64,000 nt of DNA from Streptomyces rimosus. GTDB taxonomy: Bacteria > Actinomycetota > Actinomycetes > Streptomycetales > Streptomycetaceae. Shown in pieces: positions 1 to 64,000 of the stretch (within the stretch, counting starts at the first letter, position 1; each line of letters begins with the position of its first letter). The DNA is taken from NCBI RefSeq assembly GCF_008704655.1, contig NZ_CP023688.1, positions 4,774,001 to 4,838,000 of the forward strand. Reading direction: 5' to 3'. A program made the translations under genes and the position numbers. The notes under the pieces are model-generated. The model worked only from the letters and a program-made list of their open reading frames with translations, had not been told where the DNA came from and searched no databases.

Positions 1-842
1 GAGGCGAGGGCGCCGCGGGACTCGGGGGTGAGCCACAGGGGGCCGGCCGGGCCGGTGCCGACGACCACGACCGAGCCGGCGGCCGGAGGGGGCGGCGGGG
101 TGGCGATGCGGCTGGGGACCACGGCCACGGAGAAGTAGGGGACGGAGGGCGGGTCCACTTCCGACAAGGGTGCCGTCCGCTCCCCCGGCATCGTCGCGCG
201 TTCGACGTAGTCCGCCTCCGGGAGGCGGCCGGAGTCGGTGAGCGCCTGGTGTACGGACGGGAAGGTGCGGCCGAGCTTCATGACGACCGCGGCGTCCGTG
301 GCGGCGAGGCGGGCGGTCAGTTCCTCGGTGGGGAGGGTGCCGGGGAGGATGGTGAGGACTTCGTCGGCTTCGCAGAGCGGTTTGCCGAGGCGGGCGGCTG
401 CCGCGCTGACCGACGTGACGCCGGGGATGACCTCGGTCTCGTAGCGGTCGGCCAGGCGCTGGTGCATGTGCTGGTACGAGCCGTAGAAGAGCGGGTCGCC
501 CTCGGCGAGTACGGCGACCGTGCGGCCCGCGTCGAGGTGCGCGGCCAGGCGAGCGGCGGCCTCGGTGTAGAAGTCGTTGAGGGCGCCGCGGTAACCGTCG
601 GGGTGGTCGGTCGACTCCGTGGTGACCGGGTAGACCAGGCGTTCTTCGATGTGGTCGGGGCGGATGTGGCGCTCGGCGATGGAGCGCGCGATCGAGCGGC
701 CGTGCCGGGCGCTGTGGTACGCGATCACGTCGGCGGCGGCGATGACCTCGACGGCGCGCAGGGTCATCAGGTTCGGGTCGCCGGGGCCGAGGCCGACTCC
801 GTACAGGCGTCCCGGGCCGGGGGTGGTGTGCTGCTCGGTCAC
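1..842 (-). CDS. cobIJ: CobIJ: precorrin-2 C20- / precorrin-3B C17-methyltransferase, partial
   Basis: Adds methyl groups to the corrin ring from S-adenosylmethionine in aerobic cobalamin synthesis. Reading the minus strand from a GTG at 842 gives about 280 codons open to the window edge. The N-terminal half has the tetrapyrrole methylase signature [20 protein letters not shown] and the GDPLFYGSY and [12 protein letters not shown] segments of CobI. Near residue 255 a second methylase starts ([17 protein letters not shown]), which fits the CobI-CobJ fusion common in actinomycetes. The C-terminal part is outside the window. The GTG overlaps the cobH stop codon (GTGA), so the two are translationally coupled. 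The fusion reading is firm for the start of the second domain only. Confidence 0.9.
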
Positions 843-1471
843 TCTTCCACGCTCGCTATCGCGTTGATCGCCGCCGCGGCCATCGCGCTGCCGCCGCGCC
901 GCCCGCGTACCACCAGGTGTTCCAGGCCGGACGGGTGCTGCACCAGCGCGTCCTTGGACTCGGCGGCGCCGATGAAGCCGACCGGTATGCCGAGGACGGC
1001 GGCCGGGCGGGGCGCGCCCTCCTCGATCATCTCCAGGAGGCGGAACAGGGCGGTGGGCGCGTTGCCGACGGCGACCACCGCGCCGTCCAGGCGGTCCCGC
1101 CACAGTTCGAGGGCGGCGGCGCTGCGGGTGGTGCCCATGCGCTTCGCCAGGTCCGGTACGGACGGGTCGGCGAGGGTGCAGATCACCTCGTTGTCCGCGG
1201 GCAGCCGCTTGCGGGTGACGCCGCTGGCGACCATGTTCGCGTCGCAGAGGATGGGGGCACCGCCCCGCAGGGCCTCGCTCGCGCGGGCCACGACCTGCGG
1301 GGAGTACGCCAGGTCGCGTACGAGGTCGGTCATGCCGCAGGCGTGGATCATCCGGACGGCGACCCGGCTGACGTCCTCGGGCAGCTGCGCGAGGTCCGCC
1401 TCGGCGCGGATGGTGGCGAAGGACCGGCGGTAGATCTCCGCCCCGTCCTTCTCGTAGTCGAACTCGCTCAC
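839..1471 (-). CDS. cobH: CobH: precorrin-8X methylmutase
   Basis: Moves the C11 methyl group to C12, converting precorrin-8X to hydrogenobyrinic acid. The 210-residue product has normal family length and reads [24 protein letters not shown] at its N terminus in two parts, followed by the conserved MIHACGMTD stretch (catalytic His) and the [16 protein letters not shown] segment. I chose the GTG at 1471 because homology begins just after it; the open frame extends further upstream inside cobG in an arginine/proline-rich, implausible composition. It lies 19 nt after cobG and overlaps cobIJ, so the three form one operon. Confidence 0.92.
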
Positions 1472-1490
1472 TGTGTTTCGTTGCCCTCGG

Positions 1491-2957
1491 TCATGTCGTG
1501 GTGGGGGTCGTGCGGGTGGCCGCGCGGGCCGACGCGACGGCGTCGGCGAGGCGGCCGGGTTCGGTCGTGGGGACGGTGGTCGCGGCGGCCGCCCCGTCGC
1601 GGGTGCCCCGTACAGACACCTCGTAGGCGTCGCCGGTCGCCACGACATCGACCCACGCGCCGTGCGGGTGGCCGCAGCGGCGGGCGCAGCCCGACCAGTG
1701 GACGGGCAGCGGCTCGGTGGCGCCCCCCGCTCGCAGGGTGGCCACCGCGTCCGCCCGTACGTCGGCCAGCGACTTGGCGCAGCCGGGGCGGCCGGTGCAG
1801 GCGCCGAGTCCGTACCAGGGGGAGGCGGGATCGGTGACCAGGCCGGCCGCCGCCAGTTCGCGCAGCCTGGGACCGGCCGTCTCCGGGGACAGGCCGGGCA
1901 GCACCACGCCGCGCCAGGGTGTCATACGGAGTTCGCCGGCCCCGTCCTGGGCGGCGATGGCGGCCAGTTCCCGCAGATGGGCGCTGGTGAGGCGGCCGAG
2001 GGGGGCGAGGAGGGAGAGGGCCCGGGTGCCGTCGGGGGCGGTGACCTGGCCCGGCCGGGGCGGGGACGGCCGGGTGGGGGCCGGGGGCGTGGCGGTCGTG
2101 CAGGGCTCCGGGAGTTGCGTACACAGGTGTACGCGGACGGTCGCGGCGTCGTAACCCGGCGGGAGCTCGCGTACGCGCCAGGAGCCGTTGCCCGCTTCCC
2201 GGGCGACGGTGAGGAACGCTTCCGCGGCGGCCAGGGCCGTGCGCGGTGCGTCATGGCCGGGCAGCCGCAGCGCCTCGGGGTCGTCGCCGATGCGCAGCAG
2301 CGCCGTACCGCCCGCTTCTGCGATCAACGTCACATCGGCGCCGAGCGCGGCCACGTCCCCGCGGCCGTCGTCCAGCGCGAAGAGGAAGCGTCCGGAGAGG
2401 GCGGGGGCCGTCGGGCTCGCGCACAGGAGGCGGTCCAGTTCGCGGGCCCAGTCCTGGACGGCGGCGCCGCCGTCGGCGCCCTGTCCGTCCAGCCCGGCGA
2501 GCGGTGAGGCGACGATGTTGCGGACGCGTTCGTGCTGGTCGGAGGGGAGGAGACCGGCGGCGCGCAGGAGGCCGGCGAGGGACGCGGCACTGTCGGCACC
2601 GAGGCCGCGCAGCTCCGCGTTGCCGCGGGAGGTGAGGGAGAGGTGGCCATCGCCGAGACGGTCCGCCGCGTCGGCCAGGACGCGCGCCTGGTGGGGCGTC
2701 AGGCGCCCTGCCGGAAGGCGGAGTCGGGCCAGGTATCCGTCGGCGGCCTGATGCAGCCGCAGCGCCCCGGGGCAGGCGTCGCCACGGTCCCGTACGACGG
2801 CGTCGCCGCGCTCCTGTACGGCGGCGCCATCGCGGTTCCGTACGTCCCGTACGCGGGCCTCGCGGCCGCCGCCTGCGCAGGCGTCACCGCCATCCCGTAC
2901 GAGGGATTCGTCCCGATGCGGGGGTATCGCGGGGGTGGGCGGCATGGCGGCGAGCAT
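1491..2957 (-). CDS. cobG: CobG: precorrin-3B synthase, sulfite reductase-like
   Basis: Oxygen-dependent hydroxylation and lactone formation on precorrin-3A, the step that commits to the aerobic cobalamin route. The 488-residue protein carries two ferredoxin half-domains ([17 protein letters not shown]...[11 protein letters not shown] near residue 100) and the siroheme/Fe4S4 ligand pattern [10 protein letters not shown]...[10 protein letters not shown] near residues 375-425. The first about 50 residues are low complexity and degenerate, so the true start may lie downstream; ATG 2957 and ATG 2945 are both possible and neither has a strong ribosome site. First gene of cobG-cobH-cobIJ, divergent from cobN. 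Confidence 0.88.
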
Positions 2958-3009
2958 ACCGACGATGGCTCGGGCGGTCCCCCGCCCGGCTGTCGGCGGC
3001 AGCCCTTAC

Positions 3010-3165
3010 TATGCAGGTCGGTGGGTCAGCTGGCCCATCGGACGCCAGCGACGGCGCCAAGGGAGGAAGCCCGGTGCAAATCCGGCGCGGTCCCGCCACT
3101 GTGAGCCCGGCCACCGCCGGGCGAGCCAGGAACTCCCGCCGTCCGTGAACACCGCCCGGGGCGCG
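3010..3165 (+). ncRNA. Cobalamin (AdoCbl) riboswitch upstream of cobN
   Basis: The leader contains the hallmarks of a cobalamin riboswitch: GGAAGCCCGGTGCAAATCC, then GCGGTCCCGCCACTGTGA (the B12 box with GCCACTG), a GC-rich hairpin, and GCCAGGAACTC. It ends about 27 nt before the cobN ATG, so translational control of cobN by B12 is likely: high cobalamin should hide the ribosome site at about 3172-3179. The limits given are approximate because I judged them by eye. Confidence 0.88.
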
Positions 3166-3191
3166 GACCCCGAGGAAGGCCAGTCGCCGCC

Positions 3192-6100
3192 ATGATCCTG
3201 CTGCTGTCGACGTCCGACACCGACCTGCTCAGCGCCCGTGCGGCCGCCGGTCCCGTGCCGTACCGGCTCGCCAACCCCGCCCGCCTCGACCTGGCGGAGC
3301 TGCCCGGCCTCCTGGAGGGCGCCGACCTGGTCGTCGTCCGGCTCCTGGGCGGCCTGCGGGCCTGGCAGGAGGGCCTGGACCAGCTCCTCGCCGCCGACCA
3401 GCCCCGCCCCGTCGTGGTGCTCACCGGCGAACAGGCGCCCGACGCGCAGCTCATGGAGGCGTCCACCGTCCCCATCGGCATCGCGGCCGAGGCCCACGCC
3501 TACCTGGCGCACGGCGGCCCCGCCAACCTGGAGCAGCTCGGCCGCTTCCTGTCCGACACCGTGCTGCTGACCGGCCACGGCTTCGAGCCGCCGGCCGCCG
3601 CGCCCTCCTGGGGCCACCTGGAGCGCTCGAAGCACCTGGCGGCCGAGGCGCGTACCGGTGGCGAGGTCGTGGCGCGTACGGACGACACGGGCGCCGCGAC
3701 CGGCCCGCTGGTCGCCGTGCTCTACTACCGCGCCCACCACATGAGCGGCAACACCGCCTTCGTGGAGTCGCTGTGCGAGCGGATCGAGGAGGCCGGCGGC
3801 CGTCCGATGCCGCTGTTCGTGGCCTCGCTGCGGGCGCCCGAGCCGGAGCTGATCGAGGAGCTGCGGGCCGCCGACGCGATCGTGACGACCGTGCTGGCCG
3901 CGGGCGGCACCAAGCCCGCCGAGGCGTCGGCCGGCGGCGACGACGAGGCGTGGGACGCGGGCGCGCTGGCCGCGCTGGACGTGCCGATCCTCCAGGCCCT
4001 GTGCCTGACCGGGCCGCGCAGCGCCTGGGAGGAGAACGACGAGGGCCTGTCGCCGCTGGACGCCGCCAGCCAGATCGCGGTGCCCGAGTTCGACGGTCGG
4101 CTGATCACCGTCCCGTTCTCCTTCAAGGAGACCGACGAGGACGGCCTGCCGGTGTACGTCGCCGACCCCGAGCGCGCCGCCCGGGTCGCCGGCATCGCCG
4201 TCCGCCACGCCCGGCTGCGCCACATCGCGCCCGCCGACAAGCGCCTGGCGCTGGTGCTGTCCGCGTACCCGACCAAGCACTCCCGCATCGGCAACGCGGT
4301 CGGCCTGGACACCCCGGCGAGCGCCGTGGCGCTGCTGCGCCGCCTTCGTGAAGAGGGCTACGACTACGGGGACGAGCCCGTGCCCGGCCTGGAGTCCGGC
4401 GACGGCGACGAGCTGATCTACGCGCTGATCGAGGCGGGCGGCCACGACCAGGAGTGGCTCACCGAGGAGCAGCTCGCCCGCAACCCGGTCCGTATCCCGG
4501 CCGCCGACTACAAGCGCTGGTACGGCACGCTGCCGCGGGAGCTGCGCGAGCAGGTCGAGGAGCACTGGGGCCCGCCGCCCGGCGAGATGTTCGTGGACCG
4601 CAGCCGGAACCCGGACGGCGACATCGTGCTGGCCGCCCTGCGCCGCGGCAATCTGCTCATCCTCATCCAGCCGCCGCGCGGTTTCGGCGAGAACCCGATC
4701 GCGATCTACCACGACCCGGATCTGCCGCCGTCGCACCATTACCTGGCCGCCTACCGCTGGATCGCCGCCTCCCAGGAGGACGGCGGTTTCGGCGCCGACG
4801 CCATGGTCCACCTGGGCAAGCACGGCAACCTGGAGTGGCTGCCCGGCAAGAACGCCGGCCTGTCCGCCGCCTGCGGCCCGGACGCGGCCCTCGGCGACCT
4901 GCCCCTGATCTACCCGTTCCTGGTCAACGACCCGGGCGAGGGCACCCAGGCCAAGCGCCGGGTGCACGCCACGCTCGTCGACCACCTCGTACCGCCGATG
5001 GCCCGCGCCGAGTCGTACGGCGACATCGCGCGCCTGGAGCAGCTGCTCGACGAGTACGCGGCGATCTCCGCCATGGACCCGGCGAAGCTGCCCGCGATCC
5101 GTGCCCAGATCTGGACGCTGATCCAGGCCGCCAAGCTGCACCACGACCTCGGTCTGGAGGAGCGCCCGGACGACGAGGGCTTCGACGACTTCCTGCTGCA
5201 CGTCGACGGCTGGCTGTGCGAGGTCAAGGACGCGCAGATCCGCGACGGGCTGCATGTGCTCGGCGGCGCGCCGGAGGGCGAGGCGCGCGTCAACCTCGTG
5301 CTCGCCATCCTGCGCGCCCGGCAGATCTGGGGCGGTACGTCCTCGCTGCCGGGCCTGCGCGAGGCGCTGGGCCTGGACGAGTCGGCCGCGACCCGTACGA
5401 CCGCCGACGCGGTCGAGGAGCAGGCCCGCGGCCTGGTGCAGGCCATGGACGACGCGGGCTGGGACCTCGCGGCCGTCGAGCGGGTCACCGCGGAGCTGCC
5501 CGAGGCGCAGCGTGAGCCGGTGGCGGCGATCCTCGCCTTCGCCGCGCGCGAGGTCGTGCCGCGCCTGGCCGCCACCACCGACGAGATCGACCACGCGGTA
5601 CACGCGCTGGCCGGCGGCTTCGTCCCGGCCGGCCCGTCAGGATCGCCGCTGCGCGGCCTGGTCAACGTGCTGCCGACCGGACGTAACTTCTACTCGGTCG
5701 ATCCCAAGGCCGTACCGAGCAAGCTCGCCTGGGAGACCGGCCAGGCCCTCGCCGACAGCCTCCTGGAGCGCTACCGCACCGACCACGGCGACTGGCCGAC
5801 CTCGGTGGGCCTGTCCCTGTGGGGCACCAGCGCCATGCGTACGTCCGGTGACGACGTGGCCGAGGCGATGGCGCTGCTCGGCATCCGGCCCGTGTGGGAC
5901 GACGCCTCGCGCCGTGTGACCGGCCTGGAGCCGATCCCCGCCGACGAACTGGGCCGCCCGCGCGTCGATGTGACGCTGCGTATCTCCGGCTTCTTCCGCG
6001 ACGCGTTCCCGCACGTCATCGGCCTGCTGGACGACGCCGTACGGCTCGCCGCCTCCCTGGACGAGCCCGCCGACGTCAACTTCGTCCGCGCCCACGCCCA

Positions 6101-6863
6101 GGCCGACCTGGCCGCGCACGGCGACGAGCGCCGGGCCACCACCCGCATCTTCGGCTCCCGCCCCGGCACGTACGGCGCGGGCCTGCTCCAGCTCATCGAC
6201 TCGCGTGACTGGCGTACGGACGCCGACCTCGCCGAGGTCTACACGGTGTGGGGCGGCTACGCGTACGGGCGCGGCCTGGAGGGCTGCCCGGCGCGCGAGG
6301 AGATGGAGACCGCGTACAAGCGCATCGCGGTGGCGGCGAAGAACACCGACACCCGCGAGCACGACATCGCCGACTCGGACGACTACTTCCAGTACCACGG
6401 CGGCATGGTCGCGACCGTGCGCGCGCTCAAGGGCACCGCGCCCGAGGCGTACATCGGCGACTCGACGCGGCCCGAGACGGTCCGCACCCGCACGCTGGTC
6501 GAGGAGACCTCCCGCGTCTTCCGCGCCCGCGTGGTCAACCCGCGCTGGATCGAGGCGATGCGCCGCCACGGCTACAAGGGCGCCTTCGAGCTGGCCGCGA
6601 CCGTCGACTACCTCTTCGGGTACGACGCCACGACCGGCGTCGTCGCCGACTGGATGTACGACAAGCTGGCGCAGACGTACGTCCTCGACCCGGAGAACCG
6701 CGCCTTCCTCCAGGAGGCCAACCCCTGGGCCCTGCACGGCATCGCGGAACGCCTCCTGGAGGCGGAGTCGCGCGGCATGTGGGCCGAGCCGGACAAGGAG
6801 ACCCTGGCCGCGCTCCGGGAGGCGTTCCTGGAGACCGAGGGCGATCTGGAGGAGCAGGGCTGA
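3192..6863 (+). CDS. cobN: CobN: cobaltochelatase large subunit
   Basis: ATP-driven insertion of Co2+ into hydrogenobyrinic acid a,c-diamide, acting with CobS and CobT (or ChlI/ChlD-like) AAA+ subunits that are not in this window. The 1223-residue length fits CobN. Family motifs are clear: LSAYPTKHSRIGNAVGLDTP (about residue 355), HLGKHGNLEWLPGKNAGLSA (about 540), YPFLVNDPGEGTQAKRR (about 575) and, near the C terminus, DDYFQYHGGMVATVRAL. The ATG at 3192 has GAGGAAGG upstream. It sits alone behind the riboswitch and diverges from cobG, so it belongs to the same pathway but a separate transcript. Confidence 0.95.
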   Translation: MILLLSTSDTDLLSARAAAGPVPYRLANPARLDLAELPGLLEGADLVVVRLLGGLRAWQEGLDQLLAADQPRPVVVLTGEQAPDAQLMEASTVPIGIAAEAHAYLAHGGPANLEQLGRFLSDTVLLTGHGFEPPAAAPSWGHLERSKHLAAEARTGGEVVARTDDTGAATGPLVAVLYYRAHHMSGNTAFVESLCERIEEAGGRPMPLFVASLRAPEPELIEELRAADAIVTTVLAAGGTKPAEASAGGDDEAWDAGALAALDVPILQALCLTGPRSAWEENDEGLSPLDAASQIAVPEFDGRLITVPFSFKETDEDGLPVYVADPERAARVAGIAVRHARLRHIAPADKRLALVLSAYPTKHSRIGNAVGLDTPASAVALLRRLREEGYDYGDEPVPGLESGDGDELIYALIEAGGHDQEWLTEEQLARNPVRIPAADYKRWYGTLPRELREQVEEHWGPPPGEMFVDRSRNPDGDIVLAALRRGNLLILIQPPRGFGENPIAIYHDPDLPPSHHYLAAYRWIAASQEDGGFGADAMVHLGKHGNLEWLPGKNAGLSAACGPDAALGDLPLIYPFLVNDPGEGTQAKRRVHATLVDHLVPPMARAESYGDIARLEQLLDEYAAISAMDPAKLPAIRAQIWTLIQAAKLHHDLGLEERPDDEGFDDFLLHVDGWLCEVKDAQIRDGLHVLGGAPEGEARVNLVLAILRARQIWGGTSSLPGLREALGLDESAATRTTADAVEEQARGLVQAMDDAGWDLAAVERVTAELPEAQREPVAAILAFAAREVVPRLAATTDEIDHAVHALAGGFVPAGPSGSPLRGLVNVLPTGRNFYSVDPKAVPSKLAWETGQALADSLLERYRTDHGDWPTSVGLSLWGTSAMRTSGDDVAEAMALLGIRPVWDDASRRVTGLEPIPADELGRPRVDVTLRISGFFRDAFPHVIGLLDDAVRLAASLDEPADVNFVRAHAQADLAAHGDERRATTRIFGSRPGTYGAGLLQLIDSRDWRTDADLAEVYTVWGGYAYGRGLEGCPAREEMETAYKRIAVAAKNTDTREHDIADSDDYFQYHGGMVATVRALKGTAPEAYIGDSTRPETVRTRTLVEETSRVFRARVVNPRWIEAMRRHGYKGAFELAATVDYLFGYDATTGVVADWMYDKLAQTYVLDPENRAFLQEANPWALHGIAERLLEAESRGMWAEPDKETLAALREAFLETEGDLEEQG

Positions 6864-6880
6864 CGCCCTTCCCGACGCTG

Positions 6881-6932
6881 ACGGCGGAGCGCCGGGCAAG
6901 CTGAGCGATCAGCCTGCCCGGCGCTCCGCCGT
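6881..6932. terminator. Strong hairpin between cobN and the LCP gene
   Basis: ACGGCGGAGCGCCGGGCA (6881-6898) pairs perfectly over 18 bp with 6915-6932 around a 16-nt loop. It lies 18 nt after the cobN stop and 42 nt after the convergent LCP stop, so it can end both transcripts. There is no U-tract. Confidence 0.8.
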
Positions 6933-6973
6933 ATTACGCGTGGGGGCTCAGCCCATCGCCACGTGTGGGGGCC

Positions 6974-8521
6974 TCAGCCCGTCGTGGTGAACCCTTCGCC
7001 GACCGTCAGCGTCACCACGTCCGTCCCCGCGGCCGAAGCGTCCGACGCTTTCTCCGTCTTCACGCCCGCCAGCCGGGCGGAGAGCACCTTCGCCTGCGCC
7101 TCCATCGACGCGGGGTAGGTGATGGCGGTCTCCTTGGCGCCGGGAGCCGCGTTGCCGGTGGAGACCACCGAGAAGCCCATCTTGCGCAGGTCCGCCGCCG
7201 CGCCTGCCGCGTAGCCGGGCGTGCCGGTGCCGTTGAGGACCCGTACCTTCACCGAGCGCGCGGTGACCAGCTTCTTGGCCTCGGCGGCCAGCTTGTCCTT
7301 GCTGACCTCCTTGTCGTGCGCCAGGTCGCTGAAGAGGTTGCCGGCCTGCGGGTACTGCCAGATCACGTTCGCCTTGTCGGTGGGCACGTCCGCCTCGCGC
7401 GGATAGTTCGGCACCGTCAGGAAGGTGAGCCGGTCGCTGGGGATGTCCTTGACCGTGGAGGCCAGTTCGGACAGCGGCTTGACGCCCGCCAGCTCGTTGT
7501 CCGTGGTGATCGACTTGGTGGCCGAGTCGAGGAAGTCGTACAGCGCGCCGGGGCTGGTCAGCTTGGACTGCGCCTTCTCGCCGAGCGCCTTCATGAACTC
7601 CTGCTGGCGGCCGATGCGGCCGAGGTCGGAGCCGTCGCCGACGCTGTAGCGGGTACGGACGTAGCCGAGCGCCTTCTCGTCGCTGACCTCCTGGCAGCCC
7701 GCCTCCATGTCGAGGTGCGCCTTCTTGTCGTGGATCGCGGTCTTCGGGCACACCTTTATGCCGCCCAGGGCGTTGACCATGCCCTTGAAGCCCTGGAAGT
7801 CGACCGAGACGAAGTGGTCGATGCGCAGCCCGGTGTTCTTCTCGACGGTCTTGATCGTGCAGGCCGCCGCGCTGGCCACGTCGCCGCTCTCACCGCCGAT
7901 GGTGAACGCTTCGTTGATCTTGAAGTGGTGGGGCTTGGACTTGTGGCCGTTGCCGCTGTCGCAGGACGGGATGGACACCCAGGAGTCGCGCGGGAAGGAG
8001 ACCGCGGTGGCCCACTCGCGGTTGGCGGCGATGTGCAGCACCATCAGCGTGTCCGACTGCATGGTGTCCAGGTTCTTGCCGTACTTGGCGTTGGCGCCCG
8101 CGCGGCTGTCCGAGCCGACGACGAGGATGTTCTTGGAGCCGGGGCTGAGGTTGGCGGGGCGGTCGCCGCCGAGGCGGCTGCCGACGTCCGCGCCGTGGAT
8201 GTTGCCGTCCAGCTTGAAGTAGATCCAGCCGCCGACGCCGGCCGTGATCAGCAGCAGCACGCCGAGGACGCCGCCGGTCCAGGCGAGGATGCGGCCGCGC
8301 CGGGTCATCCGGGCCTTGGGGCGGCGGCCGCGGCCGGAGCCGGAGCCCGCGGCGCGGCGCGAGCGGCCGGGTCCCGGGCCGGAGCGGTCGGCCCGGCGGG
8401 AGCGGGGGCCGGGCACATCGGGGCCGCGGGTGTCCGCGCCGGGGCCGGTGCGGCCGGTGGGGCCGGAGGTGCCGTTCTGGCCGGAGGTCGCGCCCCGCCG
8501 GGGCCGGTTCCTGTCTTGCAC
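6974..8521 (-). CDS. LCP family ([11 protein letters not shown]) glycopolymer-peptidoglycan ligase
   Basis: Membrane-anchored enzyme of the family that transfers lipid-linked polymers to peptidoglycan at the outer face. The 515-residue product has a long basic, Gly/Pro-rich cytosolic tail (1-75), one membrane helix (about 79-101, ILAWTGGVLGVLLLITAGVG), then the LCP domain with NILVVGSDSRAG, QSDTLMVLHI, SFPRDSWVSIP, VDFQGFKGMVNALGGI and YVRTRYSVGDGSDLGRIGRQQ, carrying the usual Asp/Arg substrate ligands. A C-terminal LytR_C domain (VKVRVLNGTGTPGYA) closes the protein. Start GTG 8521 has AAGGA upstream; the longer frame overlaps the small gene before it. It follows that gene by 22 nt and may share its BlaI-type operator. 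Confidence 0.92.
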   Translation of the reverse strand: MQDRNRPRRGATSGQNGTSGPTGRTGPGADTRGPDVPGPRSRRADRSGPGPGRSRRAAGSGSGRGRRPKARMTRRGRILAWTGGVLGVLLLITAGVGGWIYFKLDGNIHGADVGSRLGGDRPANLSPGSKNILVVGSDSRAGANAKYGKNLDTMQSDTLMVLHIAANREWATAVSFPRDSWVSIPSCDSGNGHKSKPHHFKINEAFTIGGESGDVASAAACTIKTVEKNTGLRIDHFVSVDFQGFKGMVNALGGIKVCPKTAIHDKKAHLDMEAGCQEVSDEKALGYVRTRYSVGDGSDLGRIGRQQEFMKALGEKAQSKLTSPGALYDFLDSATKSITTDNELAGVKPLSELASTVKDIPSDRLTFLTVPNYPREADVPTDKANVIWQYPQAGNLFSDLAHDKEVSKDKLAAEAKKLVTARSVKVRVLNGTGTPGYAAGAAADLRKMGFSVVSTGNAAPGAKETAITYPASMEAQAKVLSARLAGVKTEKASDASAAGTDVVTLTVGEGFTTTG

Positions 8522-8543
8522 GCCTATTGGTCCTTCTGGTGCG

Positions 8544-8798
8544 TCAGATGCCCGCGCTCGGCAGGACGAGCATGCGGTCGGGGTCGTACGGAAACCACTG
8601 CGGGCAACTGCCGCTGCTGCCGCGCATCGTACGCAACCTGCACCACAGTTCGCCTGCCCCGTCCCGCCACCAGGCGCTGATGCGGCCCAACTCCCACCCG
8701 CCGTCGGGGTGTTGCAGCTCCACCGGCTGGTAAACCCATCGCACCTCCGCCTCGGGGGGAGGCCCACCCTGCCGCGGGGGCCCGCACCTCGTCGTCAT
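8544..8798 (-). CDS. Small conserved protein, function unknown
   Basis: Encodes 84 residues with a Trp/Arg-rich core: VYQPVELQHPDGGWELGRI, SAWWRDGAGELWCRLRTM and WFPYDPDRMLVLP. I recognise this as a small protein that recurs in streptomycetes, without known function; the beta-strand-like spacing suggests a compact SH3-like fold, which is a guess. It lies 22 nt before the LCP gene on the same strand. The 22-bp palindrome at 8850-8871 sits 52 bp before its start, so it probably belongs to the BlaI-type regulon. Confidence 0.75.
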   Translation of the reverse strand: MTTRCGPPRQGGPPPEAEVRWVYQPVELQHPDGGWELGRISAWWRDGAGELWCRLRTMRGSSGSCPQWFPYDPDRMLVLPSAGI

Positions 8799-8849
8799 CT
8801 CCCCCTCCCGCCGGGCCGGTTGCGAACGTTCTGGCGCACTCTACAGCCA

Positions 8850-8871
8850 ACTTCTACAACGCTGTAGAAGT
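8850..8871. promoter_or_regulatory. BlaI-type operator 1 (small protein/LCP promoter)
   Basis: ACTTCTACA-ACGC-TGTAGAAGT is a perfect inverted repeat (9+4+9). The core TCTACA-N4-TGTAGA recurs at 10571-10588 and 11867-11886, and ACA/TGT half-sites with a short spacer are the known target type of BlaI/MecI repressors. An extra half-site CTCTACAG lies at 8839-8846. It is 52 bp before the minus-strand start at 8798. Confidence 0.75.
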
Positions 8872-9065
8872 ACGATGGTGTGGGGCGGATCACATGGTAG
8901 GGGAGGCGCCCGGGGCGGCGTGCGCGGGGGTTGCGGGGGCGGGGGAGACGGCCGGGGCCTCCACCGGGCCACCTGGCGGGCCGTCACCTTCCTTCCGGCC
9001 GGGGCCGTACGCACAGGTGCGCTGCTCGCCCCTCGGGATCGCCCCGAGTCCCGACGTGTGCGTAC

Positions 9066-10031
9066 TCAGAGCGGGGTGGCCGCCTTGAGGACCAGGAAGA
9101 GGGCCACCGCGGCGTTGAGCGAGGAGAGGGCCGAGGCGGCGGTGCCTGCGGCGGCCACCAGGGCGGCCAGGCCGGCCGGGGTGAGGGCGGGCGGCCAGCT
9201 GCGGGCCGTGGGGGCCGGGCCCAGGAGGGCCGCCACTCGGCGCGGTACGGGGCCGGGCTCCGGGGCGGCGAAGCCCGCCAGCAGGGGGCTGGGCGCGGGC
9301 CGGGAGACCAGTGCGGCCTTGCCCACGGCCCGGGCGGTCAGCCGACGGTCGCCGACGGTCCGCGCCGCCTCCTCGTCGGCCCAGCGCTCGGCGCTGAAGG
9401 CGACCGCCGTACGCAGCGGCAGCAGGAGCGGGTTGGCGCAGCCGGCCAGCCGTACGGCGAGCTGGTAGCGGTGGTGGCGTTCCGCCAGGTGGGCGCGTTC
9501 GTGGGCGAGCAGCGCCCGGCGCTCGTCGCTGTCCAGGCTGTGCAGCATGCCGCGGGAGACCGCGATCCGGCCGGGGCGCGCGGGCCTGCCGGGGCGGGCG
9601 GGCAGGCCGGGGACGGCGTAGGCGTACGGGCTGTCGTCGGGCAGCACCGCCAGTTCCGTACCGGACGGCAGTCCGTCCAGCGCCTGGTGCGTACGGAAGC
9701 GGACGCGGTAGTGGCGGCGCAGCTCGATGCCGCAGGCGGCGAGGACGGCGGCGAGCGCCGCGATCGCGGCGCTGCCCGCGACCTCCGCGATCGGCACCGC
9801 GGCGCGCACCTCCGGGTCGGACCAGCCGTCCGGCAGCGGGTTGCCCGGCAGCTGGGCGGTGCCCACCACCATCAGCAGCGCCAGGCACAGCGTGCTGCAC
9901 ACGCCGAGGACCACGGCCAGCGCGGTCAGCAGGCGGGTGGTGCTGCGCGGGTGCAGGTGCTGGCCGGCGAGGCGGGCGATCGGCAGGGCGGTCAGCGGCA
10001 GCACGAGCGGGAGGAAGACGAAGACGCCCAT
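9066..10031 (-). CDS. M56-family membrane metalloprotease (BlaR1-like sensor)
   Basis: Integral membrane zinc protease that typically partners a BlaI repressor. The 321-residue protein has hydrophobic helices at about 5-20, 34-57, 80-100 and a C-terminal one (about 285-315), with a cytosolic HExxH motif in RRALLAHERAHLAERHHR and a downstream Glu in ERWADEEA as third ligand candidate. No penicillin-binding sensor domain is present, so the signal is not necessarily a beta-lactam. It starts 7 nt after the blaI-type gene and is cotranscribed with it. Role inferred: signal-dependent inactivation of the adjacent repressor. Confidence 0.88.
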   Translation of the reverse strand: MGVFVFLPLVLPLTALPIARLAGQHLHPRSTTRLLTALAVVLGVCSTLCLALLMVVGTAQLPGNPLPDGWSDPEVRAAVPIAEVAGSAAIAALAAVLAACGIELRRHYRVRFRTHQALDGLPSGTELAVLPDDSPYAYAVPGLPARPGRPARPGRIAVSRGMLHSLDSDERRALLAHERAHLAERHHRYQLAVRLAGCANPLLLPLRTAVAFSAERWADEEAARTVGDRRLTARAVGKAALVSRPAPSPLLAGFAAPEPGPVPRRVAALLGPAPTARSWPPALTPAGLAALVAAAGTAASALSSLNAAVALFLVLKAATPL

Positions 10032-10038
10032 CGGTCAG

Positions 10039-10470
10039 TCAGTCCCCGGAACTCTCGGCCGCTCCGGGGCCGCCGGTGGCGCGCTCCAGCAGGGTGCGCA
10101 GCAGCTGCTCGTCCTGGGCGGACAGGGCGGACACGAAGCTGGCCAGTACGGCGTCCCGGTCCGACTCGCTGTCCAGTACGCGGCGCATCCGCAGCGCGGC
10201 GAGCCCCGCCTCGTCGGCGGCCGGGGTCCACACGTAGGACCGGCCGACGCGTTCGCGGGTGACGGCCTTCTTGGCGTGCAGGCGGGAGAGGATCGTCATC
10301 ACCGTCGTGTACGCGAGGTCGCCGCCGAGGTGGTCCTGTACCCAGGCGGCGGTGGCGGGCCCGGGGGAGTGGTGCAGGGCGGCCAGTACCTGTGCCTCCA
10401 GCTCGCCCTGGCCCCGGCGGCGCGCGCGGTCGCGCCCGCCCGGATGGCCGCCGAAGGGGTCCCCGTTCAT
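10039..10470 (-). CDS. BlaI/MecI-family transcriptional repressor
   Basis: Winged-helix repressor of 143 residues: GELEAQVLAALHHSPGPATAAWVQDHL, then the recognition region AYTTVMTILSRLHAKKAVTRERVGRSYVWTP (in two parts here), and a C-terminal dimerisation helix. ATG 10470 is chosen for the GGGAGGC ribosome site 7 nt upstream; the longer frame adds an atypical 33-residue leader. It is the first gene of the pair with the M56 protease and diverges from terD. The palindrome at 10571-10588 lies between the two starts, so it probably represses both itself and terD. Confidence 0.9.
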   Translation of the reverse strand: MNGDPFGGHPGGRDRARRRGQGELEAQVLAALHHSPGPATAAWVQDHLGGDLAYTTVMTILSRLHAKKAVTRERVGRSYVWTPAADEAGLAALRMRRVLDSESDRDAVLASFVSALSAQDEQLLRTLLERATGGPGAAESSGD

Positions 10471-10570
10471 GCCGTAGCCTCCCGTTCCGTGCCGGACGCC
10501 CCGCGGCGGCGGGGCGTCGCCGCATCCTACTGAGCGGGCCGGGAACGCGCCCCGCCCTTCGTTCGTCATC

Positions 10571-10588
10571 CTCTACAGCACTGTAGAG
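10571..10588. promoter_or_regulatory. BlaI-type operator 2 (blaI/terD divergent promoter)
   Basis: CTCTACA-GCAC-TGTAGAG is a perfect 7+4+7 inverted repeat in the 171-bp gap between the repressor gene and terD. It shares the core with operators 1 and 3. Confidence 0.78.
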
Positions 10589-10641
10589 ATTGTGGCCCGC
10601 CGCACAAGGAGGCCACACACCCCGACCCGGGAGGAACATCC

Positions 10642-11217
10642 ATGGGAGTCTCGCTGGCCAAGGGCGGCAACGTCTCGCTGTCGAAGGAGGCGCCCGGCCT
10701 GACCGCCGTGACGGTGGGCCTCGGCTGGGACGTGCGGACCACCACCGGCACCGACTACGACCTGGACGCGAGCGCCCTGCTGTGCAACGAGTCCGGCAAG
10801 GTCGTCTCGGACCGGCACTTCGTCTTCTACAACAACCTCACCAGCCCGGACGGCTCGGTGCAGCACACCGGTGACAACCTCACCGGTGAGGGCGAGGGCG
10901 ACGACGAGTCGATCAACGTGAACCTGGCGGGCGTGCCCGCCGAGGTCGCCAAGATCGTCTTCCCGGTCTCCATCCACGACGCGCAGAACCGCGGCCAGAG
11001 CTTCGGCCAGGTCCGCAACGCGTTCATCCGCGTCGTCAACCAGGCCAACGGCACCGAGCTGGCCCGCTACGACCTCACCGAGGACGCCTCGACCGAGACC
11101 GCCATGGTCTTCGGCGAGCTGTACCGGCACGGCGCGGAGTGGAAGTTCCGCGCGGTGGGCCAGGGCTACGCGTCCGGGCTGGCCGGTATCGCGGCGGACT
11201 TCGGGGTCAACGTCTGA
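10642..11217 (+). CDS. terD: TerD-family stress protein
   Basis: Calcium-binding protein of the tellurite/stress-resistance family. The 191-residue product shows the typical start [20 protein letters not shown], the [10 protein letters not shown] acidic motif, [13 protein letters not shown], and a second acidic cluster [11 protein letters not shown]; these Asp-rich loops bind Ca2+ in known members. The ATG has GGAGGAAC upstream. Convergent with the terB gene and divergent from the BlaI-type repressor, with a shared operator at 10571-10588. The biochemical role of the family is unresolved; membrane-associated stress sensing is the usual proposal. Confidence 0.93.
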
Positions 11218-11259
11218 GACGTGGCCGCACCACGGCCCGTACGGCCGTGACCGGTACGA

Positions 11260-11295
11260 CGGCGGGCCCGCGGCGTGTGTGCCGCGGGCCCGCCG
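11260..11295. terminator. Bidirectional terminator hairpin between terD and terB
   Basis: A perfect 15-bp stem (11260-11274 with 11281-11295) around GTGTGT, in the 128-bp gap between two convergent genes. A weaker 7-bp hairpin precedes it (11231-11249). Confidence 0.8.
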
Positions 11296-11345
11296 CCGTA
11301 TGCCGGAGCTTTGTACCCGGACCTCGTGCCCGGACCGGGCCCGGA

Positions 11346-11801
11346 TCAGAGATCGAACTCGGCCGGCGGAATGTCCAGCGCGTAGCAGACCTCGCGCACC
11401 ACGGCCTGCTCGGTCTTGTCGAAGTCGCCGTCGGCGCCGCCGATGACGATGCCGATCTGGATGACGGCACGCGCCTCGACCGGCTTCTTCTTCACCTTGC
11501 CGATCTCCTGCATGAGGCCGACCTTGCCGAAGTCGAAGTCGGCGGACAGCTTGTCCAGGTAGTCGTCGAAGCGGCGGCGCAGGTCGTCGGCGGAGAAGTT
11601 CTGCAGCACCTCGTTGGTGGCGATGAGCTGGGCCACCCGCTGCCGCTCGGAGGGGTCGACGTGGCCGTCGGCGGCGGCGACGAGCGCGCACATCGCCATG
11701 CTCGCGTCCCGGAAGGCGCCGCTCTTCAGTTCGTTCTTCTTGGCGACGAGCTGGTTCTGCATCGTCTGGGCGGAATCCTTGATCCGGTCCCACAGAGCCA
11801 T
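11346..11801 (-). CDS. terB: TerB-family tellurite resistance/stress protein
   Basis: All-helical TerB protein of 151 residues, usually cytosolic and linked to TerD/TerC complexes. It shows MALWDRIKDSAQTMQNQL at the start, MCALVAAADGHVDPSERQR (metal-binding-type Asp/Glu loop) and a second loop GGADGDFDKTEQAVVREVC. The ATG at 11801 has AAGGAGAT 7 nt upstream; the longer open frame runs through the promoter and operator. The palindrome at 11867-11886 lies 65 bp before the start, implying the same repressor as terD. Convergent with terD, so the two are a divergent-control, convergent-end pair. Confidence 0.92.
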   Translation of the reverse strand: MALWDRIKDSAQTMQNQLVAKKNELKSGAFRDASMAMCALVAAADGHVDPSERQRVAQLIATNEVLQNFSADDLRRRFDDYLDKLSADFDFGKVGLMQEIGKVKKKPVEARAVIQIGIVIGGADGDFDKTEQAVVREVCYALDIPPAEFDL

Positions 11802-11866
11802 GTGGATCTCCTTGTCGTTCCCGCGGGGTGCCGCGCACCGTTCGCCATCGAGTAATGCGCAAGCAA

Positions 11867-11886
11867 AATCTACAGGCTTGTAGATT
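11867..11886. promoter_or_regulatory. BlaI-type operator 3 (terB promoter)
   Basis: AATCTACA-GGCT-TGTAGATT, a perfect 8+4+8 inverted repeat, 65 bp before the terB start. Core identical to the other two sites. Confidence 0.75.
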
Positions 11887-11923
11887 CTCGCGGGACACGG
11901 CCCACCCTGGCGGACGCACACAT

Positions 11924-11957
11924 GCGGAGGGCCGGGGCAGCTGCCCCGGCCCTCCGC
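11924..11957. terminator. 34-nt perfect palindrome downstream of the phosphatase gene
   Basis: Two 17-nt arms (11924-11940 and 11941-11957) are exact reverse complements with no loop bases, centred on CAGCTG. It lies 66 nt after the phosphatase stop on the minus strand, so a terminator is the simplest reading. Confidence 0.65.
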
Positions 11958-12022
11958 ACCCCCCGTTCCCCCCGAAAGCCCCCCTCGGGCTCAGGTGGTG
12001 GTCAGGCTCGCCGCCCGCCCCC

Positions 12023-13405
12023 TCATCGCAGCCGCAGCGCGGTGCGGATCGTGGTGAACAGCTGCGTCTGGTCGGTGACGCCGAGCACGCGGTACGCCTG
12101 CGGGCCCTGCGCGGCGATCCGGACCTGGGTACCGGTGTGCTCCTGCGACTGGCCCGGCGTGTTGGTCGAGTAGTTGACCTTCAGCTTGCCGCCCTCGTCC
12201 GTGACGAGCGTCGAGGAGAGGCCGGGCGGCTGGGCGTCCAGCGGCACGATCTGGCTGGAGTGGCCGTGGTCCGCGGTGGTGACGACGAGCGTGTCCGGGT
12301 GCTTGGCGGCGTAGTCCCGCGCCACCTTCACCGCGCGGTCGAACGCGGCGGTCTCGCCGATCTGGCCGCAGGGGTCGGCCGCGTGGTCCTGCTTGTCGAT
12401 CGAGGCGCCCTCGACCTGGAGGAAGAAGCCCTTGTCCCGGCCGTGGCCGCGCTGCGACTTCTGCTTCTTCTCCAGCAGCTGGATGGCCTTGGCGGCCTGC
12501 TCGTCCAGGGCGGGCGTGCCCTTGGGCCGGTTCGGGTTGCCGGTGGTGCAGCGCTGCGGGTCGGTGCCGCCCACGGCGGCGGGCTTGCCGGTCCACTCCA
12601 CGGGCACGTTGCCCGGAGCGAACAGCCCGAGCACCGGCTTGCCGCCCGCGACGCTCTTGACGCGCTGGAGGCCGTCCCGGTCGGTGACGACCTGGTAGCC
12701 CAGCTTGCGCGCCTGCTCGGCCACCGTCAGGCCCTTGTACGGACCCTCGGTGATCTTCTGGTCGAAGCGCTGCTTGCCGCCGCCGAGGAGCACGTCCACC
12801 TTGTGGTTCACGCTCTGCTCGGCGATCGAGCCGGGGCCACCCTTGCCGATCTTGTCGGTGGGGCACTTGGCCATGTCGGCCGGGCCCTGGCAGCTGCGGT
12901 CGGTGGCGTGCGAGGCGAGCACGGCCGGGGTGGCGTCGGTCAGCTCGGCGGTGGTGACGGACCCGGTGGCGTAACCGTTCTGCTGCGCCAGCTCCAGGAT
13001 CGTCGGCAGCGCCTTGTCGGTGTCCGGCGTCTTGGATATCCGCCCGTTGACGGTCTTGTGCCCGGTGGCCCAGCCGCTGCCGCTGGCCGCGGAGTCCGTC
13101 ACGTAGTCCGGCTTCTTGTTCTTGTCCACGGCGTACGTCGTGTAGGCGCCGGTCAGCGGGAACCCGTCCATGTTCAGCCGCCCGGCGGCCCCCACGGTGT
13201 AGTCCCGCGCGAGGGTGATCTCGCTGTCCCCCATCCCGTCACCGATCAGCAGAATGACGTTCTTCGCCGCCCCGCCCCGGATCGCCCGCTCCGCCTGGTG
13301 CTCGGACCCGAAGGCGGCGGCCCCCGCGGGCACGGCCGCGGCGGCGGCGAGCGCCACGGCGGCACCGGTGATGACGCTGCGACGGGACAGGCGCAGTCTT
13401 CGCAT
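12023..13405 (-). CDS. phoA: Secreted alkaline phosphatase, PhoA family, Tat substrate
   Basis: Releases phosphate from monoesters outside the cell. The 460-residue precursor begins MRRLRLSRRSVITGAAVALA, a twin-arginine signal (RRSVI) with an Ala-rich h-region and an AxA site (GAAAF). The mature part has the metal/phosphate motifs NVILLIGDGMGDSE, the nucleophile Ser in TDSAASGSGWATGHK, VEGASIDKQDHAADP, TTADHGHSSQ and a final metal His in QEHTGTQV. ATG 13405 is chosen for GAGGAGT 4 nt upstream and the signal peptide; a longer frame exists. A PHO-box-like repeat at 13459-13480 suggests PhoP control under phosphate starvation. Confidence 0.93.
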   Translation of the reverse strand: MRRLRLSRRSVITGAAVALAAAAAVPAGAAAFGSEHQAERAIRGGAAKNVILLIGDGMGDSEITLARDYTVGAAGRLNMDGFPLTGAYTTYAVDKNKKPDYVTDSAASGSGWATGHKTVNGRISKTPDTDKALPTILELAQQNGYATGSVTTAELTDATPAVLASHATDRSCQGPADMAKCPTDKIGKGGPGSIAEQSVNHKVDVLLGGGKQRFDQKITEGPYKGLTVAEQARKLGYQVVTDRDGLQRVKSVAGGKPVLGLFAPGNVPVEWTGKPAAVGGTDPQRCTTGNPNRPKGTPALDEQAAKAIQLLEKKQKSQRGHGRDKGFFLQVEGASIDKQDHAADPCGQIGETAAFDRAVKVARDYAAKHPDTLVVTTADHGHSSQIVPLDAQPPGLSSTLVTDEGGKLKVNYSTNTPGQSQEHTGTQVRIAAQGPQAYRVLGVTDQTQLFTTIRTALRLR

Positions 13406-13458
13406 GAGTACTCCTCTTCGCTCGCCGGCCGTGTGCCGACGCGCTGAAGCCCACCAGC

Positions 13459-13480
13459 CCCCGGTGAACCGGGGGTGACG
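13459..13480 (-). promoter_or_regulatory. PHO box (PhoP-binding direct repeat) upstream of phoA
   Basis: On the minus strand two adjacent 11-nt units read CGTCACCCCCG and GTTCACCGGGG, matching the Streptomyces PHO-box unit built on GTTCACC. They end 54 bp before the phosphatase ATG. The rest of the 382-bp gap to the next gene (13406-13787) shows no other clear feature. Confidence 0.65.
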
Positions 13481-13787
13481 GCTGTGCGGCGTCTTGGCCG
13501 CCGCGGGGGCAACGGGGGGTGGTCGGCGGGGCGGCGCGGGAGCGGGGGCGGTACGGACGCGTCCCCGGGAAATCCGCCCCCGCTGCGCCGACCGAGTGGT
13601 GTTCATCCGAAGAACGGCGAATCGCGGACGAGGGTCCTCGTGTTCCCGGGGCGTTTACACATCATGAGGAAAGTACGCAAATCGGTCATCGGGACAAGCG
13701 CCTGTGCGGCGCTGGAACACCGCCTCCCCGCGGTGCCGTCCGAGGGCCGGGGAATGACCGCAGGACCGAGCAGAGAAGAGAGGGATC

Positions 13788-14279
13788 ATGGCCGCCACCA
13801 AGGTCACGAGACTCTGGGCCGCTTTCGTCGTCGTCATCGTCAAGGTGCTTGCCGCGCTGGGCTTCCGTACGCCCGCCGCTGTCACCGCCACTGCCACTGC
13901 CACCACCGCCGGTCCGGTCGCCGCCCCGGCGCCGGTTCCCGCCGAGGCCGGGGACGGCTGGGCCGCCCTGCCGGCCGAGGCCGATACCGGGGAGCCGGTG
14001 GGTGAACGGGGCCGTTGGGCCGAAGACGCACGGGCCTTCGCGCCGCCCCGCATGCGGTACGGGCGCATTCTGCCGCCGACGATGAAACAGCGCATCCGGG
14101 CGGAGGCGCACGGTGCGGCGCCCAGTTCGCGCAGTGTGCCGGTTGAGTTGTCCGACGCCCCGTACACGGGGCCGGTGGGCGCGCCGCCGGCTCGTCCGGT
14201 CAGCGCGCCGCCCGCCCGTGCGGTCAGCGTGCCGCAGGCCCGCCGGCCCGAGCGCGAGCGGCAGCTCTGCCCTGCCTGA
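13788..14279 (+). CDS. Small conserved actinomycete protein (DUF6344-like)
   Basis: 163 residues. An N-terminal hydrophobic segment (LWAAFVVVIVKVLAALGF) is followed by an Ala/Thr/Pro-rich linker, a conserved-looking patch RYGRILPPTMKQRIRAEAHG (about residues 91-110), and a C-terminal low-complexity tail with repeated PPARPVSAPPARAVS. I recall similar streptomycete proteins of unknown function (DUF6344) and assign the family tentatively. The membrane segment without a clear cleavage site suggests an anchored protein. AGAGAGGGATC precedes the ATG. It converges with the MFS gene, 16 nt away. Confidence 0.7.
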   Translation: MAATKVTRLWAAFVVVIVKVLAALGFRTPAAVTATATATTAGPVAAPAPVPAEAGDGWAALPAEADTGEPVGERGRWAEDARAFAPPRMRYGRILPPTMKQRIRAEAHGAAPSSRSVPVELSDAPYTGPVGAPPARPVSAPPARAVSVPQARRPERERQLCPA

Positions 14280-14295
14280 GGCCGGCTCGACGGGC

Positions 14296-16161
14296 TTACG
14301 TCCGCGGCCTTGTGGCGACGGCCTCCTGGGTGAGGTCGAAGTCGAGGCGGCGTTCCCGGTCGCCGGGGGCGAACGTGACCCGGTCGGCGTGCGGCGGGTA
14401 GCCGGCGGCGGTCAGGGTGTAGGCGCCGGGCGCGAGACCGGTGACGGCGAAGGAGCCGTCCGGTCCGGTGACGGTGTGGGCGGCGGGTGAGCCGTCCGGT
14501 CCCTGGAGAGTGACGACGGCGTCCGGCAGCGGGCGTCCGTGCGGGTCCCGTACGGTGCCGCGCAGAGCGGCCGGCGGGGGCATCGGCGTGGTGGCGTCGG
14601 TGGTGCCCGCGGGGTCCGCGTCCCGGGTGACCCGTTCGAACGCTCCGGTTTCCGCCTCGCTGCGGGCCAGCAGCCGCGGCGTGCCCGGCTTGGGCCGGGA
14701 CGGGAGGAACGCCGCCAGGACGAGGCCGATGGCCACGGCGCCGGTGGCGATGGCGAACGAGACGCGGAAGCCGGCCATGGTCGGTACCGTCACGGCGCCC
14801 GCGGGGGCGGACAGATGGGCCAGGACCATGCCGATGACCGCGCTCGACACCGAGGTGCCGATGGAGCGCATCAGGGTGTTCAGGCCGTTGGCGGCGCTGG
14901 TCTCGGACGGGTCGACGGCGCCGACGATCAGGGCGGGCAGCGAGGAGTAGGCCAGGCCGATGCCCGCGCCGACCACGACCGAGATGATCACGGTCTGCCA
15001 GGGGGCGCTCATCAGGCCCAGGCCCGCGCCGTAGCCGATGGCGATGACGAGCATGCCGAGCATGAGGGTGGCCTTGGGGCCGCGCCGGGCCGAGATGCGC
15101 GCGTACACGGGCGCGGTGAGCATCATCGTCAGGCCGAGCGGTGCCACGCACAGGCCCGCGACGACCATCGTCTGGCCCAGCCCGTAGCCGGTGGACTTCG
15201 GGAGCTGGAGGAGCTGCGGCAGGACGAGGGAGATCGCGTAGAAGGCGACGCCGACCATGATGGACGTGAGGTTGGTGAGCAGCACCTCGCGGCGCGCGGT
15301 GGTGCGCAGGTCCACCAGCGGTGCGGTGACGCGCAGTTCGTAGACGCCCCACAGGAGCAGCAGGGCGACCGCGCCGCCGAACAGGCCGAGGGTGGTGGGC
15401 GAACCCCAGCCCCAGTCGCTGCCCTTGGTGATCGGCAGCAGCAGGCAGACGAGTCCACCGGTCAGTCCGATGGCGCCGAGCACGTCGAAGCGGCCGGTGG
15501 CCCGTACGGACGACTCGGGGACGCAGACGACGCTGAGCAGCATGGCCAGTACGCCCAGGCCCGCGGCGCCGAAGAACAGCGCGTGCCAGTCGGCCTGCTG
15601 GGCGACCAGGGAGGCGGCGGGCAGCGCGAGGCCGCCGCCGACGCCGATGGAGGAGCTCATCAGCGCCATGGCGGAGCCGAGGCGTTCGCGCGGCAGCTGG
15701 TCGCGCATGATGCCGATACCGAGGGGGATGGCGCCCATGGCGAAGCCCTGGAGCGCCCTGCCTATCAGCATCGTGGCCATGTCAACCGTGAAGCCGCAGA
15801 TCAGCGAGCCGACGACCATGAAGGCGAGGCTGGCCAGCAGCATCCGCCGCTTGCCGTAGAGGTCGCCGAGGCGGCCCATGATGGGGGTGGCCACGGCGCC
15901 GGTGAGCAGCGTGGCGGTCATCACCCAGGTGGCGTTGCTCGGGGCGGTGGCCAGGAGGACCGGCAGGTCCTTGATGACGGGCACCAGCATCGTCTGCATG
16001 ACGGCGACGACGATGCCGGCGAAGGCGAGGACGGGGACGACGGCGCCGCCCGCGCTCCGCCGGTCTCGCGGCGGGTCGTGGGGCGGCTCGGTGGGTGCGG
16101 GCATCGGGTGCGCGGCGGTGGGCGCCGGTTCCCCGGCGCGCTGGTCCGTCGTCTGCGGCAT
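14296..16161 (-). CDS. MFS drug exporter (DHA2, 14 TM) with C-terminal CarboxypepD_reg-like domain
   Basis: Proton-driven multidrug efflux pump at the inner membrane. Of 621 residues, about 45-510 form a 14-helix MFS core with TWVMTATLLTGAVATPIMGRLGDLYGKRR (in two parts: motif A is GRLGDLYGKRR) and the drug-pump motif C region GIGVGGGLALP. After residue about 540 there is a soluble Ig-like segment, ALRGTVRDPHGRPLPDAVV...TGPDGSFAVTGLAPGAYTLT, matching the carboxypeptidase regulatory-like fold. ATG 16161 has GGAGG 8 nt upstream. The fused beta-sandwich is unusual for transporters in general, though I recall it in some streptomycete pumps. Substrate unknown. Confidence 0.88.
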   Translation of the reverse strand: MPQTTDQRAGEPAPTAAHPMPAPTEPPHDPPRDRRSAGGAVVPVLAFAGIVVAVMQTMLVPVIKDLPVLLATAPSNATWVMTATLLTGAVATPIMGRLGDLYGKRRMLLASLAFMVVGSLICGFTVDMATMLIGRALQGFAMGAIPLGIGIMRDQLPRERLGSAMALMSSSIGVGGGLALPAASLVAQQADWHALFFGAAGLGVLAMLLSVVCVPESSVRATGRFDVLGAIGLTGGLVCLLLPITKGSDWGWGSPTTLGLFGGAVALLLLWGVYELRVTAPLVDLRTTARREVLLTNLTSIMVGVAFYAISLVLPQLLQLPKSTGYGLGQTMVVAGLCVAPLGLTMMLTAPVYARISARRGPKATLMLGMLVIAIGYGAGLGLMSAPWQTVIISVVVGAGIGLAYSSLPALIVGAVDPSETSAANGLNTLMRSIGTSVSSAVIGMVLAHLSAPAGAVTVPTMAGFRVSFAIATGAVAIGLVLAAFLPSRPKPGTPRLLARSEAETGAFERVTRDADPAGTTDATTPMPPPAALRGTVRDPHGRPLPDAVVTLQGPDGSPAAHTVTGPDGSFAVTGLAPGAYTLTAAGYPPHADRVTFAPGDRERRLDFDLTQEAVATRPRT

Positions 16162-16333
16162 ACGTGCGGCCTCCGGTCGGTGCAAGTGGGTGCCCCTTGA
16201 ACGCTTTTGGCGGCGTGGGCATTCCAACGCGTCCCGTAAAGGCGGTACTCGGGTCTGCCGGGGAGCACGGGCCGTCCCCGCGTACGGTGGCCGGGGCGCG
16301 CCGTCAGCCGGGCGCCGTCGCCGAACCACCGTC

Positions 16334-16936
16334 TCAGGAACCCGGCTTGCGGGACATGGACCACGTGCGCGGGCCGCCGCCGGGCAGGACGCACTCGGCC
16401 GTCACCTCGAAACCGAGGTGTTCGTAGAAGCGCACGTTGCGCTCGTCGGAGGTCTCCAGGAAGGCGGGCACGCCCGCCGCGTCGGCGGCCTCCAGACCGG
16501 GGCGGATCACCGCGCCGCCCAGCCCCCGGCCCTGCCGGTCCGGGTCCACGCCGACCGAGCCGAGGAACCACACGGGCCCGGTGGGCCGGTGCGGTCCCAG
16601 CGCGGCCTCGGTCTGCGCGAAGATCTCGGCCCGGTCCCCGGCGATCTCCGCGAACAGCGGTCCCAGCTCGGCGAACACGCTGCCCGCTTCGGCGGTCTCC
16701 GGTGTGGTCCACGCGGCCACCGCGGCACCGCCGTCGGCCACCCACACCCGGCCGTGCTCCAGGCCGATACGGGTGAGGAACAGCTCGTTGAAGCGGTGCA
16801 GCCGGTCGAGGTGGCCGTCGGCCGCGATGGTGTGGCGGGTGAAGGGGTAGTCGGAGAAGGCCCGCCGGAGAGTGCGCAGGGCCCGGGGGAGGTCGTCGCG
16901 GGTGGCGGGGCGAACCGCGGGGGTGCTCGTGGTCAT
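16334..16936 (-). CDS. GNAT-family N-acetyltransferase
   Basis: Cytosolic acetyl-CoA-dependent acetyltransferase, substrate unknown. The 200-residue protein shows the N-terminal RPATRDDLPRALRTLRRAF, the acetyl-CoA loop VGVDPDRQGRGLGGAVIRPGL (motif A, Q/RxxGxG/A; 20 residues shown at most in its core VDPDRQGRGLGG) and the C-terminal FLETSDERNVRFYEHLGFEV. Start ATG 16936 is where homology begins; GTG 16945 is possible. Monocistronic on the minus strand. Confidence 0.85.
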   Translation of the reverse strand: MTTSTPAVRPATRDDLPRALRTLRRAFSDYPFTRHTIAADGHLDRLHRFNELFLTRIGLEHGRVWVADGGAAVAAWTTPETAEAGSVFAELGPLFAEIAGDRAEIFAQTEAALGPHRPTGPVWFLGSVGVDPDRQGRGLGGAVIRPGLEAADAAGVPAFLETSDERNVRFYEHLGFEVTAECVLPGGGPRTWSMSRKPGS

Positions 16937-17255
16937 GGGTGACACCGGTTCGGTCGGACGGACACGCCTTTGGTAGCGGGGTGCTCGTACGGCTGTGGTG
17001 CGGCCGCCGCGTACGGGCCTGGCGAGGCGGTGCGGAGGAAGAGCGGGACGTGTCAGGAGCGACAACCCCCGGCGGTCGTGTCTCAGGTAATAACACGCCC
17101 TGGAGCTTGGCAAGTTCCCGGTGAGGGAACGCCGGGTTCCGTACGGGGTGGGCCATGCGTTCAGGCCACCGGGAGCGGCGGGTGACAGCCCCACCCCATG
17201 CGCCGGGCCCGGGTCGGCGCGCGACCCGGGCCCGGCGTGGGGGGAGGGGGATGGC
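16937..17255. other. Intergenic region between GNAT and kinase genes
   Basis: About 320 bp holding the GNAT promoter (right of 16936) and, at 17202-17238, the kinase terminator. A less GC-rich stretch around 17080-17100 (GTAATAACACG) may contain the GNAT promoter. No credible gene. Confidence 0.5.
17202..17238 (-). terminator. Terminator hairpin after the sensor kinase
   Basis: Perfect 16-bp stem, CGCCGGGCCCGGGTCG (17202-17217) with 17223-17238 and a 5-nt loop, 18 nt past the kinase stop on the minus strand. Confidence 0.8.
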
Positions 17256-18560
17256 TCAGGGCATGACCGTCAGTGCGCAGGGGATCTGGAGGCTGACGGT
17301 GGTGGGGCCGCCGACCGGGCTGCTGATGCCGAGGGTCCCGTCGAAGGCGGCCAGCCGCCGCTGGACTCCCTGGAGGCCGCTGCCGGACTCCAGGCCCGCG
17401 CCGCCGTGGCCGTCGTCGGTCACGCTCACCGCCAGCGCGTTGGCCCGGTACTGGATGTCGACGAGCACCCGGCGCGCACCGGAGTGCTTGGTCGCGTTGG
17501 CCAGCAGCTCGCACACGGCGAAGTAGGCGGCCGACTCCACGGCCGGCTCCGGGCGGGCCGGGAGGTTGGCGGTCACCTGGACCTGGAGGCGGCTCTCCAG
17601 CGCGAGCGAGCGGACGGCGTCCACCAGGCCGCGGTCGGCGAGCACCGGCGGGTGGATGCCGCGCACCAGGTCGCGCAGCTCCTCCAGGGCGCGTACGGAG
17701 GCGTCGCGGGTCTCGGCGAGCAGGGTGCGGACGGCTTCCGGGTTCTCGTCCAGCAGCGATTCGGCGGCGCCCAGCTTCATGCCCATGGCGAGCAGCCGGG
17801 CCTGCGCGCCGTCGTGCAGATCGCGCTCGATGCGGCGGATCTCGGCGGCGGAGGAGTCGACGACGTCGGTACGGGTGCGGGCCAGGTGCTCGACGCGCCG
17901 ACCCATCCGGGCCTTGGCGGTGGGCGCCAGCAGGGAGTGGGTGATCCGGGCGTGCAGGCGCAGCACGTACGGGGCGATCAGCAGGCCGACCGGGATCTCC
18001 AGCAGGCCGAGGCCGCCGGCGATCCAGGCGGAGTCCTGGCTGCGTACCGGCACGAACATGTACCAGGTGCCGTCCCACGCCTGGACGACCGGCTCCCAGA
18101 TGAACGGGAGCAGCATGCCGAACAGGCCGTGGACGAGCGAGGCGAACGGGATGATCGCGAACAGGCCGGTGACCGTGACGGCGCACTGGGCCCACAGCAT
18201 GTCGCGCCAGGTCGCGCTGTCGGTGAAGATCGCCTCGCACTTGCGCCAGGCGCCCTTCCAGCCACCCTCGGTGCGCGGCGCGGGAGCGTACGGCTCGGCG
18301 ATGCGTACACCGGTTTTGCCGGTCAGCCGCCGCTGGGCGTTGGCCGACCAGCGCAGCGCCGCGACCAGCCCCGGTACGAGGAAGAGGCCGAAGCCCAGGA
18401 GCGTCAGGGACATCCCGACGATCGCGAACCAGGCGAGGAAGACGGCCAGCAGTCCGAGGAAGAACATGGTCAGCCCGCGGCCCATGGCTATCCATCCGGC
18501 GGTGAACCAGTTGCGTCCCTGGCGCGCGGGCTGAACGTCGCTGTGCGAACCTTCGGTCAT
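17256..18560 (-). CDS. Sensor histidine kinase, NarL-type (HisKA_3)
   Basis: Membrane two-component kinase of 434 residues. The N-terminal half has several hydrophobic helices (about 30-65, 125-155, 175-200) forming a streptomycete-type sensor domain; the dimerisation box is EIRRIERDLHDGAQARLLAM with the phospho-accepting His, and the ATPase domain has ELLANATKHSGA (N box), VTDDGHGGAG and SGLQGVQRRL. No response regulator adjoins it. A NarL-type regulator of fitting type is encoded at 25913-26566 on the same strand, separated by the MMPL gene and the KAS III-PPTase operon; pairing is inferred, not shown. Confidence 0.9.
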   Translation of the reverse strand: MTEGSHSDVQPARQGRNWFTAGWIAMGRGLTMFFLGLLAVFLAWFAIVGMSLTLLGFGLFLVPGLVAALRWSANAQRRLTGKTGVRIAEPYAPAPRTEGGWKGAWRKCEAIFTDSATWRDMLWAQCAVTVTGLFAIIPFASLVHGLFGMLLPFIWEPVVQAWDGTWYMFVPVRSQDSAWIAGGLGLLEIPVGLLIAPYVLRLHARITHSLLAPTAKARMGRRVEHLARTRTDVVDSSAAEIRRIERDLHDGAQARLLAMGMKLGAAESLLDENPEAVRTLLAETRDASVRALEELRDLVRGIHPPVLADRGLVDAVRSLALESRLQVQVTANLPARPEPAVESAAYFAVCELLANATKHSGARRVLVDIQYRANALAVSVTDDGHGGAGLESGSGLQGVQRRLAAFDGTLGISSPVGGPTTVSLQIPCALTVMP

Positions 18561-18657
18561 CTCATTCGTCTCCGTGTCTGTGCTCGGTGCAGGGCGTTCC
18601 CGGCGGCGTGTGTATCCATCCTCGGGTGCCCGGCCGCGGTAATCAGTGGTGTTAGGC

Positions 18658-20133
18658 CTACTTCTGAGGAAGGGATTGCCCCGCCTGCCGCCCGGCGCAG
18701 CGTGCCCACCAGCGGGTCCCGCTGAGCAGAACGGACAGCGCGGGCAGCGTCAACGCCCGTACGACGGTGGCCGTCAGCACGACCGACAGGGCCAGGACGA
18801 CGCTCAGCCGCCCCACTTCGGCCGAGGCGGTGCGCTCGGCGAGCAGGAAGACGGCGCCCATGATGACGGCGGTGACGGTGGTGCCGTCCGAGGTGGAGGT
18901 CAGCGCGCGGGCCGTGGCCTCACGGGGCGGCAGTCCCGCGCCCCGCAGTTCCGTGAGGCGCAGGACGGCCATGCGCAGCAGCAGGACCGAGACGGCCAGC
19001 GCCAGGGAGAAGCTGAGCAGCGGCGCCCAGGCGGCGGGTGTGCTGTGGCCCCAGGAGCCGGGCGCCTGGCCGGGCTTCCACATACGCAGGAGGACCGTGG
19101 CCGTCCCGCACGCCGCCGCGGCGCCCAGGGCCGCCGGGACGGTCACCACGACGGCCGCGGGGGCGGAGCGGAACACGGCGGTCAGCGCGGCGAAGCCCAG
19201 CAGGACGGTGGCCGCGATCACCGCGACGATCGTCGTGGCGTCGATGCCGTGCGCCCGTGCGGCTTCCGCGGTGTGCAGCAAGGCGGGCGGGTGGCCGGGG
19301 AGTTCCGGGCGCCACCACGCCAGCGGCAGGGCCAGCGCGGCGAGCAGCACCACCGAGGCAGCGAGCGTCCAGCCGGGGCGGCGGGTGCTGGGCCGCAGCA
19401 GCAGCGGCCACAGGCGCGGCGGGCCGAGCCGGTAGGTCAGCCGCCACAGCACCGGCAGCCGCGGCCAGCCCAGCCGCCGCCCGAAGCGGGCGGTCACCGC
19501 GGGCAGCACGGTGAGCGCGGCCAGCATCACCGCCGCGACCGTCAGGAGCACCCCGATGGCCACGGCCGAGAGCATCGTGTCCCGCGAGACGAACAGCCCA
19601 CAGACCACCGCGGCCGTCACCAGGCCGGAGAGCAGCACGGTCCGGGTGGCGTCGGCCGCCGTACGGGACACGTGCGGGCGCAGCGCCCCGTGCCGCCGGG
19701 CCCGCTGCTCGAACCACAGATACAGCACGCAGGACGTCAGGCCGAGCGCCGTACCGAGCACGGCGACCAGGGCGAAGACGGACGCCGACGGGCCCCGGCC
19801 GGGGAACAGCCGGGCCACCACCCCCCACCAGCCGCTGGCCACGGCCACGGCGCTCACGCTGACCAGCAGCGACACCACGGCCGGGAGGACCGCCGCGAGC
19901 AGCGCGACGAGCAGCACCAGGACGACGGCACAGCCGGCGAGGGCGTACGCGAGCACGCGGCGGCCCGTCGAGTCGTCGTCGAAGAGGTCACCGACCGGGG
20001 TGCGCACGGCCAGGGCTCCGCCGGTCGCGGACACCGCGACGACGGCCAGCCACAGGGCGAGCGCGGGCCACGGGTGCCCCGCGCTCCAGCCCGCCAGCCT
20101 GCCCCCGGCCGTCTTCAGGCCCGTCACACCCAC
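18658..20133 (-). CDS. MMPL/RND-type membrane protein, short form
   Basis: 491 residues with about 11-12 membrane helices in two bundles, e.g. PALALWLAVVAVSATGGALA at the N terminus and VLLLALALPL-type segments mid-protein. VRTPVGDLFDDDSTGRR and the first-bundle ending RTVLLSGLVTAAVVCGLF resemble the MMPL superfamily, which exports lipids or other hydrophobic molecules. The large periplasmic domains of canonical MMPL proteins (over 700 residues) are largely missing, so this is a reduced version. 97 bp separate it from the downstream kinase gene on the same strand. Confidence 0.8.
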   Translation of the reverse strand: MGVTGLKTAGGRLAGWSAGHPWPALALWLAVVAVSATGGALAVRTPVGDLFDDDSTGRRVLAYALAGCAVVLVLLVALLAAVLPAVVSLLVSVSAVAVASGWWGVVARLFPGRGPSASVFALVAVLGTALGLTSCVLYLWFEQRARRHGALRPHVSRTAADATRTVLLSGLVTAAVVCGLFVSRDTMLSAVAIGVLLTVAAVMLAALTVLPAVTARFGRRLGWPRLPVLWRLTYRLGPPRLWPLLLRPSTRRPGWTLAASVVLLAALALPLAWWRPELPGHPPALLHTAEAARAHGIDATTIVAVIAATVLLGFAALTAVFRSAPAAVVVTVPAALGAAAACGTATVLLRMWKPGQAPGSWGHSTPAAWAPLLSFSLALAVSVLLLRMAVLRLTELRGAGLPPREATARALTSTSDGTTVTAVIMGAVFLLAERTASAEVGRLSVVLALSVVLTATVVRALTLPALSVLLSGTRWWARCAGRQAGQSLPQK

Positions 20134-20264
20134 CGGTCCACCTCTCTGTAGTCCTCACCCGGATCCGGGTCCCCTCCCGAAGCCGCAGATCGGGCCGGGT
20201 GGAGCGTTGTCCATGCTCCGGGGTGCGGCTCACGGCGCACACAGGTACTAGGACGTCTTTGGAA

Positions 20265-20280
20265 GTAGTGCTAGCACTAC
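20265..20280. promoter_or_regulatory. 16-bp perfect palindrome, probable repressor operator
   Basis: GTAGTGCTAGCACTAC is fully palindromic, within an outer GGAAGT...ACTTCC pair (20261-20266 and 20284-20289). It lies in the 310-bp divergent gap between the MMPL and KAS III starts, 132 bp before the MMPL ATG. This form fits a TetR-family-type operator; the protein that binds is unknown. The remainder of the gap holds the SARP box at 20327-20366. Confidence 0.6.
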
Positions 20281-20326
20281 CCGACTTCCCCGATTCCGGC
20301 GGCAGGCGCGCCTGTACACCTGGTCC

Positions 20327-20366
20327 GTCATCAACCGGTCACTGGACTGTCAGCAGAATTGGCCAG
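20327..20366 (+). promoter_or_regulatory. SARP box A: four heptamers at 11-bp spacing
   Basis: GTCATCA (20327), GTCACTG (20338), GTCAGCA (20349) and TGGCCAG (20360) each begin exactly 11 bp apart. Heptamer repeats at 11-bp steps are the known target form of SARP activators. The block ends 77 bp before the KAS III ATG and aligns with the block at 26707-26746, including flanking bases. Confidence 0.75.
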
Positions 20367-20443
20367 ACTGGCCCGGAAAGCGCATCGCTGGAAATGACCA
20401 TAAGACGGGGAGCGCGCGTGCCGAGACTTTGCGGAGCGGTCGG

Positions 20444-21379
20444 ATGACATCATTCGCCGCCGTTTCAACGTACCTCCCCCCGAGCGTGCCGATTTCCGAA
20501 CTCCGGGAGGAATCCCCGCTCGACGCGGGGATGGCCCGCCGTTTCCAGCGCTTTTACGGGCTGGCGTCGGTGTGCCGGGACCCGGAGCGCACCGAGGCGG
20601 AGCTGTTGCTCGCCGCGGCGGCCAAACTCGACGGGCTCAGGGGGCAGGAGGAGCGGGTCCGCTACCTCGTGCAGGCCCGCACCTTCGTCAGCAGCAGGCC
20701 GGATCCTACCAGCGCACTGCGGTACATCGGCAGGGAATTGGGACTGTCGAACGCCACCGCGTTCTCGGTGGCGGGCCAGGCGTGCGCGAGCGGTCTGCAG
20801 GCGGTCGACATCTGCGGCCGGCTGCTGGCGGCGGACGCCGACCCGGACGCGCTGGCGCTGGTGCTGACCGGTGAGAAGACCTTCACGCCCGTCGCCCGGT
20901 GCGTCCCGCGCAGCAATGTCGGCGGCGAGGCCGCGGCGGCCGTGCTGGTACGCCGGGGCGGCGCGGCGGACGGGGACCGGGTGCTCGGCCGGGCCGTGCG
21001 CACCCATGGGGAGTTCCACGCCGAGGCGATTACCGGAGCGGCCTCGTCCGCGGAGTTCAACAAGCTCTACCCGGAAGCGCTGGAGGACGTGATGCTGGCC
21101 GCCTGCGCGGATTCCGGGGTCACGCTCGACGACATCGACCTGATCATTCCGCACAGCGTCAACACCATTTCCTGGAAAGCGGTCGCGGACCGTTTCGGAT
21201 TTCCTGTGGAACGCATTTTTCTGGACAACATCCCGGTGACCGGCCACTGCTTCGCCGCGGACCCTTTCATCAACTACGGGACGGCCGGACAGCTCGGCCG
21301 GTTGCGCCCCGGCGCGCGGTATCTGCTGACCGCCGTCGGACTGGGCGCGACGTACTCGGCGATGGTCGTCGAGCACTGA
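20444..21379 (+). CDS. KAS III-type ketosynthase/acyltransferase (active-site intact)
   Basis: FabH-like thiolase-fold enzyme of 311 residues. The catalytic triad is complete: C114 in GQACASGLQA, H237 in LIIPHSVN and N277 in FINYGTAG. Such enzymes condense a starter acyl group with malonyl-ACP or, in the CerJ subgroup, transfer acyl groups. ATG 20444 gives the Cys its usual FabH position; a TTG 15 nt upstream also fits. First gene of an operon with an ATP-grasp ligase, PLP decarboxylase, ACP, degenerate KAS III and PPTase. Proposed role: extend or transfer the amino-acyl group built on the ACP. SARP box A lies upstream. Confidence 0.85.
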   Translation: MTSFAAVSTYLPPSVPISELREESPLDAGMARRFQRFYGLASVCRDPERTEAELLLAAAAKLDGLRGQEERVRYLVQARTFVSSRPDPTSALRYIGRELGLSNATAFSVAGQACASGLQAVDICGRLLAADADPDALALVLTGEKTFTPVARCVPRSNVGGEAAAAVLVRRGGAADGDRVLGRAVRTHGEFHAEAITGAASSAEFNKLYPEALEDVMLAACADSGVTLDDIDLIIPHSVNTISWKAVADRFGFPVERIFLDNIPVTGHCFAADPFINYGTAGQLGRLRPGARYLLTAVGLGATYSAMVVEH

Positions 21380-21404
21380 CCGCCACACCGGGCGAGGGGA
21401 CATC

Positions 21405-22799
21405 ATGGAATCGTTGCTGCCGGGCTTCAACGCCCGTCTGAAGGCTGCCGTGGCCGGGAACGAGCAGGTGCCGTTCGTCTTCCTCGGCAATTTCGAGGTC
21501 GAGGAACAGTGGGCGGTCGGCGAACCCGGCCTGCCGCGCATGGGATTCACCGGCGGCGGCGCCGTGGTGAACTCGATGGACGAATTCGCCATGCTGCTGG
21601 CGGGCGAGGGCGACCACGTCGTGCTCAAGGCGCGTCCGGACGCCGGCTACCTGGCGTACCTGCGCGGCCTGGGCCTCGCGCTGCCCACCGTGCACGTCGT
21701 CGCCGAGTCCGACCCGGCGCGCACGGTCTCCCAGGACGCGCTGGCCGACCCGGCGCTCCAGAGCGCGCTGGCGCAGGCCGGTGACGGCCTGATGCTCTAC
21801 GCGCACGGTGTCTCCACCGTCGAGGAGGAGCTGGCCGAGCGGACCGGGCTGCCGCTCGCCCACCCGACGGCCGCGGTGTGCAAGGCCGTGAACAGCAAGA
21901 TCTACAGCCGCCGGGTCGCCGACGAACTGGGCATCGCCCAGGCGCGCGGCTGGGCGTGCGAGACCGTCATGGAGCTGTCGCGGGCCGTCGAAGAGGCCCG
22001 GGAGCTGCTGGCGCAGGGCCGCAAGCTGGTCCTCAAGGACGCCTACGGGGTGTCCGGCAAGGGGATCATGGTCATCGAGAGCGAACGGCGGCTCGACCGG
22101 GTGCACCGGATGGTGCTCGCCCGCGCCGAGGCGGCCGGCAGCGACCGGGCCGGGCTCGTCCTGGAAGAGTGGGTGACCAAGCAGACCGACCTGAACTACC
22201 AGGTCACCGTGGGCCGGGACGGCGCCGTGCGGTTCGACTTCGTCAAGGAAGCGATCACCGAGAACGGCACGCACAAGGGCCACCGGATGCCCGCCCGCCT
22301 CACTCCCGCGCAGCTGGAGCAGGTCACCGACGCCGGTCTGCGGATCGGCGCGCGGCTCGCCGCCGACGGCTACTTCGGCGTCGCGGGCATGGACGCCCTG
22401 CTGCTGCCGGACGGCTCGGTCTTCCCGGTCATCGAGATCAACGCCCGCAACAACATGTCCACGTACCAGGTGCGGCTCCAGGAAGCCTTCGTCGGCGAGG
22501 GCCGCATCGCGCTCGCCCGGCACTACCCGCTGCGGCTCGGCGCGCCGCTGCCCTTCGAGGAGCTGCGCGGCACGCTCGACGGCCTGCTGTTGGAGCGCCC
22601 CGACGGCGCCGGGCTGCTGGTGAACAACTACGCCACCGTCAACGCCGCCGTCAGCACCCTCGCCGAGCCCGGCGCCACCGCCGACGGCCGCCTGTACGGG
22701 CTGGTCGTGGGCGACACCGCGGAGCAGGTCACCGCGATCGACACCGAGATCACCGCCCGGCTGGCCGCGGTGACGGAAGGAGCCGTCCATGTCGGCTGA
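21405..22799 (+). CDS. ATP-grasp ligase, BtrJ-like (amino acid to ACP)
   Basis: 464 residues. The ATP-grasp core runs from about 160 to 380: AVNSKIYSRRVADELGI, the glycine-rich KDAYGVSGKGIMVI nucleotide loop, LVLEEWV, and the Mg2+-binding end VFPVIEINARNNMSTYQ. The order ATP-grasp, PLP decarboxylase, ACP matches BtrJ-BtrK-BtrI of butirosin synthesis, where BtrJ loads L-glutamate onto the ACP. By that analogy this enzyme loads an amino acid on the ACP at 24111; Glu is only a guess. RBS GAGGGGA. The stop overlaps the next gene by 11 nt. Confidence 0.82.
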   Translation: MESLLPGFNARLKAAVAGNEQVPFVFLGNFEVEEQWAVGEPGLPRMGFTGGGAVVNSMDEFAMLLAGEGDHVVLKARPDAGYLAYLRGLGLALPTVHVVAESDPARTVSQDALADPALQSALAQAGDGLMLYAHGVSTVEEELAERTGLPLAHPTAAVCKAVNSKIYSRRVADELGIAQARGWACETVMELSRAVEEARELLAQGRKLVLKDAYGVSGKGIMVIESERRLDRVHRMVLARAEAAGSDRAGLVLEEWVTKQTDLNYQVTVGRDGAVRFDFVKEAITENGTHKGHRMPARLTPAQLEQVTDAGLRIGARLAADGYFGVAGMDALLLPDGSVFPVIEINARNNMSTYQVRLQEAFVGEGRIALARHYPLRLGAPLPFEELRGTLDGLLLERPDGAGLLVNNYATVNAAVSTLAEPGATADGRLYGLVVGDTAEQVTAIDTEITARLAAVTEGAVHVG

Positions 22800-24081
22800 G
22801 TTCGAGATCCAGGGCATCGGCATCACCGAGCTGGCCGAACGCCACGGCACACCGCTGTACGTGTACGACGGCGACGCGCTCGCGGCGAACTTCCGCAGCC
22901 TGCGCGAGCGCCTCCACCCGCGCGCGGAGATCTTCTTCTCCCTCAAGGCGAACCCGAACCTCTCGATCTGCGCGCTGCTCGGCGCGCAGGGCGCCCGCGC
23001 CGAGATCTCCTCGATGACCGAGCTGGTCACCGCCCGCCGGGCGGGCATCGCGCCGCGCGACATCATCTTCCTGGGCCCCGGCAAGAGCCGCGCCGAGCTG
23101 GCCGCCTGCCTGGACGAGGGCATCTACGCGATCGTCTGCGAGTCGCTGGGCGAACTGGAGCTGATCGACGAACTGGCCCGGGAACGCGGCGTCACCGCGC
23201 CCGTCGCGCTGCGCGTCAACCCCAGCTTCTCCGTCAAGGGCTCGGGCCTGACCATGGGCGGCAAGCCGCGCCAGTTCGGCATCGACGAGACCGTCCTGTT
23301 CGACCAGTCCGACCTCGCAGGCCGCCACGCCAACGTCCGCCTGATGGGCGTGCAGGTCTACATGGGCACCCGCATCCTCAGCGAGGAGGTGGTGGCCGAG
23401 AACACCGGCCGGATCTTCGACCTCGCCGAGCGGCTGTCGGAGAAGCTGGGCTTCGACCTCGACCTGGTCGACTTCGGCGGCGGCTTCGGCGTCGCGTACT
23501 TCGACGGGGAGCGCGACCTGGACCAGGAGCGGCTGACCACGCTGCTCAACCCGGTCATCGAGGAGTTCGCCGCGCGGCACCCCGGCACCCGGCTGATCAA
23601 CGAGCTGGGCCGCTACCTGACCGCCCCGTACGGCACCTACGTCTCGCGGGTGCGCTACGTGAAGACCTCGATGGACGAGAACTTCGCGGTGGTCGACGGC
23701 GGCACCAACCACCACATGGCGGCCGTCGGCATCGGCTCCTTCGTCAAGCGCAACTTCCCGATCCGGCTGCTCAACCGCACGGACGCGGGCGAAACCGAGA
23801 GCTGGCACGTCACCGGGCCGCTGTGCACCCCCAACGACACCCTCGGCAAAAAGGTGCAGCTGCCGCCGCTGCGTCCCGGCGACCTGATCGGCGTGGAGCG
23901 CTCCGGCGCGTACGGGCCGACCGCCTCGCCGGTGCACTTCCTCAGCCACGGCTACCCGGCCGAGGTACTGGTGACCGGCGGCCGGGACCACCTGGTCGGC
24001 GCGCCCGAGCAGCCCGAGGACCTGCTGCGCCGCCAGCGCCTGTACACGGACGACGCGCCCGCCGCCGACGCCGCCCACTGA
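22789..24081 (+). CDS. PLP-dependent decarboxylase, BtrK/LysA type
   Basis: Fold-III PLP enzyme of 430 residues. FFSLKANPN holds the Schiff-base Lys (about K46), then EISSMTELVTARRAG, LRVNPSFSVKGSGLTMGGKPRQFGID (core KGSGLTMGGKPRQFGID), LDLVDFGGGFGVAYF (PLP phosphate loop) and NELGRYLTAP. The C-terminal ECD-type Cys segment appears as GPLCTPNDTLG. The MGGKPRQFGID pattern is the BtrK and related subgroup rather than housekeeping LysA. BtrK decarboxylates gamma-glutamyl-ACP to 4-aminobutyryl-ACP; the same kind of carrier-bound decarboxylation is proposed here. Overlaps the ATP-grasp gene by 11 nt. Confidence 0.85.
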   Translation: MSAEFEIQGIGITELAERHGTPLYVYDGDALAANFRSLRERLHPRAEIFFSLKANPNLSICALLGAQGARAEISSMTELVTARRAGIAPRDIIFLGPGKSRAELAACLDEGIYAIVCESLGELELIDELARERGVTAPVALRVNPSFSVKGSGLTMGGKPRQFGIDETVLFDQSDLAGRHANVRLMGVQVYMGTRILSEEVVAENTGRIFDLAERLSEKLGFDLDLVDFGGGFGVAYFDGERDLDQERLTTLLNPVIEEFAARHPGTRLINELGRYLTAPYGTYVSRVRYVKTSMDENFAVVDGGTNHHMAAVGIGSFVKRNFPIRLLNRTDAGETESWHVTGPLCTPNDTLGKKVQLPPLRPGDLIGVERSGAYGPTASPVHFLSHGYPAEVLVTGGRDHLVGAPEQPEDLLRRQRLYTDDAPAADAAH

Positions 24082-24110
24082 CCTGAACCGACACCCCAAG
24101 GAGACCCGAC

Positions 24111-24377
24111 ATGTCGCAGACCGCCGAGAGCACCGCGCAGGACCAGACGATCACCGCCGTCCGCGAGGCGCTCGGTGACGTGCTCCAGCGTGAGCTGCCC
24201 GACCTCGGCCCCGACGCCAAGCTCTTCGACGACTACGGCCTGGACTCCACCGGCGTCCTGGACCTGCTGATGCGTCTGGAGGAGGTCTTCGACGTCGAGT
24301 TCGACACCGAGGAGCTGGAGATGAGCCACTTCGCCACCGTGCGGACGCTGGCCGACTACGTGGCCGCCGCGCGGTGA
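24111..24377 (+). CDS. Acyl carrier protein (BtrI-like)
   Basis: 88 residues with helix I (TITAVREALGDVLQRELPDL), the phosphopantetheine site S46 in DDYGLDSTGVLDLLMRLEE, and the helix III region MSHFATVRTLADYVA. Being free-standing and between the decarboxylase and two KAS III-type genes, it is the likely carrier on which the amino-acyl starter is made. Modified by the Sfp-type transferase of the same operon. AAGGAGA ribosome site. Its stop overlaps the next start (GTGA). Confidence 0.92.
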   Translation: MSQTAESTAQDQTITAVREALGDVLQRELPDLGPDAKLFDDYGLDSTGVLDLLMRLEEVFDVEFDTEELEMSHFATVRTLADYVAAAR

Positions 24378-25219
24378 CGCTCCGCCTCACGGGGGCGGCG
24401 CACCGCGCCTTCACCGGCCGGCCGCCCGCCCCCGCCGACCCGTTCCTGGCGAAGATCTACTCCGATATGGCGGAGCTGTACGGCACCGCCTTCGACCAGG
24501 AGCGCTTCGAGCACGCCAACCGGAACACGTTCACCGACATGGCGCGGGGGCTGCTCGACGCGCTGCCGCCCGTGACGGACCCGGTCGGCCTGATCGTGGT
24601 CGCGTCGGCGGTGCCGGACTTCGAGCCCCGGGTGTCGGCGGTCTCATACCTGACCGACGCGCTGCCCGGCACACCGCAGTCCTTCGCGCTCAGCGACCAG
24701 GGTGACGCGGCCCCGTACACGGCCCTGCGGCTCGCCGGGCAGTACGCGGCCGAGGGGCAGGCCGACCGCGTCCTGGTCACGGTATTCGACCAGACGACGG
24801 TGCCCGCCAACCCCGGCCCGCCCCGGCAGGGCACGGACGCCCGGGACGGCGCGGCGGCGCTGCTGCTGTCCGCGGAGGGCCCCGGGGCGCCGACGGGCGT
24901 CCGGCAGTACGGCGGGCTGACGCCCGAGGACGCCCACGTCCTGTTGCGCGAGGCGCTGCCCGGCGGGGCGGCGACGCTCCTCCTGGGCGGCGGCCTCGAT
25001 CCGGAGCGGGTCGCGGTGCCGGCCGGTGTGACGGTGGAGCGCGCGTCCGCCGAGTTCCCGTGCAGCGGCGTGTGGGGTCTGCTGGCCGACCGGCTCGCGG
25101 ACTTCGCGGAGCAGCGGCTCCCGGTGTTCCTCGCCGACTACGTACCGCAGGGCACGGGTGAGGAGAAGGCCGGGGAACTGTCCTTCTGCGTGGTCGACTT
25201 CAGCGCCGCGACGGCGTGA
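24374..25219 (+). CDS. KAS III-like protein lacking the catalytic cysteine
   Basis: 281 residues with the overall thiolase-like layout: PVGLIVVASAVPDFEPRVSAVSYL early, FALSDQGDAAPYTALRLAGQYAAEGQADRVLVTVFDQT where FabH has its ACSG nucleophile and following helix (shown here as FALSDQGDAAPYTALRLA), and DGAAALLLS. The position of the Cys is occupied by SDQGD, and no PHxxN motif is visible, so ketosynthase chemistry is not expected. It could form a heterodimer with the active KAS III at 20444, in the way KS-beta supports KS-alpha. GTG start overlaps the ACP stop. Confidence 0.7.
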   Translation: MTLRLTGAAHRAFTGRPPAPADPFLAKIYSDMAELYGTAFDQERFEHANRNTFTDMARGLLDALPPVTDPVGLIVVASAVPDFEPRVSAVSYLTDALPGTPQSFALSDQGDAAPYTALRLAGQYAAEGQADRVLVTVFDQTTVPANPGPPRQGTDARDGAAALLLSAEGPGAPTGVRQYGGLTPEDAHVLLREALPGGAATLLLGGGLDPERVAVPAGVTVERASAEFPCSGVWGLLADRLADFAEQRLPVFLADYVPQGTGEEKAGELSFCVVDFSAATA

Positions 25220-25941
25220 CCGGTGCGGGGTGTCCGCCGGACGGCACGGTGCACGTCTGGCGGATACCGCTGTCCGCGCCGCCTCACGTCGTCAGCGAGC
25301 TGACCGCCGTGCTCGATCCCGGGGAGCGGGAGCGCGGCGAACGGGCCCTGCCCGAGGACCGCGCGCGCTCCCGCATCGCCCACGGCGCGGCCCGGCTGAT
25401 CCTGGGCGCGTACTTGGCCGAGCCGCCAGAGCACCTGCGCTACACCTACGGCCGCTGGGGCAAGCCCGCACTGCACGGCCACCCCGAACTGCGCTTCAAC
25501 CTCTCCCACTCCGGCGGCCTGGCACTGCTGGCGGTCGCGTCGCAGCGCGCGCTCGGGATCGATGTGGAGCGGCTGCCGCATCCGGCCGACCGGGCCGTCC
25601 GTAAGGCCGAGCGCTGGTTTCCGGCTGAGGAGGCGGCGTACGTGCGCGCGGGGCGTGATTCCGATGACGCCGCAGCGCGCTTCACAGCGCTGTGGACCCG
25701 TAAGGAAGCGTGGGTCAAGGCTGCGGGTGGGCGCATGGTGCAGGGGTTACGGCTGCCGGTGGGGCCGGGGATGCGGGACGGCGACGTCGTACGGGACCCG
25801 GAAGGGCGGGTCCCCGGGCGGTGGTCGCTGACCGGTGTGCCGGTAGGGGACGGCTACGTGGCGGCGCTGGCCGTGGCGGCGGAGCCGGGGGAGCGGCCCG
25901 TACGCCTGGAGGTCAGGCGGTGGCGACGTTCAGGTACGTGA
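25216..25941 (+). CDS. Sfp-type 4'-phosphopantetheinyl transferase
   Basis: Transfers phosphopantetheine from CoA to carrier-protein Ser, activating the ACP and the NRPS T domains of this cluster. 241 residues with the three family motifs: GRWGKPAL...RFNLSHSGGLALLAV (P1/P2 region), GIDVERL (Mg2+ site), and FTALWTRKEAWVKAAG (W/F-xx-KEA). GTG start overlaps the previous stop (GTGA). The 3' end overlaps the 3' end of the convergent response regulator gene by 29 bp. Confidence 0.92.
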   Translation: MTGAGCPPDGTVHVWRIPLSAPPHVVSELTAVLDPGERERGERALPEDRARSRIAHGAARLILGAYLAEPPEHLRYTYGRWGKPALHGHPELRFNLSHSGGLALLAVASQRALGIDVERLPHPADRAVRKAERWFPAEEAAYVRAGRDSDDAAARFTALWTRKEAWVKAAGGRMVQGLRLPVGPGMRDGDVVRDPEGRVPGRWSLTGVPVGDGYVAALAVAAEPGERPVRLEVRRWRRSGT

Positions 25942-26566
25942 GCACGGCCTGCACGCGCCGGTTGTCGTCCCGGGACGGCAGCAGCTGGAGCTTGCTGAAG
26001 ATGTTGTTGATGTGCTTGCCGATGGCCTTGTCGGTGACGAACAGCGACTCGGCGATGCCGGCGTTCGACTTGCCCTCCGCCATCAGCCCCAGCACCTCCA
26101 GCTCGCGCTGGGTCAGGCTGTCCAGGGGCTCCTGGCGCGAGCCGTTGTGCAGCAGCTTCTCTATGACCTTGGGGTCCATGGCCGTGCCGCCGTCCGCGAC
26201 GCGGCGCACCGCCTCGATGAACTGGCCGCTGTTGAGCACCCGGTCCTTGAGCAGATAGCCGACCGATCCGGTGCCGTCGGCGAGCAGTTCGCGGGCGTAG
26301 AGCTGTTCCACGTACTGGGAGAGGACGAGGACGGGCAGGCCCGGGACCTGGCGGCGCGCCTCCAGCGCGACCTGGATGCCCTCGTCGGTGAAGGTGGGCG
26401 GCAACCGTACGTCCACGATGGCCACGTCGGGGCGTTCGTCGATGAGCGCGCGCAGCAGTTCCGGCGCGTTGTCCACGGACGCCACGATGGTGCAGCCGTG
26501 GGCCTCCAGAAGGCGTTCCATGCCTTCCCTCAGGAGGAAGAGGTCTTCTCCGAGGACGACACGCAT
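25913..26566 (-). CDS. NarL/LuxR-family response regulator
   Basis: 217 residues: receiver domain MRVVLGEDLFLLREGMERLL with the phospho-acceptor Asp in VAIVDVRLPP and the switch Lys in GYLLKDRV, and a LuxR-type helix-turn-helix LTQRELEVLGLMAEGKSNAGIAESLFVTDKAIGKHI (core ESLFVTDKAIGKHINNIFSK). ATG 26566 is chosen for GGAGG 5 nt upstream; a second ATG sits directly before it. No kinase adjoins it; the orphan kinase at 17256-18560 is the natural candidate partner. It sits between the two SARP-box operons, on the opposite strand. Confidence 0.9.
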   Translation of the reverse strand: MRVVLGEDLFLLREGMERLLEAHGCTIVASVDNAPELLRALIDERPDVAIVDVRLPPTFTDEGIQVALEARRQVPGLPVLVLSQYVEQLYARELLADGTGSVGYLLKDRVLNSGQFIEAVRRVADGGTAMDPKVIEKLLHNGSRQEPLDSLTQRELEVLGLMAEGKSNAGIAESLFVTDKAIGKHINNIFSKLQLLPSRDDNRRVQAVLTYLNVATA

Positions 26567-26706
26567 CATGGCCTCCCCGCGGCAGTCGGTCGGTGACGCC
26601 GGCCCACCGCACACAGCGCCTCTACGCACCGGACTGTACCTCTCACCCCTGACAGGCCGGTGACGGATGAATGACGGATTCGGCCACTCGGCGGCCGGCC
26701 GGAGCG

Positions 26707-26746
26707 GTAATCAACTGGTCATCGAAACGTCAGTGGCGTCGGCAAG
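26707..26746 (+). promoter_or_regulatory. SARP box B: four heptamers at 11-bp spacing
   Basis: GTAATCA (26707), GTCATCG (26718), GTCAGTG (26729) and CGGCAAG (26740), each 11 bp apart. The block aligns unit by unit with box A (GTCATCA, GTCACTG, GTCAGCA, TGGCCAG) and ends 83 bp before the sbnB ATG, close to the 77 bp of box A. Confidence 0.75.
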
Positions 26747-26829
26747 TGTGGTTTCCCGGCACCGATGCCCCCTGACGCGCCCGCGCACCGCGGTGCGGAC
26801 GTCAGTCCCGGATCACTGGTGGAGTTTCC

Positions 26830-27873
26830 ATGCCCCCCTCTGGCACTGAGGTACCGTCCTTCTCCGTCATCTCGGGCGAGCAGGTCTCCCGAGTTCTGCA
26901 CGGGCAGGAAAAGCAGATCGTCGAGCTGGTCGACTACGCCTACCGCGTGCACGGTGTCGGTGACACCGTCAATCCGCCGTCGTACTTCCTGAAGTTCGAG
27001 GACCGGCCGTCGGCGCGCATCATCGCGCTGCCCGCCTCCGTGGGCGGCGAGGTCGGTGTCGACGGCATCAAGTGGATTTCCAGTTTTCCCGAGAACATCG
27101 AGTCCGGCCTGCCGCGTGCCTCGGCCGTGCTCATCCTCAACGACCGGGACACCGGTTATCCGTTCGCCTGCATGGAGAGCTCCATCATCAGCGCGGTGCG
27201 CACGGCGGCCTCCGCGGCGCTGGCCGCCGACTGGCTGACCCGCGAGCGGGGCCGCCCGAAGCGCGTCGGATTCATCGGCACCGGCCTGATCGCCCGCTAT
27301 ATCCACACCTATCTCGCGGGCACCGGCTGGGAATTCGACGAGATCGGCATCCACGACCTCAGCAATGAATACGCCGCGGGCTTCGAGAACCACCTGAAGG
27401 ACGCCGGCGGCACCGGGCGCACCGTCCTCCACGACTCGGCGGAGAGCCTGATCCGCAACAGCGACCTGGTCGTCTTCGCCACCGTCGCGGGCACTCCGCA
27501 CGTCACCAGCCCGGCGTGGTTCGCGCACAACCCGGTGGTGCTCCACGTGTCGCTGCGCGACCTGGGCCCGGAGGTCATCAAGGCGTCGTCCAACTTCGTG
27601 GACGACGTCGAGCACGTACTGAAGGCCAACACCTCCGTGCACCTCGTCGAGCAGGAGGTCGGCAACCGCTATTTCATCAACGGAACCCTGCACAACGTGA
27701 TGACGGGCATGGTGAAGATTCCGCGGGACCGCCCCGTCGTCTTCTCGCCCTTCGGCCTCGGCGTCCTGGACCTGACCGTCGCCAAGCACGTCTACGACGA
27801 ACTCGCCGCGAGCGACGGGCTACACACGGTCGACGGGTTCTTCCACGAACTGTCCCGGCACGGGAAGAAATAG
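26830..27873 (+). CDS. sbnB: SbnB-like 2,3-diaminopropionate biosynthesis dehydrogenase
   Basis: Ornithine cyclodeaminase-fold enzyme of 347 residues. In the known route SbnB oxidatively cleaves N-(1-amino-1-carboxy-2-ethyl)-glutamate with NAD+ to L-2,3-diaminopropionate and 2-oxoglutarate. The sequence shows VNPPSYFLKFEDRPSARIIALPA, the substrate-binding KWISSFPENI, LILNDRDTGYP, and the Rossmann loop RVGFIGTGLIARYI. Followed after 48 nt by the SbnA-like gene, its regular partner. GGTGGAG ribosome site. First gene of the NRPS operon, behind SARP box B. Confidence 0.9.
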   Translation: MPPSGTEVPSFSVISGEQVSRVLHGQEKQIVELVDYAYRVHGVGDTVNPPSYFLKFEDRPSARIIALPASVGGEVGVDGIKWISSFPENIESGLPRASAVLILNDRDTGYPFACMESSIISAVRTAASAALAADWLTRERGRPKRVGFIGTGLIARYIHTYLAGTGWEFDEIGIHDLSNEYAAGFENHLKDAGGTGRTVLHDSAESLIRNSDLVVFATVAGTPHVTSPAWFAHNPVVLHVSLRDLGPEVIKASSNFVDDVEHVLKANTSVHLVEQEVGNRYFINGTLHNVMTGMVKIPRDRPVVFSPFGLGVLDLTVAKHVYDELAASDGLHTVDGFFHELSRHGKK

Positions 27874-27921
27874 CCGCGGCCCCGCCACCGGACCACACGC
27901 CCGCGGTTGGGAGGACCTGAC

Positions 27922-28905
27922 GTGCCCGTGATATCCGCCCCGCACGAATTCAACGTGCCGGATCTCTTCGTCGACCTGAACAACGTCCTCGGAGAGAACC
28001 TCTATCTCAAGTGCGAAGGATTCAACTTCGCCGGATCCATCAAACTCAAGGCCGCCGTGGAAATGATCGACCGCGGTGAGCGGGACGGCACCCTGCGGCC
28101 CGGCATGACCCTGGTCGAATCGTCCTCGGGAAATCTCGGTGTGGCGCTGAGCCTGGTGGCCCGCAGCAAGGGCTACGGCTTCGTGTGCGTCACCGACAGC
28201 CGGTGCACCCTCGCCAACCGGCAGCGCATGGAGAACCTCGGCGCCCAGGTACGCATCATCACCGAGCCCGACCCGGAGAGCGGCCTGCTCGGCGCCCGTA
28301 TCCGCCTCGTACAGGAACTGTGCGCGAGCGACGCCGGCTACGCATGGCTGAATCAGTACGCCAACCTCGGCAACTGGATGAGCCACTACCGCACGACCGG
28401 GCCCGAGATCGCCGCCCAGTTCCCCGATCTGGACGTGCTGTTCATCGGTGCCGGCACCACCGGCACTCTGATGGGCTGCGCCCGCTACTTCCGCGAGAAC
28501 CAGCCCTCGGTCACCGTCGTCGCCGTCGACAGCGTCGGCTCGGTCACCTTCGGCACCCCGGCGGCACCGCGCATGATCCCCGGCCTGGGGGCCGGCGTCC
28601 GGCCGCAGATGCTCGACGAGTCGTACGTGGACGCCGTGGTGCACGTCCCCGAGACCGACACGGTCCGGATGTGCCACCACCTGGTCCGGCACGGCTATGT
28701 CCTCGGCGGCTCCACCGGCACCGTGCTCAGCGGCGCCCGGCAGTGGATCGCGGAGAACCGGCCGGAGCGGGACATCGTCGGCGTGGCCGTCTCGCCCGAC
28801 CTGGGCGATCACTACCTGGACACCGTCTACCAGGAGAAGTGGCTCCAGGACATCTACGGCCTGAGCCCGGACGAGCTGTCCGGGGCGTCCCGGGCCACCG
28901 CGTAA
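27922..28905 (+). CDS. sbnA: SbnA-like N-(2-amino-2-carboxyethyl)-L-glutamate synthase
   Basis: Fold-II PLP enzyme of the cysteine synthase family, 327 residues. SbnA joins O-phospho-L-serine and L-glutamate, making the substrate of SbnB. K41 in NFAGSIKLKAA is the PLP Lys; ESSSGNLGVALS and GAGTTGTLMG bind substrate and PLP phosphate; GGSTGTVLSGA closes the site. The GTG at 27922 is chosen because GGGAGGACC lies 7 nt upstream; an ATG 15 nt earlier is within that ribosome site. Together with SbnB it commits the cluster to 2,3-diaminopropionate as a building block. Confidence 0.9.
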   Translation: MPVISAPHEFNVPDLFVDLNNVLGENLYLKCEGFNFAGSIKLKAAVEMIDRGERDGTLRPGMTLVESSSGNLGVALSLVARSKGYGFVCVTDSRCTLANRQRMENLGAQVRIITEPDPESGLLGARIRLVQELCASDAGYAWLNQYANLGNWMSHYRTTGPEIAAQFPDLDVLFIGAGTTGTLMGCARYFRENQPSVTVVAVDSVGSVTFGTPAAPRMIPGLGAGVRPQMLDESYVDAVVHVPETDTVRMCHHLVRHGYVLGGSTGTVLSGARQWIAENRPERDIVGVAVSPDLGDHYLDTVYQEKWLQDIYGLSPDELSGASRATA

Positions 28906-29003
28906 CGCCCCGGGCGGAACGGCCCGCCCACCCGCGCGCACGGGGCCGCCGGACCGCCGCACCGAACCCTTCCCACCCGCAGGTCCTCCAGGAGGTTGCT
29001 GTC

Positions 29004-32000
29004 ATGACCGCACGTATCGAGCCGGGTCTGCCGCTCACCGCGGCCCAGACCGAGATCTGGTTCGACGAGCAGTTCGCCGACGGCGACCTGGCCTACAACA
29101 TGGCCGATCACTTCGACCTCCGCGGCCCGCTCGACCCCGCCCGCCTGGAGGAGGCGCTGCGCCTGGCCCTCGACGAGGCCGAGTGCTTCCGCGTCCGCCT
29201 CACCGAGGCGGACGGCGAGCCCCGCCAGACCGTCGAACCCCTGGAGAACCTGCCGTACACCACGGTCGACCTGAGCGGCGCCGACGACCCGCAGGAAGCG
29301 GCGCGCGCCTGGATGGCCCGCGACCTGGACCGCCCGATCGACGTCATGTCCTTCCCGCTGATGCGGGCGGCGCTGCTCACCCTCGGCCCGGACCACGCGT
29401 ACCTCTACCTGTGCGCGCACCACATCGTCAGCGACAGCTTCGTCCGCCCGCTGTTCTACCGGCGGCTGGCCGACCTCTACACCGCCCTGCACGAGGGCCG
29501 CCCCACCGGCGAGGGGCAGCTGCCGCCGCTGAAGACGCTGGTGGACGACGAGATCGCGTACGCGTCGTCGCGGCGCGCCGAGCGGGACCGCGCCTACTGG
29601 GCCCGTACCTACGCCGACGCGCCCGACCCGGTCAGCTTCGCCGGCCGCGAGCCGGTGCACGCGCGCGGCTTCCTGCGCCGCAGCACGACCCTGCCGCGCC
29701 CGGTGGTGCAGCGGCTGCGCGCCCTCGCCGGCCGGGCCGAGGTCACCTGGCCGACGCTGGTCATCGCCGCCGCTGCCGCCTACACCCAGCGGCTGACCGG
29801 CGCCGACGAGATCCTGCTGACCCTCCCGGTCAACGCGCGCACCAGCGCCGCCGGACGCTCCGTACCCGGCATGGTCGCCAACTACCTGCCGCTCCGCGTG
29901 GCCGTCGCCCCCGGCACCACGCCCGAGAACCTGCTGCGCACGGTCGCCGACGCGCTGCTGCGTACGCTGCGCCACCAGCGCTACCGGGGCGACCGGGTGC
30001 GCCGCGACATGGGACTGCGGGCCGACGACCGGCGCCCGTTCGGCCCGTTCGTCAACGTCCTGCCGCCCGAGCCGGAACTCGCCTTCGGCCCCTGCCCGGC
30101 GACCCTCACCAACCTGTCCACCGGCATCGTCAACGACTTCATGTTCTCGGTCTCCGACTCCTCGGGCGACGACGTCGAGATCCACCTCAACGCCAACCCC
30201 GAGCTGTACTCCGCCGCCGACCTCGACGCCCACCGCGACCGCTTCACCGCCTTCCTGACCGCCCTGTCCGAGGCGGCGCCCGACCGCCCGCTGGCGGGCG
30301 TCGGCGTGCTCACGGAGGCGGAGTCGCGGCGGCTGCTGGTGGAGTGGAACGCGACGGAGCGGGGTGGCGGCTTCGCCGGTGTGGTGGAGCGGGTGCGGCA
30401 GCACGCTTCGGTACGGCCGGACGCGATCGCGGTGGCCGATGGCGAGGTGCGCGTTTCGTATGGCGCGCTGGCCGTCTGGGCCGATGGCGTTGCCGCGCGG
30501 CTGACGGAGGCCGGGGCCGGTCTCGGCTCGCTGGTGGCTGTGCTCGGTGAGCCCGGGGCCCGCTATGTCGGCGGTGTATTGGGCGTGTTGGGGGCGGGGG
30601 CCGCCTGGCTGCCGCTCGATGTGGATGCGCCGATCGCCCGGCAGACGGGGCTGCTCGCGGATAGCGGCGCCCGCTTCCTGCTGGCCGGGCCCGGGCAGGT
30701 GGCTCGGGCCGAGGAGATCGTGGCGGCGGACGGTTCCGGCGTACGGGTGCTGGTGCTCGACGATCCGTTCCCGGGCGCGGGGGCGCGGGCGGAGGGCCTG
30801 CGGCCGCTCGCCGGCGGTGAGGACGATCTCGCGTACGTGATCTATACGTCGGGATCGACCGGCCGCCCGAAGGGCGCGATGGTGCACCGGCGCGGCATGG
30901 TCAATCACCTGCTGGCCAAGGTTGAGGACCTGGCGATGACCGAGGGCGATGTGCTGGTGCACAACGCGCCGGTGACCTTCGACATCTCCGTATGGCAGAT
31001 GCTCGCCGCGCTCGTGTCCGGCGGTACGACGCGGGTCGTGGACCGGGTGACCGCCGCCGACCCGGACGCCCTCTTCGGCGTGACGGTCTCCGAGGGCGTT
31101 TCCGTCCTGGAAGTGGTCCCGTCGCTGCTGCGGGCCGCGCTGGATGCCTGGGAGACGGCGGGTGGCTTCCCGTCGCTGCCGAAGCTGCGCTACCTCGTGG
31201 TCACCGGTGAGGCCCTGCCGGTCGACGTGTGCCGCCGCTGGTTCGCCCGTTACCCGGGGATTCCGCTGGTCAACGCGTACGGCCCGACCGAGTGCTCCGA
31301 CGACGTGACACACGCGGTGCTCGACGCGTCGAGCGAGCTGGGCGCGCGGACGCCGATCGGCCGGGTCGTGCGCAACACCCGGCTGTATGTGCTGGACGAC
31401 GCGCTGCGGCCGGTGCCGGTCGGTGTCGCGGGTGAGCTGTACGTGGCGGGTACGGGCGTTGGGCGTGGCTATCTCGCCGACCCGGCGCGTACGGCTTCGA
31501 CGTTCATGGCCGATCCGTTCGGCCCGCCCGGTGAGCGGATGTACCGGACCGGTGACCGCGTGGTCTACCGTCCCGACGGTCAGCTGGAGTTCCTGGAGCG
31601 CCGCGATCACCAGGTCAAGATCCGGGGCCGCCGGATCGAGCTGGGCGAGATCGAGGCGGCGCTGCGGGCCGTCGAGGGCGTTACCGACGCTGCGGCCCAG
31701 GTTCACACCGACGCCGCCACCGGCCGAAAGCGCCTGGTCGGCTACCTCGTCGGACCTGCCGGTGCCGATCAGGTACGCGCCGATCTGGCGAAGGTGCTGC
31801 CCGAGTACATGATCCCCGGCGAGTTCGCCGCTCTCGACGCCCTGCCGCTCACCCCGAACGGCAAGGTCGACCGCAAGGCCCTCACCGCCCCCGAGACGAC
31901 CGCCTCGACGAGCGCCGGCCGCGCCCCGCGCACCCCGCAGGAGGAGATTCTCTGCGCCGCCTTCGCCGAGGTGCTGAACCTGCCGTCGGTCGCCGCCGAC

Positions 32001-35000
32001 GCCGACTTCTTCGCGCTCGGCGGGGACAGCATCAGCTCCATCCAGGTCGTCAGCCGCGCCCGTAAGGCGGGCCTGGTGTTCGCGCCGCGGGACGTGTTCC
32101 TGCGCAAGACCCCGGCCGCCCTGGCCACCGCCGCCCAGGCCGCGCAGGACGCGGCGGCGGTGGTCGGCACGGACGACGGTGTCGGCGAGCTGGAGATCAT
32201 GCCGATCGCGCACCAGCTGCGGGAGGACGGCGGCCCGGTCGCCGGTCCGGTGGGCTCGTTCGCGCAGTACGTCGTCGTACGGGTCCCGGACCACGTGGAC
32301 AGCGAGCGGCTGGCCCGCGCGCTGCACGCGGTGACCGACCGGCACGACGCGCTGCGGATGCAGCTGGACGTGCCCGTGGAGGGCCTGTGGACGCTGAAGG
32401 TACGGCCGCAGGGCAGCGCCGACCTGACGGGCGCGGTGTCCGAGGTCGCCGTACCGGCCGACGCGGACGGTGACGCGGTGGTCGTCGAGCAGGCGGCCGT
32501 CGCGCAGCGGCGCCTCGACCCGACCGCCGGCCTCCTGGTGCAGGCCGTGCTGCTGAACGCCGGTCCCGAACAGCCCCGCCGACTGCTGCTGATGGTGCAC
32601 CACTTGGCCGTGGACGGTGTGTCCTGGCGGGTGCTGCTGCCCGACCTGGCCGCCGCCTGGTCGGCCGTCGAGGCGGACCGTGCGCCGGAACTGGCGCCGG
32701 TCGGCACCTCGTACCGGAGCTGGTCGCGCCTGCTGGCCGACGAGGCGCGCACCGCCGCCCGTACCGCGGAGCTGCCGCTGTGGACCGGGCACGCGAGCGC
32801 CCCGGACCCGCTGCCCGGGACGCGCGGCCTGGACGCCGTGCGGGACACCTACGCGACCGCCCGCCGCCTGCGGCTGGTCCTGCCCGCCGAGCAGACGGCG
32901 GCCCTGCTGACCGAGGTGGCCCCGGCGTTTCACGCCGAGATCAACGACGTACTGCTGACCGGGCTCGCGCTGGCGGTGGCCGACTGGCGCCGCCGTAAGA
33001 ACGCCGCCGGGGACGGCAGCACGGACACGCTGATCGAGCTGGAAGGCCACGGCCGCGAGCAGGTCGTGGACAACACCGACCTTTCCCGTACGGTCGGCTG
33101 GTTCACCAGCGCCTTCCCCGTCCGCCTCGCGCCCGGCGAGCTGGACTGGGACGAGGTGTGGGCGGGCGGCGACGCCGTCGGCACCGCGTTCAAGCGGATC
33201 AAGGAGCAGCTGCGGGCCCTGCCCGACCACGGACTCGGCTACGGCCTGCTGCGCTACCTCAACCCGCAGACCAGCGCCCTGCTGGCCCGCCACCCGCGCC
33301 CGCGCATCGGCTTCAACTACATGGGCCGGTTCGGCGCCGCCGGAGCGGCCGACTGGTCGCTGTCGGGCGAGGGCGCCGCGGTCGGCACCGCCGCCGCCCC
33401 GGAGATGCCGCTCCAGCACGTCCTGGAGGTCACCCCGGTCACCGAGGACCGGCCCGACGGCCCGCACCTGGTCGCGGACTGGCTGTGGGCCGGGGAGATC
33501 CTGCCGGACGAGGACGCGCGGGACATCGCCCGTACCTGGTTCCGCGCGCTGGAACTGCTGGTGACCCATGCGGCCCGGCCCGGCGCGGGCGGCCGGGTGC
33601 CGTCCGACCTGCCTCTGGTGTCGGTGACACAGGACGAACTCGACGCGTACGAGGCCGAGCTGAGCGGGCCCGGCCTGGCGGACGTGCTGCCGCTGGCGCC
33701 GCTCCAGAAGGGCCTGCTGTTCCTGTCCGAGTACGAGCGGGACGGCGACGGCGTGGACGCGTACGTCCTCCAGCTCGGCCTGGAACTCGGCGGGGACGTG
33801 GACGCCGCCCGGCTGCGCGCCGCCTGCGCGCAGCTGCTGCACCGGCACCCCAACCTCCGGGCCACCTTCCGCCACCGCGAGTCCGGCGCGCCCGTCCAGC
33901 TCGTGCCGAGCGTGGTGGAGGTGCCGTGGCGGGAGACGGACCTGAGCACCGAGTCCGACGCTGCCGCCGCCGTCGCCCGGCTCGCCGACGACGAACGCGC
34001 CCGCCGCTTCGACCTCTCCGACCCGGCCCAGGCGCCCCTGATGCGCTTCGTCCTGGCCCGCACCGGCCCGGACCGGCACCGCTTCCTCTGGACGATCCAC
34101 CACAGCCTGGTGGACGGCTGGTCGATGCCGCTGCTGGTCAAGGAGCTGTTCACGCTGTACGCGGCGGACGCCGGCACCCCCGCGCCGCCCGAGCCCGCGC
34201 CCTACCGCGACTACCTGGCCTGGCTGGCCGAGCAGGACACCGAGGCGGCGCTCGCGGCCTGGAAGGAAGCCCTGCACGGCGTCGAGGAACCGACGCTGGC
34301 CACCCCGGAGGGCGCCGGGCGCGCGGCCGTCCACGCGGACACGGTCACCCTGCCGGTGCCCGAGCCGCTGGCCACCGGCCTCGCCGCCTGGGCGCGCGAT
34401 CGCGGCCTGACCCTGAACACCGTCTTCCAGGGCTGCTGGGCCCTGCTGCTCGGCAGCCTCACCGGCCGCGACGACATCGTGTTCGGCGCCGTCACCTCCG
34501 GCCGCCCGGCCGAGGTCCCCGGCGTCGAGAGCATGATCGGCCTGTTCCTCAACACGGTGCCGGTACGGGTGCGGCCCCGGCCCGAGGAGACCGTCGCCGG
34601 CCTGCTGGCGGGCATCCAGGAACGGCAGTCGGCCCTGATGCCGTACGAGCACGTGGGCCTCGCCGAGATCCAGAACCGGGCCGGGATCGGCGACCTCTTC
34701 GACACCGTCCTGCTCTTCGAGAACTTCCCGCTGGACGAGGAGAGCGTGCGCGCCTCCGCCACCGGCCTGCGCCTCCTGGAGGCCGAGGCCCGCGACGGGC
34801 GGCACTACCCGCTGAGCCTGGCGGTCCTGCCCGGCCCCGGCCACCGGCTGGACCTGCGCTTCGACTACGCGCCGGACCTGTTCACCCAGGACGCCGTCGA
34901 ACGCCTCGGCAGCCGGCTGCTCCACCTCCTCGCCGCCGTCCCGGCCACCGCGGACCGTCCGCTGGCCGCCCTCGGCCTCGTGGACGAGGCGGAGTCGCGG

Positions 35001-36922
35001 CGGCTGCTGGTGGAGTGGAACGCGACGGAGCGGGGTGGCGGCTTCGCCGGTGTGGTGGAGCGGGTGCGGCAGCACGCGTCCGCCCGTCCGGACGCGGTGG
35101 CCGTGGCCGACGGTGAGGTGCAGGTTTCGTACGGCGCGCTGGCGGTCTGGGCCGATGGCGTTGCCGGGCGCCTGGCGGAGGCCGGGGCGGGCGTTGGCTC
35201 GCTGGTGGCCGTACTTGGCGAGCCCGGGGCCCGCTATGTCGGCGGCGTACTGGGCGTGTTGGGGGCGGGGGCCGCCTGGCTTCCCCTCGACGTGGACGCG
35301 CCGATCGCCCGGCAGACGGGGCTGCTCGCGGACAGTGGGGCCCGCTTCCTGCTGACCGGACCGGGCGAGCTGGCCCGCGCGCGGGAGATCGCCGAGGCGT
35401 ACGACGGTGAGCTGAGCGTGCTGTGCCTGGACGATCCGTTCCCGGCCGTCGGGGCACGGGCGGAGGGCCTGCGGCCGCTCGCCGGCGGCGAGGACGATCT
35501 CGCGTACGTGATCTACACGTCGGGATCGACCGGGCGCCCGAAGGGCGCCATGGTGCACCGGCGCGGCATGGTCAACCACCTACTGGCCAAGGTCGAGGAC
35601 CTGGCCATGACCGAGGGCGATGTGCTGGTGCACAACGCGCCGGTGACGTTCGACATCTCGGTGTGGCAGATGCTCGCCGCGCTCGTGTCCGGCGGTACGA
35701 CGCGGGTCGTGGACCGGGTGACCGCAGCCGACCCGGACGCCCTCTTCGGCGTGACGGTCTCCGAGGGCGTCTCCGTCCTCGAAGTCGTGCCGTCGCTGTT
35801 GCGGGCCGCGTTGGATGCCTGGGAGACGGCCGGCGGTTTCCCGTCGCTGCCGAAGCTGCGCTACCTCGTGGTCACCGGTGAGGCCCTGCCGGCGGACGTG
35901 TGCCGTCGCTGGTTCGCCCGCTACCCGGGGATTCCGCTGGTCAACGCGTACGGTCCGACCGAGTGCTCGGACGACGTGACGCACGCCGTCCTGACCGTGG
36001 ACACCGACCTGGCGGGCTCGCGCGTGCCGATCGGCCGCGTGGTGCGCAACACCCGCCTGTACGTGCTGGACGACGCCCTGCGCCCCGTACCCGTCGGCGT
36101 GCCCGGCGAACTGTATGTGGCGGGCACCGGAGTTGGGCGCGGCTACCTTGCCGACCCGGCGCGTACGGCATCGACGTTCATGGCCGATCCGTTCGGCCCG
36201 CCCGGTGAGCGGATGTACCGGACCGGTGACCGCGTGGTCTACCGTCCCGACGGTCAGCTGGAGTTCCTGGAGCGCCGCGATCACCAGGTCAAGATCCGGG
36301 GGCGCCGGATCGAGCTGGGCGAGATCGAGGCGGCGCTGCGGGCCGTCGAGGGCGTCACGGACGCGGCGGCTCAGGTCCACACCGACGCCGCCACCGGCCG
36401 AAAGCGCCTGGTCGGCTACCTCGTCGGACCGGCCGACCCCGCCCGCGTACGGGCCGATCTGCTGCTCGTGCTGCCGGAGTACATGGTGCCAGGCGAGTAC
36501 GTGAGGCTGGACGCCCTGCCGCTGACTCCGAACGGCAAGGTCGACCGGAAGGCCCTCACCGCCCCCGAAGCCACCGCGCTGACGGGCGAGGGGCGTGCCC
36601 CGCGCACTCCGCAGGAGGAGACCTTCTGCGCCGCCTTCGCCGACGTACTGGACCTGCCGTCGGTCGCCGCCGACGCCGACTTCTTCGCGCTCGGCGGGGA
36701 CAGCATCAGCTCCATCCAGCTGGTCGGCCGGGCCCGCAAGGCCGGGCTGGTGATCACGCCGCGGGACGTGTTCCTGCACAAGACGCCTGCCGCGCTCGCC
36801 ACCGCCGCCCAGGCGGCGGGGGAGGCGCCGGCCGTGTACGAGCCGGTGGCCGCCGACCGGCCGCTGGTCGCGTTGTCGGACGACGAACTCGACGAGTTCG
36901 ACATGGAATTCGGGGACTTTCA

Positions 36923-36926
<4 letters not shown>
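29004..36926 (+). CDS. NRPS, two modules: C-A-T-E-C-A-T
   Basis: 2640 residues, cytosolic. Domains by residue: C1 10-430 (HHIVSDS near 139), A1 455-960 ([11 protein letters not shown] near 613, NGKVDRK end), T1 985-1050 (LGGDSISS), E 1065-1520 (HHLAVDGVS near 1199, [14 protein letters not shown]), C2 1560-1985 (HHSLVDGWS near 1699), A2 2000-2525, T2 near 2564. My reading of the A-domain pocket (GrsA positions) is D-I-W-E-V-T-A-D-D-K for both A1 and A2; Glu and two Asp suggest a basic amino acid, and neighbouring sbnA/sbnB suggest 2,3-diaminopropionate. C1 at the N terminus means module 1 receives an upstream acyl group, probably from the ACP starter system. Start ATG 29004 follows CAGGAGG. 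The stop overlaps the next NRPS (GTGA). Confidence 0.93.
30315..32115 (+). repeat. Duplicated A-T DNA, copy 1
   Basis: From GAGGCGGAGTCGCGG at 30315 to about the GACGTGTTCCTGC of the T domain near 32100, the DNA is nearly the same as 34986-36789. Several stretches are identical for tens of bases, including wobble positions, e.g. at the start of the block. This points to recent duplication or gene conversion between modules 1 and 2. Confidence 0.85.
34986..36789 (+). repeat. Duplicated A-T DNA, copy 2
   Basis: Second copy of the block at 30315-32115, offset by 4671-4674 bp. The middle (about 35360-35450 and 35990-36060) differs more than the rest, so conversion tracts appear patchy. Confidence 0.85.
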
Positions 36927-44125
<7,199 letters not shown>

Positions 44126-44167
44126 TCCGCCCCCACGTACCACTCACGATTGCGAGGAGAGATCCCC

Positions 44168-44380
44168 ATGGCGAACCCCTTCGACAACGAAGACGGCACC
44201 TTCCACGTCCTGGTCAACGGCGAGGGCCAGCACAGCATCTGGCCCGTCTTCGCCGACGTCCCGGCAGGCTGGACGATCACCCTCGAAGCGCGGCCCCGCG
44301 CCGAGGCCCTGGCCGCCGTCGAGCGCGACTGGACCGACATGCGGCCCAAGAGCCTCGTCACCGCCCACGCCGGCAGCTGA
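44168..44380 (+). CDS. mbtH: MbtH-like protein
   Basis: 70-residue partner that binds and activates NRPS adenylation domains. It has the family pattern NPFDNEDGTFHVLVNGEGQHSIWP (core NGEGQHSIWP) followed by VPAGWTI and the Trp/Pro-rich DWTDMRPKSL. The ATG at 44168 follows GAGGAGAG; an upstream ATG in frame would overlap that site. Lies 42 nt after NRPS2 and 5 nt before the exporter ATPase. Confidence 0.96.
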   Translation: MANPFDNEDGTFHVLVNGEGQHSIWPVFADVPAGWTITLEARPRAEALAAVERDWTDMRPKSLVTAHAGS

Positions 44381-44385
44381 CCGCG

Positions 44386-45351
44386 ATGGGGGCGGACACC
44401 GCGGTCTACGCGGAAGGGCTGCAGAAGCGCTACAAGAGCCACCACGCGCTGCGCGGCGTCGACCTGTCGGTGGCCGCCGGCTCCGTGCTCGGCGTGCTCG
44501 GCCCCAACGGGGCGGGCAAGACGACGACCGTGCGGGTGCTGTCCACGCTGCTGACGCCGGACGCCGGGCACGCGACCGTCGCCGGGTACGACGTGGTGCG
44601 CCAGAGCAAGGAGGTGCGCCGCCGGATCGGCCTGGCCGGGCAGTACGCGGCCGTGGACGAACTGCTCACCGGCCGCGAGAACCTGGTCCTGCTCGGCCGG
44701 CTGCTGCGGCAGGGCCGGCGCGGCGCCCGGCAGCGGGCCGCCGAACTGCTGGCCCGGTTCGAGCTGGAGGACGCCGCCGACCGCCCGGTGGGCACGTACT
44801 CCGGCGGTATGCGGCGCCGGCTCGACCTGGCCACCTGCATCATCGCCCGGCCGCCGGTGCTGTTCCTGGACGAGCCGACCACCGGCCTGGACCCGACCAG
44901 CCGCACCGTGCTGTGGAAGGTGGTGCGCGAACTCGTCGACGAGGGCATCACCGTCCTGCTCACCACGCAGTACCTGGAGGAGGCCGACCAGCTGGCCGAC
45001 CAGATCGTGGTGATCGACACCGGCAAGGTGATCGCCGCCGGCACCCCGGCCGAACTCAAGCGCGCCGTCGGCACCGACCACCTCCAGGTCGCGGTCGCCC
45101 GGCCCGGCCAGCTGGCCACCGCGCTGTCCGCCGTCACCCCGCTGACCGGCGCCGAGCCGGTGGTGGACACCGCGGCCCAGCGGCTGACCGTACAGCTCGA
45201 CGCCGGGCTGGAGAGCGTGGCCGCCCTCGCGGACGCGCTGCGCGCCGCGGGCGTCGAGGTCACCGACTTCGAGGTGCGGCGCCCCACCCTCGACGACGTG
45301 TTCTTCCAACTGACCGAGCGCAACGAGCCGGAGACGAGCCTTCATGAGTGA
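44386..45351 (+). CDS. ABC exporter ATPase, DrrA-like
   Basis: 321 residues: Walker A GPNGAGKTTT, Q loop GLAGQYAAVD, signature YSGGMRRRLDLA, Walker B PPVLFLDEPTTGLDP, H loop TTQY, and the C-terminal DrrA-type extension ending VRRPTLDDVFFQLTER. Energises efflux of the peptide made by the cluster, giving self-resistance. Starts 5 nt after mbtH and overlaps the permease gene by 8 nt. Confidence 0.93.
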   Translation: MGADTAVYAEGLQKRYKSHHALRGVDLSVAAGSVLGVLGPNGAGKTTTVRVLSTLLTPDAGHATVAGYDVVRQSKEVRRRIGLAGQYAAVDELLTGRENLVLLGRLLRQGRRGARQRAAELLARFELEDAADRPVGTYSGGMRRRLDLATCIIARPPVLFLDEPTTGLDPTSRTVLWKVVRELVDEGITVLLTTQYLEEADQLADQIVVIDTGKVIAAGTPAELKRAVGTDHLQVAVARPGQLATALSAVTPLTGAEPVVDTAAQRLTVQLDAGLESVAALADALRAAGVEVTDFEVRRPTLDDVFFQLTERNEPETSLHE

Positions 45352-46162
45352 ACTCCGCGTCGCGACGGTGCCGCCGGGCGGCCCGTTCGCGGGCCTGGCC
45401 GACACCGCCGCCCTGGCCGGGCGGCACCTGCTGCATCTGCGGCGGGCACCGGGGAAGTTCCTCGGCATCGTGATGAACCCGCTGATCCTGCTGATCGCGG
45501 TGGGCTATCTCTTCCGCAACTCCATCTCGGTGCCCGGCAGCGGCAATTACCAGGAGTACCTGATGGCCGGCGTGGCCGTGCAGGTCGGGCTGGCGAGCAT
45601 CGGGCCGACCGCCATCGGCGTGGCGATGGACATGCGCGGCGGCCTGGTGGACCGCTTCCGGTCGCTGCCGGTCTCCCGTACGGCCGTCCTCATCGGCCAG
45701 ACGCTCTCCGACCTGATCGTCTCGGCGCTCGGCCTGGCGATCGTGATGCTGGTGGGCCTGGCCGTCGGCTGGCGCCCGCACACGGGGCCGCTGTCGGTGC
45801 TGGGCGGCTTCGCGGTGATCCTCGCGTTCGTCTACGCCATGCTCTGGGTGGGCGTCCTGATCGGGCTGCTGCTGCGGTCGCCGGAGACCATCGACTCGGT
45901 GGGCGCGATCGTGCTGGTGGCGTTCTCGTTCCTGTCGAACGCCTTCTTCTCCGTACAGGGGCTGCCCTCGTGGATCCGGCCGCTCGCCGAGTGGAACCCG
46001 GTCAGCGCGGTGGTCACGTCCTGCCGCACCCTGTGGGGCAACCCGGTGGTGACCGGTACGGGCTTCCCGGCCGACCACCCGGTACTGGTGACGGCGGGCA
46101 CGCTCGCCGTGCTGCTGGCCGTGTGCGTACCGCTGAGCCTGCGCGCGTACCGGAGGGCGTGA
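45344..46162 (+). CDS. ABC-2 exporter permease, DrrB-like
   Basis: 272 residues with six membrane helices (first about 42-60 NPLILLIAVGYLF; last at the C terminus, VLVTAGTLAVLLAVCVPLSL). MDMRGGLVDRFRSLPVSRTAVLIG is the ABC-2/DrrB coupling region (core GLVDRFRSLPVSR). Forms the membrane half of the exporter with the preceding ATPase, overlapping it by 8 nt. Last gene of the NRPS operon. Confidence 0.93.
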   Translation: MSELRVATVPPGGPFAGLADTAALAGRHLLHLRRAPGKFLGIVMNPLILLIAVGYLFRNSISVPGSGNYQEYLMAGVAVQVGLASIGPTAIGVAMDMRGGLVDRFRSLPVSRTAVLIGQTLSDLIVSALGLAIVMLVGLAVGWRPHTGPLSVLGGFAVILAFVYAMLWVGVLIGLLLRSPETIDSVGAIVLVAFSFLSNAFFSVQGLPSWIRPLAEWNPVSAVVTSCRTLWGNPVVTGTGFPADHPVLVTAGTLAVLLAVCVPLSLRAYRRA

Positions 46163-46185
46163 GCGGGAGCGCCGCGACGGAAGCG

Positions 46186-46233
46186 GACGGGGCGCCGCGG
46201 GGACTCGTATGAGACCTGGCGCGGCACCCCGTC
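46186..46233. terminator. Imperfect hairpin between exporter and SARP genes
   Basis: GACGGGGCGCCGCG (46186-46199) pairs with 46220-46233 with one mismatch (13 of 14 pairs) around a 20-nt loop, between two convergent stops. Confidence 0.6.
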
Positions 46234-46269
46234 CATCTCAGCGAACAACGTGGGCAGCGTTCGATCCGG

Positions 46270-47040
46270 TCAGGCCCGTGCGTCCAGCACCGGGTCCTGG
46301 GCCAGTACGGACTGGTACAACTCCCGTAGTGAGCGGCCGACATCGAGCCCGAGCTCGTTCACCAGCCAGGCTCTCGTGCGCTGGTAGACAGCCAGCGCTT
46401 CGCTCTGTCTTCCGCAGCGATAGAGCGCGATCATCAGCTGCTCGCTGAAACGCTCCCGTCCGGGGTGCGCCACGACCAGCTCCTGGAGGTCGGCGATGAC
46501 CTCGCGCTCGCCCCCGGTGTGCAGCTTGACCATCACCAGGTCCTCGCGCAGCGTCATCAGCCGCTCTTCGAGCTGGGCGGCCGTGGACCGGCAGAGCAGG
46601 CCCTCGCCCGCGTCCAGCAGGGCGGGCCCGCGCCACAGCCGCAGGGCTTCGTTGAGCACCTCGCCGGCCCGCCCGGGGTCCTCGCGCAGCAACTCCGAGC
46701 CCTGCGAGGCGAGTCTGAGGAACCGAGCGGCGTCGGTCGACTCGGGTGGCAGGGCGAGCAGATAGCTGTTGTTGGCCGTCACCACCACGTCGTTGGGGTG
46801 TTCGTCCAGCTCCCAGCTCTCCAGCAGCTTGCGCAGTCGTACGGTGTTGGCGTGCAGCGCGTTCCTGCTGTTCGCCAGGTCCTTGTCGGGCCACAGCTCC
46901 GTCACCAGCGTGTCCCAGGAAACCGTCCGCCCGGCGTGCAACGCCAGGACGGTTAACAGTGTGCGAACCTTCTTCGCCCGAATCCGGTAGGTCTTTCCCC
47001 CGTGTTCGACGCCCATAGGGCCAAGAACATTGATCAGCAC
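46270..47040 (-). CDS. SARP-family pathway-specific activator with a TTA codon
   Basis: 256 residues: OmpR-type winged-helix DNA-binding domain (about 1-95, GPMGVEHGGKTYRIRAKKVR, NALHANTVRLRKLLE) and a bacterial transcription activation domain (about 100-250, RFLRLASQGSELLREDPGRA, LMIALYRCGRQSEALAVYQR). SARPs bind heptamers repeated every 11 bp and activate antibiotic operons; matching blocks lie at 20327 and 26707. Codon 29 is TTA (46954-46956 on the plus strand reads taa), in MLINVL...VRTLL, so translation should depend on the bldA tRNA. GTG start at 47040. Convergent with the exporter genes. Confidence 0.93.
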   Translation of the reverse strand: MLINVLGPMGVEHGGKTYRIRAKKVRTLLTVLALHAGRTVSWDTLVTELWPDKDLANSRNALHANTVRLRKLLESWELDEHPNDVVVTANNSYLLALPPESTDAARFLRLASQGSELLREDPGRAGEVLNEALRLWRGPALLDAGEGLLCRSTAAQLEERLMTLREDLVMVKLHTGGEREVIADLQELVVAHPGRERFSEQLMIALYRCGRQSEALAVYQRTRAWLVNELGLDVGRSLRELYQSVLAQDPVLDARA

Positions 47041-47575
47041 CGGTGTGTCCCATCCCCGCTGGTGCTCGTAGAGCCCGCATCTGCCGGCGACTGTCCGCCC
47101 GGTCCGGCAGGGAGCGGAAGCTCAGTGGCAGCGTCCCGCCCCCCGGACCCGGCTGCCATCGCGAATGCCAACGCTACGTACGCAGCATGTCTTTGACGCT
47201 TTGTGTCGCTCTCTTGGTGGTCTATACCTAGACCATTGAGATCTTTGCTCCTTCGATGATGCCTGTCAAGCGTCGAGAAAGAGGCATAAATCCGCCAAAG
47301 ACCAAGGTAAGCCTTGAGATGTAAAGGCATCTTTGCCAAGTCACCGCTGCGAGGCTGCCCCGCCGTGCCCGTGGGAGGCCGCGGGACCGGCCTGGGGCAC
47401 CGGCACTACGGGATCTTTGGCGGCAAGTCCGGCAACAGGGCGGAGCCCCTGGTTCCGCACGACATTCCGCGTCTGTTTTCCGCAAGGAATTCTTGACACG
47501 GCGGAGCAATTCACGTGTCAACGACCGTTGATGAAATCTTCACCGAGCCCGGGAATAAAGCCCGCGGTAAAGACG
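47041..47575. other. Intergenic region upstream of the SARP gene
   Basis: 535 bp, noticeably richer in A/T than its surroundings, with no credible gene. It contains a 7+4+7 inverted repeat at 47218-47235 and three copies of ATCTTTG on the plus strand (about 47241, 47329 and 47411). It must hold the SARP promoter; the A/T-rich stretch around 47240-47330 is a good candidate for upstream regulator binding. Confidence 0.5.
47218..47235. promoter_or_regulatory. Inverted repeat upstream of the SARP gene
   Basis: TGGTCTA-TACC-TAGACCA, perfect 7+4+7, 178 bp before the SARP start. Possible operator for a regulator of the SARP; the binding protein is unknown. Confidence 0.5.
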
Positions 47576-48640
47576 CTACTTGCGCTTCTTCCGGTCGAAC
47601 AGGACCGTCGCCAGCGTCGGCACGATTCCCGCCCAGAACAGCACCTGCGGAACCGTACGCTCCGACCACGGCACCTGGGAGAGCAGCAGCGCGCACAGCA
47701 TCGCCCAGACCGCCTGGGCGAGCACGACGCGGGCCCAGCGGCCCCGGCGGATCAGGGACCGCACGTTCAACTGCACCCCCGTACGCAGGCGTCGGTAGCG
47801 CAGCAGCGCCCCGAAACCCCAGAGCGCCGCCATCGGCACCAGCATCCACAGCCGCTGGCCGAGCGACACCGGCAGCTCCCGCGGCACCTTCCCCTCCTCG
47901 GGGAAGATGTCGAGCATGGCGCCCGCCGCCGCCACGCACAGCAGCGCCAGCCAGCGGGTGCCGCGCAGCAGCCGGTAGGTCGCCGCGTCCAGGCCGCTGC
48001 GCAGCCAGTCCGAGTCGGGCAGCGTGCCGAGCGCGTCGGCATACAGATCGGCCGCCTGCGCGGCCTTCACCCCCGGCGCGTTGGCGGCGCTGTCCGTCTG
48101 CATCACCACGGCCAGCGAGTTCGTCGGGTCCAATTGGCGCAGCGTGACGAGCGTCTGCCGCGCGCGTTCCTGATCGTTCGCGATAAGCGCGGCCTTGTAG
48201 AGCGACTCGTACGCCCTCGGCTCCTCAGGGGCGAGCCGTACGGCCTCCAGACCGAGACGCAGCCCCTCCTGCCGGTCACCGTCGGACAGCCAGGGCTGGA
48301 TCTCGGCGAGCGTCCCATAGGCGGTCCAGCGCAGCGGATCGACGCGTATCGCCTCCCGCAGTACAGCGCCCGTCTCCTCCATCCGGCTCGCCTGCCGCAG
48401 GGCCCGCGCCCGCATGTGGAGGGTGGCGTAGTCCTGCGGTGCCAGCGTCAGGGCCTGCCCGGTCACCTCCACGGCCTGGTCCGTCTCCTTGCCGGCCAGA
48501 TGACAGCGGGCGAGCTCCAGCAGCGCCCACAGGTCCTGCGGGTCCTCCTGGAGCCGGGAAGCGAGTACGGACTTGGCTTCGGCGTACCGGCCGAGGTCCA
48601 CGAGCGCCTCGGCGCGGGCCACCATCGGATGCTGTTCCAT
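47576..48640 (-). CDS. TPR-repeat membrane protein
   Basis: 354 residues. The N-terminal 200 residues are tetratricopeptide-like repeats (EALVDLGRYAEAKSVLASRL, ALLELARCHLAGKETDQAVEV, EEPRAYESLYKAALIANDQE), followed by four hydrophobic segments (about 225-240, 258-275, 300-318, 325-345) and a basic tail DRKKRK. The ATG shares one base with the stop of the AAA ATPase gene, so the two are coupled and probably work together. No enzymatic motif is visible; a chaperone or assembly role at the membrane is a guess. Confidence 0.75.
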   Translation of the reverse strand: MEQHPMVARAEALVDLGRYAEAKSVLASRLQEDPQDLWALLELARCHLAGKETDQAVEVTGQALTLAPQDYATLHMRARALRQASRMEETGAVLREAIRVDPLRWTAYGTLAEIQPWLSDGDRQEGLRLGLEAVRLAPEEPRAYESLYKAALIANDQERARQTLVTLRQLDPTNSLAVVMQTDSAANAPGVKAAQAADLYADALGTLPDSDWLRSGLDAATYRLLRGTRWLALLCVAAAGAMLDIFPEEGKVPRELPVSLGQRLWMLVPMAALWGFGALLRYRRLRTGVQLNVRSLIRRGRWARVVLAQAVWAMLCALLLSQVPWSERTVPQVLFWAGIVPTLATVLFDRKKRK

Positions 48641-49968
48641 CACAGCTTCCGCCGCTTCTTCAGGTACGCCAGCAGATCGTCGTACGTACCGCCCTCGTTG
48701 GCGAACATCGCCACGTTCCGCGCGGACGAGAACCACGCCTCGGTCGAGGGCACCACCGCCTTCGCCGCGCCCAGCAGGTCCTTCATGCCGATCATGCGGA
48801 CGGTGCCGGTGCGCGCCGAGTCCAGCAGCGCGGTCTCGGCGGCGCTCTCGCAGACGTGTGCCAGGTCGGCGCCCGAGAGGCCGTCGGTGACCTTGGCCAG
48901 CTTGGCCAGGTCGACGTTCTCGATGGGCCGGTCCTTCAGGTGGTAGCGCAGGATCGCCTCGCGCGCGGGCGCGTCCGGAGGCAGCACCAGCAGGGTGCGG
49001 TCCAGGCGGCCGGGGCGGCGCAGGGCGAGGTCCACGTCCCAGGGCAGGTTGGTGGCCGCCAGCACGAAGACGCCCTCGTTGGCCTGCGCGTCGATGCCGT
49101 CCAGCTCGGTCAGCAGCTGGTTGACCGTGTTGCGCATACCGCTGTGCTGCGTACGGCTGCGCTTGCCGCCGAGCGCGTCCAGCTCGTCGAGGAAGACCAC
49201 GCACGGCGCCTGGCGGCGGGCCGTCGCGAAGATCTCGTGCATGTTGCGCTCGGAGTTGCCGATCCACATGTCGAGTACGTCGTTGACCGATACGGACAGG
49301 AAACCGGCGCCCAGCTCACCGGCCACCGCACGGGCGATGAACGTCTTGCCGCAGCCCGGCGGCCCGTACAGCAGCAGTCCGCCGCGCAGGCTCTTGCCGT
49401 ACAGCTTGCGCAGCTCGGGGTTGCGCATCGGCGCGAGGAAGGCGGCCTCCAGCCGGTCCTTCACATCCTGCATCCCGCCGACGTCCGCCAGCCGTACGGT
49501 GCCGGGCGCATCCACCTCCCAGGCGTCCGCGTCACCGGGGTCGTCGTTTCCGTCCGCGCGCAGGGGGCTCTCGACGAAGCGGGGCGGTACGACGTCCCGT
49601 ATCTCGCCTTCGGCGGCCTGCCAGTCGAAGCCGCCCCGCCGGGCGTCGGCAGGCTTCTCCTGCACGGGTGCGGCCGGGGTCACCGGAGGCGTCTGCTGAA
49701 CGGGGGCGGGTGTCTGCTGAGCCGGAGCGGGTGTCTGCTGAACCGGCGCGGGGGCCGGGGCAGGTGCCCCCATGGCCCGGCCCATCAGCTCCCGGGCCTT
49801 CTCGTCCCCGGGCGCGTGCTGCAACGCGACGGCCACCTCGGTGATGGCCGCATCATGGTGCCCCGCCTCCAGCAGCAGCTCCGCGAGGTGCAGCCGCAGC
49901 GGCACATCCTCCGGCGCCGCCGCGACGGCCCCACGCAAACTCCGAACCAGCGCCAATTCCTCTGACAT
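48640..49968 (-). CDS. AAA+ ATPase with N-terminal TPR-like region
   Basis: 442 residues. Residues 1-65 form TPR-like helices (RLHLAELLLEAGHHDAAITE), followed by a Pro/Gln-rich linker with repeats of PAPVQQTPAPAQQ, then a Cdc48/FtsH-type AAA domain: Walker A YGPPGCGKTF, pore-loop-like MWIGNSERNMHE, Walker B CVVFLDELDAL, sensor ATNLPWDVD, arginine finger region RRPGRLDRTL, and SGADLAHVCE. ATG 49968 is preceded by AGGGTGA; earlier ATG 49974 is possible. Coupled to the membrane TPR gene. Unfoldase-type action on an unknown substrate is inferred. Confidence 0.85.
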   Translation of the reverse strand: MSEELALVRSLRGAVAAAPEDVPLRLHLAELLLEAGHHDAAITEVAVALQHAPGDEKARELMGRAMGAPAPAPAPVQQTPAPAQQTPAPVQQTPPVTPAAPVQEKPADARRGGFDWQAAEGEIRDVVPPRFVESPLRADGNDDPGDADAWEVDAPGTVRLADVGGMQDVKDRLEAAFLAPMRNPELRKLYGKSLRGGLLLYGPPGCGKTFIARAVAGELGAGFLSVSVNDVLDMWIGNSERNMHEIFATARRQAPCVVFLDELDALGGKRSRTQHSGMRNTVNQLLTELDGIDAQANEGVFVLAATNLPWDVDLALRRPGRLDRTLLVLPPDAPAREAILRYHLKDRPIENVDLAKLAKVTDGLSGADLAHVCESAAETALLDSARTGTVRMIGMKDLLGAAKAVVPSTEAWFSSARNVAMFANEGGTYDDLLAYLKKRRKL

Positions 49969-50185
49969 GCCCATCACCCTATGCAGGGGCCGGTCAGGGC
50001 CTGCGCAGGGGCTTCCGGCGGGCGGGCAGGCCGAGCGGCCCGTTCCTGTTCGCGCAGTGGCAATCGCGACGCACCCTCCCGGAAAGCCTTCCGCAAACGA
50101 TCACCGATGCAGTTCCATGTAGTGGGCATCCTTCGCCCGCACCCCCCACAGGGGCACAACCTCCACAGATACGGAGCGGCACAAC

Positions 50186-51151
50186 GTGACTGCCAGAGTC
50201 CTGACTTCCCGCGCGGCGGCCATCGCCGGCGGCGCTCTGCTGGCCCTCTCCCCGCTGACCGCCCAGGCGGCCCAGGCGGCCCAGGCCCCCCACACCGCCT
50301 CGACCGCCCAGCACTCCTACCCCGCCCGCACCGCGCCGGCCGTCGCCGCCAAGGGCGCCGTCCTCGTGGACGGCGCGACCGGCAGGGCCCTCTTCGGCAA
50401 GGAAGCGGACACGGCCCGCCCCATAGCCAGCACCGCCAAGATCATGGCCGCTTCCGTGGTCCTGGAGACCCAGGGCGTCGATCTGGAGAAGCAGGTCCCC
50501 GTGAAGCAGGCGTACCGCGACTACGTCACCCAGCACGGCTCCAGCACCGCCGACCTCCAGACCGGCGACAAGCTCACCGTCCGCCAGCTGCTCTACGCCA
50601 CCCTCCTGCCCTCCGGCGCCGACGCCGCCTACGCCCTCGCCGACACCTTCGGCACCGGCGCCACCGAGGCCGAGCGCACCGCGTCCTTCGTCTCCCAGCT
50701 GAACGCCAAGGCCGCCGAACTCCACCTCACACACACCGCGTTCGACTCCTTCGACGGCGGCGGCACCGACACCAGCACCCCGGCCGAACTCGCGAAGCTG
50801 GCCCGGCACGCCATGCGGAACGACACCTTCCGCACCATCGTCAAGACCAAGCAGTACAAGGGCGAGGCCCCGGCCGCCAACGGCCGCACCCGCTACTACA
50901 CCTGGAACAACACCAACCAGCTGCTCGGCTCGTACGACGGCGTCATCGGCATCAAGACCGGCACCACCACCCCGGCCGGCGACTGCCTCGTCTTCGCCGC
51001 CACCCGCGGCGACAAGACCCTCATCGGCACCGTCCTCAACAGCAAGGACCGCTACGCCGACGCCGCCAAGCTCCTGGACCACGGCTTCGGCACCACCACC
51101 GCCAAGGCGATGAAGCTCCGCGCGCTGCCGGCGAACAGCCAGCGGGACTGA
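50186..51151 (+). CDS. D-alanyl-D-alanine carboxypeptidase (S11, PBP5-like)
   Basis: Trims the terminal D-Ala from peptidoglycan pentapeptides outside the membrane. 321-residue precursor with a signal peptide (AAAIAGGALLALSPLTAQAAQA) and catalytic motifs STAK (nucleophile Ser), SGA in LLPSGADAAYALAD replacing the usual SxN, and KTG in GIKTGTTTPAG. The catalytic domain ends near the C terminus, with no clear membrane anchor, so it is probably secreted. GTG start. The SGA variant occurs in other streptomycete homologues as far as I recall. Confidence 0.9.
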   Translation: MTARVLTSRAAAIAGGALLALSPLTAQAAQAAQAPHTASTAQHSYPARTAPAVAAKGAVLVDGATGRALFGKEADTARPIASTAKIMAASVVLETQGVDLEKQVPVKQAYRDYVTQHGSSTADLQTGDKLTVRQLLYATLLPSGADAAYALADTFGTGATEAERTASFVSQLNAKAAELHLTHTAFDSFDGGGTDTSTPAELAKLARHAMRNDTFRTIVKTKQYKGEAPAANGRTRYYTWNNTNQLLGSYDGVIGIKTGTTTPAGDCLVFAATRGDKTLIGTVLNSKDRYADAAKLLDHGFGTTTAKAMKLRALPANSQRD

Positions 51152-51160
51152 TCCAAGGCC

Positions 51161-51194
51161 GAGGGGTGTGGTCCGCGCGCCGACCACACCCCTC
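51161..51194. terminator. Bidirectional terminator, 13-bp perfect stem
   Basis: GAGGGGTGTGGTC (51161-51173) pairs with 51182-51194, between convergent carboxypeptidase and MFS genes. Confidence 0.8.
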
Positions 51195-51221
51195 AGGTAC
51201 GTGTAGGGACAGGCGTGCCGC

Positions 51222-52469
51222 TCAACTCCCGACACGCCGCGCGGGGAACCCATGCGTACGCGCCACGAGGACCACGACCACCACCGGCACCATCAACCCC
51301 ACCGCACTCCACGGCAACGCCATCGTGCCGAGCGCGTCCAGCAGCACACCACCGGCCACACCGCCACCCGCCATGGCCACGTTCCACAGCGTGACCAGCA
51401 TCGCCTGCGCCGCGTCGGCCTGCTCGCCACCGGCATCACCCGCCGCCGTCTGCAACAGCGTCGGCGCCCCGCCCCAGCCGAGACCCCACAGCACCACCGC
51501 GACGTACACCAACCCGGGCGCGCCGGAGAGCAGGGCCAGAAGCGCGCCCGCCACAGCGACGAGCAGCGACCCGGCCACCATCAGGGCCCGCAGCCTGCGG
51601 TTGATCAGAACCCCGACAGCCCAGATGCTCAGCAGCGAGGCCCCGCCGAACACCAGCAGGACGACATCGGTCCGCCCGCCCATCCCCAGCCCGTCGAGGA
51701 ATGTGGCGATGTAGGTGTAGAGGATGGTGTGGGCAAGGACGAAGACGAGCGTGACCAGGAGGACCGGGGGGACACCGGGAGCCTTGAGAGCTGCCCGCAT
51801 GGAGGACGAGCCCCCCTTCGCGCCCTTCGCCCCCTTCTCTGCGGTCTGCCCGGGATAGTCGGGAACAGCGGCCATGATCCACCCGACCAGGACGACGGTC
51901 AGCCCCGTCATGACGAGGAACGCCACCTGCCAGCCGACGACCTTGCCGACGAACGTGCCGGCCGGTACGCCGAGGGACAGCGCGACGGGAATCCCGGCCA
52001 TGGCCACCGCGATGGCCCTGCCCTCCAGGTGCGCCGGGGCCATCCGCCGCGCGTAACCGGCGAGCAGCGCCCAGGCCAGCCCGGCGGCGACGCCCGCCGC
52101 GAAGCGGGCCACCATGGTCAGCGGGTAGTACGGGGAGAGGGCGGTCACCGTGTTGGCGAGGGCGAAGCCGAGCACGGTGGTGAGCAGCAGCTTGCGGCGG
52201 CGCCAGCGCGCGGTGGCGGCTGACAGCGGTATCGCCGTGAGGACGGTGCCGAGGGCGTACACGGTCACCGTCTGACCGGCGGCCGACTCGCCGACGCCCA
52301 GGTCAGCGCTCATCGCGGGCAGCAGTCCGGCCGGCAGCGTCTCGGTGAGACTCGTGATGAATACGGTGGTCGCCAGCGCGAGCAGCGCCGCCAGGGGAAG
52401 CTTCCGGGGCCGCGCCGCGTCCGCGCCACCGTCAGGCAGACCCGCCCTGTTCAATTCCGTAAGAGACAT
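51222..52469 (-). CDS. MFS exporter (AraJ/DHA1 type, 12 TM)
   Basis: 415 residues with 12 hydrophobic helices, cytosolic central loop at about 205-225 (QTAEKGAKGAKGGSSS). The N-terminal helix region TVFITSLTETLPAGLLPAMSADLGV and TVYALGTVLTAIPLSAATARWRRRK are typical of arabinose-efflux-like drug exporters. Divergent from a MerR-type regulator with a dyad operator between them, which points to drug-inducible efflux. Confidence 0.88.
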   Translation of the reverse strand: MSLTELNRAGLPDGGADAARPRKLPLAALLALATTVFITSLTETLPAGLLPAMSADLGVGESAAGQTVTVYALGTVLTAIPLSAATARWRRRKLLLTTVLGFALANTVTALSPYYPLTMVARFAAGVAAGLAWALLAGYARRMAPAHLEGRAIAVAMAGIPVALSLGVPAGTFVGKVVGWQVAFLVMTGLTVVLVGWIMAAVPDYPGQTAEKGAKGAKGGSSSMRAALKAPGVPPVLLVTLVFVLAHTILYTYIATFLDGLGMGGRTDVVLLVFGGASLLSIWAVGVLINRRLRALMVAGSLLVAVAGALLALLSGAPGLVYVAVVLWGLGWGGAPTLLQTAAGDAGGEQADAAQAMLVTLWNVAMAGGGVAGGVLLDALGTMALPWSAVGLMVPVVVVVLVARTHGFPARRVGS

Positions 52470-52483
52470 GGCAGCATGCTCAA

Positions 52484-52505
52484 ACCCTCACATACATGTG
52501 AAGGT
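52484..52505. promoter_or_regulatory. MerR-type operator between the MFS and MerR genes
   Basis: ACCCTCACAT-AC-ATGTGAAGGT, a 10+2+10 dyad with one mismatch, in the 75-bp divergent gap. MerR regulators use dyads of this form inside long-spacer promoters. Confidence 0.7.
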
Positions 52506-52544
52506 CAAGTCGGTGACCACGAGCCGGCCTTCGGAGGGGCGGAC

Positions 52545-52928
52545 ATGCGCATCGGAGAACTCTCGGCACGCACCGGTACGTCGCGGCGGATGCTCCGCTA
52601 CTACGAGGAGCAGGGGCTGATCGCCTCCCAGCGGTGCGCCAACGGCTACCGCGACTACGACGAACTCTGCGTCGACCGCGTCCAGCAGGTACGCGGACTG
52701 CTGGACGCCGGACTGCCGACCCAGACGATCCGGCAGATCCTGCCCTGCCTAGGCCCGCCCGGCCGGATCGACATCCCGGACCCGACCCCGGAAACGCTCG
52801 CCCTGCTGGAGCGCGAGTGCGAACGCATGTCACGCCGAATCGACTACCTGACCCGAAACCGCGACGCCATGCGCGCCTACGTGGCCCAGGTCCGCGACAG
52901 CATGCGCCCGGAACCCGCCACGCCCTGA
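52545..52928 (+). CDS. MerR-family transcriptional regulator
   Basis: 127 residues: helix-turn-helix MRIGELSARTGTSRRMLRYYEEQGL, wing SQRCANGYRDYDELCVDRVQ (in short), then a dimerisation coiled coil LLERECERMSRRIDYLTRNRDAMRAYV. No Cys pair typical of metal sensors, so a small organic ligand is likely. ATG 52545 follows GGAGGGG; the longer frame crosses the operator. Expected to activate the divergent MFS gene. Confidence 0.9.
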   Translation: MRIGELSARTGTSRRMLRYYEEQGLIASQRCANGYRDYDELCVDRVQQVRGLLDAGLPTQTIRQILPCLGPPGRIDIPDPTPETLALLERECERMSRRIDYLTRNRDAMRAYVAQVRDSMRPEPATP

Positions 52929-52934
52929 ACGACA

Positions 52935-53000
52935 CGGAACACCAACCGCGCGGAACACCGACCGCGCGGCAGCACCGGCCGCGCGGCAGCACCGACCGGG
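52935..53000 (+). repeat. Four short tandem repeats (16-17 bp)
   Basis: CGGAACACCAACCGCG, CGGAACACCGACCGCG, CGGCAGCACCGGCCGCG and CGGCAGCACCGACCGGG follow one another directly after the merR-type stop codon. A simple minisatellite, between two convergent genes. Confidence 0.8.
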
Positions 53001-53019
53001 CGGTACCCCCGCCCCGTAC

Positions 53020-53595
53020 TCACCGCTCCCAGTACTTCGCCACCGCCTGCGCATAAGCCACCCGCCGATCGAGCAGCTCCTCCCGCACCCGGAACCGCCC
53101 CCGAGCGGACTCCCTGAGAACCGCCCGGCCGAAGACCCCTCCTGGCCGCTTCCAGACGGTCCGCAGCGTCGCGGTGGGAATGTCGGCGGGCGAATCGGAC
53201 AGCGTCATGGCAACCAGGTACAGAAGAACAAACGGCAACACCACCAAACACAGCAGCAGCGAAGGCACCGACCCCTCCCGCCCCCGCGCGACGGTCCCCT
53301 CCGCCAACCGGATCTCATACATGGGCCGCCACCGCTTCTTCCGCGCAGGCAAACACAGTTCGGCCAATCGCTCCCCACCCGACGCAAGCACCGCGAGCCG
53401 CCCACCCTCCGTCCGGACGACTACGGCAAGCGGTTCGGCATCGGCAGCATCGGCAGCGATGGTGAAGCGCGGCCTGCACCCCTCGGAAAGCTGCCAGCCC
53501 TCGGGAACACCCCGATGCACATGAATGGGCGCGGACCCGAGGGGGCGAATTTCATACCCCTTGGCGCCGGAGTGGCGGGTGAAGGTGAGTGCCAT
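53020..53595 (-). CDS. Hypothetical protein with one membrane helix
   Basis: 191 residues, not recognised. Residues 1-100 look beta-rich (FTRHSGAKGYEIRPLGSAPIHVHRG, AVVVRTEGGRLAVLASGGERLAEL in parts), one membrane helix follows at about 113-133 (LLLCLVVLPFVLLYLVAMTL) and a basic C-terminal segment (RESARGRFRVREELLDRR). ATG 53595 is the most upstream plausible start after the low-quality leader. Its codon use matches the neighbours. Convergent with the merR-type gene. Confidence 0.65.
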   Translation of the reverse strand: MALTFTRHSGAKGYEIRPLGSAPIHVHRGVPEGWQLSEGCRPRFTIAADAADAEPLAVVVRTEGGRLAVLASGGERLAELCLPARKKRWRPMYEIRLAEGTVARGREGSVPSLLLCLVVLPFVLLYLVAMTLSDSPADIPTATLRTVWKRPGGVFGRAVLRESARGRFRVREELLDRRVAYAQAVAKYWER

Positions 53596-53864
53596 GGAGC
53601 GCCCCGTCTCGTTCCGTCTCGTCACGCGTGATGCGCGAACGGAAGATACCCGGCCGACGGCGCGCCGTGCTCCCCGGCCTACAACAGCCCAACGCGGCGT
53701 GCCAGTAGCTCACGTCCGGCGGTATGTCGACGAACCCGAACCTGCGCCTGTGTCCCACGCTTCGGTCGGCGGAGCGGCCGGAAGGAACGGTCACCCCTCC
53801 GTCGCGTGAGGCCCCCCGAGGTACCCGGCGCAAGGGTGGTACGACCCCGCGCTACTGTGCGCGG

Positions 53865-54806
53865 GTGAGCCTTTACGTCGTCATAGGATTCGGGCCCGCC
53901 GGGGCGGCCACTGCTCGATTGCTGGTTGAAAAGGGGCATTCGGTACGGGTCATTACCACTTCGGGCCGTAGCGCCGAGCCGGGTATCGAGCACCTTGCGT
54001 TCGACGCGGCGGATCGCGAGCGGCTGAGTGAGGCCGCGCAGGGTGCCGCTGCGATCGTCAGCTGTGCCGGGATGCCTTATCACCGCTGGGCCGACGTGTG
54101 GCCGCGGCTGGCCTCGTCGCTCTGTGCGGCGGCCGAGGCGACCGGGGCCGTTCTGGTCATGCTGGGCAACCTGTACGGCTACGGTCCGGTGGACGGCCCC
54201 ATGACCGAGGAGCTCCCGCTCGCCGCGACCGGACCCAAGGGGCGGGTGCGCGCCGCTGTCTGGCAGCAGGCGCGGGACCTGCACGAGCAGGGCCGGATCA
54301 AGGCCGTCGAGGTACGGGCCTCGGACTTCTTCGGGCCCGGTGTGACCGACGGCGGGCACCTGGCCGGGCGGGTCATGCCGCGGCTGCTGCGCGGCAAGCC
54401 GGTCTCCGTGTTCGGGGACCCGGACGTCCCGCACAGCTGGAGCTACCTCCCCGACGTGGCCCGGGCCCTGGTCGAGGTCGCGGGTACGGAACGGGCCTGG
54501 GGACGGGCCTGGCACGTGCCGAACGAGCCGGCGCGGTCCGTCCGGGAGATGGTCGACCGCCTTGCCGCCGAGTCCGGATCGGGGACGGTGGCGGTGCGCC
54601 GGCTCTCGCCGGCCGTGCTCGGCGTCGCCTCGCTGGTCTCGCCGCTGATCCGCGAGATGAAGGAGATCCGGTACCAGTTCGACCGTCCCTTCGTCGTCGA
54701 CGCGAGCGCCTACGAGGCCGCCTTCGCGGTACGGGCCACTCCCCTGGACGAGCAGGTCAAGGTGACGGTTGACTGGTGGCGCGAGCAGCTGGCCGGTACC
54801 GGGTGA
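53865..54806 (+). CDS. NAD(P)-dependent epimerase/dehydratase (extended SDR-like)
   Basis: 313 residues with an N-terminal Rossmann loop VVIGFGPAGAATARLL, LVMLGNLYGYGP (the YxxxK-type Tyr region; the Lys is not obvious, so catalysis may differ), VRASDFFGPGV and YLPDVARALVEVA. Sugar or keto-group reductase/epimerase activity is expected in general. GTG 53865 is chosen because the fold begins there; the longer frame has an atypical leader. Its TGA is 8 nt before the KS-ACP-AONS start, so the two probably serve one pathway. Confidence 0.8.
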   Translation: MSLYVVIGFGPAGAATARLLVEKGHSVRVITTSGRSAEPGIEHLAFDAADRERLSEAAQGAAAIVSCAGMPYHRWADVWPRLASSLCAAAEATGAVLVMLGNLYGYGPVDGPMTEELPLAATGPKGRVRAAVWQQARDLHEQGRIKAVEVRASDFFGPGVTDGGHLAGRVMPRLLRGKPVSVFGDPDVPHSWSYLPDVARALVEVAGTERAWGRAWHVPNEPARSVREMVDRLAAESGSGTVAVRRLSPAVLGVASLVSPLIREMKEIRYQFDRPFVVDASAYEAAFAVRATPLDEQVKVTVDWWREQLAGTG

Positions 54807-54814
54807 GACCTGTG

Positions 54815-57800
54815 ATGCCGCACGACCCCCCGGGTGATCCGGCGGGAGCACGGCCCGCGGACGTCGCGATCGTGGGGATGGCTTGCCGGTTCCCGGGTGC
54901 GCGGAACATCAACCAGTACTGGCGGCTCCTCACCGCCCCGCAGGCGCAGTTCTCCACCGTCCCGGACTCGCGGTGGCGCACCGCCGCCTTCCTCAGCGAG
55001 AGCCTCCGCGACACCTCGGCGGCCTATACGGACACCATGGCGCTGCTGCCGGACGTGGACCGCTTCGACGCGGCGCATTACGGCATCCCGCCGCGGCGGG
55101 CCAGATCGCTGGATCCGCAGGCCCGGCTGCTGATCGACCTCGCCAGGGAGGCGATCCAGGACGCCGGGTGGGAGTCCGAGGGCTTCGACCGTGAGGAGAC
55201 CTCGGTGATCACCTCGCTCACCGAGAGCGGCTACCGCGATCTGTCCCTCCTGCAGGTCCGGATGCGGCAGCTCGCCGGCGGCGAGTTCGGCGCGCGGGCG
55301 GCCGATCCTCGGTGGCCGGAGATGGTCCGCGCGGTCGACGGGCTGCACGGCACGTCCGTGGCCGGTCTCCTGCTCAACATGGCCCCGAACACGATCAGTT
55401 CGGTCTTCGATCTGCACGGCGAGAGCTACGCGCTGGACTCGGCGTGTTCCGGCGGTTTGATGGCCGTGGCCAACGCCGTGTTCGCGCTGCGCTCGGGCCG
55501 CTGCCGGATCGCCCTCGCCGGCGGCGCCCAGCTGATGCTCACCCCCGACCTGTTGGTGGGTCTGTGCCGGATCGGCGCCATTTCGCGCAGCGGCCGGTGC
55601 CTGCCGTTCGGCGCGGAGGCCGACGGTTTCGTTCTGGGGGAGGGCGCGGGGGTGCTGGTGCTCCGGCCGCTGGCCGACGCGCTGGCGGCCGGCGACCGTG
55701 TCTACGCGGTGATCCGCGGGGTGGGTACGGCCAACGACGGGACCGTGCAGGGCGGTCTGCATCCCCAGGCGGCCGGACAGCTCCGTACGCTGCGCCGGGC
55801 CTACCGCGATGCGGGCGTGTCCCCGGACTCGGTGGGTTACCTGGAGGCGCACGGCACCGGGACCACGGTCGGCGATCCGGTCGAGGTCGGTGTGCTGCGC
55901 GAACTGCGCGGTGCGCGGAGCACCCCTGCCTTCCTCGGCGCGGTGAAGGCGGTGGTCGGGCACTCGCTCAACGCCGCGGGGATGGCCGGGCTGATCAAGA
56001 CCGTCCTGGCCGTGCACCGGGGAGTGGTCCCGCCGCAGCCGGCGTTCGACCTGGCCGACCGCTCCGGGCTCGACGCCGCGCGGCTGACCGTTGCGACGGC
56101 TCCGACCCGATGGCCGGCACCCGGAGCGCCGCGCCGGGCGGGCGTGAGCGCCTTCGGCTTCGGCGGCACCGGGGTCCACCTGGTGGTGGAGGAGTGCCCC
56201 GCGCCGCCGGTCCGCCCGCTGCCGGACGCCGGGCCACACCTCCTCGTCCTGAGTGCCCGCGACCGGGCCGGGCTGGCCCGTTATGCCCGGGAACTGGCGC
56301 ACACCCTCGACGACGAGCAGCCGCCGCTGGCCGGGGTGGCGGCCACCCTGGCCGACCGGGCCCCCTTCCCGGAACGCCTCGCCCTGGTGGCGGAGGACGC
56401 CGCCGACGCCGTCACCAAGCTGACCGCGGCGGCCGGCGCCGTGGCGGCGGGCCGTACCGGCGCCCTCGGGCCGGGCCAGGAGGCCGGCACGGTACCCCGG
56501 CCGGCCGATGAGCTGCCGGAGGTCACCGTTCCCGCGCCGGGCACGCTGACCGACGAGGCCCGCACCGCCGTACTGGCCGGGCTCGCCGAGCGCGTGGTCA
56601 GCGGCGCGCAGCTCCGTCCGGGCGGGGAACGCAGGCCCCCGTGCACCCTGCCGCCGAGCCCGCTCGCCCCGCGCCGCCACTGGGTGGTGGACGAGTCCGC
56701 CCGCGACGCCGGGGACACTCCCACCGACCGGCTCGTCCTGCCGGACCGGCCCGGTCCGGCGCCCGCGACGGCGGCCCGGACCGGCACCGCGTCCGCAGCC
56801 TCCCTCGTGCTCGAAGAGGTGTCGCGGACCGGCGTCTTCCCGCTCGGCGATCTGAGCGAGCGGATGGCGCTGGTGGCCGACCTCGGCTTCGACTCCCTGA
56901 TGCTGCAGGAGCTGGAGGTCAACATCGGCAAGCGGATACCGGGCTTCCGCACCGAGGAGATATTCGCCGCCGACCTCACCATCGAGCGGCTGATCGCGCT
57001 CGTCGCCCAGCGGCTCACGGAGGAGCCGGCCGCCGGAGCGCCGCTGCCCCGGCCGGCCCGGGCCGACGGGGACGCCGCCACCGCATGCGTCGACGACTTC
57101 CCCGAGGTGCGGGAGTTCGAGCAGCTCCTGACCTCGATCGCCGACACCGGTGTGGACTTCCCGTACTTCCGGGTCCACCAGGGCACCGTCCGCGACACCA
57201 CGGTGGTCGGCGACCGGCCGTACCTGTCCTTCGGCAGCTACAACTACCTGGGGCTTTCCGGCCATCGGGCGGTCAACGAGGCGGTACACCAGGCGATAGA
57301 CCGGTACGGGACCTCGGTCTCCGCCAGCCGGGTGCTCTCCGGCGAACGGGACCTGACCGTACGGCTGGAACGGGCGCTCGCCGCCTTCCTCGGCGTCGCG
57401 GACTGCCTGACGCTGGTCAGCGGCCACGCCACCAACGTCACCGCGATAGGCCACCTGGTCGGCGCCGGGGACCTCGTGGTGCACGACGCGCTGGCCCACG
57501 ACAGCATCCTCCAGGGCGTGGCCCTGTCCGGTGCGGCACGGCGCCCGTTCGCCCACGGCGACATCGGGCAGCTGGAAGACATGCTGCGTCGCAACCGGTC
57601 CCGGTTCCGGCGGGTGCTGATCGCCGTCGAGGGCGCCTACAGCATGGACGGCGACCTGGTCGACCTGCCGGCCGTGGTCGAGCTGAAGAAGCGGTACGGC
57701 GCCCTGCTGATGGTCGACGAGGCGCACAGCATCGGCACGGTGGGCGAACGCGGTCGCGGAGTCGGGGAGTTCTACGGCGTCGACCGACGCGACGTGGACC

Positions 57801-58291
57801 TGTGGATGGGCACCCTCTCCAAGGCCTTCGCCAGCTGTGGCGGTTATCTCGGCGGCTCGGCCCGGACGGTGCGGTGGCTCCGGCACACGCTGCCGGGCTT
57901 TGTCTACAGCGTCGGTATGACCCCGGCCAACGCGGCCGCGGCACTGGCCGCCACCGAGCTGATCGCCGCGGAGGGGAACCGGGTGCGCACGCTCCAGCAG
58001 AACGCGGAGCTGTTCCGGGGCCTGGCCGCCGAGGCCGGTCTGGCGACCGGCGCCAGCGCCCACACCCCGATCGTGCCGGTTCTCCTCGGCGACTCGGCGC
58101 GCACCCTGCGCGTCGCGGACCGGCTGTTCGACCGGGGCGTGATCGCCGATCCGATCTTCCACCCCGCTGTGGAGGAAGGTCTCTCCAGGCTGCGGTTCTT
58201 CCTCACCAGCGATCACCGTGCGGACGACATCCGACATGCCGTGTCGGTGCTGGCCGAGGAGGTGGCCGCCACCGGGGGCCGAGTGGGCTGA
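54815..58291 (+). CDS. KS-ACP-AONS fusion: polyketide synthase with alpha-oxoamine synthase
   Basis: 1158 residues. KS 15-455 with an intact triad: C211 (DSACSGGLMA), H346 (EAHGTGTTVGDP), H383 (VVGHSLNAAGM). Residues 470-640 are a linker with no AT motif, so malonyl units must come in trans. ACP around S694 (DLGFDSLMLQELE). C-terminal fold-I PLP domain (about 760-1150) of the 8-amino-7-oxononanoate synthase family, with VDEAHSIGTVG and PLP Lys K1003 in TLSKAFASCGGYLGG. Expected chemistry: extend an acyl chain and condense it with an amino acid, releasing CO2 and an alpha-aminoketone. ATG 54815 follows GGGTGAG; GTG 54803 overlapping the epimerase stop is the alternative. Confidence 0.9.
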   Translation: MPHDPPGDPAGARPADVAIVGMACRFPGARNINQYWRLLTAPQAQFSTVPDSRWRTAAFLSESLRDTSAAYTDTMALLPDVDRFDAAHYGIPPRRARSLDPQARLLIDLAREAIQDAGWESEGFDREETSVITSLTESGYRDLSLLQVRMRQLAGGEFGARAADPRWPEMVRAVDGLHGTSVAGLLLNMAPNTISSVFDLHGESYALDSACSGGLMAVANAVFALRSGRCRIALAGGAQLMLTPDLLVGLCRIGAISRSGRCLPFGAEADGFVLGEGAGVLVLRPLADALAAGDRVYAVIRGVGTANDGTVQGGLHPQAAGQLRTLRRAYRDAGVSPDSVGYLEAHGTGTTVGDPVEVGVLRELRGARSTPAFLGAVKAVVGHSLNAAGMAGLIKTVLAVHRGVVPPQPAFDLADRSGLDAARLTVATAPTRWPAPGAPRRAGVSAFGFGGTGVHLVVEECPAPPVRPLPDAGPHLLVLSARDRAGLARYARELAHTLDDEQPPLAGVAATLADRAPFPERLALVAEDAADAVTKLTAAAGAVAAGRTGALGPGQEAGTVPRPADELPEVTVPAPGTLTDEARTAVLAGLAERVVSGAQLRPGGERRPPCTLPPSPLAPRRHWVVDESARDAGDTPTDRLVLPDRPGPAPATAARTGTASAASLVLEEVSRTGVFPLGDLSERMALVADLGFDSLMLQELEVNIGKRIPGFRTEEIFAADLTIERLIALVAQRLTEEPAAGAPLPRPARADGDAATACVDDFPEVREFEQLLTSIADTGVDFPYFRVHQGTVRDTTVVGDRPYLSFGSYNYLGLSGHRAVNEAVHQAIDRYGTSVSASRVLSGERDLTVRLERALAAFLGVADCLTLVSGHATNVTAIGHLVGAGDLVVHDALAHDSILQGVALSGAARRPFAHGDIGQLEDMLRRNRSRFRRVLIAVEGAYSMDGDLVDLPAVVELKKRYGALLMVDEAHSIGTVGERGRGVGEFYGVDRRDVDLWMGTLSKAFASCGGYLGGSARTVRWLRHTLPGFVYSVGMTPANAAAALAATELIAAEGNRVRTLQQNAELFRGLAAEAGLATGASAHTPIVPVLLGDSARTLRVADRLFDRGVIADPIFHPAVEEGLSRLRFFLTSDHRADDIRHAVSVLAEEVAATGGRVG

Positions 58292-58301
58292 GTACCGCAC
58301 G

Positions 58302-58865
58302 TCAGATCAGGGTGCGTTCGATCCGGCTGAGCATGGCGTCCTTGCCGGTGTCCGCGGCGGCCGCGGACGCGCCGTGCCGCCCCTCGGCGCCGCCCATCTG
58401 CTGGGCGAGCAGGTAGGCGATGATCTCCGCCTCCTGCTCCTGGACGTCGTCGTAGGTCGCGCGCAGGAGCATGTCCCGCACGAGATCGGGGTCGAGATCC
58501 GGGAAGAGGAGGCGGGCGCTCGCCTCGTCCAGCCAGCCCGCCCCGCGATGGCAGCAGATGATGTGACCCAGCTCGTGCAAGACGATGTGCTCCTGATGCG
58601 CGCTGGTCGTGTTGGCGTCGTAGAAGATCAGGTCCTCGTCGCGGGCGGCGACCCACATGCCGCACGGGTGGGACGCGGGCATCTGCATCGGGACCAGGGT
58701 GATCGGGCGGTCGCGGATCTCGCTGAGGTGGCGGCAGAGTTCGGCGACGTCGGACACCTTCGGGAGATCGAGTTCGGCGATCCGCTGCGCGCCGATCTTC
58801 CGGAGCCGCTTGAGCTGACTGCGGCGGTCCTGACCGGCCGCCCGCCCCTTCCTGGCTTCCCTCAC
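58302..58865 (-). CDS. ImmA/IrrE-family zinc metallopeptidase
   Basis: 187 residues. Core HIVLHELGHIICCHRG near residue 97 carries the HExxH zinc site, with downstream EAEIIAYLLAQQM as the usual third ligand helix. Members cleave or relieve XRE-type repressors. It follows the XRE regulator gene by 13 nt on the same strand, the normal pairing. Start GTG 58865 is tentative. Its stop lies 10 nt past the convergent PKS stop. Confidence 0.87.
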   Translation of the reverse strand: MREARKGRAAGQDRRSQLKRLRKIGAQRIAELDLPKVSDVAELCRHLSEIRDRPITLVPMQMPASHPCGMWVAARDEDLIFYDANTTSAHQEHIVLHELGHIICCHRGAGWLDEASARLLFPDLDPDLVRDMLLRATYDDVQEQEAEIIAYLLAQQMGGAEGRHGASAAAADTGKDAMLSRIERTLI

Positions 58866-58878
58866 TCCTGCGCGTCCC

Positions 58879-59319
58879 TCACTCGGCCTCCGGGGAGTCG
58901 TCGACCGGCGGCAGGCCCTGCATCTGCCGGTACTGATCCATGATGGCGGTGATGGCCTGGAGGTTCTCCTTCTTCATCCCGGCCGCCCGCATGGCCACCG
59001 AGCGGACGCCCGCCTGCCGCAGCGCCTCGATGGCGGCGACCTGGCTGAGGACCGACTCGGCGACCTCGTCGTCGAAGAAGTAGGAGACCGAGACGCCGAA
59101 GAAGCGCGCCAGCGCGGCCAGGAGGTCCGGGGAGGGATTGGACCGCTTGCCCGTCCGCAATTGCGACAAGTACACGCCGCCGACCCGGAGGTCGGGGTTG
59201 GCCTGCTTCAGTTCCTCGGCCACCTCGGCATTGGTCCAGTGCTTGCCCTTGGGGCGGACCGTCTTGAAGAGGTTGTCCAGACGCACTGCCAGTTTGGGCC
59301 GGTCGTCGGTCTCGGACAT
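58879..59319 (-). CDS. XRE-family regulator paired with the ImmA-like protease
   Basis: 146 residues: helix-turn-helix at about 29-80 (WTNAEVAEELKQANPDLRVG, VYLSQLRTGKRSNPSPDLLAALARFFGV in parts) and a C-terminal helical region (LSQVAAIEALRQAGVRSVAMRAAGM). ATG 59319 follows GGGAGGGAG; the longer frame adds 7 residues. Three related 13-mers lie upstream (59352-59446), the first 33 bp from the start, consistent with autoregulation. The family recurs in streptomycetes next to MAB_1171c-type membrane genes, as here. Confidence 0.87.
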   Translation of the reverse strand: MSETDDRPKLAVRLDNLFKTVRPKGKHWTNAEVAEELKQANPDLRVGGVYLSQLRTGKRSNPSPDLLAALARFFGVSVSYFFDDEVAESVLSQVAAIEALRQAGVRSVAMRAAGMKKENLQAITAIMDQYRQMQGLPPVDDSPEAE

Positions 59320-59351
59320 CGTCAATCTCCCTCCCGCCACCTCCTCGGCAT

Positions 59352-59446
59352 TAGCCCTTGGCTATTCACCAGCTTCCCAGATTAGCCGTCAGTTGACAAT
59401 CGGCCGGGACTCCGCCACCGTGGATCTCGCCGATAGCTGCCAGCTA
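59352..59446. promoter_or_regulatory. Three operator-like 13-mers upstream of the XRE gene
   Basis: TAGCCCTTGGCTA (59352-59364) and TAGCTGCCAGCTA (59434-59446) are inverted repeats of the form TAGC-N5-GCTA; TAGCCGTCAGTTG (59383-59395) is a degenerate third copy. The rest of the 335-bp gap holds only the terminator at 59601-59634. Confidence 0.65.
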
Positions 59447-59600
59447 ACTTCGCTCACGGGGGTAGCCGAGTTGGTTGGCGGTCTGTCGGCCTGGACCGGC
59501 TCTCGGGGGAAGGGCCGGTCGAGGCCGGGCGGGACATCTCGTCCCGGCTCGGCAGGAAAACACGGGGGAACAACGGGGGCACAAGGGGGCCGCGAAAAAA

Positions 59601-59634
59601 CCCGCCCGGTCTGACGGGGGACAGACCGGGCGGG
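59601..59634 (-). terminator. Rho-independent terminator of the membrane-protein gene
   Basis: 13-bp perfect stem (59601-59613 with 59622-59634); read on the minus strand it is followed by TTTTTT (59595-59600). It lies 20 nt past the stop at 59655. One of the few with a U-tract in this window. Confidence 0.9.
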
Positions 59635-59654
59635 AGCTCTCAACGGGGGTGACG

Positions 59655-60809
59655 TCACCCCGCTTTGCCGAGTTTACGGTAGGCGGATGCGACCTTCGTG
59701 AGCCAGTCGATCTCGGCCATGAAGTTGTCCGTATCGCGGTCCTCGAAGTCGCCGGCGTCCTTGTTGTCATCGGGGATGGTGCCGGTGCGCTTGGCGTGCA
59801 GGGCCTGCCTGATCTGGGCCGCTTCGGCCCACGCCTGCCGGGACTCGTCGCTCGCTCCACGGTCCGCACCGGCGGACCCGTTGGCCGTACGGTCGGTATA
59901 GGGCCGCAGATCCCGCCAGCCGTCGCGTATCTCGACGACGCGGCGGTGCAAACGGTAGTTGAGGTCGGAGACCGAGGCTCCCGGCGGCTCCAGGACGATG
60001 TCCGGGGACGATTCGTAAAGGTCCCGCCAGAGCGGGTAGAGGGCCCGGTACGAACGGTAACTGCGCACCCACCACAGCAGTTTGCCGGCCGACGGCCCCC
60101 AGGAGGAGATCGTCAGGCTGAGCGAGAGGGTGGCGATGCCCGCCGCGCTGAAGACGTTGGCGGCGAGCTGCCAGACGCCGATGTCGATCCCGCACGCGGC
60201 GGTGACGATGTTGACCGTCCTGGCCAGGCAGTAGAAGAAGAGAATCACCGCGGCGACGGAGAGCAACTGCAGGGCGTGCCGCAGCTCGGCCTTCTCGGTC
60301 ATCCGGGCGTAGGGGCCGCACTGGCGGAAGATGGTGACGCACGGAACCGCCTGGGACACGATGAAGACCAGGAGGTAGGTGAGGACCAGCGGCTGGCCGC
60401 TGCCGCTGTTGAAGTCGGAAGCCGGCCGGCCGGGGCCGCCGGCGATCAGGAAGAGGGCGATCAGCAGCGCGTTGAGGGCGATACCGGTGATCGCCCAGTA
60501 GCGGGCCCTGCGTGCCGCCTCCTCGGCGGCGGTCGCCCAGCGCAACAGGATGATCTGCGCGCTGACACAGAAGGCGACCGCCGATACGTGCATCACGAGG
60601 ATGGCGAGGTTGCCGACGCCCAGGAAACGTTCGTTCCCCATGGCGACGGCGCCCATCGTGAAGGTGAGGCACTGCAGCAGCAGAGTGATCACCAGGGTGC
60701 GGTAGGCATGGTCGTGCCGGCTGCGCCGCACTTGGCTCAGCCGGTAGACGAGCGCGGCGTACGACGAGAGCGCCGCGATGACGAAGCAGACGGTTCTGGT
60801 GGTGTTCAC
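59655..60809 (-). CDS. MAB_1171c-type (DUF6545) multispanning membrane protein
   Basis: 384 residues with seven hydrophobic helices in the first 245 (e.g. CFVIAALSSYAALVYRL, LVLTYLLVFIVSQAVP, LLSVAAVILFFYCLARTV), then a soluble tail with the family-like stretch LWRDLYESSPDIVLEPPGAS, YRLHRRVVEIRDGWRDLRPY and a C-terminal helix DNFMAEIDWLTKVASAYRKL. The family is called a putative transporter but its role is unknown; it is often next to XRE/ImmA genes, as seen here. GTG 60809 has GGGGAAT upstream. Confidence 0.8.
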   Translation of the reverse strand: MNTTRTVCFVIAALSSYAALVYRLSQVRRSRHDHAYRTLVITLLLQCLTFTMGAVAMGNERFLGVGNLAILVMHVSAVAFCVSAQIILLRWATAAEEAARRARYWAITGIALNALLIALFLIAGGPGRPASDFNSGSGQPLVLTYLLVFIVSQAVPCVTIFRQCGPYARMTEKAELRHALQLLSVAAVILFFYCLARTVNIVTAACGIDIGVWQLAANVFSAAGIATLSLSLTISSWGPSAGKLLWWVRSYRSYRALYPLWRDLYESSPDIVLEPPGASVSDLNYRLHRRVVEIRDGWRDLRPYTDRTANGSAGADRGASDESRQAWAEAAQIRQALHAKRTGTIPDDNKDAGDFEDRDTDNFMAEIDWLTKVASAYRKLGKAG

Positions 60810-60849
60810 GGCCTGATTCCCCGCCGGTGCCGGGCACCCGGCGAACGGT

Positions 60850-61578
60850 CTAGTCGGTGTTTTCGCCCAAGGGAACCACGAGCCCGATCCCCTCGGCCGC
60901 CACGGCGATGGCGCGGTCGAAGAACGCCGACTGGTCCCGGACACTGTCGTGGGTACGGCTGAAGACCTGGAACACCAGGAGCCCGATCAGATTGCTCCAC
61001 AGCACGATGCCGCGTTCGATGATGTCCGAGAACGGCGCCCCGGGCGTCCCGCCGAAGACCTCCACCGCCGTCGGCAGGAGCACCGACGGCTCGGGCAGCG
61101 GCCGCCGGGGCGGGGTGAGCTCACCGGCCTCCAGGGCCGACCGGATGATGCCGCCCAGCACCTCGGGGGTGCGCGAGGCGGGCGGTACCGTCTCCGGTGG
61201 CGCGTGGTACCCCGGCACCGGCGAACCGTAGATCAGCGTGAATTCGGCCGGGTTGGCGAAGGACCAGGCCCGCAGCGCACGCGTCACCGCGAGCAGCCGC
61301 GCGCCCGCCGACGCCCGCGCGTCCCGGGCGGCCTGATCGGCCTGCTCCATCGCCGCGCCGGAGGTGTTGTAGGCGTCAATGACCAACGCGGTCAGCAGGT
61401 CGTCCCGATGCGGGAAGACGGCTGCCACGTCCTTGACGGCAAGACCACTGTCGGCGGCCACGGCATCCAGGGACAGCCCGCCGGCGCCCAGTTCCGCCAG
61501 CAGTCGGCGCGCGGTGGCTTTGACGGCCTCCGGCAGCCCGGTGTTCGCATCGCCCGCGCTCGTTACGGAAACATCCAT
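60850..61578 (-). CDS. TetR-family transcriptional regulator (WHG-type C-terminal domain)
   Basis: 242 residues. The N-terminal helix-turn-helix reads AVKATARRLLAELGAGGLSL then AVAADSGLAVKDVAAVFPHRDDLLTALV; the C-terminal ligand-binding domain has RALRAWSFANPAEFTLIYGSPVPGY, typical of the WHG subgroup. ATG 61578 is chosen because the fold starts there; the longer frame runs into the tRNA scar. No clear operator seen. 40 bp upstream of the membrane-protein gene on the same strand, so cotranscription is possible. Confidence 0.87.
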   Translation of the reverse strand: MDVSVTSAGDANTGLPEAVKATARRLLAELGAGGLSLDAVAADSGLAVKDVAAVFPHRDDLLTALVIDAYNTSGAAMEQADQAARDARASAGARLLAVTRALRAWSFANPAEFTLIYGSPVPGYHAPPETVPPASRTPEVLGGIIRSALEAGELTPPRRPLPEPSVLLPTAVEVFGGTPGAPFSDIIERGIVLWSNLIGLLVFQVFSRTHDSVRDQSAFFDRAIAVAAEGIGLVVPLGENTD

Positions 61579-61779
61579 GGCCGAACCGTACCTGCCGGCC
61601 ACAACGATGATCGGCCCGGCCGCCCCGCGGCCCCCGGCCGACACTGAGATCCGGCCACGCCCCGGACAACAGGAACCGGAGCAGCAGCCAACTACGACCT
61701 GCGCCCCGGTACATGGGGCGCCCCACCCCGATCGGGCACACAAGGGCCACGCAACGCCTGGCACGGTCCGGACAAGAGA

Positions 61780-61809
61780 GAAGCCCCAGATCATTGACCT
61801 GGGGCTTGA
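61780..61809 (-). terminator. tRNA terminator hairpin
   Basis: AAGCCCCAG pairs with CTGGGGCTT over 9 bp around an 8-10-nt loop; on the minus strand it is followed by a T-rich CTCTCTT stretch. It lies just past the 3' end of the tRNA-Gly fragment, i.e. the native chromosomal terminator of that tRNA. Confidence 0.75.
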
Positions 61810-61812
61810 CCA

Positions 61813-61855
61813 TGGAGCGGGTGATGGGAATCGAACCCGCGCTCTGAGCTTGGGA
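61813..61855 (-). other. tRNA-Gly(CCC) 3' fragment: attachment site (att) scar
   Basis: On the minus strand 43 nt match the 3' portion of tRNA-Gly(CCC): anticodon loop TTCCCAA, 3' anticodon strand GCTC, T loop TTCGATT, acceptor strand CACCCGC and TCCA. The 5' half (acceptor strand, D arm, 5' anticodon strand) is missing: past 61855 the sequence no longer matches. The T stem pairs GCGGG with CCCAT, giving a C-A mismatch, so the copy is decayed. Such a fragment is the normal result of integration at a tRNA 3' end; the complete tRNA should lie at the far end of the element. Confidence 0.82.
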
Positions 61856-62374
61856 ATCACTGATCGTTTACGGGCGATATGGCCGCTGACCAGCAGAAAG
61901 AGCGGCTGGCACTCCTCGTGCCGACCTGCCCAGACACCGCCGGTGACCGCTGTTCCCTGCCCCGACTGGTGCGCTTCTGGTGCGCCTGTCGGCTCGACAG
62001 CCCGGGCGCATACTGACGCGGAATGGTCGGCGCGGCCTTCCGGCACCGCCAGTCTCACTGGGCGTCATACCGTAAGCGGTCACCTGTTGCCGAAGTAGCG
62101 GCTGAGCAGCCACCGGAAGGGCGGGTAACTCTGGGTAGCGCTCGCAGACACCGCAGATGAGTTGATCTACGTACTAGGCTCGGTGAAGAGTGTGCGTCTG
62201 AGCACGCGTACTGCCCTCGATTCTGCCGTCGCGCAAGTTGGGCCTGAGCCGCTCTGACTCTCTCTTCCTCTTGAGCGGATCTTGAGCGAAGCGCTGCCTA
62301 TGGTGCTGTGATGGTGCAGTGTGACTGGCTACCGCTACGCTTCCACTAGGCCATGCGAGAGCAGGGGGTAGCCC
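61856..62374. other. Non-coding left end of the putative island
   Basis: 519 bp with falling GC and no credible gene on either strand. It holds a direct repeat TGGTGCGC (61967-61974 and 61978-61985, 11 bp apart) and CTTGAGCG twice (about 62272 and 62283), possible integrase arm or promoter elements. No integrase is encoded here. Confidence 0.5.
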
Positions 62375-64000
62375 ATGGCAGAGATCGTGACGTCGGCCTT
62401 CAGCCTTCTCGGCAAGGCGGCTGCGGCGCCAATCAAGGATGCAGCGCTTCGACGCCCTCAGGTAATTGCCACGCTGAAGAAATTGCGTCTAGACCCAAAG
62501 CAGCCTCCCAGGGACTTTCACAGTCTCTACGCCTATACGCTTGTCGAATCGCTTTACGGGCGTCCGGATTCTCTGCTGAGAGTATTCAAGGACGAATACA
62601 TTCAGCAATCGTTCTATCGATCATTCGCCGATGATGACTGGTCGCGACTAGAACGTGAAATATCGGTTGCCGTCGAACGCAACCGAGAAACCGGCGAGTT
62701 TGGGCATCTTCCGTATGACTTGATGGGTGAGGTGTCGACTTTTATTTCCGACTTTCATCGCCTGGTTAGTCGCAGCAGGATGGCCTACGAAACGAGGCTA
62801 GAGAATAAGATAAACAACGTTTCGGAAATGCTCGATCAAGTCCTGAAAACGCGACACGAAGAAGAGGAGCATCGGCAGGCTGAGGACCCGGAGCGAGCGG
62901 ATTCGAGTCCGGCCGAGCGTCTCAAGGATGACGCACGGGATTGGTTCCTTGCGGTGGGTTATCGAGTTCGTAAAGAATGGAGGACAGAGCACTCCGGCGT
63001 CGCTCTCCTTGTAGAGATCCCTCAGCGTAGGCGCGGGAAATTCGACGTGATCGTAGCATTGTGCGTCGATGGGGAGTTGGCTCCCTATCATTTGGAAACG
63101 CTGCAGGTGCTAATCGATGAGGAAGAGGCTGCGGAAGGGTGGGGGATCGCTCAGCTTAGAGTCAGTCAAGCTGCCCGCAGGAAAGCCAATCAATCTAATG
63201 GTGATATCTACTGCTACTCGTTCGACGAACTTATTGACCTTGAGGCAGACTTCGAGCCATACATCGACTGGCTCGAACAGGAAGTTCGTGATCGTCATAT
63301 CGATACGCGTTTTGTTCCGCTTTCATGCCGAAAGGAGGAAATTGACCCGAGGACCGAAAAAGCATTCGAGACGAGCGCGTATGAGTGGCGCGATGGCGGT
63401 CTAGATAATTATGTAGATGCCTGGCTCGCCGATCCTGCCAAGAAGCATCTTTCCATCCTTGGGGAGTTTGGGATGGGGAAATCTTGGTTCGCCTTACACC
63501 TTGCTGGCAGATTGGCCGCAGGGTGGAAGGATGCGAAAACTCGGGGAGTGGCGCGCCCTCGAATTCCATTGGTTATTCCATTGAGGGATTACGCTAAGCA
63601 GACTTCAGTCGCCGCCCTGCTTTCCGAGTTCTTTTTCCATAAGCATCGAATCGAAATTCGGAATTATGACGTATTTCGTATTTTGAACCAGATGGGAAGG
63701 TTTCTTCTCATTTTCGATGGCTTTGACGAGATGGCATCTCGAACCGACCGCAACACGATGGTCTCTAATTTTTGGGAATTGGCGAAGGTCGTAGAACCTG
63801 GCGCCAAGGTCCTACTGAGCAGTCGCACTGAGTACTTCCCTGAGGCTAAAGAGGCCAGAGACCTTTTCGGTGCTCGCGTTACCTCTGCCGCCACAGCGGT
63901 TCCGTCGGAGGGTCCCACTTTTGAGATAGTGGAGCTCGTACCTTTCGACGATGAGCAGATTCGGCTCATGCTTGGTCACCTTCTAACGCCTGAGAAGCTC
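62375..64000 (+). CDS. NACHT-type STAND NTPase, 5' part (probable antiphage protein)
   Basis: Open for 542 codons to the window end, so the C-terminal sensor part is missing. Residues 1-180 are helical and coiled (LENKINNVSEMLDQVLKTR), 190-290 form an alpha/beta domain (RGKFDVIVALCVDGELAPYH) that I cannot assign, and from about 340 a NACHT NTPase follows: Walker A LGEFGMGKSWF, Walker B FLLIFDGFDEM, sensor VLLSSRTEYF. The DGFDE pattern is the NACHT form. ATG 62375 has AGGGGGT upstream. Codon use is far more A/T-tolerant than in the rest of the window (AAT, ATA, TTA used), indicating transfer. Bacterial NACHT proteins are known antiphage sensors; the role here is inferred. Confidence 0.82.
   Translation, partial: MAEIVTSAFSLLGKAAAAPIKDAALRRPQVIATLKKLRLDPKQPPRDFHSLYAYTLVESLYGRPDSLLRVFKDEYIQQSFYRSFADDDWSRLEREISVAVERNRETGEFGHLPYDLMGEVSTFISDFHRLVSRSRMAYETRLENKINNVSEMLDQVLKTRHEEEEHRQAEDPERADSSPAERLKDDARDWFLAVGYRVRKEWRTEHSGVALLVEIPQRRRGKFDVIVALCVDGELAPYHLETLQVLIDEEEAAEGWGIAQLRVSQAARRKANQSNGDIYCYSFDELIDLEADFEPYIDWLEQEVRDRHIDTRFVPLSCRKEEIDPRTEKAFETSAYEWRDGGLDNYVDAWLADPAKKHLSILGEFGMGKSWFALHLAGRLAAGWKDAKTRGVARPRIPLVIPLRDYAKQTSVAALLSEFFFHKHRIEIRNYDVFRILNQMGRFLLIFDGFDEMASRTDRNTMVSNFWELAKVVEPGAKVLLSSRTEYFPEAKEARDLFGARVTSAATAVPSEGPTFEIVELVPFDDEQIRLMLGHLLTPEKL

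Follow-up and report, generated by a model that had tools for sequence, protein, structure and literature searches.

PqsBC is a heterodimeric KASIII-like condensing enzyme in which the labour is divided between a Cys-bearing and a Cys-less subunit. The KASIII relatives DpsC, ChlB3, NatS and CerJ have acyl-transfer roles, and for none of them do we know of a partner lacking the Cys together with a supply of aminoacyl-ACP. The synthesis of 2,3-diaminopropionate (Dap) by SbnA and SbnB serves a siderophore. For the butirosin side chain, a published study describes the decarboxylation of glutamyl-S-BtrI to GABA-S-BtrI by BtrK (PMC7857480).

The window analysed here is a 64,000-nucleotide stretch of the Streptomyces rimosus genome. 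We propose, with a probability of about one half, that the product of the gene cluster within it is a small nonribosomal peptide rich in Dap, capped at the N-terminus by an acyl group that bears an amine and is assembled on a stand-alone acyl carrier protein (ACP).

Organization of the gene cluster

All genes which the initial annotation had named between positions 20444 and 46162 of the window were found at or very near the places it gave. The cluster opens with five genes on the plus strand, hereafter the cassette, which encode a KASIII protein, an ATP-grasp ligase, a decarboxylase, an ACP and KASx, a KASIII-fold protein without the catalytic Cys. These are followed by the gene of a 4′-phosphopantetheinyl transferase (PPTase; 25216–25941, +; PF01648), the gene of a NarL/LuxR-type response regulator (25913–26629, −; PF00072, PF00196), the Dap and NRPS genes, and the gene of an MbtH-like protein (44168–44380, +; PF03621). 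Export functions are encoded by a DrrA-type ABC ATPase gene (44386–45351, +), recognized from its translation and a TIGR01188 score of 357 bits (cut-off 312), and by a DrrB-like ABC-2 type permease gene (45344–46162, +; PF01061), the product of which scores 67 bits against TIGR01247, below the cut-off of 223. The gene of a SARP-type activator (46270–47040, −; PF03704 BTAD) lies next to them. On the left side, the cluster probably extends to the gene of an MMPL-like transporter (18658–20133, −; PF03176) and that of a sensor histidine kinase (17256–18560, −; PF13796, PF07730, PF02518), the latter being the probable left edge, since both gene families also adjoin the cassette in two other loci (L023 and L024).

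The cassette is a recurrent actinobacterial module

A search with peptide patterns gave 138 confirmed matches to related loci, and 79 loci from the 80 best of these were compared; all counts over 79 refer to this set. A gene was regarded as absent when it was missing from the flanking 10 kb or so on each side (less at contig ends), and score thresholds were set by eye. KASIII and KASx occur together in 77 of the 79 loci, and in the other two the contigs end. All five genes are present in 48/79 loci, and their order is kept on one strand within 6.5 kb in 46/79. The conserved order indicates that the cassette is more than a chance grouping. The first five genes are thus a recurrent actinobacterial module. 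The initial annotation had regarded the combination as undescribed. This stands insofar as no described product or cluster with this gene set was found among open-licence papers, where absence is weak evidence; the combination is not, however, a one-off. A tblastn search of plasmids returned a single cassette from actinobacteria, L103, whose KASIII is 48% identical, besides remote relatives from proteobacteria.

The surroundings of the module differ. SbnA is encoded in 11/79 loci, every one of which has the five genes. In ten of these eleven loci a condensation (C) domain nearest to the first C domain (C1) of the window is found, and the eleventh (L056) ends just after SbnA. Genes for CLF-like and FabG proteins are present in five of the 11 SbnA loci, four of these five also having a separate FabF-like KS gene; in the other six, neither CLF nor FabG is seen in the fetched stretch. 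The CLF and FabG pair is also present in 4/13 other five-gene loci, giving nine five-gene loci altogether. A FAAL gene adjoins the cassette in 25/79 loci, and none of these 25 has CLF-like and FabG genes, though the KASIII/KASx pair is there. The presence of CLF and FabG in 5/11 SbnA loci against 0/25 FAAL loci fits a role in chain priming.

ATP-grasp ligase, decarboxylase and ACP

The decarboxylase gene (22789–24081, +) encodes a PLP enzyme that had been annotated as BtrK-like. This assignment is borne out: its best solved relatives are two BtrK structures (7ru7 and 2j66, 325 bits each), and diaminopimelate decarboxylase follows at 178 bits. The protein carries the motif GPLCTPxD, as in BtrK, and not the CES of LysA, and the CTP motif is present in all 59 aligned decarboxylases of the cassette. 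Since one LysA-like protein encoded in the genome, L106, has CES and the BtrK scores exceed 178 bits so clearly, a housekeeping LysA identity was set aside. The proposed substrate is an ACP-bound amino acid, from which the α-carboxyl would be removed. CTP also occurs in another decarboxylase of the genome (L002), so the motif is not exclusive; a motif search of three further fetched stretches of the genome (L105, L107 and L108) gave no match.

The ligase gene (21405–22799, +) encodes a preATP-grasp/ATP-grasp protein (PF18604 PreAtp-grasp, PF02222), the proposed aminoacyl-ACP loader. Its closest solved chain is PGM1, at 38 bits only. The best 60 of the 120 homologues listed (671 in total) share 102 invariant columns; none of the 120 is named BtrJ, and one (P0210) is named "peptide ligase PGM1-related". 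The ACP gene (24111–24377, +; PF00550) encodes a protein with the phosphopantetheine site GLDST, and the cluster proteins scanned include no other stand-alone carrier. Cispentacin-type chemistry, considered in view of a weak match of the ACP to AmcB (42 bits, cut-off 80), was set aside because the cluster showed no stand-alone AMP ligase.

KASIII and its putative Cys-less partner

The KASIII gene (20444–21379, +; PF08541) encodes a candidate priming ketosynthase or acyltransferase with the residues Cys114, His237 and His268. These are invariant in 86/86 aligned rows at E≤1e-30, a threshold that leaves out weaker or partial paralogues. The constancy of His237 is partly built in, as the peptide patterns used for locus finding include its PH; the patterns do not cover Cys114 or His268. 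The triad differs from the Cys-His-Asn of FabH, with His replacing Asn in the alignment, and the score against the FabH model TIGR00747 is 38 bits, below the curated cut-off of 292. In sequence comparison the protein scores 79 bits against FabH and 28 bits against PqsC, so FabH is the nearer of the two. Its structural model matches DpsC, FabH, NatS, ChlB3, PqsC and CerJ about equally, with a sequence identity to DpsC, CerJ, ChlB3 and NatS of about 20%. All 12 KASIII rows of the SbnA type fall within one clade of 27 rows (SH-aLRT 97).

The KASx gene (24374–25219, +) encodes a protein without a Pfam or NCBIfam match. Its predicted model has the thiolase/KASIII fold, with Asp at the position of the Cys, in agreement with the pairing of a Cys-bearing KASIII and a Cys-less KASIII-like protein in the initial annotation. 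The catalytic Cys is absent from KASx in all 98 readable rows of an alignment of 104, in which six rows are gapped at the site and some proteins give two fragments. In 11 rows a Cys stands one position further on. The profile match between KASIII and KASx is too weak (hhalign probability 2%, E 0.024) for kinship to be judged by it; it was therefore judged by fold, and the model suggests that KASx is a KASIII relative. We favour the view that KASIII and KASx are a putative pair forming a heterodimeric priming ketosynthase that acts on aminoacyl-ACP, because the module joins type II PKS genes in 5/11 SbnA loci.

Diaminopropionate supply and NRPS domains

The products of the SbnB gene (26830–27873, +; TIGR03944, 411 bits, cut-off 327) and the SbnA gene (27922–28905, +; TIGR03945, 381 bits, cut-off 350) both score above the NCBIfam equivalog cut-offs, which supports the earlier view that they supply Dap. 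The SbnA start was picked by eye; the reading frame scanned started at 27907. NRPS1 (29004–36926, +) has three condensation-type, two adenylation (A) and two thiolation (T) stretches by Pfam, and motifs and A-domain pockets suggest the order Cs-A(Dap)-T-E-C-A(Dap)-T, with Cs at about 29028–30323 and E, by motif, at about 32199–33503. NRPS2 (36923–44125, +) has two C, two A and two T domains and one TE by Pfam, in the order C-A-T-C-A-T-TE.

The need of NRPS1 for an acyl donor had been argued from its leading C domain, and the case is now stronger. C1 scores 236 bits against 7c1h, which we take to be the rhizomide starter C domain, 225 against C1 of CDA synthetase, 116 against Txo1 and 75 against TycC; the later domain C4, used as a control, scores 476 bits against 5u89 and only 51 and 34 against CDA C1 and 7c1h, respectively. 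Provided that the reference chains are starter C domains, as we assume, the first C domain of NRPS1 resembles the starter type and the later one does not. A donor on an acyl carrier is therefore to be expected.

A1 and A2 have the same pocket, DIWEVTADD. Its acidic residues would suit a diamino acid, and with the E-type domain after module 1 the pocket is in keeping with the order D-Dap, Dap predicted earlier. Among the relatives, 6/13 A domains were readable: the pocket is the same in L023 and L053 and has one change in L038, and matching motifs, added separately, are present in A1 of L062. The remaining SbnA loci yielded no A1 pocket in full, in most cases because the retrieved sequence stops at that point. 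In both L053 and L062 the pocket of the second A domain differs and is not of the Dap kind, so these loci do not share the window's second Dap. The NRPS2 pockets DITQFGLIW (A3) and DAAVIACVC (A4) may resemble Gly-like and aromatic-like codes.

Proposed biosynthesis and alternatives

The reactions proposed here are all deduced from the parts and their families, the type of C1 and the conservation of the cassette. The PPTase would arm the ACP, and the ATP-grasp enzyme would join Glu or Asp to it through the side-chain carboxyl. Removal of the α-carboxyl by the BtrK-like enzyme would give 4-aminobutyryl- or β-alanyl-ACP. KASIII, most likely as a heterodimer with KASx, may then take over the aminoacyl group and add one malonyl-derived unit, and the resulting β-keto ω-amino acyl-ACP may cyclise. 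The starter-type C domain would transfer the amino-acyl unit to Dap made by SbnA and SbnB, which would be epimerised to D. After the addition of a second Dap and two further residues, the TE would release the chain and the ABC pump would export it.

In another explanation of the elongation step, the KASIII/KASx pair is an acyltransferase that forms no C–C bond; the aminoacyl group of the ACP is passed on to a different carrier or a nucleophile, and the cap is plain GABA or β-alanine. No relative of the FabG, FabZ-like, ACAD or CLF queries was found in the window at E≤1e-3, so nothing found there processes a β-keto group, which counts against elongation, as does the lack of CLF and FabG from the fetched stretches of six of the 11 SbnA loci. 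The same direction is indicated by the structural neighbours of KASIII, acyltransferases being as close as FabH, by the departure of its third active-site residue from the Asn of FabH, and by the FAAL-type clusters, which hold the pair without FabG, CLF or other elongation genes. Against these points, the starter C domain could accept the acyl group straight from the ACP, which would make a transfer enzyme redundant; CLF and FabG genes accompany the module in nine five-gene loci; and Cys-His-His is the triad used by KAS I/II condensing enzymes. We consider the acyltransferase explanation unlikely, though it is the strongest of the alternatives.

It is rather improbable that NRPS1 receives its starter from an ordinary fatty acyl-ACP or -CoA and makes a lipopeptide, while the cassette produces an amine unit of its own that is joined on elsewhere or serves as a release nucleophile. 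The best relatives of C1, CDA C1 and 7c1h, presumably accept fatty acyl groups, and a FAAL gene is a frequent neighbour of the cassette, but in the window the FAAL query matches nothing beyond the two NRPS frames, and the scanned proteins offer no second stand-alone carrier. Slightly less credible still is the idea that the ATP-grasp protein acts like PGM1, as a peptide ligase producing an amide such as a protecting group, while the ACP is loaded in another way. The solved relative PGM1 and the name of P0210 speak for it, yet the scanned cluster proteins include no stand-alone loader of the adenylation type, ligase, decarboxylase and ACP are consecutive in 46/79 loci, and in butirosin biosynthesis one ATP-grasp enzyme performs both loading and amide formation.

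Returning to the priming ketosynthase, we tentatively extend it, at less than even odds, to a widespread, undescribed heterodimeric KASIII family of a Cys-His-His and a Cys-less subunit. Primed with ω-aminoacyl-ACP through butirosin-type ligase and decarboxylase chemistry, it would start amine-terminated chains that are used directly by an NRPS starter domain (S. rimosus), in other actinobacteria lengthened by a type II PKS and then transferred to D-Dap, or, in the FAAL type, coupled to fatty acids. The S. rimosus starter would be a β-keto ω-amino acyl unit, either open or cyclised to an imine or enamine. If this is true, one five-gene module explains amine-starting chains in many unrelated-looking actinobacterial clusters, a KASIII pair accepts a protonatable amino-acyl starter, and the Cys-His-His KASIII with its Cys-less partner is a searchable handle for such products. 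S. rimosus, a well-used industrial species, would become a test bed.

Comparison with known systems

As in the butirosin system (BtrI/BtrJ/BtrK), a ligase, a BtrK-type decarboxylase and a stand-alone ACP are neighbours. No BtrO-type oxygenase, BtrH acyltransferase or BtrG cyclotransferase was found among the cluster proteins scanned, confirming the earlier remark on the missing oxygenase and cyclotransferase; the window has two KASIII-fold proteins and an NRPS instead. The proteins SbnA and SbnB of the window exceed the curated cut-offs, but their Dap is proposed for two identical A domains and not for a siderophore. C1 has starter C domains as its best matches (7c1h, and CDA synthetase I C1, 4jn3), with a proposed amino-acyl donor in place of a fatty acyl one. 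DpsC, CerJ, ChlB3 and NatS belong to the group of best structural matches for the KASIII model, level with FabH. PqsBC shares the arrangement of a Cys-bearing KASIII next to a Cys-less partner, a constant companion here (77/79 loci, the exceptions being contig ends), and PqsC is among the structural matches; in contrast to PqsC, the KASIII of the window, whose partnership with KASx is a putative one, is nearer to FabH by sequence and has a Cys-His-His triad.

Results and discussion

The window belongs to a genome of 9.36 Mb in a single contig. A compact run of genes starts at position 20444 on the forward strand and encodes a KASIII, an ATP-grasp ligase, a PLP decarboxylase, an ACP, the KASIII-fold protein lacking the catalytic cysteine (KASx) and a PPTase. 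The ATP-grasp and decarboxylase genes, the ACP and KASx genes, and the KASx and PPTase genes overlap by a few bases. Downstream of the PPTase gene lie the genes for SbnB, SbnA, two NRPSs, an MbtH protein and an ABC exporter; a NarL-type regulator and a SARP are encoded on the strand opposite to the cassette. NRPS1 (29004–36926) has the organization Cs-A-T-E-C-A-T, its E domain being distinguished from a C domain by a sequence motif, and NRPS2, which starts at 36923, has the organization C-A-T-C-A-T-TE. The gene set listed in the initial annotation is confirmed. KASx homologues named Streptomyces rimosus share 88–96% identity with KASx of the window, and the KASIII of S. rimosus NRRL WC-3904 shares 96% identity with its counterpart. 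Elsewhere in the window, an MFS transporter with a carboxypeptidase-regulatory-like domain at its C-terminus is encoded at 14296–16329 (reverse strand). A 1171-aa fusion of a ketosynthase and an 8-amino-7-oxononanoate synthase-like PLP domain (54776–58288, forward strand) is preceded by an epimerase-type protein and probably marks a separate small cluster.

The decarboxylase matches both BtrK structures with 325 bits (next family 178 bits), and its motif GPLCTPND corresponds to GPLCTPED of BtrK in the alignment. According to PMC7857480, BtrK converts glutamyl-S-BtrI into GABA-S-BtrI. CTP is found at this motif in all 59 aligned cassette rows. One LysA-like protein of the same genome (L106) has CES instead, and another decarboxylase (L002) also has CTP; the motif therefore supports kinship with BtrK and is not exclusive to it. 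The ATP-grasp protein carries PF18604, and its nearest PDB chain is PGM1, at 38 bits only. The gene neighbourhood suggests that this enzyme loads the ACP.

The first condensation domain, C1, best matches 7c1h (236 bits), a rhizomide starter domain, and CDA C1 (225 bits). These are followed by ObiF1 (201), EntF (148), VibH (1l5a; 135, its entry being titled amide synthase), Txo1 (116) and TycC (75). For C4 of NRPS2, which served as the control, the pattern is the opposite (5u89 476, Txo1 295, CDA C1 51 and 7c1h 34 bits). The predicted ACP-borne acyl donor for NRPS1, proposed in the initial annotation, is therefore well supported. The cassette ACP would be this donor, since the cluster proteins that were scanned include no other stand-alone carrier.

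Scanning GTDB genomes with a KASIII alignment yielded 138 relatives. The best 80 of these, representing 79 loci, were kept, and the locus counts below refer to this set. KASIII and KASx occur together in 77 loci, and in the other two the contig ends at or inside the decarboxylase gene. The five-gene cassette is complete in 48 loci, with order kept on a single strand in 46. The ATP-grasp and decarboxylase genes are both absent nearby in 18 loci. Because the KASIII–KASx pair persists without them, KASIII, KASx and usually the ACP look like the core, and the ligase and decarboxylase look like one among several acyl supplies. Some of the 18 are Actinokineospora loci that carry E1 dehydrogenase genes; these are annotated in L055, and the same gene families occur in others. 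In a sample of 392 genomes from the genus to which the window belongs, 38 contain a KASx match; only two, the window's genome included, exceed 500 bits, and the next match has 196 bits.

KASIII-ACP-KASx genes with no ligase or decarboxylase in reach were seen in the Actinokineospora loci L055, L057, L058, L064, L065, L068, L077 and L079. In L055 they adjoin genes for E1 dehydrogenase subunits and a glyoxalase/HPPD-like protein. A nitrosuccinate-lyase-like protein of L055 (543 bits, below the cut-off of 650) adjoins an FAD/NAD(P)-binding protein, which suggests that nitrous-acid chemistry may operate in this cluster. A fatty acyl-AMP ligase (FAAL) context, with acyl-CoA dehydrogenases, is seen in 25 loci (e.g. 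L025 to L032, L034, L035 and L039), 24 of them with the five-gene cassette; genes for a MATE exporter and for a C-like protein that stands alone are often present as well. We know of no product of the FAAL-type clusters. Distant KASIII relatives (~30% identity) lie on proteobacterial megaplasmids, those of Rahnella aceris (L102) and Agrobacterium vitis (L104), accompanied by a PLP decarboxylase-type enzyme, carrier proteins, AMP ligases, acyl-CoA dehydrogenases and a P450.

SbnA adjoins the cassette in 11 loci, and SbnA and SbnB are both present in 10. A C domain whose closest counterpart is C1 of the window is found in 10 of the 11; the eleventh, L056, stops just past SbnA. In a KASIII tree of 80 rows, built by a quick method, all 12 Dap rows, including the window, fall within one 27-row clade (SH-aLRT 97), whose first branch is the S. 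rimosus/WM6378 lineage. The remaining 15 rows are eight five-gene loci with SbnA not in reach and seven loci from Amycolatopsis, which have KASIII, the decarboxylase and KASx but no ATP-grasp gene in reach. In the window, the adenylation domains A1 and A2 have one and the same pocket, DIWEVTADD. The A1 pocket is identical in loci L023 and L053, has one change in L038, and L062 has the same pocket motifs; in L053 and L062 the second A domain has another pocket, so that only the first Dap is common to the relatives. Within NRPS1 (29004–36926), the DNA sequences of A1 and A2 are nearly duplicates of each other: of 21 blocks of 90 bases, 19 agree at 77–100% and the other two at 67% and 58%. This points to a duplication or a gene conversion of recent date. 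C3 (36923–38300) shares 62% identity and the opening motif with C2, the C domain following the E domain, yet module 2 lacks an E domain; the second Dap could thus have either configuration.

The KASIII–KASx pair may prime a chain or transfer an acyl group. CLF-like and FabG-like genes lie on the same stretch in 5 of the 11 Dap loci (L036, L045, L056, L066 and L083), four of which have a separate FabF-like KS gene, while the L056 stretch starts within the CLF gene. In L066 a second ACP is present as well, together with a FabZ-like gene that was called from a sequence motif alone, Pfam giving no hit. Of the other five-gene loci, 13 in number, four (L038, L048, L052 and L074) likewise have CLF and FabG genes, compared with none of the 25 FAAL loci. 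Beside a type II PKS, the pair would most simply be the enzyme forming the first carbon–carbon bond. Evidence against priming comes from the window itself, which contains no relative of the FabG, FabZ-like, ACAD or CLF queries, and from the six Dap loci having no PKS genes within reach. The use of the same pair in FAAL clusters without elongation genes also speaks against it, as does the similarity of KASIII to acyltransferases, which equals that to FabH. Chain priming is favoured over acyl transfer, though not by much, because the module adjoins type II PKS genes in some loci.

No described cluster of the same kind was found in a library of open-licence papers. The interpretation offered in the initial annotation is supported in part. 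The cluster, initially presented as a candidate new assembly line, is better described as one instance of a recurrent amino-starter module that here feeds an NRPS initiating with D-Dap.
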